NCBI GenBank assembly: GCA_947095535.1
Contig: OX352774.1
Coordinates: 32,008,496 to 32,072,495, forward strand
Direction: 5' to 3'
Length of the DNA stretch: 64,000 nt
Source of the DNA: Poecilobothrus nobilitatus
Lineage: Eukaryota > Arthropoda > Insecta > Diptera > Dolichopodidae
Positions 1 to 64,000 of this stretch are shown here, in pieces. Below the pieces are notes generated by a model that had not been told where the DNA came from, did not search any database, and saw only the letters and a program-made list of their open reading frames with translations. The position numbers and the translations under genes were made by a program. Positions within the stretch are counted from its first letter, which is position 1. Each line of letters starts with the position of its first letter.

Positions 1-2979
1 AACTTTATAGATTTAATTTTCCAATAATAATATTATTGTAATAATTGATTCCTTACATTTTTGATTTAAAAAAAAATACTTCTTGTCATTTAAATGCGAT
101 GTTTTTTTCCGCACCACAAATGTTTCTTTGCAGTCTTGAATTGAAAAATTGTCGACAAGTGTTTTATCTGCTGTTTATTTGTGCTGGGAAAACTTATAGT
201 TAGCCAGTTTTAATTAAGTTGAAAAAAAAAAAATCCTTTTTTCACTCGCCTTATTGAAATATTCGATTTTACAACACCTAGAAAAAATATTCAATATTTT
301 AATTCCATCGGTTGGTAGTTAAATCTTTAATATGCAACAGATGTATTTTTTATAAATTTTGTTATTGTTTAAGTTTTTCAGAAACTTTTTTTTTTAATCA
401 ACAATTTGAAAAGAATTTTTTTTTTGATCCTAGTCTTTCATATCTTCATCATAGAGTATATTTATTATCTATATCCTCAGTGTAAAGGATGTAAGTTTTC
501 TTTTTAACTGAACTCATTATAGTATGAAATATGAAAAAAAATTTTTTCGTCCTAGTTTTTCACATTTTTATTATAGAGTATACCTCCTATAATAAATTTT
601 GTCAAATTTAATTTATAAATCTCCATTAATTAGACGAATAAGGAAAAAGAATTATGAGAACTTGAAAAAATTATTACGAAATGTAAAAGCTTAATTTTTT
701 TTATCCTTACGAATATAGTTCTAAGGATATAATAAAATTACCATGATATTAAAAAGTATATATTAATTTACATTTTTGCTCAAAAATCATTGCAAAATTG
801 AATTCTGAATCGATTTTGGCATGTGTGTCCATAATACCTTAAACGAGACTACTAATTTGGTTTGTCTAAAGTAGCAATTTCGACAAAGTGTCATATAAAT
901 GTGTTCTATATGTCATCCCCATATCATAGTACTTAATTAGTAGTAGACATAGTAGACATCTAAAATTTTCTAAAAAAAAAAAAAGGTGCAAGATTTCTGT
1001 AACGGATTCGATTATCTGTTATACAACTCTGACATTTACATATTATATCATATTCTCTATTTTAATATATAAGACAAACTTCTAAAATTTTGTTAAAAAT
1101 GATTTAATTTTAACAAAACAGTAACGCGTTTATATGTTTGTGCGGATATCCTAGAGTTGACACAGTGTAAAAATGTACGTTTTTTCGTTTATCATACCTA
1201 ATTCTTAATAAATTTATTTATGATTCTTAATAAAATAGCGAAGTCAGTTTTTGTGATTCATACAAGGTGGGAGTTTCATGATTTGAATTATAATTTAGAC
1301 AATTTTAAACTTTAAATATGTCTATGGCTTAAGGCTATCAAAATTAATTTAAAATACCTACTATACTACTACTACTATATTTATTAAATGAATATTATAG
1401 GATCGATATATTAAAATTTAAATCAAATATAAGTCAATCTACGAAAAAAAAAAAATTTCGCTTTAAAAGAAAACCAAAAAAGAAAAGTATATAAGTAGGA
1501 TATAAATCCTTTCCTTTAATATTTCTTGTCAAATCATGTTCATGCTAATATTTACCGTTTGTACATTTTGTACACAAAAATTCAATCAAATATTGAAAAT
1601 AATAAAATTTTTATTTTGTTTTTTCAAAATGGAAAACATATTCATATAGAATGCAAGTTTTACAGATATATCTGATAGATAAAATAGAAAGAATTAAGGT
1701 GGTGAGGTGATTTTTATACAAATTTCTATTGATTGTTTTTTGTTTGTACTTTTGAAAAACATATTGGATTTTTAACTTTTAGTGCCAACCAACCTATGAT
1801 TCAATTTTTTTACGCATAAAAAATAAAAAAAAATGTTTTTTTGTAAAGAACATCAACTTTTCCTAAACTATCGTTGTTAGGCTCCTGCGCACTCTGTTTG
1901 TTCATTTATTTGTTTACAAAACTGCCTTTTAACCATTGTACTGCAGATAATCCAATTTAGTATCTTGATTTCAGATATTGCACTATTGTTTATCTATTTG
2001 TCTACCAAATAGTTCTATCCTGTAGATAAAAATAAGTTTATGAATAACTTTTCTGTGTTCCACTTTAAAAACGAGAAAACTTGAGTATTTTATATCATAA
2101 TATTTAATCTGTAAATGACAGACATTTAAAACCCTTTTACTCAATGATTTACCATCTTAGGCTTCTTATAAAATATATATAATAGGTATATATTGAGTTT
2201 CTAATGCTCAAAAAAAATATCTTATGCAAAGAAATTTTAAATTCATAAAGGCTTTAATTATTGAAAATTGTATTTTTACATTTTAAATAAAATCATAAAA
2301 AAACTGTACTGTATATACTGTATTGTAATTGCTAATTAAAACACCTCGAATTTCGAGGGGCGGGCGAATACTAGTATGTAATAATTTCTAAATATAAAAA
2401 CTTGGATTATTATTATAAAAATATGGATTTTAAAATTACCAAATCTTTGAATCGATTTTTTCTACTATTTCCAGCGGTTTTTTAAAGATTTTAAGAATAT
2501 TTTCATGTCAATTTTACTCTTTCAGTAAAAACTGAATATTTCTCTTAAAAATTGAGAACCTGGAAATCTTAACCTTTAAAAAAGAGTTATTGTGTAGAGG
2601 ACTATAGTAACTAACCTAAATATACTACTAAATATTTCCTCCGTCTAAAAATGATAAACGACAGACAATTATAATAAACTAAAATAAAAACGTATTAAAC
2701 GTTATTTAACTACAGCAATTTCGTTGTAATAAATCTAAATGTTGGTGAAATTTCGACCCTTTCGAATGCTTAAATTTAAAATTCTTTTATTTTGAAAGTA
2801 TTTAGATCTTTGATAATTAGTTGCCTAGAATTTTACGCACCATTTTGAGTTAAGACAAAACTTTTAGTTTACTTTTAACAATGCTTTATCAACTAAACAA
2901 ATTAATATTAATGTAAACTGGAAGGTAAATGAAGCTGTTAATGAATTAATTTATAGATAATGCCTTTGTATATATCCAG
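1..2979. other. AT-rich non-coding DNA
   Basis: No coding region, RNA gene or intact mobile element is visible. There are many short poly(A) and poly(T) runs. Around 1145-1195 a stretch reading 'GATATCCTAGAGTTGACACA' followed by a T-rich tail resembles the terminus of the ATACCC-type elements near 43.5 kb, and may be a relic of one. A small palindrome (CCTCGAATTTCGAGG) lies at about 2345-2360. The base composition fits intron or intergenic DNA. Confidence 0.6.
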
Positions 2980-3043
2980 TCAATGATTGTAGTGGTTAAA
3001 ATACTGACATTTCATACAAAACGGTTTGGATTTAAATCCAGCC
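2980..3043 (+). repeat. Degenerate tRNA-like sequence (SINE head or tRNA relic)
   Basis: The stretch has an A-box-like TAGTGGTTAAAA and, about 30 bases later, a B-box-like GGATTTAAATCC followed by AGCC. The order and spacing match an internal RNA polymerase III promoter. No acceptor stem pairs convincingly, so it is not a functional tRNA gene. Similar heads at 22905 and 54559 also carry a 'GTGRTTAAA' A-box, which suggests a scattered old SINE family. Confidence 0.35.
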
Positions 3044-3184
3044 ATTGTTTTTTTGATAATTATAATATTATTTTTTTCTTTCTACTCCTCTTGTAAGCAT
3101 AGGACTTCCATTTAACACCTATATATTACGAGGTTGCTATGATATTTTTATGCTATCCCAAGAGATGTTATATTTAGTCAATTG

Positions 3185-3530
3185 TAGGTGCGTAGGCGCT
3201 AGAGGATTTCATTCTAATACCATTCGCCCTATGCTTGTATTTATATAAATATTTTTTTATTCTAAAACCACAAACTAGGAATATGATCCTTTACACTTGA
3301 AGTAGTTGTGATTATATGGGATGGGATAGGGATGGAATAAATGAGTATAATGGGATGTTGAGGGGTAAATTGGAGAAGAATCTGTTGAGATTCTTCTTAA
3401 ATTTGGGCAAATTGTAAATACCAAAACTGCCAACTTTTGGGAATACGGTGAATGGTAATAAATTCCACATTTTTGCAGTTTGCAATTGTAGATTTCAAAG
3501 CATATGGTTTATTCATTTCGATTTTCTGCA
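3185..3530 (-). pseudogene. Non-LTR retrotransposon fragment, extreme C-terminus of the reverse transcriptase ORF plus 3' UTR
   Basis: On the minus strand, one frame between about 3520 and 3320 reads a peptide with TAKMWNLLPFTVFPKVG, then YNLPKFKKNLNRFFSNLPLN. It closely parallels the C-terminus of the larger LINE fragment at 47586-47858 (RTAKMWNMLPSNVFP, then YYNLQKFKTNLYRFVSNLPI). The downstream sequence resembles the 3' UTR of that copy, including a 'GCGCTAG' block near 3195. Everything upstream (endonuclease, catalytic reverse transcriptase, thumb) is missing, as expected for a 5'-truncated LINE insertion. It has no start or independent function. The homology to the 47.6-kb fragment is visible directly; the clade (Jockey/CR1-like) is an inference. 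Confidence 0.75.
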
Positions 3531-3744
3531 CTTGATTTGATTTTTTATTGATTTTTCACTATTCAGTATACATAGATCTTTATTTGCTATTATGTTCGCT
3601 CAGATTATTCGGCATATTATTCTAAGACACATTATTAATGAAGAATGACAGCTTATGACTTAAACTGTTAGTTGTTATTTAAGTTTCATTAGCATATACC
3701 AGAATAGATTTTAGATACTTAATAAAACAAAACTAAAATAATTG

Positions 3745-3945
3745 TTGTATGAGATAATAGATGGCGCACAAATAAAAATATTTTCGATTCCTAGTCTTGT
3801 AAAATAGCTACAGACAATAGCTGATGAATACCTTAGTGCAACAAATAATTGCAGAAACTAATGCTTAGTCAAATATGAATATTAAATGACTTAGTATAGC
3901 TGCTCTATATTATGTTTCTTAAAGAAGTAGAAAGGAAAAAAATGC
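3745..3945 (+). repeat. Interspersed repeat of about 150 bp, copy 1
   Basis: The copy starts 'TTGTATGAGATAATAGATGG' and ends around 'AAATGACTTAGTA', followed by a purine-rich stretch shared with copy 3. The family recurs at 18748, 32108 and 55029, always on the + strand. Shared landmarks in order are GAGATAATAGATGGCG, ATAGCTACAG, TTAGTCAAATATGAAT and AAATGACTTAG. There is no ORF and no obvious terminal inverted repeat. It could be a SINE without a recognisable RNA head, or a fragment of a larger element. Confidence 0.7.
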
Positions 3946-6829
3946 TTTTATGTATACAAACAACTATTTTGACTATAAAATGAATCATATTTTTTGATCC
4001 AGTCAGAAATTTGTACTTGTTGGTACCTAACAATTTTTTTATGATATAAGGTCTAAGAAGGATTCAAAACATTGATGACAATTTATTCGGTTCCTGAAAA
4101 ACAAGATAAAGTTAGGCACTTGGAAATATCTTTTCAGTTTGTATCAAAATATATTATGTATACCTTTGACAGTTATTTTTGAAAAAAGCAACAAGGTTAT
4201 TTTTTGAAGAAGGTTAAATAAACCGATATTTAAATTTGGAAAAATCAGCGGATTGTCTTCCCAACTTAAATCTCTTCAGAATTTCAAAAGAATTGACGAT
4301 AAAATGATAATTTTTAATTTAAATAAATTTATATTTAAATATGAGTTAATTGAATAACTTTTTTTACTTAATTTTTGGATTAGAATTCGATTAACGAAAA
4401 TTTTCAAATCAAATCTCAAATACAATTGCATAATAATTTTACAATTAATTTAGAAATTACACAATTAAAAAAAAAAATTTACTTTTTGAATATTTTGTTA
4501 ATAAATTAGAAAATTTCATTTAAAATTAATTCGAAAATTTAAATTTAATTTACACTATAGGTAAATTTAATTATAGGTATTATAATTTGAAAACAAGTCT
4601 AAAAGTATTAAAAATTTATTTTCACATTTTCCAAAAGTTTTTCCTAATTATTGTTACCAAAATCGAAATTTAATTTTCTAATTAAATACACATTTAATAA
4701 AAAATTTATAAAAATATATTATGTATATATATGTATATGTATAAATGTCTATATATACTCTTAGGTACATATTCATTTATGTAACTTTACCTTTTGGTAG
4801 AAATTCAAAAATTATTTACTTGACATAAGGACATTATTGAAAATGTGAGTTGAAAATATTGTAAAAAATGCTCAACGGTTAGTCATATTAGTCTGATTAC
4901 TGACTCGTATATCACTGATACATTGCAGGTTAGACCATGTTTGACATAGGGTAATGTTTACAAATTGTAATACATATTTAAATATTACTACGAAAGAGTT
5001 ACAAGAATTTTATGTAAAGTGAATTGGCATAAATTATCTATTAATGACATTTAGTCTTCATTCAGTTGTTAATGTAGGGCTAGACGAAATATTTCTAACT
5101 AATATCCAGTGTACACTTTTTTTTTTCTTTTTTTCCTTTCCTCTCCTTTTAAGAATTGGGCATGCATAAGGATTGAGAGATTATGCTGGCTATAGTTTCT
5201 GAAATCATTATTTTTTATAGCTTTCTTTAATATTAGCCTGCTGCAGCTTGTGTTTATAAGGTTGTGAAATATTTCGGAAACATTTACTTCGGAAAAGGCT
5301 TATTACGATATAAACTGCAGCTACTATTGGATATAATATGACCGGTGTGTCAACACCTTATACTTTATGCTTTACTAATCACTATACTTCATTGGTCAGA
5401 TGCTGTTATATACTATAATATGTAGCTATGTGTTAGTTCATTTCATGTATGTTCAGTGATATCGGTTTCGTTATTCATCAATCATTCTCGTATTTTATGA
5501 CTGACTGACATTTTTGCTTCTTATTTATTCGATCCTATATTTATTTAATTCCTATTTATTTTGCTTCCAATTTTGTTGCGTAAAACTTTTAGAAAAAGCT
5601 TTAATTTTTAAACCAATAAAATATAATATTTTATAAGTTATTTTTTTATAATTTTTCACTTTTTAGAGCTAGTCTACCGAAATGATGGATCAGTCTAGAA
5701 AAGTAAATTAATAAAATAATAAAATATTTTCTTGATAACGGGTGCTCAATTTATTTAAATGAACCCATCTATATTAATATAATATGTCTGTGTTAAAAAC
5801 CTAATAGTGGTACATTTTTTTAGCTATAAAATAGCAAGTGATTCTTTTTGAAACCGGAAATGATTGTTAACTTTTAAAGATTTGTGAAACTAGGTATAAG
5901 GTATCGATATTATGATTCATTTTCAAAGTCTCACACCAGAATTAGTATTATTCATAATTCATACACTCATACTCTATTTTATAAACGAACAAATATTACA
6001 TTTCGAATGATCCTTACCTAGAGTTTACAATTATAGATGTTAGATATAGGCCCCATTTAGTAATTGGTCGATGTTTGAACATGTTAGTGAAAAATGATTA
6101 TAATTACGGTAAGATGCTAAAAAAACTACTAGCTATAAGCAACTATCGTTTTACAAAATACAAATAAAGTACAAATACAATGAAAACCTAAGCATGCTAT
6201 CATTTTTATCTAATGAAAACTCTGAGTTTTTAATAAAATATACTCTTATATAATCTTATATATACTCTTATATATAAATATACTCATATTATACAAAAAA
6301 AGTTAAAGATTGTACACTATTATATTTTTTTAACGTAGCTTTTATACGGCTTGTTTTTTCTCAACTACCACTAAAAAATTGAAAGAGCTCTGAAAAAATT
6401 AAAATAATGTTAGAAGAGCTTCCATTTTAATTAACACTAATTGGATTTATTATTTAATTGCGAATCATATTTTGTTTTGATTCTGAAGTCTATACTTTTG
6501 AAAATATAAAATTTTTATTAATGAAATTAATGGAACAACTAAAATGGTGCAAAATAAAATATAGATACTTAAAAAAATATTAATTTATTGTATCTACTCA
6601 TAATTAAAGAAAAGGGGTGTCTTTAGTTTTAACACCTCAAAGTGCTTTCAAATTACCTAAAGGAACCTTTAAAATGATAGCTTTTTTAATGATTCACAGT
6701 CATACTGTTTCCGATTTGTAAATTTGAATCGAAAACATGTCAGAATATAAAACCAAGAATTTTTAAAGCGCGTATTTTATGTCCTTTGCAACAAAATTTT
6801 GTAAATTTTTTTAGAAGAAAAAATGTTAA
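3946..6829. other. AT-rich non-coding DNA
   Basis: Nothing with coding or structural RNA character is visible. Low-complexity A/T runs alternate with short TATA-rich stretches, for example 4715-4750 and 6240-6300. No member of the repeat families seen elsewhere in the window is recognisable. Confidence 0.55.
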
Positions 6830-7640
6830 AAAGCAAGTGACAGGTTTTTTTAATGTTAAGAAATTTTTTAGGTTCTGTTTTGCATAAATCTGTACAGCTC
6901 CCTAAAAAGAGCAAATTTGAAAATTTTGACACCTAATAGATCTTAAATCATATTTTCTATGATTAGTGCAAACATTTTCTAAGGTTATTTTAACCTGTAT
7001 GTTGAAGACTTTCCTTTTCTCAAAATTTCAAGGTTGTATCTAAAAGTGTTCTGAAGATATGAAAGAAATAAATTATTGCAGAATTTTTCTTTTCAGTTAA
7101 CGCTAAAAGAAAAAAAATGTATGATTTTCATATTGATTTGTAAAGCTAAAAAAATGTCCTGTCGTTTGATGTCTCTGCATTTAAAAAATATTAAGCAGAA
7201 CTCTACTTTAGATATAAATATTTTAAAATGGAACTTTTTTGAAAGTTTGAGGAGCTATCCATAAACCTATATAAAAAAGAAAAACTGTTAACACATGTAG
7301 TATAATACTTTAGGAGCTTTAGTTTTTATGTCTTACTAACAATCAATTTGTACAGGTGTTTAAATTACTGCAGGCGGTGATATAAAAAAACTTTTTTTTT
7401 TTGGTAACTTATGATAATTGTGAAAACTAAAAAAATATCCTGTCTTTTGGTTTTTTTCAAATTGAAAACATTTTAGGAAAGAACCTGAGATATATTATAC
7501 AGTTTTTAAATGTAGGGCTTTTTAGTGTTTTTTTCAACTTTGAGAGACTGTTGTCGTCTTGAATCGTGTTGAAGATTTGTAAATTGACAGACGAACGGAC
7601 AGAATAAAACTAATAAACATTTTTTCTCAAGAATTTTACA
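6830..7640 (+). repeat. Degenerate copy of the 'ACCGTTATGTGAAA' repeat family
   Basis: This region shares several landmarks with the better copy at 28570-29428. They include 'TCCTGTCGTTTGATG' after a 'GATTTTCATATTGATTTGTAAA' type block, 'TTAAGCAGAACTCTACTTT', 'CAACTTTGAGAGACTG', and near the end 'GACAGACGAACGGACAGA' followed by 'ACTAATAAACATTTTTT'. The order is partly duplicated: the region at 7300-7640 repeats landmarks already present at 6880-7260, so the copy is rearranged or two copies abut. The small open frame at 7076-7264 falls inside the repeat and is not a gene. Confidence 0.6.
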
Positions 7641-10600
7641 AATTTTTAAAATACATTACTTACCGTTAATAAAAGTAATATTTTATTTTTCTTTTGTATT
7701 TCTTCATTAATTATTTATGATTTTAATTTTAATTTTGTTTTTTTTTTTTTTTTTTTTTTATTATTTTTATTATTTTTAATAAATAATTTTCGGAAAATTT
7801 CCAGTTAATAATTTTTTAACGTAAATTAAAAATAAAACATTTTAATAGAAACAAATTATTTACACATCTTATAAATTTTTGAATTTTTCTTTTTGTTGTT
7901 ATTTTTTTTTATAAAAATTTTTAAGGCATTTTCATTTTAAACAAATTAGCGTAAATTATTGTACAGTAAAACAAAAAGAAACACAGAAAAAGCAGAGAAA
8001 AAGACACAAAATATTATTATTCATATTTTTATATAAGAAAATAATATTCAAATTTCAAAGTAAAAAGGACATTATTATTTCAAGGACATTAAAAAATTAA
8101 AAATATTAAATATAATAAAAAAGGAAAAAAATTAATATAAATTTTAAATGAATTATTTATAAAAAAAAAATAATTAAAAATTAATTTCAGAATTTTTTTT
8201 TTTGCGTTTAATCTAAATTACAAACAAGTTTTTCTAAGTTTGGATCTGGTATGATATTTGGATGGTAATTATATAGAAACTAAAAATCAAGAGATGATCC
8301 AAAATCTAAATGTTACGGTTCAATTGTATTTTATCACTACTATAACACTTTTTTCGATTAAAAAGTTAAAAATATTATATTTTAAAATTTGGTTGAGTAC
8401 CTACAATAAAATAATGATTAGGTGCCATGATGCCATGAGATAAAATCAAATTTAAGAAAGATTATGTTTATTTTTCTTCCGAAAACGAAATAAAGTCAAA
8501 TTTTTTTTATCTATAAATACATTTTGTAAGTAGGTACCTACTTAGTTTTAAAATTTTATTTTTGGATGAACTTCCATTAGGTGCAATATTTTTTATTAAG
8601 AAATCTTACATACAAAATATTTCTTTAGAAAATTTACGACTATAAAACCCATCATAGAAAAAAAAAAAATTTTTCCATTATAATCGAAAAAAGTTTACGA
8701 ACATTACTCTACAGGAGCTTTACACCCACTATACTTAAATAAGAATATTATTATAAAGTTGAGTCTTTCCGAGAAATTTAACAAAAATTACGAATATTTC
8801 TAAATATAACAAAATTGCCATTTTGTAAATTTCCAGGAAATATTTTTCGAAATTTTCCGAATCCGCTGACTTTTGACTTTATTTGATATTTGGAAGAAAT
8901 AAAAAGTTAATTTACCTTTTATAGCATTTGGTTTTTATTCAGTTGCTCGTAAGAGTAGTATAGTGATATTTTTTGTTTAAATTATAAATATGCTGGCAAC
9001 ACTTTTTCTCTTCTGGATATAGAATTTTCCTTTAGTATCTATTATTATAATAAGTTATTAAAGGAATGCAAAAAGCTGATTAGTTTAAAAGGACATAAAT
9101 ACATAGTTAAAACTATTTAATAGAATATTAATTATTATGTATATGTAGACTGAATTTGATTAGAGACTCAAGATAGATATCCCGATATACATACAAATAT
9201 TTTTTAATGCAATATTTTTAAAATTTCATAACATTTTCAAATTTCAATTCTTTTGTCCCTATTACGAGTTTTAGAAGTGGATCGTTATAACGATCTATTC
9301 GATATTTGTAATTTTCGTTTTTTGTTAAGTCAATTATTATTTCTCTAAGCATTGGGCGTTTGAATGAAGAATTAATATATCAATAAATATCCGTATATTT
9401 TTGGTCTTACATTAAAATAGGAAATTATTCTTTATAACACCATATTTTAAAAAACGATTAAAAAGTTTAATAGAGTATCTATTAACTCCATCTTCCCAGC
9501 AAAATATTACTTATGTTATAGATTCAATTATCGAGCAGATTTTAAGGCTGATACATGTTGTTTAAATGGCGGCGAAAAAAACTCTCAAGTTTTTAGAACA
9601 GTTGTCTTTTTCTTGTTAGGAATATATAAATTGAATCGATTTTAAAAATATTTTATTAACTAAATATTTAAATTTTATAAAATTATAAAACACAGTTGAT
9701 ATTCCTGCAATAAAAAAAATAAATTAATTTTATGTGAATGGCTAATATTTTAAGTAGTGAAGGTAATTTTAATTCAACAAATTATTATTTATGATAAATT
9801 TAACAAAAACTTTATTCGTAAACCCACTCGACTATTATATGGCAGTTGGCACTATGGCGCTTAAAATAAACATTTAATTTCTGTTGAATCCGCTGATTTT
9901 CATAACGAACCTCATCTTATCTGAAGAGCTCCGGTTCAAAACTTACAATGTCCATTATTGGACAAATTGAGTTTGCGATATATTTTTGCAGGAAATTAGA
10001 AACTCTATCTTTTTTTATCATTTTGCAATTCAAAATGTACTCAATCCTTATATAAAATAGCGCATTAAAAATTACGTTTGCTTCAAAACGAGTATTGTCC
10101 ACTCAGTCATTTGTTTTACAACAGACATTTTTGTTTGCTTTTTTTTTTTGGTACTATTGGACCGTATTTTCAAACAAAAAAATAAAAATTTTATCAAATA
10201 GTAGAGGACAAAGTATGTTTTGAATCAAACACATTTCTGAACAAAACATGTTTTGCAACATAACTGTATATAAAAACTGATGTTTTTAACGTTTTAAACT
10301 TTTTTAAGATTCTTATAAATTAATAATTTGAATGGGTTTTTATCCTTCCATGCATTTTTTTTTTAAAAAATATAAGAAAGAATATAATTTAGGTATATAT
10401 TATAAATTAAATTTATATGAGTTTTAAAAATTATGTCGATCCAAATGATGACCATCAAAATTTTCGGAAATTTGTTATCTTTTTAAAACTTTTTCATTAC
10501 TAACGTCAATCTGTCACTATTCCTGTTTAAAAAGTTTTTTGAAAATATTCTAAAATTTGCATCATATCATAAAGAGCTTTTTATATCAGGTCGCCCCCCC

Positions 10601-12789
10601 CCGTAGAAAAGAGTTGACTTCAAAAGTTAAGAAACTTTCTGAATTTTCTTCATTTTTCAGAATACAGTTTTGATTTTCAAAGTAAAATATCCTCATTTTT
10701 TAGTATTTTCTTGCAACCTTAATTTATTCGTACTCAGCCTTGTTTTTGTTTAAGATTATTTTAAGATATTAAAAACTATCTATGAATTAATTATAGTAGA
10801 AATTAACTTTTAATCCATTCTGTACATACTGCAAAAAACAAACTATCTTTTCTATTTTAAAATAAATGTGTTAAGCTTCAAAATTTAAAAAAATACATTT
10901 TATTGCAAAATTTTAGAATTGCACCATTAAAATATATTCGAAAATTTAAAATTAAAGTTTTACTTTTTTTTTTTAGCTAATTTCCAAAAAAAAAAAAATA
11001 AAATCTAATTCATTATTTTTTTTCTTTTGTTTTTTTTTTCTCTCTTTTTCGTTCAGTTCTAAAACTTTTCAATATTTGGGTTGGAAAAACTATCGATTTA
11101 ACAATTTAATGACAAAAACAAAAAAAAAATAAAAAATAAAACCAAAATACTATTAAATATAAATGTATTTTAATTCTACCTGTAGAATAATTTATTCAGG
11201 TAAAAAATAAATTTATAAAAAAAAAATATACAAAAACTCACAGACACACTATAGATAATAATAATGTATATATAAAAATTTTAATAAAAAAAAAAACAAA
11301 TTCTAGCAATTTCTATTTGCACTTTTAATTTTTATAGATAGATAATTTCATTTTCATTTTAAATTTACTATGTTTTAAACATTAATTCCTAAATTTAGTG
11401 GAAAGATTAAATTTAAATTCCGCAACAAATATATATAGAGAGTCATTATTTATATTATATTATGTCTATAAACATAATATAATTGTATATGTATGTGTGT
11501 GGGTATTAATATTATATTTAACGTAGGTTAGGTACATAATATTTCAATTTAATTCCATTTAATTGCAAAAACAAATCCACAAGAATGTGATATTTAATTG
11601 TTGCGATTTAAAATAATATTTCGACCCAATAAAATATATACCTTTAGTTAATTTATTTTTATTTTTTTTTTTTGTTTAAGCTATGTATATATATATATTA
11701 TGTTACTGTTAAACATGCGGTTGTGTATTTTACAATTTTATCTGATCATTTTATTTTTATTACAAAAAAAAAAAAAAACAAAATATTATACCGTTATGAT
11801 AATATTTAATCTTTATTGAGTGTTTTATAAATTGTGCCTATAAATATGCAATTTTTTATGAACATCTGTGATAAGTAAGTTTATCGATATATTATAACAA
11901 GAGACCGCAATAAGTTTATTAACCGATGGTTAATTATAATATATTGCATTATCCTATTTTATTTGTAAATAAATAAATTAGCTTATATGTTATAAATATG
12001 GGGTATAAAAAATAGTTAACCAAAAGATGATATTGAAAACGATACATTTAAAAAAATTTCTTTATCATAAAAGTGGATTAAGGTAATGACATTAAGGTAA
12101 CTATTTAAGAAAAACAGGTGTTGTAAAAAAAAGCATAATATGTAAAAAATTTAAATATTGATTCATTTTTTCGTTTTTATAAGTATTCCATACATACCAA
12201 AAGAAACGTTTTCAAAAATTAAAATAAATTGTTCAAAATGCAGTTTGCACAGTTCTTCATTGGTACAAATGTCGTTTTGCTTTCAATAGTAGGACGTTCT
12301 TATAATAATAATAACTGCTTTTTTTCGAAAATTTTCAGAATCAAAAATATGGTGTGAAAAATATATTTTTTCTTAATGAAGCAATCATAATCTCTATTTT
12401 TGTTGAATGTAAATTGAAATTGCTAAGATAATATCGTTAATTGTAAAATATTAAAAGAAACAGCAGCTCAATATACGTTGCCTAGGATTTTGGTTTTAAT
12501 TTGTTAAAAAGAAGCATTATTAAAGTTTTTTAGCAGTTTGGCAATAACTATGAATGACATTAAGTTAAAAATTTTTTTTTTTTTCATATCGTTAAACAAA
12601 GCCTGCTTAAAACAAAATTTATTGAACTCTCTAGATTACAAAAAATAAAATATTTTATATTAAAAAAAAAATAATTCTAACAAAAAACCTCAGTAATAGA
12701 TCTTTAAATTCTTGGTCTGACATATTTCATAGTTGAAGCAGGTTCAAGTTCAAAAAATGTTTTTTTTTTTTGATTTAAGATGCTTGACA
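7641..12789. other. AT-rich non-coding DNA with long homopolymer runs
   Basis: This stretch of more than 5 kb has no gene that I can support. It is among the most A/T-extreme parts of the window, with an uninterrupted T run at about 7739-7759 and many A8-A14 runs. A short GC-richer patch lies at 9830-9960, and a C9 run at about 10593-10601. Small open frames at 8258-8443 and 9917-10102 have no recognisable features and A/T-driven composition. Confidence 0.55.
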
Positions 12790-13010
12790 ATTTTATTGAT
12801 TCCATGAAATAAAGCCAAATAAAGTAAAGTCAAAATGTACGTTTTTGGCTTTATTTCAATTTCACATTTGAAATAAAGCCAAAAATCATGAAATTTTTAT
12901 TTTGACTTTATTTCATTTTTCAAAAACGAAAAAATGCCAAAATTAAAATGAAATAAATATCAAAAATATTTTTTAACTTTTTAATATTTATATATATATT
13001 ATGTATTTTG

Positions 13011-13180
13011 TTTTTAATGCATTTCTCTGCCTCATAAATGTGCACAGGAAATTACATAGTCTTTCCTGTTCAGGTGTGACTGTAAATGTCGTAAGGGGGA
13101 AATAACGCTTATAACGTGTGTGAGATTCGAACCCACACTCCCTCAGTGTTTTACAGTACCCACTAGGCCACCGAGGCCCC
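13011..13180 (-). mobile_element. tRNA-derived SINE, copy A (inserted inside FB1)
   Basis: On the minus strand the 5' end at 13180 reads GGGGCCTCGGTGGCCTAGTG. It contains an A box (TGGCCTAGTGG) and, about 40 bases later, a B box (GGGTTCGAATC), then a non-tRNA body ('TTACGACATTTACAG', 'TTTCCTGT', 'GGCAGAGAAATGCA') ending in an A-rich tail. The head is presumably transcribed by RNA polymerase III and the copy mobilised by a LINE. An imperfect target duplication flanks it: ATTATGTATTTTG at 12998-13010 and ATTATGTATTTG at 13183-13194. The insertion therefore post-dates FB1. Confidence 0.9.
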
Positions 13181-13433
13181 TTATTATGTATTTGTAAGAT
13201 TATAAATTAGGAGGAAGTTTTTTCGCCTTTTACAAAATATTTATATATTTTTATATGGGATTTTATGAGGGATTTATATAATATAATTAGGAGGGATTTT
13301 AGAGTTGATTTCAAAATCAGGGTTACACGCTTTTTCCAGAATATATACATACATATATATTTATATATACATATATATGTGGCATTCTAAATTAGGGGGA
13401 TTATAAAGCTGGATTCGAAATCAGGGTATTCCC

Positions 13434-13446
13434 TTCGGCCGCCGAA
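13434..13446. repeat. GC-rich palindrome at the inversion centre of FB1
   Basis: TTCGGC-C-GCCGAA is a perfect 6-bp stem with a single central base, which stands out in such AT-rich DNA. It lies where the internal minisatellite of FB1 switches orientation, so it may be the tip of the foldback hairpin. Confidence 0.6.
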
Positions 13447-13901
13447 TTTTGATGTTTTCAAAAACAAATAATTTTAATTCAAGTTTTTTCCTAAAATATT
13501 ATTTTTATTTTAATCATCTGCTTTAATATTCTGAATACCCTGATTTAAAATCCAACTCTAAAATCCCTCCTATTTCAGAATCTCACGTATAGATGTAGGT
13601 ATACAAAAAAAGCGGCAATCCTGATTTTGAATCCATCCTCATTCAGAATTTCACGTATATATAAATATTCTGGAAAATGCGTATAACTCTGCTTTTGAAC
13701 ACAACCAATAACAAATTTACTTTTCACAAAATTTCTGAAAAATAACAATTCAATTTTTTGCACATTAAAAAAAAAATTAGGAATTTGAAATAAAATCAAA
13801 TTGGCTTTATTTCAATTTTTCATATTGAAATAAGACAAAAATTTAAAAATTAGCTTTTTGGCTTTATTTCATTTGGCTTTATTTCATGGAACCATTTTAT
13901 T

Positions 13902-14942
13902 TTATATTATTATCTATACTTAATCTCTTTCCATTTAATTTCATTCAACTTACTCTTTAATACATTAAAATTTCATATTCTAAGATTAACAAAATATTTG
14001 TTTATAGAAAAAATTTCTCACTTCAATTCGACATGTCTAGATGTATTTTAAATTAACTAAAATTCAGTGCTCTTGTCATGATTATTTTTATTTTCATTAT
14101 CTTTTTTTTTTGATTCTTTTCTAACATACTTTTTTTTTATTTGTTTTTTATAAAAATAAATCTTTTTGTATGGAAACTGGAATAAAACTGAAAAAAAAAA
14201 AGTACATATTTTCAAGGATAATGCCATGTCATGTCGGTTCATAAAATACAAAAAAAAAAAAATTAAATAAAAATATTAAATTGAAATTATGTGAAAATTT
14301 AAAAAGTAAATATAAAATAAAAAAAAATATAACATTATATGATATTAGTGTTAATAAAATACATTCAATACCAGTATACAAAAAATATCCTTAAGGACGA
14401 GTTAAAAAATAACATCTATTCATTAAATATACTCATTCCAATATAAGTCATGTTTCTTTCACTTTGACTCTTCTTATAATAATCATTGAAATAAAATTTT
14501 GTTATTTCTGAGTGAATGAGCCAAAGAAAAAAAAAAAAAACAAAAACAAAGAAAAATAAAAGAATACGAAGAAGTCTGAGCTTTTTATTTTCTGTTTCTA
14601 ATAAGTTTATACAGAATAATATTATTCGTCCTTGATCTTTACAAAAAAAAAAAAAAAAAAAAGAAAAATATGAAAAAAATACATTAGACTGATTGAAGAA
14701 ATAAAAATTGTATTAATTATATTATTATTATTATTATGTACATATGTTTAATATAAATGAAACGTGAACAAATAATTTTAAAAATTTCCAGAATATGAAT
14801 CACAATCAGAAAATTTAAAAATTTATAAAAAGTTCTTGAGTAAATAAGGTAAAAAAAAAAAAAAAAGTCTGAGAAAAAAAAATCAACCACAAAATGAAGA
14901 CGAAAATTTATTTTAGATATTTCACCAAAAATTTAATCAAAG
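13902..14942. other. AT-rich non-coding DNA
   Basis: No gene or classifiable repeat is seen. There are several A15-A20 runs near 14525, 14640 and 14850. The minus-strand open frame at 14057-14251 is a lysine/phenylalanine-rich product of homopolymers and is not supported as a gene. Confidence 0.55.
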
Positions 14943-15630
14943 GAAAAAAAAAAAGGAATAGAGTATAGAGTTGACTGTACCACCCACATGAACATTGGTA
15001 CTATATAATATGTTGATTCTATAAAATTTGATCATCTTTTGAAAAATTTAAGATATCTAACTTAATTAGATGTAGGTACCAAAATATATTTATGTAAATT
15101 TAGAAGTTTTATTGTGTATGACGTAGCTATACTCAACCGGCGTTTACCAAACACAAAATTGCATATGTTTAGATTTTTTAAGTACCAAGATGTGTGCTTA
15201 TAAATTCGACGCTACCCAAATCTGTTGCTCTAGGTCAAACAAATTTTGTAGAAGACGTTATTATTATAAAACTTAACTTCTTTTGATAAAATTTTAAATA
15301 CCCAGCCTATATATTACTAGATACTATAATTTATATTCATATAAAAAAAATAAAACGAAATGGCAGTTACTCGGTTCCGTCGATCAAAAAAACGAAATGG
15401 TAGAACTTTCAGAATCTTATAGTTCTATTATTTTTTCAGTTATCATGCCAACGGATTGATGCACTTAACAAATCGTCTCCTTATTCATTCCTAAGCAAAA
15501 ATATACATGCATATATATAGGTATACTTTTCCATATTTTTCTCGCCTATTCAAGTTGTTACATATATTAATTATAGCCTTGGTGAATTTATTATAGCCTT
15601 GAACTATGTGCGTACTTGTATAAAAATATA
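14943..15630. mobile_element. Decayed ATACCC-type element, second copy of the family at 43944-44725
   Basis: The left part ('AAAAGGAATAGAG', 'TATAGAGTTGACTG', 'CCCACATGAAC') aligns with the left part of the copy at 43944. The right end ('TTTATTATAGCCTTGAACTATG', 'GTACTTGTATAAAAAT') aligns with 'TTTATTATACTTTTGAACTGTG', 'GTATAAGTATAAAAAT' there. Between them lie 'ATGGCAGTTACTCGGTTCCG' (compare 'ATGGCAGCTACTAGAATCGG') and 'CAGTTATC' (compare 'GAGTTATCGTACGG'). No ORF is present. It is an old, diverged, non-autonomous element. Confidence 0.6.
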
Positions 15631-16523
15631 AGAGATACTCTGAAAATGTATCTAAAACAGACTTAAATATTATACCTAATGCTAAAGTTGAGTGTCTCTT
15701 CTAGCGATTATCCATTATTTAGAAGAACAATAGACTAAGAAAATAATTTACTTTTAAAAGTTTTCACACTAAAATGTAGGTGTAACAAATTATTTTGGTA
15801 AAAACACATAAACGTATTTTTTATGGTATTTTTTATGGTATTCAAATGGTGATATAAATTAAAATTTCGTTTTTTAAAAGGCAGTGCAGTAGTTTATAAA
15901 AAGCTATAACATTAAGACTTTCCTTTGAAATTACTATGTTCACGGATCATCTATAACCTCATTTAATCAGATAATTCATCTTCATTCAATATTAGGAAAT
16001 CTCTATTTTAAATTTAAATTTATAATTTTTTTTTTTTTGTTTTTTTTCTTCTCTCGTAACCAGCTTTGTTCTATTTACATATTATTGGATGAAAGGTAAT
16101 AAATCTGAATGTTACTTATAAATATATACTATATGTTATAAGAAATTAATGTTAAAAGAATATCCAAATGGTCTGAAGGAATAGAAATATAATATTGTTT
16201 CAATAGGGGAAAAAAGAGTGGAACAAACTTTAACACAAATTATTTTTATATAAATACGTTGTATGGTAGCTTCTCGAACCCACTGGTCAAACTTACTCAA
16301 TTACAATAGCGAAACGAATACTAGATTGTGCGAAACCAACAAAATTAGGTGTATAAGTCAACAAAATAGTTATATAATTTTCCCCCCTCCCAATGCTACA
16401 TTTACATTCAATCAAAATTTTTTCGATTATTGACAAAAAGAAGTTGCCATTAAATTAGCAATTTTAAATCTCAGTTAAAATATTAAATTTGACTATACCA
16501 CAGCTAACAATAGTGTTTTACAG
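15631..16523. other. AT-rich non-coding DNA upstream of the candidate microexon
   Basis: No coding potential or classified repeat is visible. The last 20 bases before 16524 contain a possible branch point (GCTAACA at about 16503-16509) and the acceptor TGTTTTACAG. Confidence 0.5.
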
Positions 16524-16556
16524 GAGGTAACATGGAGAGAGGAAAGTTTAATATTG
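16524..16556 (+). CDS. Candidate 33-bp microexon of an unidentified host gene
   Basis: The splice context is good. CTAAC lies about 17-20 bases before the junction, TGTTTTACAG forms the acceptor, and the donor is TTG|GTAAGC. The segment is 33 bp, so inclusion or skipping would preserve frame. Read from its first base it is EVTWREESLIL with no stop; the second frame stops at once; the third reads GNMERGKFNI. It lies on the same strand as the stronger exon at 29801-29926 and could belong to the same transcript, but nothing in the sequence proves this. In 64 kb of AT-rich DNA a chance acceptor-donor pair at this spacing is possible, so this is a candidate only. Confidence 0.3.
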
Positions 16557-16810
16557 GTAAGCTTTTATGAAAAATGTACACCACAGTATTCTTATGGGAA
16601 TTTGGTAAATCTCAATAGTAGTAAATAAGCTTTAGAAAACATTTATTTATTAAAAATTATATCGGGAATAAAAACTTTGATTGCATCTTAATTTTTCAGA
16701 TTCTGTTAATTTTTTTTAACAGTCGATTAAAAAGCATTCAATTAAAGACTTCATTCATAAAATGTCTTAAGATGTTTTTTTTTTTTTTTTACGAAGGACG
16801 GTGGAAAACA

Positions 16811-17194
16811 TCAAAAGTCACTCAAAGGAACTGCACGAACTAAAGCCACCCCTTTAAAACGAAACTTTAGGATGGGTCCTTTAATACGTAATAATATAAT
16901 GTACAGCTTGGTTTTGGAGAAGAGGATGAGGGAACCAACTAAAGCCACCCCTTTAAAACCAAACTTTAGGATGGGTCCTTTAATACGTAATAATATAATG
17001 TACAGCTTGGTTTTGGAGAAGAGGATGAGAGAAGGATTATTTGGGAAATTGGATTTAGGATAATTGATGTTAAGGAGGATGAAGGGAAATTTGGGATAGT
17101 TATTTTGAAGAAAGATGTTAATGTTCTTCTTGAATTTCGTTATATGGTACACAAATGAACTATAACCAACTTTTGGAAACACATGTGCGGGCAT
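16811..17194 (-). pseudogene. LINE reverse-transcriptase C-terminal remnant with an internal 99-bp duplication
   Basis: The minus-strand frame begins MPAHVFPKVGYSSFVYHITK and continues FKKNINIFLQNNYPKFP. This matches the C-terminal pattern of the LINE fragments at 3185-3530 (VFPKVGSFGIYNLPKFKKNL) and 47586-47858 (VFPSVNNVPYYNLQKFKTNL). The remaining two thirds of the frame does not resemble the RT. It is a 33-codon unit repeated twice in frame (see 16838-17033). The methionine start is incidental, since the homology implies truncation from upstream. It is a decayed 3' LINE fragment. The open frame survives mainly because the duplicated unit happens to lack stops. Confidence 0.6.
16838..17033. 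repeat. 99-bp tandem duplication (two near-identical units)
   Basis: The unit beginning AACTAAAGCCACCCCTTTAA occurs at 16838 and again at 16937, a shift of exactly 99 bp. The copies differ at only a few positions (for example CGAAAC versus CCAAAC, and GAGGGAA versus GAGAGAA). The high similarity amid decayed DNA suggests a recent local duplication. Because 99 is a multiple of three it keeps frames open on both strands, which explains the open frames here. Confidence 0.9.
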
Positions 17195-18747
17195 AAGGTT
17201 CTAAGGTTTCAGATATTAATAAGCTTCAATTTTATTATCTAAGATATTTGTAAAATATGTTGTTTTTTTTTAAGATTGCACTATTAAATACTCAAGGTTT
17301 GTTATTTGTAATAAAATCCTTCTAAGATTCCATTTTTACATATACCTTAATATTATTTATATTTAATATTATGCTTAAATTAAGATTTGACTGCAACCGG
17401 AAGCTTATATATATTTTATATAAAATATTATATAACCGTTTATAAAATCTTTCATTTCTACTATTTTATTTTTTATCAAAGCATTGCTAAGTTTTCATTT
17501 AAATTGCATCATATATTGAAACATATAGCCGTTATACTATAGTCGTTGATTTCGTTAGAAATGGCACTGCTACATTCCTTTAAATAATGAGTCCTTTGAA
17601 ATTACATTAGCGGATCTTTGAAAAATTCTTTTAGTACTATATTATACAGAGTAGATACTATAGATATAGATGTAGTACTATATAGATAGAGTATAAAGTA
17701 AAAAAAGATATTGTACAAAAAAATGTGTAAAATAAAGGGAATCAAAGTTCTAGTCATCGATTGGACTATGTGTCAGGTTTTTTTTTCTTTTTTTAAATTA
17801 AAAATTGAATCGTTTCTTGTTTCTGTAAAAAAGGATTTTTTTTTTTTTTTTGTAGAAAACGTTACCAATTTTTAACACTTCAAAAATATTTTTAAAATGA
17901 GAATTGTGTATAGTCGTCGAAATAATGAAGTATAATAAATTTTTATGCTCTTCTATTACATAAAAAATAGAGCAGAAATAAAAAACTTAAAAGAATCCAA
18001 GAATAATTGAAGATAAATTTTTTTGTTCTTTTTTAGCTCTTTAAGAAAAAAAAAGCTGTTCATTTTCGAAAAGTCCTTCGAAGAAAGAAAAATTTAAAAA
18101 AAAATTGTCTAATGGAAAATATTCATTAATTTTATTGAAAACTTATTAATCAATTTGTATTCAAAAAGAAATTAAAAATAAAAAAATAAAAAGTAAAATG
18201 GATTTGATTTTTAAATGTTTGAAAACAAAAAAAAAAAATTAAATTAAAATATTAAAAAAGAAAAATTTAATCAAAATATTGATTACAATTTTATAAAGAG
18301 AACAAAAAAAGGAGAGTTTATAATATTTATTGCAGTTTTATTTAAAATTATTAAATCCTTAATTCATTACTTTTCTTTTTTTCTCCCCCTATTTTTTAAA
18401 TATATTATTTCTATTGTTCTTTTTCAGCCTTTTTGTTGCTTAAGATACATCGTTCCTACTACGATATGCATATTACTTAACATATTATTATTTGTATTGT
18501 GCAATATTTCTTAGTTTTTTCCTCCAATCTATATAAATGTTTAATTTATTAATTTTTTTTTTTATCTCATTCAACTTTTTTGCCAAATTTATTATGTCAA
18601 ATATATGAGCTTAGAACTTACTTCTCAAAATCGTACTGAAAGTGTTATGACAATTTCTAATTAAACTATATGTTCAAAAGAATAACTAATATAATAAAAA
18701 TCGGCGCTATAAATAGCTATATAATAAAATAATAATAAATCATTATT
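17195..18747. other. AT-rich non-coding DNA
   Basis: No gene or RNA is visible. The stretch holds long A/T runs and a TAGATA-rich patch at about 17645-17700. The block at 18640-18745 may be a 5' extension of the 150-bp repeat, because parts of it ('ATAGCTATATAATAAAATAA') recur before the copy at 55029. Confidence 0.5.
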
Positions 18748-18900
18748 CTTGTATGAGATAATAGATGGCGTACAAATAAAAAAGAAACGTCTTAGCATTG
18801 TACAATAGCTACAGCCGAGTAATCACCGGCTTAGTGAAATTAATGATTCACAAAACTGAAGCTTAATCAAATATGAATAATTAAAGGGTGCCCTAATAGT
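18748..18900 (+). repeat. Interspersed repeat of about 150 bp, copy 2
   Basis: The copy starts TTCTTGTATGAGATAATAG, then GATGGCG. It shares ATAGCTACAGCCGAGTAA, CGGCTTAGTGAA, TTAATGATTCACAAAACTG and AATCAAATATGAAT with copy 3 at 32108. Copies 2 and 3 are the closest pair, while copies 1 and 4 are more diverged. A short self-complementary word (AGCCG...CGGCT) sits in the middle. Confidence 0.75.
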
Positions 18901-19354
18901 AATGGTAAGGAAAAAAAAACAAAAAGAACAAAATATGACAGTTTGACAGTGGTGTCAAAATTCTCAAAAAAAAATTTATTTACAAAGTCCGAAGAATTAA
19001 AATTAAATGAAATACTTAGTTCACTTTTTTTCGACCTAATCCATTCTAAGTTGATTCGCAGCGCTCAAAAATATCTAAAACGTTGTATAAAATTAAATGA
19101 AATCATTAAAAGATGAAATTTAAAAATTTTCGAAAATATATTTTGATTACGTAGTACTTGAGTGAAAATACTGTTATTCTAAAATATAATTAAAATATAA
19201 TAATAATATATTTCAAAAATTGAATTAAGAATTTTCAAGGTATTTTTTTAAATTAAAAAGATATAATATAAAAAAAAACAGCAGTATATAAAACCAAAGG
19301 TAGATGCACATTTTGCAAAAGACAATAAAAACAGTTTAAAATACTAAATTTCCA

Positions 19355-19835
19355 CAGGTGGCTAGTTACAATTAATTGAAAAGTATCAAATTTTCAAGTC
19401 TGACTCGTAATAGCTCTTAAATAGGCGAAGGTGCAAAACATTTTTCCGACGTAACTTATGCTAATTCTAAAAAGATCTTTGTTTTCTCAAAATTTGAGAG
19501 ATCAACACATGATCTAGTGCCATAACTATGAAGAAAGAAAAATTATTATGCAAAATTTTATTTCCACATAACGGTAAATTTAAATTGAAAAAAAAAAAAT
19601 GGTATAATTTTGATATTGATTTATAAAAATAAAAGTCCTGTCATTTGGCTATGAGTTAAATTTAAAAAATTTAAGCAAAATCTGATGATATAAAACACAT
19701 TTGAAAATAAGGATTTTTTCAACTTTGAGAGAATGTTTCATTGTAATAAAACATTCCACAACATTGATTTGAGTGAAAGTAACAAGCAAATTTGTTGTGA
19801 AAATTTTTTTGGAAAATGTACTAAAAGTGTAATAT
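19355..19835 (+). repeat. Degenerate copy of the 'ACCGTTATGTGAAA' repeat family
   Basis: The landmarks run in the same order as the 28570-29428 copy. They are 'CGTAATAGCTCTTAAATAGG', 'ACTTATGCTAATTCTAAAAA', 'CATAACTATGAAGAAAGAAAA', 'CACATAACGGTAAATTTAAA', 'TTTTGATATTGATTTATAAA', 'CCTGTCATTTGG' and 'CAACTTTGAGAGAATG'. The end TTTTGGAAAATGTACTAAAA corresponds to TTTTGGAAATGTGCTAAAAA there. It has no ORF and is clearly older than the inverted pair at 28.6 and 40.6 kb. Confidence 0.7.
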
Positions 19836-22046
19836 ATGGTTCAACAATATGGTTCAGATAAGTATTAAATTTTCACCTATACAAATTGCGGGTCTTCTTT
19901 TGTTTTAATACAAAAATCACTTGATTTCTTCATACTTTCAAATTGATTGTCTTATTTCAGATAAAATTTTTCTGTTATTTCATAGTTCTATTAAATTAAT
20001 TACATTTTATGTTTGTTTTTTTTTTTTTTCAGCTAAGAATATGTTTTGATCCAAAAAAATTTTTCCTTTCTGTCACATTATTTTCCAATTCCAATGAAAC
20101 GAACCTAAAATAAGGATCTTAACATTAGATTACCATTTTGTTGCATAAATTGAATACGTTTGAGTATTCTTAAGCACAATAACTATTTGTTTAATAATTT
20201 TGGATCAAATGTAATGATTTTTAATAAATTTCATATTAAAAATTATAGTAAAATAATTATTCAGAGTTTTCATAACCATTTAGTTCCTCAATTTAGTTTT
20301 TTTTCAGTATTTCAGTTGTTAGAATCTTAAATGTAATGTAATGTATGTAATGTATAAATAATATGAGTATATGAGTTAATATAAGAAGAGGTCTTGAAGA
20401 AAAAGTTGTACAATTTAAAACACAAAAAAAAAAAAAAAAAATTAATTATTTAATTATTACAATACAAAATACTTTTTAAATTTATTTACATTAAATTGGT
20501 TTCTATTTTTCCTTTTAAAATCCAAATTTTTTCTTTCAAAATTCCAAAATTATACAATCCTTTAATTTTTAATTTTCCAAAATTTACAATTCTTTATATT
20601 TAAAGCAACTTTTTTTCTAAAATTTCTTCTTGTTTTTTTTTTTTTTTAAGTTTTTCTTCAAATACCAAAAAAAAAAAAATTAAAAGGAAAATTTTTTAAG
20701 TAATTTTCACACAGTAGATAACCCAATTACGAAAATTATTATTTTTTTTTTTTTGTTTTTTGGTTCTCTCTTCTCTTTCAATTGTTTTTTTTTCCTTTCT
20801 ATATAATTCTACTATCTCTTTCCATCTCTTATTAATATTCATTTACACTTTTAAAAACTTCACGAGTAATTAAACATTAAATCGTCCTGCAACAAACAAA
20901 AAAAAACAAAAGGAAAAAATGTATACGTTTCAGGAAAAAACAAAAGTTGAATTTTTGTTCAATCAACTTAAGAGCATTTTTCGTACTCTAATAAGTGAAA
21001 GAAAATGTTATACATTGTAACAAAAAAAAAAAAAAAAACAAAAACAAAAAAAACAAAAGAAAAGAAATAAACACTTTTCTTTTTTAATTCACATTCCAAA
21101 AAAAAAAAAAAAAAACCATAATACAAAAAGTAACACTCATTAGAATCACCACCTAATTTAAATGCAAGAAATGAAAAAAAAAATTATAAAAGTGAATGAA
21201 TCTTTGGGAAAAACAATACAAAGGATGAATAAATTCAAGGAAAATAAAAACAAAGCACGTTCAAAAGCAAAAGTTCAGATTTTTCGGTTTTTTTTTTTAA
21301 ATGTTTTGTTCATTTCTATCTTCCAAAAAAAAAAATATATATATATACTTTTTGGTTTTCATTTTATTTTGGTGGGATTAAAATTCAAATTGAAGAAAAT
21401 TACCTGTAAATTTTTCCATTCAATGGTAAAGAAAGAATAGGTAATAAGAAATAAATTCGTATTAAACTTTGACTTGTCTTCAGATTTAAACGTAGCAACT
21501 TATACAATGTAAACTACAATTAAACTCAAACAAATAGCAGAGACATATCAGATTGTTACAAAAAAATAAAACTGCCTTCTAATTTCAACTTTGGTAACGA
21601 AAGCAGCTAGGTCATTTAAACACCAACCTCTATCAGAGATTTAATCAACACAACAGTTGAAATAAAAAGTCATCAAAAATGAATGAACAGTTTCGTGGCA
21701 CAAAATTCTTTGTGATAAACAGAATGGCAACCATTTGTTTAATTTTTTACCAAATCCATTAAACCTAATATTAAAAAAAATTGATAAATGCAAATCTATG
21801 CAAAAACTTTAAGTTCATTTATTTGATTATTTTTACATTTAACTATACTTAAATTTTATAATTTTTTATTTTTTCTCACTGTCTGTATTGTAAATTATAA
21901 TAAAACAATAAATTTTTATTTCTTAGCCTTTACCCATATGCATTACACTTTTTGATCTTTCTTTCAAATAATAAAATAACTGCCTTTCACCACAAAAAAA
22001 AAAATTATATAGATATTATAAAGTTTATAATACAATATTACTTATT
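19836..22046. other. AT-rich, homopolymer-rich non-coding DNA
   Basis: Poly(A) and poly(T) runs dominate, especially 20425-21120. The open frame at 21162-21440 encodes a lysine-, phenylalanine- and isoleucine-rich peptide fully explained by A/T runs, with no recognisable domain. No RNA gene or classified repeat is seen. Confidence 0.55.
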
Positions 22047-22238
22047 GGGCCCTCGGTGGCCTAGTGGATAAGAGCGTATAAAATACGCGGTAAATACCGA
22101 GGGAGTGTGGATTCGAATCCCACAAGAGTTATTCCCCCTTACGACATTTACAGCTACGCCTGTAAAGAAAAGGCTGTGTAATATCCTGTTCAAATTTATA
22201 TGGCAGAGAAATGCACTAAAAATTAAAAATAAAAAATA
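22047..22238 (+). mobile_element. tRNA-derived SINE, copy B
   Basis: The head GGGCCCTCGGTGGCCTAGTG contains the A box. The B box GGATTCGAATCCC follows at about 22110. The body has 'TTATTCCCCCTTACGACATT', 'CTGTGTAATATCCTGTTC' and 'GGCAGAGAAATGCAC', and the tail is A-rich. Between the boxes it carries a longer spacer than copy A. Head, body and tail order match copy A and copy C. I see no convincing target duplication. The tRNA parent is not identifiable with certainty. Confidence 0.9.
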
Positions 22239-25200
22239 TATTTTATTTTAATTTTTTTTTTCTTTATGTGTTTGTGGTAAAATGTATCCAAGACACAAAC
22301 CTGATCACTATAATAAATTCATTTTAAAGTTTTATTGTTTTAAAGTACCAGAGTGTCATTTAAATTTTTTTGTATTTATATTTAATTCTATACCTATACT
22401 TTTTTCTTCATAATTGTTCCCTCCTGTAAATAATCGAAATATAAATGAATGTTTTTGCAAAAAAAAATCAACAAAAGGATAATAATATAGGAATCATCAC
22501 ATACATACATTTAAAAATAACACATACTTTGGCTGCTATATTAGGTGTTTTATATCCTTGACACAAACGAAATATACAATAATTATATAAATCGTAGACT
22601 TCCAAGGAAATCAGGATCTTATCATGAAAGAATAGAAAGATAGAAAAAAATAAAAATTAGATAAGCAAGTACTTGAAATTTGTACCGTTAGTGAGGTTTT
22701 AGTAACTGCTTCTTGGAATTATATAATATTTAATTTTTTAAAGTAATATTATTTAAAAACAATACCTAAAAGTATGCAATGTTTGCCAAAAGAATATATT
22801 CGTACTACAATTTAACTGGGTAGCCGATGGTTCAATAACATTATATTACATTTATGTATGTAATATTAATATAAATAAATAAATAAAATAAAATTAACTG
22901 TATAAGAGCTCTATAGCGCAGTGATTAAACATCAACCTTATAATCTTGAAAATGAACTTTCATTCCTGCGAAGGTCGCGAGCATTTTTAATTGGATTGAA
23001 AATTGGATCGGTGTACGAATGTTGGTGTATTCGGATTTAGATTCGGATTTAAAAATATGTCAGTTCAAAAGAACATAATTAAAAGGACATGTGTGTTCTA
23101 AATATACTAAATATCAGAGAAAACAATCAAATAGTTTATTTTTTTTTAATATGAAGTGCTAAAAAACTTGAAAATTAGAAAAAGAATAAGGGGGAAAAAA
23201 TAAAAACTCTTTTCTGTTTTTTTTTTTTTTTTAAGTAGAACGACAATCTAATTTCACCTGTTTATCACATGTATATAAGAATAATGTTATAATGTGAAAA
23301 ATACAATTTGTTATATTAAGCAAAATGTAAGTATTTTTTATGTAACTCTACAGTGTTGCGCTTAATAATAAAGAAATGCTTTGTAGAACATGATGACTGA
23401 AGATGTAAATTTTCTCCTTTGTTTGTAATTTGAAAATACAATCATCCCCAATATCAGAGACCACATGGAGGCGGCAGATGGTTCTATATTCACGATATTT
23501 AAATTACAAAAAAATTTTCTTATGATGAATTATGCTATTTTAAACCACGTAGGAAAACATTCTTTGGAAAACTTTGAAGGCATCAAACTTTTTATTTCTG
23601 TGGAACAAGAAAACACTTGAGTCTAATCTGTAAAATAGACTAAGTGAACGGACTAAACGTTGGAAACTTAATGAATAAAGGTGTTGAGGTGATATTGGGA
23701 TAGTTTCTTAAACGCTCTGTTTAGTCTTCTGCAAAAATTTCTTTATTAGACCATCTATCTTTGGTCGTTTTGATTTGTTCCATCAAAAAAATAGATGCAT
23801 CAATCTAATTAATCATTTAACTTCATGCCCAAGATATTCAGTTCACCAATATGTTTCAAAACCTTTCCTTGAATTGTTAAGGTAGGAATCGTAGTATTAA
23901 TTTTTTTAATTTACGTGATTAAGCACTGGGTTGATTAACCCGCCCAGTAAGAGATTTTTTACAAAATCTGGATTTAACGACGAGCAAGTGAAATCATTTT
24001 TTTCCTTTCCTGAACCTAATTAATCATGTCTTAAATCAACTTTTACATATTTCTTGAAAATTTAACAAAAAATTTAAATATTTTCGTAATTTTAATTTAA
24101 TTTGAAATTTTCAATTTGAAATTGAATTTATTTTGATTTTATTTATATGACTTTAACTGTACATAAACATGTATTAAACCTTAAATCAGGAAAAAGGATA
24201 AGAAAAAAACTAATGACAGTAAGAATATGAAGAAAAATAAAAAGTTTTGTGAAAAAAGTAAAAAAAAAAAAAATTTTCTTTAATTTTCTTATTGTCTGTG
24301 TTGTCTTTTTCAGATCAACAGAAACTTTTTATATTATATTTATTTTTTAAAAAATTGTTTATATATTTTGTATGTATTTTTCAAACAAATACAAAGTCAC
24401 TAAAAATTTATATATATCTACATATATTTTATGTAGATATATTACATATATTTAAAATTTATATATATCTAATATATCTACATATATACATTGTAATACT
24501 TCCTGATTATTTTTAGTACTTATATACACTTAATAAGAAAAGGAAAGCTTCAAATTATCCTATGTATTTGTTTATATAACTTATATATAAATTTTTATCT
24601 AGGACAATTTCTCTTATACTCAGACTTTAACTGACTGAATATAAACTGAAAAATATTATACAATTATAATTTAAGTCATTTGTTTTGAAAAAAAGAAGAA
24701 AAGAGTTTCGTTAGTAATTTTAAAGGATAAAACTTTTCACCCAGTTTTGAATTTCCTTTTTTTCATTACTTTTGAACTAAAAGTAAAAAAAAAAAAATTC
24801 ACGCAAAAAAAGAAAAAGAAAAGGAAAATAAAAAACACTTAAAATTATCACAAACTTTGTCTAAAGATTGAGTTGATTTTCAGTTGTAAAAATGGTTATA
24901 TTTAATAGTTGTTTTGTTGCAATTTTGGTTCTTTTTATTTTTTTTATTTTTTGCCTTTTGTAAAATAAAACTTAAAGGTGTTTTAAAAAAAATAAGAAAT
25001 AAAATGACATTAAAGTTAATTTACACTAATAGTATAAGAGTTAAGGTTACCATATGTGAAGCATTAAATTAATTTTTTTAAGTATTTAGTAAATTTTTTC
25101 ACCAATTCAAATCATCATCACAAGATTACTTGTATATTATATTATCGTTTCCATATAGATAAAAGATATATTATAGTTATCAAATAATAGGTTACAAAAT

Positions 25201-25256
25201 ATTTTCACACCTCAACCAATGTTTCTTCCCTTAACGCCCACAGTAAGAAAATAAAA
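22239..25256. other. AT-rich non-coding DNA with one tRNA-like relic
   Basis: Apart from the tRNA-like stretch at 22905-22985 there is no supported feature. A small stem with loop (GGGTTgattAACCC) lies at about 23928-23942 in a slightly GC-richer patch. A TA-rich, ATATATCTAC-rich stretch spans 24405-24490. The open frame at 24292-24516 is an artefact of that TATA-rich stretch. Confidence 0.5.
22905..22985 (+). repeat. Degenerate tRNA-like sequence
   Basis: It contains AGCGCAGTGATTAAACATC as an A-box-like block and, 35-40 bases later, GAACTTTCATTCCTGCG as a weak B-box-like block, followed by GAAGGTCGCGAGC. The pattern suggests a tRNA or SINE head, but pairing of an acceptor stem is poor. It may belong with the similar stretches at 2980 and 54559. 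Confidence 0.3.
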
Positions 25257-26166
25257 AACAAGTAAAAGTAACAGTAAGTCAATTTAACCGACTTATACCC
25301 TACACCTAAAAAATTCAAATTAAATTAAACTAAAAATCCATAAGTTATTTTAGTTAAGTATTTAATATAACTAAGCTAAAAAAATAAATGCTTTTACAAC
25401 CTTTGTACAAAATTTCAGATTTCTATCCTTATTAAATTCGAAAATAAGCTTCTTAGGTCTTGGGAAGTGTGTGAAGGCACGCGGACCACCACCACAATTC
25501 ATCTCAAATTTTAGAGACATCAACAGGGTAGAATATTCTTATATCAAATTTTAAGTTTATATATTTATTAATTTCGAAGATATGCTTGTTCGGTTTTGGG
25601 AGTTGTATGGGAGGTACCCGAACAGCTCCTCCAATTGATCTCAAATTTTCAACAAATAAGGGATTCAGGACACAACACCCTAGTACCAAATTTGAAGTTT
25701 CTATCTTTATTAATTTCGAATATATGCTTGTTCGGTTTTGAGATTGGTATGGGAGGTACCCGAACAACCACTTCAATCCATCTCAAATTTTAGGCATATC
25801 AGGGATTCAGGAAAACACACCCTCGTACAAAATTTTAAGTTTCTACCTTTATTAATTTCGAAGATATGCGTATTCGGTTTTGGGAGTTGTATGGGAGGTA
25901 CTCGAATGCATGGTCCGATTTCGCCCATTTACAATCCCCGCCTTACCTTAGTTATTGTTAACCTACAGTATAAATTTCATCAAGATAGCATCATTATTTT
26001 TTGAGTTATCGTCCGTACGGACGGACATCGCTAAATCGACCCCTGAGGTGATCCTGATTCAGAATATATATACATGTCTATACCTAACTCGCTTCCTTTT
26101 GATGGTTAGAAATACCAAATACCATACCAAAGTTAATATACCCTATACTTAATGTGTAGGGTATAA
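25257..26166 (+). mobile_element. ATACCC-type element of about 0.9 kb, copy 1
   Basis: The left end reads AACAAGTAAAAGTAACAGTA, then TTATACCCTACACCTAAA. The right end reads CCCTATACTTAATGTGTAGG, then GTATAA. The outer words TATACCCTACAC and GTGTAGGGTATA form a terminal inverted repeat. A second copy lies at 61255-62192 in the same orientation. Inside are four tandem units of about 140 bp, then 'GCATGGTCCGATTTCGCCCA' and 'CGGACGGACATCGCTAAATC', then 'CTGATTCAGAATATATATAC'. This arrangement is familiar from dispersed repeats of fly genomes. No transposase is encoded, and the overlapping open frames are shadows of the tandem units. Confidence 0.85.
25437..25900 (+). repeat. Tandem array of about 140-bp units inside the 0.9-kb element
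   Basis: The motif TTCGAAGATATGCTTGTTCG, continuing into GGTTTTGGGAGTTGTATGGG and AGGTACCCGAAC, recurs near 25581, 25723 and 25865, a spacing of 142 bp. A diverged first unit starts near 25440 (AGGTCTTGGGAAGTGTGTGA). The same four-unit layout occurs in the second element at 61437-61900. Confidence 0.85.
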
Positions 26167-26265
26167 CAAGAGGTCTAAAATAGGATTACCTTTATTAGAC
26201 TAAACTAACACACATTCAAAGAGTTTGAGTTTGCCTAGTTTCCATAAAGTGTTTTTCAATGATAC

Positions 26266-26345
26266 TGGGGTCTCAGTATAGCCGTATGGTTAAGAACATT
26301 GTCTATCTACCGAAAGAGTGCGTACCCAAATCTTGTACAGGTCTT
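26266..26345 (+). mobile_element. Decayed head of the tRNA-derived SINE
   Basis: TGGGGTCTCAGTATAGCCGT, then ATGGTTAAGA, and after about 25 bases ACCGAAAGAGTGCGTACCCA followed by AATCT. It parallels the SINE head, where ACCGAGGGAGTGTGGATTCG occupies the same place. The B box is mutated and the SINE body downstream is not recognisable. Confidence 0.5.
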
Positions 26346-27584
26346 AAGAGGTTTTAATAGAAAAATTTCTGAAAAAATAACTTTTATTTATACTTAATCC
26401 GGCTGACGACCATATAGCTTAAATCCAAAAACTATTGGATACGGGAATAGCCAAAAAAAAAACTGAACAGTTTAATTTCTTATTTATAATAAAATCCTTT
26501 TTAATTGAACTTTCAATTTTTGCAAGAACCTCTAAAATTAAATTTATATTTTTACAAGTAGTATGATGTATAAAACTATAAGTTGAAAATAAATTCAGTG
26601 TGATATAACAACTTGGTATTAAGTTGAACGCCTTTTATTTATACAACGAAAAATAAAAAAACGCAACGAAATTTTTCATTTTTCTTTAGTTTTACCATTG
26701 TTCTTGTTTTTGTTATATGTTATTATTACATTAAAATTTACTTGATCCTCATTTTCCTCATATTTCTTTCCTTCTTTTATTGCAACATCTCTAGCTGTTG
26801 CCTTTCTTTTTTTTTTTTTTTTTGCCTTTCTTGAAAAAAACAATTTAACAACAAAAAAAACTTTTTAATAATTTTTAAGAAATTGTGTACTGCAAACATG
26901 CTTCGCATATTGTCCTTATTAATATTTCAAATGATTATCTTTTGATGTTAATCCTTAAATCCTTATGCTTCTCTTTTTTCGTTTGCCTTCCAACAGTATT
27001 ATTGAGTTTTTATTAAAAGAACATATTTTTTATTTATTATAATCTTGTATACATATATATACACGTATATATACATATATTATATATAAATAATCCAACC
27101 TTAAGATATATACAAAACCTAAATCATTTTACAGCACATTTTATTGTTACCACAGTTTATTTTTTGCATCAGCTGTTGATGTTGAGTTTTGTAAAATTTT
27201 TGTAAGCAATGGAATATTATAATGTTGCAAAATAAAATATCCTTATGTATTGTTCTTATAAAAATCAGAATCTTATAAATATAAGTAATAATATAGTGTT
27301 GATGCATTTTTATTTTTAATTTATTAAAGAAACATAATTAAGAAAAGGCTTAATTAAAATAAAGGATATTTTCATAATAAATTAAATAAAGTAAAAAAAA
27401 AAAGGTTGTATATTAAAAAAAAAAACAGGAAATCAATTATGAAACTCTTAATATACTGCAATAAAGGAAAATATATTATTAATGTACTAAATAGGTATAT
27501 TTAGTTTGTAATATTATTAATTTTAATCCTTGCTTCCTTTAAATTAAACTGGTCATATAAAAACAATATGGACAAAACTTAAGC
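26346..27584. other. AT-rich non-coding DNA
   Basis: I see no gene, RNA or classified repeat. There is a TATA/ATAC-rich stretch at 27050-27095 and long T and A runs. The minus-strand frame at 27119-27307 has no recognisable features. Confidence 0.55.
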
Positions 27585-27960
27585 CTTTTCCATTTTAAGG
27601 GCACATTTAATTTGGTGCGTCGGTTTGCCTGTTCACAAAACTTTTACATCGTTTGAGATAAAGAAATATAAAAGACAAAACGATTTCATCCGTAGGTTTC
27701 AAATTTTTGAGAAATCTCATATTGAAATGTTCATAACTCATGTTCTACTAAATATTCTTTTTCAATTTGAAAACGTCAAACAACAGGAAATTTATAAAGC
27801 TTTTATTGTTATGTGAACCCAATATTTTACAAATTTTTGAAGGAAAATACTTAAGGTATATACATTTGAAATTTCCGGGGTAAAATTTTTAATGGTAATT
27901 ATTGTTATACTTTACTTTAAAAAAATTTTAAATTTCCTAATTTTACCCATCTATAACATG
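27585..27960 (-). repeat. Degenerate inverted copy of the 'ACCGTTATGTGAAA' repeat family
   Basis: The order matches the minus-oriented copy at 40584-41440: 'GGCACATTTAATT', 'TTTGCCTGTTCACAAAACTT', 'TACATCGTTTGAGA', then 'CAATTTGAAAACGTCAAACA' and 'ACAGGAAATTTAT'. The 3' half is decayed. The open frame at 27625-27816 lies inside it and is not a gene. Confidence 0.5.
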
Positions 27961-28053
27961 AAGACAATAGAAAAAAAATTTCAAAGTTTGTGTTAATAAT
28001 TCAAAACCAAATATTATTATTAGATAGTATATGTATTAGTATAGGAAACTACT

Positions 28054-28300
28054 CTCCATCTCATTTGCACATGCCCGGCCTTGTCGGAAAGAAGGAATAC
28101 CCATTTGAGCCAATATCTCTTCAACAACCTTAGCGATCTACCAGGTAAAAATGTGAAGAGTATTCTTCGCTTTCCAAAAAGCTGAAATTGGTTTTAACGG
28201 GTGGGATAGAAAAACTTCTATGTGGTATCACAATGGATCAAATACGGTGTAAGTGTGTCTTTTTTGGCAGCCACCTTAACCTAAACTAACGTACATATGT
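28054..28300 (+). pseudogene. Non-LTR retrotransposon 3' end, C-terminal region after the RNase H-type domain
   Basis: The + frame from 28054 reads LHLICTCPALSERRNTHLSQ, then YLFNNLSDLPGKNVKSILRF and PKS. An in-frame TGA at 28083-28085 region's counterpart further on, at 28183-28185, is followed by NWF and a TAA at 28195-28197. The pattern HLxCxCPALSxRR...L.xNLxDL...ILRFxKSxNWF-stop is the usual end of many insect LINE pol proteins. The 3' UTR ('GTGGTATCACAATGGATCAA', 'AAGTGTGTC', ending 'CCTTAACCTAAACTAAC') also fits such elements. Only the last 48 or so codons remain and one is a nonsense codon (TGA at 28183). It is a different LINE from the 47.5-kb fragment. I favour the R1/LOA/I-like group, but this rests on recall of the family and not on a search. 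Confidence 0.7.
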
Positions 28301-28569
28301 ATTACGAACTTTCTTAATTATTTAGGGGTTTAATTAGTATTTAATATAGTAATAGTCTCCAAATTTTGCAGACTTTTCTTTAGAGACAAAATTTTAATAA
28401 TATTCTGTTTTTTAATTTTCGATTTTACACACTATCTTTTTCCCTTTCTATTTTTTGACAATTCCAATCTTCAAATTCAAAATCTTTTAATTTTTAGAAA
28501 ATTTTTATTAAATTGTTTAATTTTAACCTGAATATACGTTAGTTAATTTGTTTAAACCAATCTGATTCC

Positions 28570-29428
28570 AAAAAAAAACAAGGTAGAATGTAAACCAACG
28601 GTTTTAAAAGCACACATTTCCAAAACTCAATACAAACTGTTTGGAATTGTGACTTGCACAAAAATTTGAAAATTTCATGTAATAAGAAAAAAATGTGAAA
28701 ATAGGACATTTTTGAAATTTTGAGGGGCCGTAAGTCCGGAATCTTATAACTACAAAAGAAAACTAAGAAAAGCCGTTAACACACGTAAAAATATATTATT
28801 AAACCTTTAATTTTCATATCTTGCCGAAGAAAAATGTTTACAGGTGTCTAAGTTACAGGTGTCTAAAAATAGCAAATTTTCAATTGAGGCGTAATAACTC
28901 TTAAAGAGAGGGTGCTACCAAAAAATTTTCTGAGGAAACTTATACTAATTCTAAAAGTTGTTTCTTGCCTCAAAATTTCAAGCCTCTATCTAAAAGCGTG
29001 CCGGAGTTATGAAAGTAGAAAAATCATGCAAAATTTGGTTTTCACATAACGGTAAATTTAAATACTAAATTTAAAAAAATTGTATAATTTTGATATTAAT
29101 TTACAAAATTAAAAAAAATACCTGTCGAATAACGTTTTCAGATTAAAAAAATTTTAAGCAGAACATAAGATATATGCATTTAAAAATAGGGCTTTTTCAA
29201 AGTTTGAGGGGCTGTAGCTCCGTAATGAGCCGCATCCATTAAACATGAAAAAGTTGTTCCACAAAATTATTTTTTTTATGAGATCTACCCATGGTTAAAA
29301 TTTTTTTTCTCTATCTTTAACGGTGTAGAAGTTTTGTAAACAGACGGACGGACGAACGGACGGACGCGGACAGAGTGAAACTAATAAGCACATTTTTTCA
29401 AAATTATTTTGGAAATGTGCTAAAAAAA
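28570..29428 (+). mobile_element. Repeat of about 850 bp ('ACCGTTATGTGAAA' family), forward copy of a near-identical inverted pair
   Basis: It starts AAAAAAAACAAGGTAGAATG and contains 'AAAAGCACACATTTCCAAAA' near the left end and 'TTTTGGAAATGTGCTAAAAA' at the right end. These form a subterminal inverted repeat around AGCACATTTCC. In between lie 'GAGGGGCCGTAAGTCCGGAA', 'TTTCACATAACGGTAAATTT', 'GGCTGTAGCTCCGTAATG'-type blocks and the GGAC-rich tandem 'GACGGACGGACGAACGGACG'. The copy at 40584-41440 is its reverse complement with few differences by eye. There is no ORF, so it is non-autonomous. Confidence 0.85.
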
Positions 29429-29800
29429 AGAAACATCATATTATAATTATTGTTTTGTTATTCAATTTAATGATGTTAGAGATGATTATGAAATTAACTA
29501 TAGATATACAAGTATATAACTATCAGTATGATGGTTTCAAACACTCTTGTCTTTTTAATTTTATATAAATTAAAAGTTCGATGAACAAATTAAACTAGAT
29601 CTTATTACAGAAGAAAAAAAATGATGATTAATGATAAGTGTTTGGTGCAATAGGGACCCAGATTTTAAGTAAATTTTAGAAATGCGAATATTATTATATT
29701 TAATAAATTTTTATTAACTAGCTTTTTATAAAATAAATATTTTTAAATTGTTTAAACAATTTTTTTTTTTTTTTCTTAAATATTTATTTTAAATTTTCAG

Positions 29801-29926
29801 CTTGGTAGCTTATTACCGATAGCAACACCGGCACCACCCACAACAGTAGCACCAACACCCAGACCACCAGATTTACAATCATCAAATTTATTAAATAATG
29901 TACCGCAACCAGTAGAAGGACCTAAT
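29801..29926 (+). CDS. Internal exon of an unidentified host gene, Pro/Thr-rich, 42 codons
   Basis: The acceptor is a T-rich tract (T14 from 29761) ending AAATTTTCAG. The donor is CCTAAT|GTAAGTATAT. The exon is 126 bp and only the frame starting at its first base is open; the other two stop within the first 20 bases. The peptide starts LGSLLPIATPAPPTTVAPTP, goes on RPPDLQSSNLL and ends VPQPVEGPN. It looks like a flexible, possibly O-glycosylated linker with no domain, cysteine or membrane segment. It is notably GC-richer than its surroundings. Being phase 0 at both ends, it could be a cassette exon. The splice sites, single open frame and base composition are seen; which gene and whether it is alternative are not known. 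Flanking introns exceed the window's visible signals, so the host gene has very long introns. Confidence 0.7.
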
Positions 29927-32107
29927 GTAAGTATATTTTAAAAAAATATACATTTCATTTCAATTAAATTTGAAATTCAGTTTTTTTGTAAAGACAAATA
30001 TTAATTTTTCCTTTTTTGTTCAATTTGAAATTTGATTTATTTAAATTATTATTTTATTTTATGTTTTAATTTTTTTTATTTAATTTTTTAAAAATATTGT
30101 AAATAGTTGTGAATACAAATTAATAAATTTGTCTATTTAAATTTAATATATTTCATATTTTCTATTTTTTTTTTTTTTTTTTTAATAATTAATTAACACT
30201 TAACACATAAACATTTGTACAAATTCCATAAAACAAAAAACATATTTTAAATATTATCGGATTAAATAGTTTTTTATTTTAAATTAAAGCAGATTATATG
30301 ATATAACAAAATAAACTCCTCGGTAGTCTGTAGTGTCTGCTAGAAATTAGCAAACCTCTCCAATAAAAAAAAAATTGTTTTTATCGAAATACTAGAGTAT
30401 TTATTAAAAATAAAAATCTACAGTTAGGAAATTAGCTAGAAATCTTCATTTTGCACTTGAAATTGTAAATCATTCTTTTAATAAATTTATAGATACATAT
30501 AACAGCACACGTAAGCACTGTTAGAATCTTATGGTTCAAATACTAGACTAATAATAATATAAAATTAGCTTTAAAAATGAAATTTTACCTATGTTAAAAA
30601 TAATATTTCTACAGTTCCACCCCAATCTATAGTTTTTCATTTAAAAATCAACTCAAAAATTAAAATGTATCACTATATTAAAATTAAATATTTTAATTAT
30701 ATTCAATTTAAAGTAAAAAAAAAAAAAAAAATTATAAAATTAATTGATGAGATAAGTGCCAAATATTAAATACTTATATTTTATTGCATGTCCTTTCAAA
30801 ATGTATAATAATATTTTAAAAAAATTGAATTTATTAATTCAACTTAAATTTAAAATATTACTCTTTTTATGAAAAATAGATATATTAAAATTTATTTAAA
30901 AATATAATATTTAACATCAAATTCATTTATTAAATAAATAATTAAAAATTTTTAAAAAAATGTATAATAAATTCTTGGGTTACTAGAAAATATTCCATTT
31001 TCTTCAATAAAAATGAATATTTACATAAAAATCAATGAGTATATATCAATTCAAGATCTTTTATCCATTTTTTTGTAGTTAGATCCGAAAACTCACTAAA
31101 ATATTTTTGTCACTTATACTTTAATATTTCGACCGTGACCGTGCATTGTTATATATATAATAATATTTACGAATTAAGATAAAATACAATTCACAGATTT
31201 GGGGGTTACACTAAATATTCATTTAATTTAGATGTATACCTAAAAAAAAACACCAAAAATACACCATACTTCTTACTTCTAAAAATCGATCCTTTCTTAA
31301 GTTAAAACATTTTCTCTCTAAGTGACAAAATATTAAAACATTTTTACTTTTTTATAGCTATGTACTTACTTATATGGCGTAAATCCGTTATATGTCAAAA
31401 AATTAACCGTTTCAAAATTAAAAAACTTTCTTCTCTTATATAGATATCTATTATTATAAGTTTTGAAGCACTTTCATATTTTTATATAGAGGTTTGCTAA
31501 ATACAATACATGGTGTATTTAAAAGTTCTTTTCCAATAGATTTTAAATTTTTAATATACTACAACATCATTAAAGATCTACTATCTACAACATCATAAAA
31601 GATACTACTATCATGACAAAAGAAGATTTTATTATTCATCGTTAAACTGTAATAATATCTAAATCACAATCAGAGACTAAAGACTGGAATATTAAAATAT
31701 TTTGTATATGGTAAAAAATCTGAAAATTTGAAATCAAATACCATTTTTATAAACCATATCCATATCAGTATACTAAAGTAATTTAATCCGACGTGTTAAT
31801 TAAAAAGTGAACACTTAAAAATGAATGTTCCTAATAATTTTCCCTTGATATTTCTTTTAAAAAGTTTTTGGTTTATTTAAATTACCGTTAGTTAATTAAA
31901 AAAATTATATATTATATGTAGATACATACAACATATGTATAATGAAGGCAATTAAATTATTATTGGACCAATTTAGAGGAATTTGTTCCGCTTTCATTCG
32001 TCTAGTTTTCATGTGTATTATTTTTAACTGATGCTGTAACTGTACGTTTCCACTTCTATTTACTAAACAATTTTACTAATCTATGCGTATGTGAAGCATA
32101 GAATTTT
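29927..32107. other. Intron-like AT-rich DNA downstream of the exon
   Basis: It begins with the donor GTAAGTATAT. After that I see only A/T-rich sequence with poly(A) and poly(T) runs (for example 30160-30182) and no classified repeat. Confidence 0.6.
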
Positions 32108-32295
32108 TTGTATAAGATAATAGATGGCATAGAAGTAAAAGAAAACGTTTCATAGTCTTGTACAATAGCTACAGCCGAGTAATAAACGGCTTAGTGAAGT
32201 TAATGATTCACAAAACTGAAGGTTAGTCAAATATGTATAATAAATGACTTAGTGAACTCCCTTTTGCTCCTTATAGAAGTGTGGAAAAAAATAAT
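32108..32295 (+). repeat. Interspersed repeat of about 150 bp, copy 3
   Basis: The copy starts TTTTGTATAAGATAATAGAT, then GGC, and runs to AAATGACTTAGTGAACTCCC followed by a purine-rich stretch that matches copy 1. It is closest to copy 2 (shared ATAGCTACAGCCGAGTAA, CGGCTTAGTGAAGTTAATGA). It preserves the uninterrupted 3' end 'AAATGACTTAGTG', which serves as the empty-site reference for the nested MITE at 55175. Confidence 0.75.
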
Positions 32296-35200
32296 TGTGT
32301 GTGTGTATGTGTACAAAATTTTATTTTTAAATAAAAATTGAAGCGAGAGGTACACAAAAAAAAAAAAACCGAAGAAAACAAAATAAATTGATATCATTGA
32401 CTAATTATGTAACATATGTAAGATTTTTGATTAGTTCGAGAATATGATGCAGTGCTAAAATTTTAGTTCAAAAAATCTCGTTTTCGTTAAAATAAAAAAT
32501 TCCCTCCACAAAATCAGTTTGTTGGCATAAACGTATGAAATGCGTGCTAAATTAAAAAAAAATATATATAAATATATTCTTAACGACACATGGAAACAAG
32601 CAAATATTTCTGCATATGTTTCTTTCGTTTCATTCGTTCCATTACCTTTAAACATTTTTTGTAATTTTCGGTGTTCATTTATCAAACCATAATTATTGAG
32701 AGTTTTAAAAATGAGTTCACTAATCACAAAAACAAACCAAATCAACATTTTGTTGAAAGTCAGAAGAATGTTTGTGTGTACACACACATTTTATTATTAT
32801 TTCGAAATTCAAACAGATAAAGTTATTATCAGAAATTAAAATTATAAAGTGTACCTATGACAAATTTTGGGGTATTATTTTGTTTTTACAATTGGAAATT
32901 TTTGTGTATTGTTTTTAATACATCTCTTTTTATAAAATATTTACACATACATATAAAAGTAGCGACGCTTACCCTAGAGTCGAGTGGAATAAAGTGATTT
33001 TTGCAAACTTGCAGAAAGCGAAAGCGGAATATACTCGTCTAAACTGGCTGGCCCATTAAAACTTTTTTAATGAAAAATAAAACAGATCAAAAATACCTTA
33101 ACAATTCTAATACAAAACTCTCACAATACACAAACAATAAACCTAAAATTAAATAGGCCGAAGCTATAAGCTATTGACCTAATCACATAATTAACACTGT
33201 CAATCAATAGATACAAAATAAACAAATTTCTAATTTAGTTTTAAAAATTTTTAATTTTGTAAAATAAATTATTAAAATATTGTAAATTAAAATTAAATAA
33301 AAAATATATTTATTTTTATTTCTTTTCTAAACACTAAAAAAAAAATAAATAAAAAAAAAAAAAAAATAAAAAATTTTAATACAAAATAAAAAAAAAAATA
33401 CCAATAATAAATTTAACTGGATATCAATATATAAATACATATATAAAAATAATGCACAGTTCACAGTATCTCCAGAATATGAAACGGTAAATATTAATTG
33501 CAGTTATTTTGATTTAAATATATAGTATATTATTGTATTTACATTTTATTTATTTCAATATTTATTCGCTTATTTATTTTTGCAATTTTTGTTCACTAAT
33601 TCCAATTACATGTACCTAACATATTTTTTGTTTTTTTTTTTTTTTTTTGCTTTAATTTATTTTTAAATTATAAAAATTTTTGAAAGCAGTGGCGTGCCAG
33701 TTTTTATATAAGATTTGACTGATATTTATGTGATAGTTATACAAAATTTTAAATAATCATATTTTATAATATTAAAATATTCTAAAAAACAACATTTTTT
33801 TTATTTTTAATGGAAACTTTTATGTACATGTACCTAAAAATTGATTTATTATATTTTAAGAACTATTATTTTTTAACTTGATTTAATCACTAACATTTTT
33901 TTTGTGTGTGTAAATTTATGTAATTATGTGATGCCTAGCAGTTTGACCTATGGCGGCGGAGCCTCTAAATTGTCGTTCTTTTCGATAAAATGTCTGCTGT
34001 TCAAACTCTGGTCAGGTCAAAATAGAAAATATTATGTAAACTATAATTATAAAATGTAAATAAAATATATTTTTAATATAATTATAATATTATACATAAT
34101 ATGTATCGCAACCCCAGCTGAAAAGAAAACGTTTATTTTATTTCCTCATCAGATTATATGTGGTGGGCTAACCAAAATAAATTTAGATTAATATACCTTT
34201 TTACCAAAACTTCAGCCTTTACTAAAATATCGAAATTTTAAAACGGTTGCAAAAAAGGTTTAACTTCGTGCTCGTTTTTAAATTAATAAAAAAACTGAAT
34301 TTACAATTGCGGAATCGCTTTGCTTCGAGCAGATTATTATAATATAGTTAAGCTTTCTATTACGTGATATATTATTATGTTCTTAAAAGCATATTATATT
34401 ATACGACACATAAATGCCAATGAAAATAGAGGCTCCGTCCTAAAATTATAACGCTAACCTTTAACAAAACAATTCATATCAACGAAATAAAACTGAAGAT
34501 TATAAAAATTACGAATAAAAAGTATTTAAAATAAAAGGTCAAAAAGAAATCCTGATGTATGTATGTCTAGTAATTTACGCAAATAATTTCTCGTCACTTA
34601 TGCTAACATTGTAAGTGCATATTCTACTCCATGACTTCTAATAATTATGAGTGAATACATCGATAACTTATTGTTTTCTTTTGCAAAATCTCAACCTAAA
34701 ACTGATTCGTCGTCACGTTCCCGTATATGTCATAAATATATTATAACAAATTATCTCAAATTTTAACACTTTCATATAAGGTGGTGGGTGGTACTAGAAA
34801 AATTTCGTTTCATAAATTTGGGAACAAAATCATGTTCTAAGAGAATTTTTCGCATATTATGACACTCATTGTAGCGAAATCACGTTGTAGTAATGTTCCG
34901 TTTTAAAGGGGGGTTTTTGTATTGTTCGGTATAACAAAAAAAAAAATTTTATGTGAGAAAATTCCTATAATTTTAATTTGACTAAAATAAATTAGAAATG
35001 AAAAATAGAAAAAATAAAACAAATAAATAAAATTAAAATTCATTTTAAATTTTTAATAGTACTTGAGAATTTCAATTATGATACCTATTTGAAAATTAAT
35101 TTAATTAGATTTGTTTTTTCTGAAATACTTTTACATCCCTCGAGAATATTATAATAGATGTGTTTATTAATCGTTATCAAGTTCCATATTATTTTATAAT

Positions 35201-35478
35201 AAAATGTTTAAATTTAAATGTTATATATTTCTTTCTCCTTCTTCTTCTTCTTTTCTCATTTTTAAATTTAAGAGGAGAATGCGACGGTTATATGTGCATA
35301 ATAAGCATCAAAGTTTTATTAGTTTAAGTAATGTAATGAAAAAATTATTAAGTAAAGTTATCTGTGATATAAATCATAAATACTGTAAAAATATTATCTA
35401 AATTACTTATTAACTCCCTATCTAAAATATCAGAAATTTCTATTTAAATTTTTTGCAATTTACCAATATTAAAACACA
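32296..35478. other. AT-rich non-coding DNA
   Basis: Apart from the doubtful microexon at 33460 there is no supported gene or classified repeat. The minus-strand frame at 32455-32787 and the + frame at 35204-35401 have no recognisable motifs and A/T-driven composition. Slightly GC-richer patches occur at 33930-34020 and 34860-34930 but match nothing else here. Confidence 0.5.
33460..33486 (+). CDS. Doubtful 27-bp microexon candidate
   Basis: The segment sits between AATGCACAG and GTAAAT and reads FTVSPEYET in the frame of its first base. It is a multiple of three and on the same strand as the exon at 29801. The acceptor lacks a pyrimidine tract and other CAG positions are nearby, so chance is a serious alternative. 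Confidence 0.15.
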
Positions 35479-35643
35479 GGGGTCTCAGTGGCCAAAACAC
35501 CGAGGGAGTGTGGATTCGAATCCCACACACGTCGTAAGAGTTATTCCCCCTTACAACATTTACGGCCACGCCTAAACAGGAAGGGCTGTATAATTTCCTG
35601 TCTATATTTGTGGCAAAGATAAGCATTAAAAAAAAAAAAAAAA
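35479..35643 (+). mobile_element. tRNA-derived SINE, copy C (A-box region deleted)
   Basis: It starts GGGGTCTCAGTGGCC and then jumps directly to AAAACACCGAGGGAGTGTGG, so the A-box 3' half and spacer present in copies A and B are missing. The B box GGATTCGAATCCC is intact. The body ('TTATTCCCCCTTACAACATT', 'GGAAGGGCTGTATAATTTCC', 'AAGCATTAAAA') and a poly(A) tail follow. The tail abuts the left arm of foldback element 2. The deletion should abolish efficient polymerase III transcription. Confidence 0.85.
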
Positions 35644-35649
35644 ATGCTC

Positions 35650-36729
35650 TCGGAAATAACCCCGCAAGAAATAATCCCAAAAAAAATAAAATTAAATAAC
35701 ACCGCAAAATGTTTGTATAGAAAATAAAGCCGCAAAAATTGGGGCATTATTTCATATTTTTTGCGGTCTTACTTAATTTTTATTTTTGGAGCCTTATTTC
35801 ATATGAAATAATCCCCCAAAACAAAATAATTTTACTAATGAAATAACTCGCCCAAAAAAACTACATTTTGGGGATTATTTCATTATTTTGATAAATAATT
35901 TCTTTTGATTTATTTATTTTAATAAATGATCTAATTAATAATTAAACTTTTATATTTGTTTTAAATATTTCCAGTTTCAAGTTAGTCCTCCTGGAGTTAT
36001 GGAGACTCAAATTCTGTCTGATAAATTTTATAACCTATAAACTGTGACAGCTTTTACTATTTTTAAAATTTCTGCAAAAAGCGTATAACCCTGATTTTCC
36101 AACCTAAAAATCTTTAAAATCAACCCAAAATCGCTTCTAATTCAGAATCTCGCATATACTTATAAATATTTTGGAAAAGGTGAATAACCCTGATTTTGTA
36201 ACCAACTATAAAATTCCTCCTAGTTCAGAATTTCACATCTACATATATATAAATATTCTGGAAAAAGCGTGTAACCCCGCATTTTAATCCAACTCTAAAA
36301 CCTTTCATAATTCCGAATATCGCATACAGTTAAATATATAAATATTTTGTAAAAAGAGAATAACCCTGATTTTGCAAAAAATTATAAAATCCCTCCTAAT
36401 ACAGAATCTCGCTTATACATAGATATTATGTATGTAAAGATTCTTCTAAAAGCGAATACTCTGATACTCGTCGCCAACTTTAAAATCCTTCCTACTTTTC
36501 GGGATTTTGTTATTCATCCAAATGTAATGACCCCTTAATTAATATAATATAGGTACTATTAATTAAGGGTTCTTAAAATAATTTTGGGGAGTATTTTATT
36601 TTCATAATTATGTGAATATATATAAATATGTCATTTTAACACATTTCATAATGAAATTCCCAATTTTTTTGGGTGTTATTTAATTTTTTTTTTTTTTTGA
36701 GTATTATTTTCTGCAGGACTATTTCCGGC
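35650..36729. mobile_element. Foldback-type element 2 (FB2)
   Basis: The left end reads CGGAAATAACCCCGCAAGAA, then ATAATCCC. The right end in reverse complement reads CCGGAAATAGTCCTGCAGAA, then AATAATACTC. Both arms (about 35650-35900 and 36570-36729) are rich in GAAATAAnCCCCnAAA-like words in both orientations. The interior (about 36070-36500) holds tandem units of roughly 85-100 bp with 'AATAACCCTGATTTTG', 'AAAATCCCTCCTAATACAGA', 'ATCTCGC' and 'TTCTGGAAAAAGCG', all pointing the same way. These are the same units as in FB1 and FB3. There is no ORF, and I could not find a target duplication. Confidence 0.75.
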
Positions 36730-39439
36730 AGCCATATTAAAATTCAACTGAACCGATAAAATAAACGACGGAAAAATGTTACCAATTTCATAGAAGAAAA
36801 TATTACTTTTTTGAATAAATTCCACTTGAAATCAACATTTGGACAACATTGATCTTTCAAATATCAAAAAAAATCTTAAGAAAATCTTTTTACAGTATCT
36901 AATATTATTTAAAAAAAAGAAAAATCTAATTTTGCTACGAAATCAATCAATCTTAATACTTTTATATCAATTTTATTCAAAATACTTCCTATACATAAAA
37001 TAATTAATAATATTATGATAGTATTTTCCATATCAACCTTTCTCTTCAAAATAGTCTCTATTTTTATAAACCTCATTTCATTTTATTAAAAATATTATTC
37101 TAGACCAATAACTTGTCATTAAACCGTATCTCGTTTTTCCCATTTATTAGATCCTTTTTATTTTGAATTTAAGAATAACTCTAATTTATTTTTTCATCAT
37201 TCCTTCATTGAAATGTTTTTTTTTTAAATTGTCGTTAAAATACACATACATGTACATATGTACCTATACTTAATATCTGTATAATTTTTTCAAGATTTTA
37301 CTCAAGAATTTGAAAACATTAACAATATTATAATATGAAGTATTATAATATGCAAATGTCAAAATTAAAAATGGTTCGTGTCTCGAATCAATTTCACCAC
37401 AGTTGTCACAAATGATTAATTTATTTAAAAATAGGTAGAAAGGAATTGCCAGATAATTGGAATTGATGAAAATTAATGAATTAAAAAATAAAAATTGATT
37501 AAAAATAGTTATAGCTACAACGTTACATACTGAACGAAATGAACACAAATATACATATGTATGTATTTTATAAAATTATGTATGCATTTAAAAAAAATTT
37601 TACTACTAAAAATAAAAATTTTCAATCAAATCTTATTTTAAATATCACCCCTGTTATTGCTTCATTTAATTGCAACTAATAAAAAACTAAATTAATGTAC
37701 CTACTACCCATACATGTACATATTATGCAAGTACATAAGTATATTATGTATAATAAAGTTTTATTTTTTCAAAAAAAACCATATTTTGTTTGTCTTAACT
37801 TTGAAAGCATTCAATTATCATTAAAATGAGTTAATTTTGAAAATTTTCTAAAATTTATATTTTCATTTTTAGTGTAAATAACAGAATATGTTTTTTTTTT
37901 TTTGTATTTTGTTGCGTTTTATTTTTAAAGATTATTAAAACGTCAAAATTTACTTTATATATGTATGCGTTTTTAAATATGCCGTTATAACTTATAAAAA
38001 TAGGCATATTAACTAAAATAAAAATATTTTTAATATTTAAATATTTTTTTTATTGTAAGTACATAATATGTATGTATGTATGTACATAAAAGAAAAATAA
38101 CTATTCAACAAATTTTTTTTAGAAAATAATATTTATAACTGTTTTTTAGATACGGTGAAATTATAACGGTACGTACTTGCATATGTAAATATAAAATAAA
38201 ATAAAATTATCGTAAAATAAAATTTTTGGAAAATGTAGAGAAAAAATATAAAAGCAAAAAAGGAAGTTATGATTATTACAAATTATTTTTACAATTTTTG
38301 CTTTTTTTTTTTTTTTTATAAATGAATTTTAGATAAAAATAGTAAAAAAAACGGTAAATCGACATTATCTTTGATAAAGTGTTATAAATTATGACATTAA
38401 AGTAAATATTGCAGAACAATATGTAAATATTGCCCAACAATAATACTAATATGTTTTTTTTTTTGCTTTTTGCATACCTACATTTATGTATATATTATGT
38501 ATAATATTATTGCATGACTTTATAAATTTAAATTTTTTACTGTTATATTTATTTACTGTTATTTTGATGCTTGTGGCATCTAATAACGGTTTAACATATA
38601 CATAGTTAACTCATTTAAAAAAATGGGCGAAAAAAACTTTAAAATAAAATAAAAATATTTGAGCATTACATATTTATATTATTATATATTTTTTTTTTAT
38701 TATCAGATAGGCTTTCCGTTCGTTTTTCTGTTGTTTTTTTTTGATTATTACTGTTATTATAAAAGTGTTTACAATTGCAATTCACCTGTAATAAAAATAT
38801 ATATTTTATCGTACAAAATAATGTAGAGAGTAATATAACTAAATTAAAGTTTTGATTTTTTCTAATATACAATGAAAGGTACATAATATTATGTACATAT
38901 ACATTTAAGTATATACATATATATATGTATGTACATGTGTACATAATATGAATAAATTTCAAATCGTAGTGAATTAAATTTTAAATATTTGTTTAAACTT
39001 TAAATTTTACGAAAAGTTTTAAAATAAAATTTGTGCTTAGAAAAAAAAAATGAAAAAAAAAAACTTGATTGATAGCAAATATGCCCTAGTTTATATACTA
39101 AACATAATATTATAATAATTTCATTTAGTTATTTGAGAATTTAATAAATTTTATTAACACATTTGCTATATTCCTATGTTGATTGATTGGTTTACATATT
39201 TATTCTATAGAATTGTATCTTAGAGAGAACAAATAGTATAGGCGAAGTACGGTTTTGATCCCATATGCTTATAGCCTTGGTTGTCAACTATCTTGTGCCA
39301 GCAGCCAATATAAAGTTTAGAAGTAAATTATAGTTTTTTAAATTTTTTTTTTCAATATAAATTGAAAAGCTTCTGCATATTGTTGTACAAAAACAATCTA
39401 TGAAATGTGTTTTTTTTTCTCCTGTTTTATTTCCTTTGG
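36730..39439. other. AT-rich non-coding DNA
   Basis: No supported feature. There is a (GTAT)n-like stretch at 38060-38090 (ATGTATGTATGTATGTACAT) and TACATA-rich stretches at 37550-37570 and 38885-38945. The open frames at 37270-37548 and 38666-38962 (minus) are artefacts of these. Confidence 0.55.
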
Positions 39440-39571
39440 GAACATAGAGCTTCCACAAATTCTCTCCTAACTCAAGTTTTTTCTGCCTTGAGGGTTCCAG
39501 TCCAATGCCTGATGTACCACTGATGTTGTTGGGCGTCTTAGGATATGGCTGATCCATCTCCATTTTCTTCT
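39440..39571 (-). pseudogene. LINE fragment with the WNPQG C-terminal motif
   Basis: On the minus strand from 39571 the frame reads RRKWRWISHILRRPTTSVVH, then QALDWNPQGRK, followed by a few residues and a stop. 'RKWRWIGHTLR...QALDWNPQGRRR' is a widespread C-terminal signature of invertebrate LINE pol proteins, which then usually continue with a GRP/TWRR segment that is decayed here. It is a short relic unrelated to the LINE at 47.5 kb. The longer frame at 39288-39563 reads a different phase and is not meaningful. Recognition rests on the motif alone. Confidence 0.6.
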
Positions 39572-39677
39572 ACATATTTTTATGAAATGTGTGCGTTGAA
39601 GATATTATTGAATAGAAAAATCGCATATTCAAACTTAATTAAGATATTCGATTCCCTAGAAATATTTATTTTTGTCA

Positions 39678-39869
39678 TCATAACTTCATTTTAGTACCAC
39701 TAAATGCTGATAATAAAACTCAATCTTTTACTTTAAAATTTACTGGATTGTTAGTTCCATCTTTAGTTCTACCGTCGGGTCTAACCGCAACTGCTCTCCT
39801 TTGTAATACTTTACTTTGGCTCTTTTCTGTTATAACGATGTCATTACTAGTTGTTGTTACTGGTTCAAA
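39678..39869 (-). pseudogene. Decayed coding relic, possibly LTR-retrotransposon integrase C-terminus
   Basis: A minus-strand frame from 39869 reads FEPVTTTSNDIVITEKSQSK, then VLQRRAVAVRPDGRTKDGTN and NPVNFKVKD, a stop, then VLLSAFSGTKMKL and a stop. It is much less A/T-driven than its surroundings. NPxxFKVxDxVLLS resembles the segment near the end of Ty3/gypsy-type integrases, but the rest does not help. It may be part of the same decayed retroelement as 39440-39571 or an independent one. I hold the family name loosely. Confidence 0.35.
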
Positions 39870-40583
39870 TCTTTAAATGAGAACTCTATGTAATAATGAA
39901 AGTAATTTCTTAATTGGGTGTTCCATTTTTATAAATTTTTCTTAAATAAAATGCACAGAGAATAGGTATCTATCTACTAAAAAATTATTAAGATTAAAAT
40001 TTTTTAAGAGAGAATAAAACGCACGTGAAGCGTTCAGACAAAATTTTTTTTGATAGGTGATAAATAAGCTTACATCTGTTTCAGCACTATATTGGTAGGT
40101 GGGAATCTCGAAAGACGCCAATAAAATCAACACACGAATTCTTCTTAGCAGTGTTGGACTTGAACTAACCAAATTTCACATCCCTTTAGAACGAAACATT
40201 AAGTTAGAACCTATGATACAATCTACGCTGTTTCGTTTGTGGATTGGGGAAAATATAAAATAATAAAGAAAATTGAGAAACGTGGAAAGTTACTGGATGA
40301 TAACAAATGTTGTAAGGAATATAAGAATATTTTTCCTGGCTACATGAGTTGGGACCGCCTATCGATCAGCTAACAACTGAACTCATAACTTTATCGAAAC
40401 TAGTATATTGGGCTCATATGCTAGAGTTGAGACAGTCAACTATACGCTGTTTCTTGTTAATAAATATTTTTAGTATGAGTAATTTGATGAAGAATGAATA
40501 ATTTGACAGTTTAAAATAATGCGAAAAATCTAGAAAATAATCACGGATTCTTTTAACGATTTTCTTCATCTGCATATTTCCAA
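39870..40583. other. AT-rich DNA with a possible element terminus
   Basis: 40405-40460 reads GGGCTCATATGCTAGAGTTG, then AGACAGTCAACTATACGCTG. It resembles the terminus at 43545-43590 (ATCTAAGAGTTGACAAAGTC) and may be a solo end of that family. The minus-strand frame at 39942-40172 has no recognisable motif. Confidence 0.4.
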
Positions 40584-41440
40584 TTTTTAGCACATTTCCA
40601 AAAAAAATTTTGAAAAAATGTGCTTATTAGTTTCACTCTGTCCGTCCGTCCGTCCGTCTGTTTACAAAACTTTCACACCGTTAAAGAAAGAGAAAAAAAA
40701 TTTAACCATGGGTAGATCTCATAAAAAAAATAATTTTGTGGAACAACTTTTTCATGTAGCCCCTCCCACTACGGAGCTACAGCCCCTCAAACTTTGAAAA
40801 AGCCCTATTTTTAAATGCATATATCTTATGTTCTGCTTAAGATTTTTTCAATCTGAAAACGTCATTCGACAGGTATTTCTTTTATTTTATTATTTTATTA
40901 TTTATTTAAATTAATATCAAAATTATACAATTTTTTTAAATTTAGTATTTAAATTTACCGTTATGTGAAAACCAAATTTTGCATGATTTTTCTACTTTCA
41001 TAACTCCGGCACGCTTTTAGATAGAGGCTTGAAATTTTGAGACAAGAAAGAACTTTTAGAATTAGTATAAGTTTCCTCAGAAAATTTTTTGGTAGTACCC
41101 CTTTTTTAAGAGTTATTACGCCTCAAAAATTGAAAATTTGCTATTTTTAGACACCTGTAACTTAAAAACCTGTACAAATTTTTCTTCGGCAAGACATGAA
41201 AATTAAAGGTTCAATAATATATTTTTACGTGTGTTAACAGCTTTTCTTAGTTTTTTTTTATAGTTATAAGATTCCGGACTTACGGCCCCTCAAAATTTCA
41301 AAAATGTCCTATTTTCACATTTTTTTCTTATTACATGAAATTTTCAAATTTTTGTGTAAGTCACACAAAAGTTTTTTATTGAGTTTTGGAAATGTGCGCT
41401 TTTAAAAACCGTTGGTTTACATTCTACCTAGTTTTTTTTT
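40584..41440 (-). mobile_element. Repeat of about 850 bp ('ACCGTTATGTGAAA' family), inverted copy
   Basis: This is the reverse complement of 28570-29428 over its full length, from TTTTTAGCACATTTCCAAAA to the outer CATTCTACCTAGTTTTTTTT. It includes CCGTCCGTCCGTCCGTCTG, TTTACCGTTATGTGAAAACC and TTCCGGACTTACGGCCCCTC. Differences are few, mainly in A/T run lengths. With its partner it makes a potential 850-bp stem around a loop of about 11 kb that contains the host exon. Confidence 0.85.
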
Positions 41441-42033
41441 AAATTAAAATAGTTAAAAAAATACGAATTTAAAACATAAAGATACAATATTATTAACATT
41501 AGGTTATAGTTAATTCAAAATGAATTTAATGCAAGTGCAAATCAGATATTTAGAGTTTTAAATAAAGTCTTTTGTTTCTTCTAACCTTTTTAATTTAACT
41601 TTAATTTCTAACAATTTAATATTTTTATTCAATTTACAATTAAAAAATGCCTTCTTAACACTAACCTATTTTAGTATATTGTCTATCATTCTTTCTATTG
41701 TCTGGAAATTATTAAATTAATATTTCAGGTGTTATAATTAAAAAAAAAAAAGTTTGAATAATAATTTTATTATTCCAATTCAAACCAACCATCATTTAAC
41801 AGGAAATTTTTTTTTTTATTAAAATTTTATTTATAAAATATTGAAAGAAAAAGAAAAGAAAGAAAAAATTAAAAATATGAGTAAAAACCACTGTGTTTGT
41901 GTTATTGGTGGTTATTTCTTATCTATACTCACTGTAATATTCAGCATAAAAAAAAAAAACAAAAAAATTTAATATTGATTTTAATTTTTAAATAATAATT
42001 TTCTATATTTTCCACACTTTTTTGTTTTTTTTT

Positions 42034-43590
42034 ATACCCGTACGATAGGATCGGGTATAATAAAATTACTCCTCCGTTTGTAACACCTCGAAATAAGCGA
42101 GCTAGATATACCTTCAAAGGTATGGATCGGATCAGAAAAAAATTCTAAAACTTTTGAGCCATGTCCGTCCGTCCGTCCGTCCGTCAGCACGCTAACTCAA
42201 AAACTAAGAAAGCTAGAATCTTGAAATTTACACAAAATATTCTGGGAGTAATTTGTAGGTTCCCTATTTTTTTTGGTTGAGTTTGGACCAAGCCTTAGGG
42301 TAGCTCTCGAACACCTAACTTTTAGATCCCTACATTTTTTTTGAAATAGAGCTATGCAATTTTAACTGCTGATAGATCTCACAAAAATATTAATTTTATT
42401 TTTAATAACTTTTTTTTGTAGCCCCACACGTTACAGAGCTACAGCTCCCCAAATGTTCAAAAAAGCTCTATATTTAAATTCTTATAGCACAAGTTGTATA
42501 AGGTATATCTTCATTTTGAAAACGCCAAACGATTACTACTTTTATTAGCTTTAAAAATATATATACAATAAATATATATTTGTGACATACGGTGTCTTAA
42601 TTTACCGTTATGCGAAACTCAAATTTTGCAAAATAATTTAACCCTTCTATCTTCTAAACGGTTTAAGTTGGAAACTTGAAATTTTAACAGAAGTTAGATC
42701 TTTAAAAATAAGTATGAGTCATATTAGAAATTTTTTTTTATCACCCCCCATTTAGGAGCTGTAAGGGGTCAAAAACTGAAAATTTCCTATTTTTAAACAC
42801 CTGTAACTTGAACACCTGTTAAAATTTTTTTGAAGTAATACACAAAACTTAAAGCTTCAACATTATACTCTTATTTCTGTTAACAACTTTTTTTAATAAT
42901 GTAGGGTTACTTTATAATTGACGAAAGTGTTACTTGATTTTTTCAAATTTTCTAACAAATTTTTTCCATTTTGTTTTACTCGATAATTTGAAATTGTTGA
43001 GGATATATGCGTAGTACAAAAAAATGTAAAGAAATAAACAACATAACGGTTGCTGGAAGAATTTTTATTTATATGATATTGTTATACATACATACTTATA
43101 TAATATCATGTTTATTTACATATCGTATAAGTCACTGATGAATGAATGATAAGAGTATAGATGTATATTATATAGCGCCGTATTTACATACATATATGTA
43201 TTTTATTGTACTTATAAGAATTTATTCTGTCAATGGAACATTTAAATATAATATAATATAATATTTAAAATTATATTTATTATTTTGTACTAAGTAAATT
43301 TAATATACATTTACCGCTTAGTATTAAATGGTACTATATAATATTTGAAAAAGTTTTGGATTGATAATCGTTATGTGGAAGGTTAGAATCTCATTTTGAA
43401 GAATGCATAACCATATAGTTTGAATATATGTACAACCCATAGTTCTAGAAATTATAAAATTCACCCAAATTATTTTAAAATACTAAAATATTAAAAAAAT
43501 AATATTGTAAGCAGAGTGGCTGTGAACATACTAACGGTTCGTACGGGTATCTAAGAGTTGACAAAGTCAACTGTATTCTTCCTCGTTTTT
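42034..43590 (-). mobile_element. ATACCC-type element, about 1.5 kb
   Basis: The left end ATACCCGTACGA is inverted at 43539-43550 as TCGTACGGGTAT. The left end itself folds (TATACCCG...CGGGTATA). After the right word comes CTAAGAGTTGACAAAGTCAA and a T-rich tail, as at other family termini. The interior contains CCGTCCGTCCGTCCGTC, TTGTAACACCTCGAAATAAG and, further in, a diverged version of the 850-bp repeat core ('TTTACCGTTATGCGAAACTC', 'CACCTGTAACTTGAACACCT'). This style is common in flies. No ORF is present. Confidence 0.7.
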
Positions 43591-43943
43591 TATATTTTTT
43601 TAATTTTTTTTTCAATTAGAGTAAAACCATATGCAATTTTCAAAATTACACTTAAGTGATTACAAAATCGAGAACACAGCACAAAAACAAAAAAAGTGCG
43701 AATAAAAAGAAAATAAAGGCAAAAGATTTTTTTTTCTTCTACGTATAACATTTATGAATTAATAATTATCTTTAGATAATATTGAGAAACATAATTTAGT
43801 AAATATATAAATATTTTCAATTTCATAAAAATGTTGATGAACATTCATTCTGTTGTAGAGTTTAGTTTTCTTTTCCAATACATTTTCCATGAATCAAAAA
43901 ATCAAATAGGAACAAAAACAAAAACAAAACAAATATAAAATAA

Positions 43944-44725
43944 AACGAGGAAAGGTGTAAAGTAGACCATGTATCAACTCTAAGATACCCGTATATGAAC
44001 ATAAAATATACTTTTTTTACTTTTACAAAATTTCAGATGTTTTACTGAATTATGCGCAGAGTTATATTAATGTAAATTTTTGAGTTGTATGATAGCATCT
44101 CGGAATCTGTTGCCCCGAATAAACCACATTTTACAGAAGTTATTGCCACAAAACTTGATCGTTTTTTATAAGATTTGGGATACCTAACCTAATTAAGTTC
44201 CAAACTGAATCTATTCGGCTACAGCATAATTGCTTGTTGACAGCGAAGTTATTGCGATATAACTTGAAGTTATGAGGATATAAATGATGCGTATAAAGAA
44301 AAAAGAAGTTATATGGCATCGATCTCAATCTGCTAGCGTAGACCAATCAAATTTTTATGATAATTACTATCATGCATCTTGAGATCTTTTCATATCTTTT
44401 CATTTCAGATACATATAGCTTCAATAGACATTAAGTTATTTTCATACAAAAAGATAGAGATTATATGGCAGCTACTAGAATCGGCCGGTCGAAAATGCTG
44501 GATTTAAATAGTAAACCTAACAATTTTACAAAAAGGGACGCGAGAAAAATATCAGAATTCTAATTTCTTTGTTTTTTTTGAGTTATCGTACGGATGAACA
44601 AACGTACATGGCTTAATCGCTTTAATTTGAGTTTAAATTTAGGTCGACTTCTTTAAGGTGTCATAAACGTATAATGACAAATTTATTATACTTTTGAACT
44701 GTGCTCGTATAAGTATAAAAATCAA
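43944..44725. mobile_element. ATACCC-type element related to 14943-15630
   Basis: The left part, AAAACGAGGAAAGGTGTAAA then GTATCAACTCTAAGATACCC, is close to the inverse of the terminus at 43545-43590. The two neighbouring termini therefore face each other across about 350 bp. The interior has 'ATGGCAGCTACTAGAATCGG', 'GAGTTATCGTACGGATGAAC', 'ACATGGCTTAATCGCT' (a decayed form of the ACATCGCTAAATCGAC block) and ends 'GTATAAGTATAAAAAT'. The minus-strand frame at 44140-44346 is inside it and not a gene. Confidence 0.6.
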
Positions 44726-45080
44726 ATATTTATCATGGGATTTATTTTTTTGATATACATATTCACTTCCTGTCATTCATTCATTCAATTTTTCATCAGA
44801 TTTTTTAATTCGATATATTGTGTGTATATGTATATAAAGAAAATTTCAAGTACCTATATCAATGAATAAAAACTGAAAGATAAAATATGTTTCAATCTAT
44901 ATTCTGATACTCAAATGTATTAAAAATCTAACAAAATCCAATAACTTCGAAGTCCCCATAAAAATTCTTTATATTTTAATAATATATGTGCAGAAATAAA
45001 ATACTATATTCTTATATAGCTACCTATTATTATTTATGATATCAGCCATATAGGTAGGTGCCACAAATACATATTGTATA

Positions 45081-45441
45081 TACAGGGTATTCCACACCAT
45101 GTGTATCTGGTTTTTAAGCAAAAAAAAAAAGGGTCGTTATTTCCAAACATAAAAAAAAAATATTATTTAAATTGGAGTTGCATTGTCCATTGGTGATATT
45201 TCTAACTTTCGGAAAGGACTGGAAGTTCATCTAAATCTACATTTTAAAATCAGAAGGGGTATGTTTCAGTGCAAAATAGAGTTCTATGTTCTATTAAAAA
45301 TAACAAAAACTTTTGCTTTTATAATATTGTTTTGTTCTCTGAGAATTTTTTTCTTTAAAATTAATAAAAATAAAACAAAAACCTTTTATTTTTCCTTTAT
45401 AAATTAAAAAAACTGATACGCATGCTCTGGAACACCCTGTA
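45081..45441. mobile_element. MITE with 27-bp terminal inverted repeats (Tc1/mariner-like size and TA target)
   Basis: The left end TACAGGGTATTCCACACCAT, then GTGTATC. The right end in reverse complement is TACAGGGTGTTCCAGAGCAT, then GCGTATC. 23 of 27 bases agree. A TA lies on each side, compatible with a TA duplication, though TA is very frequent here. The element is 361 bp and lacks a transposase. The + open frame at 45183-45407 is internal and has no recognisable motif. Confidence 0.75.
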
Positions 45442-47527
45442 TACATAAATGTAATATTAATACATTAGATTCTGTTACATATAGATACAAAGTATTATAA
45501 ATGGATGAAGATGAAATTAAAAATCATTGGTTATCAATAAAAATTTAATGTTGCCACTGATTCATTCATAAATTGTACATGGTACCTATACCTACCTATA
45601 TGTATATGGTACTTTTGTATTTTTTCAAAAACACGATTATATTAAGGTGTAAAAGAACTGTTATTTATAATTTACAATTATTTTAGGAATATAATTAGGA
45701 ATGAATTTTTTTTTTTAGTTGTTGTTGCTGTTTTTCTTAAATTTTCCATTAAACTTAAAATCAATTCCTATTAAACAAAATCTGAAAAATGAATTAAAAA
45801 ACATCTACATATATTAAACTATAAAATGTCGCATCAGTACATACCTATATAATAATAAATGCTAGGATAGCTAATATTAATTTGAACCCGGTAATAATAA
45901 ATGACAAGACATATTATTTTAGTTGAGGCTCAGATGTTTAGCTTTAATTTGCTTGTAAATTTCAAAAGTTATATTTTGAATCATATTATTTTTACCATAT
46001 TAGTTTCTAGTAATAATCCTTGTAATCATTTTAAAAAAAAAAAACCAAAAAGTTTTAAAGTAGTTTCTATCTAAATTACGAATCTATGTCAAATTAAAAT
46101 AATATTACTTTATAAAAAATCATTGCGACTTTGAAAATTTAAAAAAAAAATCATTTCAAAATCCATTATATTATATACAAGTATATGTGATTATAGGTAG
46201 GACTAACTCGACTTTATGATTCAGTATGTATGGATAAAAGGAGTTTTCTGACCCGTATATCACGAAATTTCCTTTTCATTATCTACCTTCAAACCAATCC
46301 CTGTAAAGTCAGGGTCAACCAAAATAGTAAAGTCAAATTTTGTATCGTGATATAGATATTTCCCTCGTTGAATCATTTATCGAAAAAGTTTTTTTACAGA
46401 TCACCTTACGTAATTTACCTTAGGTGACTAATCTAATTCCTCACCCTCCGTATAAAGCTAATCACATCGATTAGTGACATAAATCTTATTTGTTCAGTAA
46501 ATAATTTCCAACGATATTATAGCTTCTCAGATTCGCGAATAGATAAGCTAATTTAGAAAAAATTCAAACAATCAATAATCGTTATAACTTATACTTTTTT
46601 GCACCATTCAACAGATTACGGATGATTTGAATCACGAATGTAAAACGTATATCGTAAATGCTAAAAGACACCAACTCACTTTCTGTGACAATGATGACTA
46701 AATTATTTAGCTATTCTTATATGTAAATGAAAGATTAACCAAAGCTTATATTAAGAAAAATGTCTGATACCAAAAAGACAAAAAAAAAACACAACATAAG
46801 AGTTTAAGAGTCAGCAAAAAGAAAAAAATTATCTAAATACCAAAAAAATCTTTAAAATTAATGAAATTTATAGAATTTTACTAAAAGAAAAACCATTGAT
46901 TTTCCAACGTATTTACATAAAACTAATAATATAAAAATTCTGTATAAAAATTAAGAAAAAAAAAAAACTTTTCAAAAAGAAGCCATTAAAAATCTCCAAT
47001 TTACAAGAAAAAAAAAATATTAAAATTTATAAAAAAACCATAATTAATTAAGTAATAATTTTACAAATTAATCCTAAAGGAATTTTTAAAGATTTTAATT
47101 TAGTTTATTTACAATAGAAACTTTAAACCCATACCCTTATAAACTATAAGAAATTAATACGTACTTTTAACCTTTCTCATATTAGATATAATTTACAATA
47201 TTTTTTTTTTTTGTTATATTATAAAGAATATACCCTAAAAATAATTTATTTAAATCTTTAAAAAACTTTTAAACTCAATTATATTCATGATTTCTTCTTA
47301 CCCCATTTTTGTTTTCTAACCATTCTCTTAATCACTTCTATACACACATTTTTGTTCGAATTTTTTGAACAAAATTTCAAAAAAATATTTTGGCATATTA
47401 ATAATTTCTTTGTATTGTGAAAACTTTGGATATAAGTTTTCTTTATTGTTGTTTATTTATGTTTTTTTTTTTTTCTTTAACTGTAATGAATAATTTCTTT
47501 AAAGTTTTTTAAAACTTTATTATTTTT
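45442..47527. other. AT-rich non-coding DNA with a GC-richer patch
   Basis: 46195-46520 is visibly less A/T-rich than its surroundings ('CCAATCCCTGTAAAGTCAGG', 'CACCCTCCGTATAAAGC') and may be a mobile-element relic, but I recognise no family, ORF or repeat partner in this window. The remainder is A/T runs. Confidence 0.5.
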
Positions 47528-48410
47528 GTTTTTTTTTTTTTTACACGCTAACGCTAGGAACGAATTCCTTTATACATATGTAGGTTTATTTATTAGGAAA
47601 ATAGGATGTTAAAGGGGAATTAATGGGAAGATTGGAAACGAACCTATAAAGATTCGTTTTGAATTTTTGCAAATTATAGTACGGAACGTTATTAACAGAG
47701 GGGAACACATTAGATGGAAGCATGTTCCACATCTTAGCAGTTCTCACAACAAATGAGTTTCCATAGCCAGTTTTAAACCATCTTGGAATTTCCACAGTGT
47801 AGAAATTAGCATTTGCAGCTCTTCTGGTGTTACGTTGGAATTGTTTAAGAGGAGGCATAATTGATTTAAGTTCTAGAGCTACAAGATATCTATAAAACAG
47901 AGAAATAGCTCCAATATTACGACGCGAATTAAGTGGAGTAAGTGTTACTTGTTCGACGGGGTCGCCTATTAGGCGTAAGGCGCGGTTTTGGATTTTGTCG
48001 AGTTAATTCAGAGAAGTTTGGGATGCGCCAGCCCAAATGTGAGAGTTGTACTCCATCTTAGGTCGAATGTAGGCTTTATAGATATTAGACAGATCCTTTG
48101 GAGATAAATATGTTTTGCAGCGGGACAGAAAACCCAAACATTTGGCAGCACGTTTAGCTATATCAAAAATATGCTCATTCCACAGAATTTTTTGATTTAG
48201 CTGCAAACCTAAAATGCTTAGACTTTCTGATTGCTCTATATTTTCTCCTTGAAATCGCAGAAATCGCGGGTTAAAGTGATTTCTTTTGCAGGAAATCAGG
48301 CAGCTTTGAGTTTTTGAGGTATTGAACTCAACTCTATTAGTTTTACCCCAATCAGTTATTTTAGTTAAATCATGGTTTACTAAACTAACCATAATATTTT
48401 AATGGTTAAC
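47528..48410 (-). pseudogene. 5'-truncated non-LTR retrotransposon (LINE), reverse-transcriptase thumb to 3' end
   Basis: On the minus strand a single frame runs from about 48392 to 47586, broken once by a TAA at 48003-48005. The first part has SILGLQLNQKILWNEHIFDI, then AAKCLGFLSRCKTYLSPKDL and IYKAYIRPKMEYNSHIWAGA: the post-catalytic region and thumb of LINE reverse transcriptases. After the stop it continues in frame LDKIQNRALRLIGDPVEQVT, then RRNIGAISLFYRY, PPLKQFQRNTRRAANANF, RTAKMWNMLPSNVFP. The endonuclease and catalytic YxDD region are absent, so it is 5' truncated. The 3' UTR ends TAGCGTTAGCGTGT followed by a poly(A) tail (T run 47528-47542 on +). A/T-rich words similar to ACAAAAATA flank both sides and may be a target duplication. 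It belongs to a Jockey/CR1-like clade by style. It is dead but the youngest LINE copy here. Confidence 0.88.
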
Positions 48411-49042
48411 CATAATATTTTTTGTTTTTTCAAATAATATTTTAGTTTTTCACTATAATGAAGTGAAGCTTTTCTTTAAAAAAAAAAAAAATTAACTTCT
48501 GTCAGTTATTTTATTATAAAAAAATCTTCTACTTAGTACTTACCTACATACATATGTGTTTATTTCTCTTCAACTGAAAATAAATCATGCGTGTACCATT
48601 TTGATTTAATAATAGCTATATTAAAAATATTATTTACTAGTTTATCTGTAGTACCTATATATAGACTTCAGGTAGATAACAGGTATATACGCTTAACATA
48701 ATTTTTAAGAATTTTTAATTTTACCACATTTCATTCAAAACATTATGTAAGTAAAAATAATTTATAATAAAATTATTTCCACAAAAATTTATTGTTTTTT
48801 TTTTTTTCTAAGAATCTGTCAAACAATTAATAAATATTCTATAAATTCATAATAAATTTTTATCTTTTTTGTTTTGTTTTTTTTTCTGTTTCTATTCCTA
48901 GAATCTTATAAAGGAATATTCTAAAAAAAATATTCTTTACATTTTATACCTATACCATAAGTAGAACATCATCTATGTACGCACATTAATTTTAATAAAA
49001 TGAAAAATATTTATTTTTATTTAGATTTTTAGGGTTGGGTAC
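48411..49042. other. AT-rich non-coding DNA
   Basis: Nothing is recognised. At its left edge AACCATAATATTTT occurs twice (about 48389 and 48409), a small duplication at the 5' junction of the LINE. Confidence 0.5.
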
Positions 49043-49872
49043 AAAATCTCGCATTTCAAGATCTCGCGTGTCAATATCTCGCATTTTCAAATCTCGTGTT
49101 TGAAAATGTCGTGTGTCAAAATCTCGCGTTTCATTTTGGTCAGTTTTTGATGCCGTTAAACTGAATTATCCGCGGACGCAAAAAAATGTGGCGGTCTGGC
49201 ACAGGCGTTTATAATCCGTAATAGGCAGAAGAATATTGAAAAATGTTAATTTTGTAATACAAGTGAAAAAAAATTATAAAATATAGGTAATATTATATAA
49301 TTGAAAAATTGACTAATAATTTTTTAAAAAGCAATATTTTTTGTTTTTTTTTTTCCAAATTTTCGGTTAATTTTCTACGAAAAGAGGACAACTCTGATTT
49401 TAAATACAATTCTAAATTCCCTCTTAATTTAGAATCTCATACATCCATATACATAAATATTCTAGAAAAAGCGCATAATCCTACATATGAATTCAACACT
49501 AAAATCCGCATAATATACACATATTCTGTAAAAGTCGTACAATCCTGATTTTTTATATTTACAAAATCCCTCCTAATTATATTTTTGCATACATATTTTA
49601 ATATTAAGACATTAAAAAACATTTTAAAATAATGGGGTATGCCGCTTCTTCCCTCCGTATTATGTTTTTGCATACATAACCCCACTAAAGAAATTATATT
49701 GAAACCCTTATTTTGAAACCAACTTTCAAATCGCTTCTAATTATATTTTCTACATTAATATTTCAACTACAAAATTATAAAAAGCGCGACATTTTGCAAC
49801 ACGAGATTTTGACACGCGAGATTATGTAACGCGAGATTTATGTAAGTACGAGATTTTGATTCGCGATATTTT
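49043..49872. mobile_element. Foldback-type element 3 (FB3) with 15-bp repeats in the arms
   Basis: The left arm (49043-49132) is six units of about 15 bp of the type AAAATCTCGCGTGTC. The right arm (about 49780-49872) is about six such units in reverse complement (GACACGCGAGATTTT). The interior (about 49364-49745) has the same minisatellite as FB1 and FB2: 'ACTCTGATTTTAAATAC', 'CCCTCTTAATTTAGAATCTC', 'AATATTCTAGAAAAAGCGCA', 'CCTGATTTTTTATAT', 'AAAATCCCTCCTAATTATAT'. Between the left arm and interior is a GC-richer stretch (TCCGCGGACGC, GTGGCGGTCTGGCACAGGCG). No transposase is seen; open frames at 49309-49548 and 49437-49685 are shadows. Confidence 0.8.
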
Positions 49873-52800
49873 AATACGCTTCCACATTTTTATTTATAAA
49901 CATTTACCGTTATAATCATATATTTCATATATTATTATAATTTTTTTTCACATATTATCTTTCCACATATTATTAAAATCATTATTTTGAATTATTCAAT
50001 TTTTTTTTTCTTTTCTTTTTTTTTTTTTTTGGTTTTTAACCTTTTCTCATTATTTTTATCGGGCGGCGGAGTACAGATCATCATCTTAAAAAAAATATAC
50101 ATATGTACATATTTCTGTATGGTATAGCTATATAATCGTAATATATGAAATTATGTATTTTAAAGTTTGAAGAGACTAAAAAATATAAAATAAAAAAAAA
50201 ATAAAAAAAAAAAACAAAAATAAAATTATGAGATCCTTGAAAAATCTGGTTTATCTTAATTCAACATTACCAAAACAATCAACCAAATATTTGTAACTTT
50301 TGATGAAATTTTGTTAATTTTTCTTTTTTTTGTTGTTGTTGACGCTTTTTTTGTTTCTGTTTCTGTTATAATGACTGTTGTAGACTGTTTAGACTGTTGT
50401 AGTAATGATTATGCGTTTAATGATTATAATGAAAGTTTTACAGTTAACAAGAGAGAAGAGAGAAAAAAAATAGTAGTCTCCTCAATATTAATATAATTGT
50501 TATCTGCAAAGAATGAGAACAAATTTTTCATTTCATTCATTTTGATAATATTAACTTAGATAGGCACCGTTTTATTATAATGTATGTTAAAACTAAAAGT
50601 ATATATAATATGTGGCTATATGTATAATTTTGGATATATGTATAACTTTGAACAGTTATATTTTTATAAGGATAACATTAATTAAATACAGTAGAATGGA
50701 GTGGTAGTGATGGCAATAAGACATGATTTAAATAACCGGTATTATCGTAATGGATGGAGTAAAAAAAAAAAAAAAAAAATTATTTTACAGAATTAAAATT
50801 AAAAGTAAGACATTTTTTTTTTTTGTTTTTTTTATGAATATATATAAAAAAAATTTATCACAATAATTACCTTAGGTTTGTTTCATTACAAGTACATATT
50901 TAAAAAAAAATAACATTTGGTTAAATTTTTGTTTAACCATATAAAATAAATTATTTGTACAAAATTTTTTTAAATATAATTTTTGACGTCAAATAAAACC
51001 TTAAGAAATACATTAATCTTGCAACGATTGCTAGGATTCGCTTTCTCGCACAAATTTTTAAGTATTTAAAAGCTTTAATTTAAAGATTTTTATTATTATT
51101 ATGGCAGCTTACAATTTTAAATTTTCTCTTTATTATTAACATACAAATACCATTGCGTCTTAATATACTGATTTTGAAACCTTATGTTATAATGGAAGTC
51201 CAGTATATGTGAATGTTAAGAAGAGTTAGTTATAGAATCTGTTAAGGAGAGGTTAAATCTATTTAATCTATTATTAAGATTATAATAAAAAATTTATAAA
51301 ATAAAATTTTTGACAAATTCAATAACTGGTAGGTTAAAACATAAATTTATTTAAACATTTGAAAAAAAAAAATCATAATGAATCATCAAATTAAGTTAAT
51401 GTGAATACCAAGTTTAGTTTCATAGCTGTTCCAACTTTGTTACAATTTCATATAAAATCCATCCATGTGAACTTCAATTGTTTATTTTCTTTTATTTTTT
51501 TTTGTTTTTTTTTTCTCTCGTTTTGTACAATAATAATTTATAAATTCAGAAAAAAAAAAACATGAATATAACTGAAATGTTTACATTTTGTACCGTTAGA
51601 GAACGTTGAAAAATAAAAAAAAAAAAAAAATATGTGTTTATTTTTTTTTGTTTCTTTTTTTTTGTGGAAAAACAAAATAAACAAATAAAAATAAATTTAA
51701 TAAAGAGTTCCTGAATTTTGTACACTTCCCCGGCCTTTTTTCAATGTTTATAATTCAAATGAGGTCCTTATATATTTATACCTACACCCACACAAACTTT
51801 TATACACACATGAGACATCATATATATCATTAAGTAAAATAAGTGTGCATGTGTATATATATAATTATTTAGGTTTATTGGCGCATATAAAATAAATTAA
51901 CGTAATTTTTGGGTTAAAACCTTAAATATACCATCATTCAAAAAAAAAAAAAAGGAAAAAGAAAAAAAAACATCTGAAAAAAAAAAAAAAAACAGAAAAA
52001 CATAACATAACGGTTATCGTTGCTACTACAGATTCTGATTTCGTTAAGGTTATCATTATTATTTTTTGTTATTGTTATATTGTTGTTGCGTATATTAACA
52101 CAATAATTAATGAGATGTTTGCAATAAATTATTTACAAGATTTGTGTGGTTAACTTTTGGTAATATTTTTTTTCCCCCTTTTTCTCGTTATATATACGTT
52201 TTATACATATATAAGGTATATATATACATATATATATTTTTTTTGTTTTTCCACAATAATTCATTTTATTTTTCAAAAAATGAAAAAAAAAACAACTGGC
52301 ATAAACACTCACATAGGCATAAATGTTACTGTGAAGTAGGTCTAAGTTAAGTAAAAATATAACAATAATATGCTAAAGTGGGAAAATGGTAAAACTGAAT
52401 AATTGTAAAGTATGTTGTTTATAAAGATTTACTTTATTTCGGTTTTTTAGGTTGATTAATTTCCTTTAATTTTTTTTTTTTTTGGTGTTTGTTTATACAT
52501 ATATGGTCATAACTAGATGGATTTCTATTTCTATTACCAGATTTAAATATCATAAAAGAAAAAAAAAAATCTAATGTTTAATATAACTGTAATTTCTTAA
52601 ATATTTAACAGAATGATAAATGTAAAAGGTTCATATAAATTCTTTCGAAAATTCAAATAAAAACTTTTTGCAATAAATTTTATTTAATATGTACCTACTT
52701 ATTATAAGCGGAAGTTTAACACTTAAATTTTATGTGAGAAATACATTTTATACATTATAGGCATAAAAAATAATATAATTTATAGATTATTATTTGATTT

Positions 52801-53459
52801 TACTAAAGATTTTACCGTTATGAGATAAAAGTAAAAGATTAACATTAAAAAATCAAGATGAGAAGAAATAGAAATTATATTTTAGATTAGATTTTATTTA
52901 ATTAAAAATATTCATATTGTTTGATATTTCATTGACATTCTACTGACATTATATTGACATTATACAAATAACCATTTATTTTTAGATTTGTATAAAACTA
53001 AACATGAAAATAATATGATTAGAAAAACGTGAAAAGAAATGGTCAATATCTTTCTAAATAATTAAATGATAATATGACAATATCAAACACAGTCTTTAGT
53101 TGGCGATCACTAGATAGTGCGGATAGGTATTAGGTAGTATTAAAAAAAAAATACTTTCATATTATATGAAAGCCAAATTTAATATGAACAATTTAAAGGC
53201 ACTTTAACCAAGTTAAATAATCTTAACAAGTTTGAAAACTTTTCTAGATATTATGTGAATAAGTCATTTTTAATTTTCCCAATAGTTAAATTTTTTTACT
53301 TTTGACAATTCAAGTTATTTTTTCTAACCATTCCTATAATAATATCTTAAAGATCAATAATTATTATTTACTAATACCAAAATCAAAATGAATTTTTTGT
53401 ATAATTTTTTTTAATTAGTTAATATACCCTTTCAAAAAATACTGACATAATATGGCAGA
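49873..53459. other. AT-rich, homopolymer-rich non-coding DNA
   Basis: No gene, RNA or classified repeat. T and A runs of 10-18 bases are frequent (50005-50030, 50760-50780, 51605-51665, 51945-51995). The + frames at 50311-50496 and 52144-52350 are artefacts of such runs. Confidence 0.55.
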
Positions 53460-53870
53460 AATAAATTTCCGTTTTTTAGCATATTTTTTAAAAACTTTTA
53501 AAAAATTCAGTCTATTTATCCATCTCCTTCATCTATCTGTCTGTTTACAAAACGTCTACACCTTTTAAGTTAAAATTTAATTGCAACCCCTATCATCAAC
53601 ATTTTTTGAATTTAAAAACTCCAAATCATAGAATTAAGATTTTTTAGATCAATATCGAAACTGTGTACAATTTATAACTATTTTGGTATTGAAATTTACC
53701 GTTAAATTTTTACTTCTCTCTATCTCTATAACGCTTTAAGTGAGAATCTTTAAATTTTGAAAGGATGAAGATGGAAGATTTTGAAGATTATATTTTTACA
53801 TGATTACAAATTTTGTTGTAAATCACAATAATTTTAAAATGTTTTTATTGTTTTCTAGAAAAAGTGCATC
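53460..53870 (-). repeat. Degenerate inverted copy of the 'ACCGTTATGTGAAA' repeat family
   Basis: The order follows 40584-41440: 'TTTTTTAGCATATTTTTTAA', 'CATCTATCTGTCTGTTTACA', 'AAAACGTCTACACCTTTTAA', 'GAAATTTACCGTTAAATTTT', 'CTCTATAACGCTTTAAGTGA', 'CTTTAAATTTTGAAAGGATG'. The CCGT tandem has decayed to TCCATCTCCTTCATCTAT. Confidence 0.6.
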
Positions 53871-55028
53871 TTTAAAACCTTTGGTCTTTCATACTTCCTT
53901 ATTTTATTTTTGTATTACAAAATTTCCTAGAAAACAACAAAATTATCTATTCAAAAATAAGAAAATAAATTCTTCTAAAAACAATATTAATTTATTTTTG
54001 ATGGATAATAGGAAATAATATTGTATAAGTAGGTATATATATATTATATTACATTATATATACATAAAATTCAAAGAAGAAATAATAAAAATAAATTTAA
54101 GGTCAAAACATTTTCCAAAAAAAAAAAAAAAAAAACAATAAACAAAATCTTCTGTCAAATAATGAAACAAATTCAAAATGTAGAAAAAGATCAAATATTT
54201 AATTCTATGGAATGTAAAAAAAATTCTTTAGATACTTTATGACTTACAAATTTATCCTAATTCTAAAAAGAAAATATAATATAAAATTATCATAGTATAT
54301 AATTTATTAGTAATATTATGAATCTTATAATTAGTTTTTATTATTTTAAGCACATTTTAAGTTATTTTCATTGCATTTGAAAGATTAGGTATAATAAGGT
54401 AAAATTTGAACAAGATAAAATTTGAAAATGAAAATTCTGTTCGTTTTTATAGAAAGTGTATTATATTCGAAAATAAAATTTTAATAAGTTAAATTTTTTT
54501 ATAGCTCACTAACTTTGTATATAATTTCTAACTTATACAAAAAAAAAATATGTATTTAACTAATGGTCTAGTGGTTAAAACATCAATCAATTGAAAGGTC
54601 TCGGATTCATATTTCCAGTGGCTCATATAGATTAATAAATTTTTCTTATAATTATAAAATTAGTATAATTATTAAATAAAAATAGCTGTATATATCACAG
54701 AATTACAAAAATTTTAACGGAACTTTATTCCAAGCAAAATATGTGCATCTAGCAGCATAGTGTTTTACTGAAAATAAAATGTTAGCAATAAATAAGGTCC
54801 ATCTATTAATTATATTAATTATAAATAAGTATCTCTATTGATCTTTAGTTTCCCAAACACAGTAAATCTGACAGAAGTATGTAGAGGAAAAATCCACAAG
54901 ATGTTGTAATTGATCTTCATCAAACTTTCGCAATACCATACCTCTTTTAAATAATCTAATCTAATCGTATAATTAATATCATACCGTAATAGCTATTTAT
55001 AATAAAATAAAGAAATAATATAATTCCT
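53871..55028. other. AT-rich non-coding DNA with one tRNA-like relic
   Basis: Apart from the tRNA-like stretch at 54559-54625, nothing is recognised. The sequence just before 55029 ('ATAGCTATTTATAATAAAAT') resembles that before the 150-bp repeat at 18748, hinting that this repeat extends further 5' than listed. Confidence 0.5.
54559..54625 (+). repeat. Degenerate tRNA-like sequence
   Basis: AATGGTCTAGTGGTTAAAAC serves as an A-box-like block, followed after about 25 bases by CTCGGATTCATATTTCCAGT with a B-box-like core. Acceptor pairing is not evident. It is the most tRNA-like of the three relics of this type. Confidence 0.4.
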
Positions 55029-55174
55029 GTATAAGATAATAGATGGCGCGGCAAATAAAAATTTAAAATATTTGAGTAATCTCACATAATAGCTTGTATA
55101 ACCGAGTAAACAATATTTTATTGAAACTAAGCTTTTGAAGCTTAATCAAATAAATATGAGTAATAAATGACTTA
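55029..55174 (+). repeat. Interspersed repeat of about 150 bp, copy 4 (5' part, interrupted by a MITE)
   Basis: The copy starts CTGTATAAGATAATAGATGG and reaches AATAAATGACTTA at 55174. There the MITE begins, and the repeat resumes at 55542 with CTTAGTGG. The middle is the most diverged of the four copies. Confidence 0.75.
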
Positions 55175-55541
55175 AGGTGATGACCCAATGCTTGCTTCGT
55201 CTTCTGCGTCATTCTAGCTGTATATATCTAGCGTCACCCGGGCTTTTTAAGTAAAATGATAACCAAATTTTAGCGTCATTTTATGAAACAAATTAAATTG
55301 TGTATGTAAAAATTATGAAAATTATATTGTCAACGACAACCAACAAACAATATAAAATAAAAAAACAAACAAAAGAAATTGAAATTGTCAGAAATTGTAG
55401 CGAAAAAAAGTAGAAAGGTGCTCTAGTCTGGCGTCGCTTCTCGCGGCGCGTTACATTTATTCAATTCGTATTTAAATTAATGTATTCTATTTAAACTTCA
55501 AAGTGACTCGCGAAAAGCCACGCAAGCATTTGGTCATCACT
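55175..55541. mobile_element. MITE of 367 bp nested in the 150-bp repeat
   Basis: Terminal inverted repeats are long and imperfect. Left is AGGTGATGACCCAATGCTTG, then CTTCGTCTTCTGCG. Right, in reverse complement, is AGTGATGACCAAATGCTTGC, then GTGGCTTTTCGCG. CTTA occurs on both sides (55171-55174 and 55542-55545) while uninterrupted copies of the host repeat read GACTTAGTG, so CTTA is a 4-bp target duplication. The interior has no ORF but a GC-rich patch (GGCGTCGCTTCTCGCGGCGC). The superfamily is not clear from the ends. Confidence 0.85.
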
Positions 55542-55545
55542 CTTA

Positions 55546-58500
55546 GTGGTATTTTATTTTTTTTTTTTTTATTCAAAGTCACCGTTTTTAAATTAACATT
55601 CAATGCTGTAGATTTTTTTTTTTTTAATTCTTCTTACAACACCTTTTACCAGCGATTTAAAAAAAATGTAATACATAAAACTTAGACCTACGAATATTTA
55701 AATCCCTTAATATTTTGTTTCTTCAAAAGATTCAATACTTTATTCTACCTTTTATATTATTTGATTATGTAAACCTAACTAGTAGCAACACATATTTAAG
55801 GTAATCTTCATACATAGTAAGTCGAATATTATGTAAATATCATGCCTTCATGTTTATGTTATGTAATTCATCATAATCAATATAATTTTGTAACTTATTT
55901 TTAGTTATTAAATTTCATATCTTTTCAAATGTTTAAAACTAAAAAGAAATATCCTATTATTTTAAGAACAATTGTTTTCATTTAGAAAAGCCTAAACTAA
56001 ATCAATTTAAAGGAAAATAATATAATATATGTATATATAATTTAATATCATCAAACAATAAAATCTAAACCATTCTTGATCGAATTCATCTGTTTTAATT
56101 TAGTTTTTTTTTTTTTTTCTTTTCATTTAGCCATCTATCTCTTTTTCTCATATTAATAATATTATTTTCAAAATCCTTAATTCTAATTTTCAAATTTCTT
56201 ATTATTCTTTATAGTAAAATAATGGAAAATCAAAAAAAAAAAAAAAAAAAAAAATGATTACAATGAAGAAAATTTATCTAACTGTACAAAATAAGAACTA
56301 AAGGTTTAGAAATAAGAGAAAGAAATAGTGAGAGAAAAAGAGAGTGTGTGTGTAGGTACAAAGAATAAAGCTAAAGTGAAAATTTTAACTTTCATTTTCA
56401 TTATCCTTTTCTATTTGACTTATTTGCCTCCTTTTTTTTTGTATTGTTTTGTTTCTAACTATAATATTTGGAAATCTTTCATAAAATGCCATTGGCAGAA
56501 ATTTCAATAGAATACGTAATGAAGTATCTTTATAATAATAAAATATATTCGTAAATGATACATATATGAATTTTTTTTTTTTTTTTTGTTTTTTTGTTCT
56601 TATTTCAATTTATAATACGATATTTATCCGATAGGTACTCACAATAAACCATTACAGAACAACAAAATAATAACAACAACAACAACAACAAAATAAAAAT
56701 AATAAAAATGTTTGTTGTTGTGACAATTCGTCTTCATTATTATTAAAAGAATAATATCCTTATTCACAAGGATATTATTTATTTGTATATGAAAAGGACA
56801 CATTTTACATATTGTATGCAATAATATTATAATAATGGAATGTGTTTTATTTTGCCATTGGCATAAAATTTTACTTAAAATAAATTTTTTTTTTTTTCGT
56901 GAATTCAATAGGCTTCAACTTTACTTCTGTCTTTTGGTTTTTATTTTATTTATTTGTTTTATAAGTATTTGAAAACTATCATATGATACGAGTATTACTA
57001 AGAATTTATTTTTAAAAATATATATATACGAACATTTGAGAAGTATATTACTATAATATAAAAGTAATTGAAAAGATGATTAGAATCTTCAAAATTTTAA
57101 AAATTCTAGTAGAATTATACTAAATACTTATTCTTTTGTATAAAGAATAACTTTTAAATATAAAATGTATTATACTATATTTTAAAAATTTTCTATAAGT
57201 TCTCAATTTATTGAAATTGCATTATTGAAATTAATTTGCTCTAAAGCCTCTTCGATTTTTCCATTCAATCCATTTTTTTAAAAGGGAATGTATAAAAGAT
57301 AATTTTGTTTAGAATTTTTTCCCGCAATTGTTTTGTATAAGACAAAAGGAAATAAATGGTATAAAAACTTTTGAATCTTTCTTCGTATATGTTATTAATA
57401 CATAAACTATACAGAACACGTTTTTAAATTTTTTTGATTTAGTTCTATACGATTTTTATATGATTTATTTTATTTAATGTGAAGTTTAACTTACAAAGAA
57501 GAATTTCCAAGAAATGCACTTAAAATCTGCTGATCTTTATTCTGAGCATGATTTATGCACCAAGAATTATATTACTTTACTGAAGATGAACTGTCAACAA
57601 TAAACCCTCTACATATCTTTAGTTTCTAAGAAATAAAGAAAATTAGAGGCAATGGAGTTGATAGAAATATTATTAATTGGAGACAAAATCAACAAGACAA
57701 ATCATCTCACCCTTTATATATATTGCAAAATCTAGATGGAATAGTCTGAGCCCACTTTGAAAGAAAAACAAACAAAAGAACATTTAACCAACACTTGTGC
57801 AAACACTATTAGATCCTTAGTTATAATTACGGCACATTGGAAGGTACGAACCTATATGCAAGCAGGATGGGTATTTCTTAAAACGTTCAGTGTAGAAATT
57901 GCTAAGAGGAAGTCATGGAAGAGATTTTTCATCATTTTCTCTGCGAATATCCGATCCTATAGAAGATCAGATTACTATAAATTTTGGGGATTCCCTACCT
58001 TTACAAATATAGATTAACCGGTTATTCGATAGTAAAATTATAGTACTAATTTTATTTCTGAACGTTACGAACTGTTTATAGAACTTAATTGACAACCAAA
58101 TATACGAGTCTATATGGTATCACTGTAGGAGCTTGTTAATTACAATTAATTAGGCTTGTTAATTTAAAATAGAAATTTTAAAATTACACAAGGCTTCTTT
58201 AATTGTTTTAATTTCCTAAAACACTACATATTCGTTCTTAGGATAATGTTAACATTTAAAATAAATTTTCAGAGTGTTAAAATTTGTAAAAATTTTGTAA
58301 GCTAAAACTAGCCTTACAAATTTAACATACATATTTAAGTTTTTTTTGAAACTCTTAAACTTAACAAACATTTTGTGTCTTCGAAAATTTTTTTTAATGT
58401 ATAAATTACAATTTAGCTAAAATATAAAAATTTTAATTTTCCTAAAGAATTCACAAAATACATTTTTTTTTCACATTTTGTGTATTCCCATTAAAATCAC

Positions 58501-61254
58501 TTAAAATTCTAATAACTTTTTAATATGTGTTAAACTTTACAAAAATTCAAAATACGATGATGATCAAACTATAGTTAATTGAAATCTCCTTTTTAAACAA
58601 ATTTTATTTTATGATTTATTAGTGTTACAATAATATTAGCATTGTTAAAAATAAAAATGGCATGTGTTAACACTTTCCCGTTGTCAGTAAGAAATCCAAA
58701 AATAAAAAATAAAATAATAGTCACTTTTCTGACAGTAAGAAAGGATTTCATAAAAATTCGAACCAAAAAAAAATAAAAATTTTAAATCTACATTTTTTTT
58801 TGCTTTTAGTATCCTGCTTCGTTCAAACTTACTTATTTCCTTAAGGATTTAAAGTGAAAATTTATTTCTATACGATCAAAAACTTCCTTGACAATGAAAT
58901 AACAAGAGAAATCAAAAAAAAAAAAAAAACAACTGGCATCTTAAAAACATGTAACTAAAGAATTTTAAGTCTCTTGAGGCAATAAATAAAAAAATGAAAT
59001 TCGGAATTCCTAAAATTTTGTTTTTATTTACAATAAAAAAAAAAAAAAACAAAATAGAAAAAAAGGGTTTCAATCTTCAGATATTTTTTATAGGCCATCA
59101 TCATTTTTTTAAATTTTTATAGTATCCTTTTATTTATTTTGATGGTTTGAGTTTTCCAACCATAAACCATAGATCTAGAAACAGATTTTCTTGTTGATGA
59201 GAATAATAAATGGACCTTTTGGGTGAATCTAAAACGCATTTTAAACGTTCACGTTCAAACAAATAAAGATAATACAAAAAAAAAAAAAAATGAACAAACT
59301 TTTCCAACAACTTTCTGAGAGTTAAAAAAAAACCAAAAAAGAGAAAAAAAAAAAATAAAAAACAAAAAAATTTATACAAATATTTTCTATTTTCCTTGTC
59401 CAAATCAAAATAACTTTGTCCCGTCATGTATTTTTTTTTTTTTGTATTGTGAAACATTTATATTTAGAGTTACCAGTGCATATTAAAATTCTGTTCTTAT
59501 AATTTAAAAGAAACTTCTCTGTTTCTATTCATTGGACTTTTTGTTTAGTTTTTTGCAAAGTTAGGTGGAGATCATCAAAATAGCCAATAGAAGATTTTAA
59601 GTAACAAGAATTCTCAATGAATGGATGCAACTTGTTAATGGATGAAGCTCTGTCCTGGGACCCGTAATTAAGTTTGGAAATGAAAATTTTTTTTACAATA
59701 TTAGGAAACTTTTTTAAAGTTCTTCATTTTCACCTAAATTCTTAGATATACATCAGGAATATAATCCTTGTCAATCTTATAGGCTTAGAATACCTGATAG
59801 TTCCACTTTCGTAATATTCGTATCATTTAAATGAATTTTAGTAAGACGAATTATTGTATTATCTTAAAATTTAAACTACGTAAAGAGGATTAACTAAAGC
59901 TTTCCTTGTTTCAAAGAAGGGTTTAAATGAACGTAAACCCTTTTATGAACGTAAGACTTTTAGTATCCCCATTTGTTTAAAGAACTTGAAAAATCCATTG
60001 ACTTTAATAAATTTATTTAGTTTTATATCTTATAACCTAACAAGTATATAATTTTGAAACCTTTGGTAACTCTAAACAATAAAAAAGTATTTTCAAAACG
60101 CATTTTTAAATATTTTTCAGTTAAAAAAAAACAAAATGTTTTTTTTTCTTTCATTTTTTTCATTTTTTTGTTCAATTTCAAAATAAGAAAATATTCTAGA
60201 TATTTTCGCCTCAAAGTAAAAGGCATAGAATTGTTTGAATAAAGGATGAACGGGGAATAATATTTGTTAAGCAGGTCATCCATTCATTCATTCATTCTTT
60301 CTTTCATTCATATTATTGCGTTTACACATCAAAATAAAAAAAAAAAAAATGAAAAAAACAATAAAAAAAACTAGAATAACAACACAATAGGAAATAGCAA
60401 GGATAACAGGAATATTTGAGAAAAAAAAAATTATCCCTTAGAAAGTATTCCTTATTTTTTTGAGAAAGTTTTTATCATTTTATTCAATTTTTGGGGGTGA
60501 GATGATAAGAGTACGATAAATAGGAATTTATTTAGTTTTTCTTTCTATTGTTGTATTTAAAAAAAAAAAAAATTGAAAATGAAAAGAAAAACTTTTATTA
60601 CATTTTAAATATTATTAACTTTTTTTCTTCTTTTTTTTTTATTTATTTAATGTTTTTTTTATTTTATTCTATTTTGAATTTAATATCTACTATTAGTAAT
60701 TTTTCTATTTATATCAATTTTAAATTAAATTCAGTGAATTATAAATAAAGAAAAAAAAAAAAAAAAAAGAAGAGAATTACAATATTGGAAACTTGGATTA
60801 AAAAAAAAAACAAAAAACAGAAAAAACAGAAAATAGGAACAGAAAATATTTGTAAAGAGACAATAAAAATTATTGTGAAATTTATTGAAAAGTAATTTTG
60901 GAAAATTCTGTTTTTTTTTTTTTTTTTTTTTTTTTTTTGACATTTGAAATTTATTATGATTATTTTTAAAAATCGAAGTTATTTGTAGAATTCGAAAATA
61001 TTTTCGTATACAGAATAAAATACAACAGAAAAAAAAATTTTTCTTCATTATAAATTAATTAATTTTATTGAATGAAATGAAAAAATTTATTTTAATTCTT
61101 AATTTTATTTTGTATTTTTGTAAATTCCAAATTAAATTCAACATAGTTGAAATTTAGAAGTAAAAAATTTTAAAAATAATTTTCAGAAAATTTCTTTTTA
61201 TGTTTTAAAATATAATTAGCCCAAACATTTTTTATATGGATAGAATAAAATTAA
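55546..61254. other. AT-rich, homopolymer-rich non-coding DNA
   Basis: No gene, RNA or classified repeat can be supported. Notable simple sequences are a CAA run at 56672-56691, CATT-type repeats at 60273-60311, and an uninterrupted T run of 28 bases at 60911-60938. The + frame at 57757-58017 lies in a slightly GC-richer patch (57630-58015), but I recognise no domain or splice context. Other open frames (59134-59457, 60023-60283, 60731-61048) are Phe/Lys/Ile-rich products of homopolymers. Confidence 0.55.
60911..60938. repeat. Uninterrupted T run of 28 bases
   Basis: This is the longest single homopolymer I found in the window, bounded by CTG and GAC. It could be a retroposon tail on the minus strand, but no body is recognised beside it. 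Its length may also reflect assembly or sequencing uncertainty. Confidence 0.9.
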
Positions 61255-62192
61255 AACAAGTAAAAATAACAGTAAGTCGATGCAACCGACTTATTTATAC
61301 CCTACACCTAAAAAATTCAAATTAAATTAAAAATCCATAAGTTATTTTAGTTAGATATTTAATACAAGCTAAAAAAAATAAATGCTGTTACAACCTTTGT
61401 ACAAAATTTCAGGTTTCTATCTTTATTAAATTCGAAAATATGATTGTTAGGTCTTGGGAAGTGTGTGAAGGTACGCGGACCACCACCCCAATTCATCTCA
61501 AATTTTAGAGACATCAACAGGGTAGAACATTCTTATATCAAATTTCAAGTTTATATATTTATTAATTTCGAAGATATGCTTGTTTGGTCTTAGGAGTTGT
61601 GTGGCAGATACCCGAACAACCATTCTAATTCATCTTAAATTTTGGACAAATTAGGGATTCAGGAAACAACACCCTTGTACCAAATTTGAAGTTTCTGTCT
61701 TTATTAATTTCGAAGATATGCTTGTTCGGTTTTGGGAGTTGTATGGGAGGTACCCGAACGACCACTCCAATTCCTCTCAAATTTTAGACAAATCAAGGAT
61801 TTAGGAAACAGCACCCTCGTATCAAATTTGAAGTTCCTATCTTAATTAATTTCGAAGATATGCATGTTCGGTTTTGGGAGTTGTATGGGAGGTACCCGAA
61901 CAACCACTCCGCTTCATCTCATGGTCGAACGCATGGTCCGATTTCGCCCATTTACAATCCCCGCTTTACCTTAGTCATTGTTAACCTACAGTATAAATTT
62001 CATCAAGATAGCATCATTATTTTTTGAGTTATCGTGCTCGTACGGACGGACGGACGGACATCGCTAAATCGACTCCGGCGGTGATCCTGATTCAGAATAT
62101 ATATACATGTCTATACCTAACTCGCTTCCTTTTGGTGGTTACAAACACCATACCAAAGTTAATATACCCTATACTTAATGTGTAGGGTATAA
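61255..62192 (+). mobile_element. ATACCC-type element of about 0.9 kb, copy 2
   Basis: The same order as 25257-26166 is seen: AACAAGTAAAAATAACAGTA, TATACCCTACACCTAAA, four tandem units of about 140 bp, GCATGGTCCGATTTCGCCCA, CGGACGGACGGACATCGCTA, CTGATTCAGAATATATATAC, and the inverted end TAATGTGTAGGGTATA. The GGAC tandem is one or two units longer than in copy 1. Differences are scattered substitutions, so both are fairly recent. There is no ORF. Confidence 0.85.
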
Positions 62193-64000
62193 AAAATATG
62201 CAATCCAGCTAAAACTATTTCAATTATAAACCAAAAAATAATATTAGACCTCTACATAAAAATTTCTGTTTGGGTAGGAAATAAAAGAGGATAAAAGAGA
62301 AATTGAAAGGAACATTGTGATTCTCACAAATTATAAAAGATGTAATAAATCTACTATTGCTTTTCACGTTGCACCAATCCTTTCCTTCTTTGTTTTGTGC
62401 ATATAGTCTTTTCTTAAATCTTGTGTAATATTAGTGTTGCATTGTTGAATGGCTTCAAATACTTTTCTTTAGGATATAATTATGTACATGCTTTAGGATA
62501 TAATTTCTTTAGGATATAATTATGTAGAGCTTTGAAACTCTAAATACAAAATTTATATTCATTTAGCTTTCTTTGTTTTCGGTTGAAACTATGACCTTCT
62601 TTAACTTTTCATCTGATTTTTTTTTTTTTTGTAGTTATAATCTATAAAATACTCTTTGGTGGCGTGAGATTTTTTTTAATAACCTCAACAAACACTTCTT
62701 GCCAATATAGTTAGTTGATTTGATACCCTTACTGCTTTGACAGTTTAGTTGCTAAAAAGTAAAGATAGGATAAAATTGAATAGGAATTCGGATATTATTT
62801 TTAAATTGGGGAATTTTGTATTAGAAAAATATCGAGTCTTTACTTGAATTCTTACAGATCATATAAATTGAGGAAAGCAAAGATAAATAGTGTGTTCCAT
62901 AACAATTACAAGTTCTTATTATATATGAGATTTTTTATATCAGGATTTTAATTTGAATAAGGATACTATTTTGATAAATTAAAATTTTGTATTTATAGTA
63001 CTGTTAATTATAAAATAGTGTTTTAAGTAAATGTTATCGTTTTGCTAGTTGTTCTTCATTCTTCATAATCTTTGAGATTTAATTAAATTATCAAATTTTA
63101 TCAAACGCACACAACTGCAAAAATTATTTTGAAATTTAACAAAACTCACAATATAAAACCTAAATTTAAATTTGATTGTTAAGTTTAAAAAATTATAAAA
63201 AAAAAAAAAAATTCGATTTAAAATCTTCTAAAATAAATTACAACACAATCATATTATATTTTATATTTTGATGTAGGTGTACTTTAGGTACCACAACATC
63301 AATTTAGTTACGTACTTATTATTAAGTACAAATTTTTTATTTATCTCTATAAATCACTGTCACGATGAAATCATTTTGAAATATTGTCAAATTTCTTTTT
63401 TTTTTTAAATCTAATGATTCAAATTTACATCGAAATCAAGACGGTTTTGCATTTTAATTCCATAAAATAAGATCAAAATGTCAAAATTTATCTCAATAAA
63501 TTCTATTCTTACAAAAATTTATACATATTATTATAATAACATTCATTTTCTCTCTCTCTCTTTCATTCTCTCTCTCTATAATTTTATCTATACTTTTCTA
63601 ATTCATTTCGTTATTCACAATATAATCTTCGGCTTTTACATTTTCTTATCTTTGACAGCTAAAAAAGAAAAAAAAACAAAAACAAAAAAAAAAATTTATT
63701 CTATGACAAAATATCTAGATAGAATAGATACATATACGCACACAATTTGTTATATAGAATCTGTGACTTTCTAATTCCAATCACATTATTTGTCTCTATC
63801 CATGTTTCTTTTTTTTTTTTAATTTTTATTTTTCTTTTCATTCTTTTCTAAATCTAATTCCAAAAAAAAAAAAAAAAACTGAAAAAACGCTATTCTAACT
63901 TGTCATTTGTTTATATTTATCTCATCAATAATCTTCGAAAAAGTTGATTTAGTTGTCTCCCACCACACTATATATTCTTTCAATAACACTTTTTTCCATA
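62193..64000. other. AT-rich non-coding DNA
   Basis: Nothing beyond simple repeats. The word CTTTAGGATATAATT occurs three times at 62466-62530, a local duplication. A CT-rich microsatellite (CTCTCTCTCTCTTTCATTCT) is at 63549-63580. The + frame at 63478-63774 spans that microsatellite and is not supported as a gene. Confidence 0.55.
62466..62530 (+). repeat. Local triplication of CTTTAGGATATAATT
   Basis: Three occurrences lie near 62468, 62490 and 62508. The first and third continue identically into ATGTA. This is consistent with a small slippage or duplication event in unique DNA. Confidence 0.75.

What the first reader, a model, noticed from the sequence alone, without database searches (positions are those of the whole stretch)
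12798..49872. Three foldback elements share a minisatellite core but carry different short-word arms
FB1 (12798-13893), FB2 (35650-36729) and FB3 (49043-49872) all contain the same internal unit (landmarks CCTGATTTT, AAATCCCTCCTAATTCAGAA, AATATTCTGGAAAAAGCG) between inverted arms. The arms differ: GAAATAAAGCCAAA words in FB1, GAAATAAnCCCC words in FB2, and a 15-bp AAAATCTCGCGTGTC repeat in FB3. FB1 and FB2 arms look related while FB3 does not, as if a common core were paired with arms that each homogenise or are replaced independently. This modular design resembles Foldback/Galileo-type elements but I know of no described family with this core. Novelty is an inference.
Basis: partly seen in the sequence, partly recalled or inferred. 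Interest (0 to 1): 0.8.

Follow-up and report, generated by a model that had tools for sequence, protein, structure and literature searches.

The report
One minisatellite core, many foldback arms
Short DNA transposons scattered through this animal genome share the same internal repeat but wear quite different repetitive arms, as if the arms are rewritten while the inside and the extreme tips are kept.

Summary
FB1, FB2 and FB3 have inverted arms above shuffles around one 84-87-bp core. FB1 is a complete element, 12798-13893, with an 8-bp target duplication. The 944-Mb genome holds 10,296 matches to a core 20-mer, control 1. Forty fetched core loci show about eight arm-word types by eye; 15 of 40 pass an inverted-arm test at 95%.

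FB1's tip has 138 matches. All 11 inward-facing pairs fetched carry the core; 8 of 11 have an exact 8-bp duplication. In six copies arms, core and loop are about equally conserved. Between arm families the core stays 0.79 identical, while no arm or loop hit links the main families. L046, with FB3-type words, shares tips and core with elements of other words.

Best reading: non-autonomous foldback transposons whose 15-bp-word arms turn over between conserved tips and a conserved, perhaps exchanged, core. The transposase is unresolved: P and MULE both occur. FB2's ends and Galileo kinship are unproven.

The parts
12790..12797 (.). FB1 left target-site duplication ATTTTATT
   Evidence: exact 8 bp; 0.007 of 400 random spans reach it with +-4 bp freedom, 0.028 with +-8
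12798..12965 (+). FB1 left arm: tip GATTCCATG, 15-bp words GAAATAAAGCCAAAT in both orientations
12998..13183 (-). tRNA-derived SINE inserted in FB1 (later insertion, own 12-bp duplication AAATACATAATA, by eye); not part of the transposon
   Evidence: 81% to 35494-35645, 79% to 22092-22241; family copies L052 and L054 lack it
13200..13428 (-). FB1 core units, minus orientation
13429..13535 (.). FB1 loop, shared by the six family copies compared
13536..13705 (+). FB1 core units, plus orientation
13784..13893 (-). FB1 right arm, tip GGTTCCATG (read on the minus strand)
13894..13901 (.). FB1 right target-site duplication ATTTTATT
35480..35645 (+). SINE with poly-A abutting FB2's left end; ATATTAAAA at 35466-35474 recurs at 36734-36742 outside FB2's right end, so it may be the SINE's own duplication or that of SINE+FB2
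35651..35880 (+). FB2 left arm, words GAAATAAYCCCGCAA / GAAATAATCCCCAAAA
36060..36500 (+). FB2 core array, about 4.5 units of 87 bp
36575..36729 (-). FB2 right arm
49025..49031 (.). FB3 left duplication ATTTTTA (weak: 0.083 of random spans)
49032..49135 (+). FB3 left arm: tip GGGTTGGGTAC then six 15-bp words AAAATCTCGCGTTTC
49390..49765 (+). FB3 core units
49785..49885 (-). FB3 right arm, 15-bp words
49886..49892 (.). FB3 right duplication ATTTTTA
8429..8947 (.). FB4: old relative of FB1 by its ends, no core detected; no duplication found
   Evidence: arm score 40, maximum of 300 shuffles 29; right end 74% to family arm, E 1.5e-6

Best explanation
FB1-FB3 are non-autonomous cut-and-paste foldback transposons of three families within one larger group. 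Each has (1) a G-rich tip of about 10 nt next to an 8-bp (7-9) target duplication, (2) arms made of a roughly 15-bp word repeated with drift, (3) an inner 84-87-bp minisatellite, and (4) a loop. Inferred mechanism: a transposase supplied in trans recognises the tips and, cooperatively, the repeated words, as reported for the THAP sites in Galileo arms. Slippage, unequal exchange and arm-to-arm conversion rewrite the words within a family, so arms diverge beyond recognition while tips and core persist. The core is kept or re-acquired through exchange between elements. Shown here: architecture, duplications (firmly for FB1's family), genome-wide families, shared core and unlike arms. Inferred: binding role of the words, conversion, exchange. 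Not known: which transposase (MULE somewhat favoured over P).
For: Genome counts: core 20-mer 10,296 (control 1); FB1 tip 138 (control 3); FB3 arm dimer 875 (control 0). FB1 family: 11 of 11 fetched tip pairs carry the core; exact 8-bp duplication at the expected register in 8 of 11 (9 of 12 with FB1), 7 of 8 in L062, a 9-bp one in shifted register in L061, none in register in L053. FB1 is a full-length copy, arms 92-97% to three copies. Core loci: 12 of 40 have flanking inverted arms above the 99% null of 300 random spans, 15 above 95%, with low-complexity masking that hides some word arms (L017, L031: compare). Conservation: within the family, over six copies, arm/core/loop 0.899/0.935/0.923. 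Over 89 core units: between arm families 0.788, same family 0.824, within one element 0.813. 15-bp period in five of six arms; also in L063 (14 of 15 at lag 15). Tips GGGTTGG/GGGAGCG in the CAAAATCCC-word elements L015 and L048 and in the CTCGCG-word element L046, which has ATCAAAAAT (9 bp) on both sides by eye.
Against: No element with a transposase between two such arms was found. 25 of 40 core loci did not pass the 95% arm test. In the tip-plus-duplication scan only 6 of the 40 loci beat the maximum of 60 random spans, one of them (L039) on AT-rich sequence; L015 and L022 did not, nor did FB2 and FB3. FB2 has no duplication in register; FB3's own right tip (GTGGAAGCG) fits GGGAGCG only loosely. 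Tips and arm families were drawn partly by eye, and the scan weights GC matches. If arms had simply diverged along with the core I would expect about 67% identity (my estimate), near the detection limit in AT-rich words, so 'no similarity' is weaker than it looks. Core orientation relative to the nearer arm is not constant between families (by eye).
Confidence: 0.72

Rival explanations
1. The core is a mobile minisatellite that has been captured independently by unrelated foldback or MITE families; arms were never replaced.
For: With the core masked, no arm or loop hit links the four main families; their cross-hits are SINE or flank repeats. Core layout differs by family: inverted pair in most FB1-family copies, one orientation in others. 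In L013 and L030 other repeats lie against core units.
Against: L046 (FB3 words) and L015/L048 share unequal tips and core but not words, which fits arm turnover. Core units usually find their nearest relative in their own arm family (27 of 30, 9 of 11, 4 of 6, 10 of 11, but 0 of 3), and the same-family excess exceeds all 2000 label shuffles over 12 elements.
Confidence: 0.35
2. Autonomous partner is a MULE (Mutator) element: L063 is the wreck of one, with tip, 15-bp-word arm, core and transposase.
For: L063: GGTCACC tip, words GACAAAATCTTGAAA at lag 15 (14 of 15), core units 1668-2181, MULE domain 2768-3028 in a 112-aa frame with further pieces downstream. PMC4079207 says most foldbacks seem to belong to Mutator (passages).
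Against: No right arm in the remaining 2.8 kb of L063 or in L064; the best reverse matches to the left arm are two of 27 bp (E 3e-4). The reading frame is broken. One of 21 listed MULE hits lying near a listed core is roughly a 4% coincidence (my estimate). P transposases give more candidates (1646 against 390).
Confidence: 0.4
3. Autonomous partner is a P-superfamily element, making these Galileo-like.
For: 1646 first-look candidates for PF21788, of which 150 were scored and all 150 were over cut-off, frames up to 757 aa; PDB match to P transposase. 8-bp duplications are usual for P (recalled).
Against: The two P loci fetched show no long word arms (L050 has one 39-bp AT-rich inverted match) and no core array (L051 one 31-bp match, E 0.005). 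0 of 27 listed P hits lay within 5 kb of a listed core (by eye; the core list is partial). tblastn of two P proteins found only a C-terminal repeat tail.
Confidence: 0.2
4. Chance: AT-rich simple sequence that looks foldback-like.
For: The window is 76% AT.
Against: Shuffle controls, reversed-pattern controls, target duplications.
Confidence: 0.01

Closest known systems
Tetris (Drosophila virilis foldback; PMC4079207, passages read)
   Same: Long arms with tandem repeats, variable middle, 8-10 bp duplications, non-autonomous, modular; [quoted passage not shown]
   Different: Its tandem unit (~220 bp) is part of the arm; here one core is shared by families with unlike arm words of about 15 bp.
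Galileo (P superfamily; PMC3688188 and PMC3573991, passages read)
   Same: Long repetitive arms that are the most variable part; conservation between species restricted to ~40 bp at the tips; chimeric copies, including arms of one subfamily with the middle of another.
   Different: 7-bp duplications, P transposase inside some copies; no shared minisatellite core of this kind in the passages read; no P transposase found in these elements.
Mutator-like elements with long TIRs (PMC13359780, passages read)
   Same: Arthropod MULEs have TIRs of 13 to 1193 bp; L063 puts a MULE remnant beside a core.
   Different: No intact MULE with these tips found here.
Bivalve pearl-type elements with satellite-like internal repeats (PMC5139131, passages read)
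   Same: Related internal tandem repeats occur in several non-autonomous elements.
   Different: Foldback word arms were not described in the passages read.
Sea urchin TU elements (recalled; one search found no paper on them)
   Same: Arms with an outer domain of 15-bp repeats (recalled).
   Different: From memory, TU elements keep the arms and vary the middle; here it is the reverse.

Membership tests
Foldback-type DNA transposon (structural class) | Long inverted arms built of short tandem repeats around a middle domain | tested here: met
   (FB1-FB3 and part of the sampled loci)
Foldback-type DNA transposon (structural class) | Target-site duplication flanking a tip-bounded unit | tested here: met
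   exact 8 bp in 9 of 12 FB1-family elements; not met in register for FB2 and weak for FB3
Galileo / P superfamily | P-type transposase inside some copies | tested here: inconclusive
   tblastn of two P proteins found only a C-terminal repeat tail; few and short copies examined
Galileo / P superfamily | 7-bp (Galileo) or 8-bp (P, recalled) target duplication | tested here: inconclusive
   8 bp; several superfamilies share it
Mutator-like (MULE) | MULE transposase between the same tips | tested here: inconclusive
   L063: dead MULE beside one arm and core, no right arm
Mutator-like (MULE) | 8-11 bp target duplication (recalled) | tested here: inconclusive
   8-9 bp
hAT, Merlin and other superfamilies | matching transposase linked to these tips | not tested
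   no search made
Free satellite DNA | long tandem arrays without arms | tested here: not met
   1-7 units per locus in the 40 loci sampled

The most novel reading that the evidence does not exclude
One transposon lineage has radiated into many families by rewriting only the middle layer of its ends: fixed tips and a fixed inner minisatellite, with the 15-bp words between them turning over like transposase recognition codes. The core would then be a conserved or horizontally exchanged cassette shared by thousands of otherwise unlike foldback elements in one genome.
Probability: 0.35. Interest if true: 0.75.

Novelty: new variant of a known kind. Interest (0 to 1): 0.62.

Why it matters
Foldback arms are thought to hold many transposase-binding sites, but how such arms arise and change is not settled. 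Here one genome offers many elements with the same core, and in part the same tips, but different words: a natural series in which word turnover, arm-to-arm conversion and core exchange can be measured directly, and in which co-evolution with a transposase can be tested.

Tried and rejected
Tried without result: tRNA and Rfam scans of the window; Pfam on single ORFs and on whole frames with X at stops: the three plus frames of about 1-59,990 and the three minus frames of about 29,995-59,990. These found no transposase, only a Cpn10-like pseudogene and a FolB match below its cut-off. The minus strand of 1-30 kb and the last 4 kb were not scanned. The LINE fragment found no relative. The core 20-mer in viral contigs gave 0; in genome contigs one bacterial contig matched, which I read as chance.

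Considered and dropped: FB3's words derived from the core (shared AATCTCGCAT). ATCTCGC occurs 8 times in the window, all in FB2's core or FB3's arms, and shuffled arms gave low fractions. Against GC-matched window segments the same-orientation score is only 14.9; the low fraction (0.005) comes from the reverse strand of the left arm, and the right arm is ordinary (0.14). The core consensus shows no 15-bp period. A P link through repeat sequence around L050 was dropped: the shared stretch is a separate repeat abutting the ORF.

Unanswered: genome counts for other tips (GGTGCAGTGACARAACGCCC, CGCCACGAAATCCCAAA, FB2's tip, L063's tip).

Full report
What is in the window. FB1, FB2 and FB3 have inverted arms and a shared core, as reported. 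Arm-to-arm alignment scores are 78, 61 and 64, against shuffle maxima of 39, 39 and 28. A core HMM from any one element finds the others, and no core was found elsewhere in the window. FB1 is precisely 12798-13893, with ATTTTATT on both sides. FB3 fits 49032-49885, with ATTTTTA on both sides, which is weak evidence alone (0.083 of random spans). FB2's ends are unsettled: its left arm abuts a SINE, and the only direct repeat found, ATATTAAAA, lies outside the SINE and outside FB2's right end. It may belong to the SINE or to a compound unit.

Anatomy. In FB1 the core lies as an inverted pair around a loop. In FB2 and FB3 it is a single-orientation array. Core units are no more alike within than between the three elements (0.708 and 0.706; permutation 0.40), so the array was already diverse before the three parted or was drawn from a common pool. 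Arm words differ, but a 15-bp step is the best or second-best lag in five of six arms (FB2's right arm is not significant). A fourth element at about 8429-8947 has FB1-type ends and no detected core.

Genome. The window is C8:32008496-32072495 of a 943.8-Mb assembly in 84 contigs. A core 20-mer with up to 2 mismatches matches 10,296 places, the reversed control 1. I fetched 40 loci (6 kb each, all from the first part of C1 and all around exact matches, so biased). Core arrays have 1-7 units per locus. Flanking inverted arms exceeded the 99% level of 300 random window spans in 12 of 40 and the 95% level in 15 of 40; dust masking hid word arms in at least L017 and L031. A stricter scan for a tip pair plus an 8-bp duplication put 6 of 40 above the maximum of 60 random spans, one of them on AT-rich sequence. 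Arm words read by eye include CAAAATCCC (L015, L048, L049), ACAAAATCC (L017, L032, L019), CAAAATCTCC (L031), GAAATAAAGCCCGC (L022), GAAATAAAGCC (L026), GAAATAAAGTCG (L014), GACTTAACTTC (L039, L045) and FB3's CTCGCG (L046); some of these look akin. In ten loci read by eye (mostly without detected arms) I saw single ends or other words in L021, L024, L028, L037 and L042, and nothing clear in L010, L018 and L025.

FB1's family, found without reference to the core. Its tip matches 138 places, control 3. I fetched the 11 inward-facing pairs that I noticed among the 100 listed places, besides FB1. All 11 carry the core. An exact 8-bp duplication sits in the expected register in 8 of the 11; L062 has 7 of 8; L061 has 9 bp in a shifted register; L053 has none in register. 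FB1 is a full-length copy plus a SINE, and L052 and L054 show the SINE's place empty. Across six of these copies, picked for a complete core pattern, identity is 0.899 in arms, 0.935 in core and 0.923 in loop, so inside a family the core is not markedly more conserved.

Between families. Over 89 core units, identity is 0.824 between elements of the same arm family, 0.788 between arm families and 0.813 within an element (families assigned by eye). With the core masked, no arm or loop hit links the four main families; their cross-hits are SINE or flank repeats, while some unassigned loci do share flanks (L021, L030, L034; L027 with L039 and L045). If arms had diverged along with the core, I estimate they should still be about 67% identical, near the limit of detection in such sequence, so this is good but not absolute evidence for replacement or exchange. 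One case favours replacement in place: L046, with FB3's words, and L015/L048, with CAAAATCCC words, share the unequal tips GGGTTGG and GGGAGCG and the core; FB3's own right tip fits only loosely. FB3's arm dimer has 875 genome matches, control 0; L046 holds one of the listed places.

Which transposase. P-type transposases are numerous (1646 first-look candidates, 150 scored and all over cut-off), and two reading frames are clear relatives of the Drosophila P transposase. The two loci fetched have no long word arms and no core array (L050 has a 39-bp AT-rich inverted match; L051 a 31-bp core-like match, E 0.005). tblastn of these two proteins against the core loci, elements and window found only a shared C-terminal repeat tail. 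MULE domains are also present (390 candidates, 150 scored). One lies 1 kb from a listed core: L063 has a GGTCACC tip, 15-bp words, core units and then a broken MULE remnant, but no right arm in that locus or in the adjoining L064. I rate MULE 0.4, P 0.2, others the rest.

Mechanism. The likeliest course is trans-mobilisation by a transposase that reads the tip and, cooperatively, the repeated words. In Galileo, THAP sites within the repetitive arms were shown by footprint and band shift (PMC3688188, passages). Word arrays evolve by slippage, unequal exchange and arm-to-arm conversion. Chimeric copies that join arms of one subfamily to the middle of another are known in Galileo (PMC3573991, passages). 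The binding and conversion steps are inference here.

Novelty. The closest relatives that I saw in print are Tetris and Galileo. I saw no description of one minisatellite core shared by many foldback arm families in the listings. Those searches cover open PMC papers only, and no repeat database was available.

Noticed in passing
window 39657-39896, minus strand: A Cpn10/HSP10-like reading (E 2.1e-10) interrupted by stops: looks like a retro-pseudogene.
   Followed up: partly
window 25245-26169 and 61244-62195: Two 86%-identical repeats, each carrying a 142-bp minisatellite (2.5 and 3.8 copies): another element with an internal tandem repeat.
   Followed up: no
window 28570-29426 and 40584-41440 (inverted): A 0.9-kb repeat, 90.6% identical in opposite orientation, with weaker copies at about 6.9, 19.3 and 42.4 kb.
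   Followed up: no
window 47586-48398, minus strand: Dead LINE-like reading frame (recalled type) with one in-frame stop; no Pfam match and no protein-database relative for its downstream part.
   Followed up: partly
window 36530-36571 (FB2): A near-perfect hairpin (ACCCCTTAATTAATA and its complement, by eye) between FB2's core and right arm.
   Followed up: no
genome G000, many places: An expansion of P-superfamily transposases, at least two score classes, many with long open frames.
   Followed up: partly
L050:943-1799; also L010, L013, L027, L029, L040, L041, L062, L063; window about 43508-43585: A common unidentified repeat with a sharp end at about L050:1799, abutting the P reading frame and found inside one FB1-type element, L062.
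   Followed up: partly
window 45074-45448: Small inverted-repeat element with ends TATACAGGGTRTTCCA.
   Followed up: no
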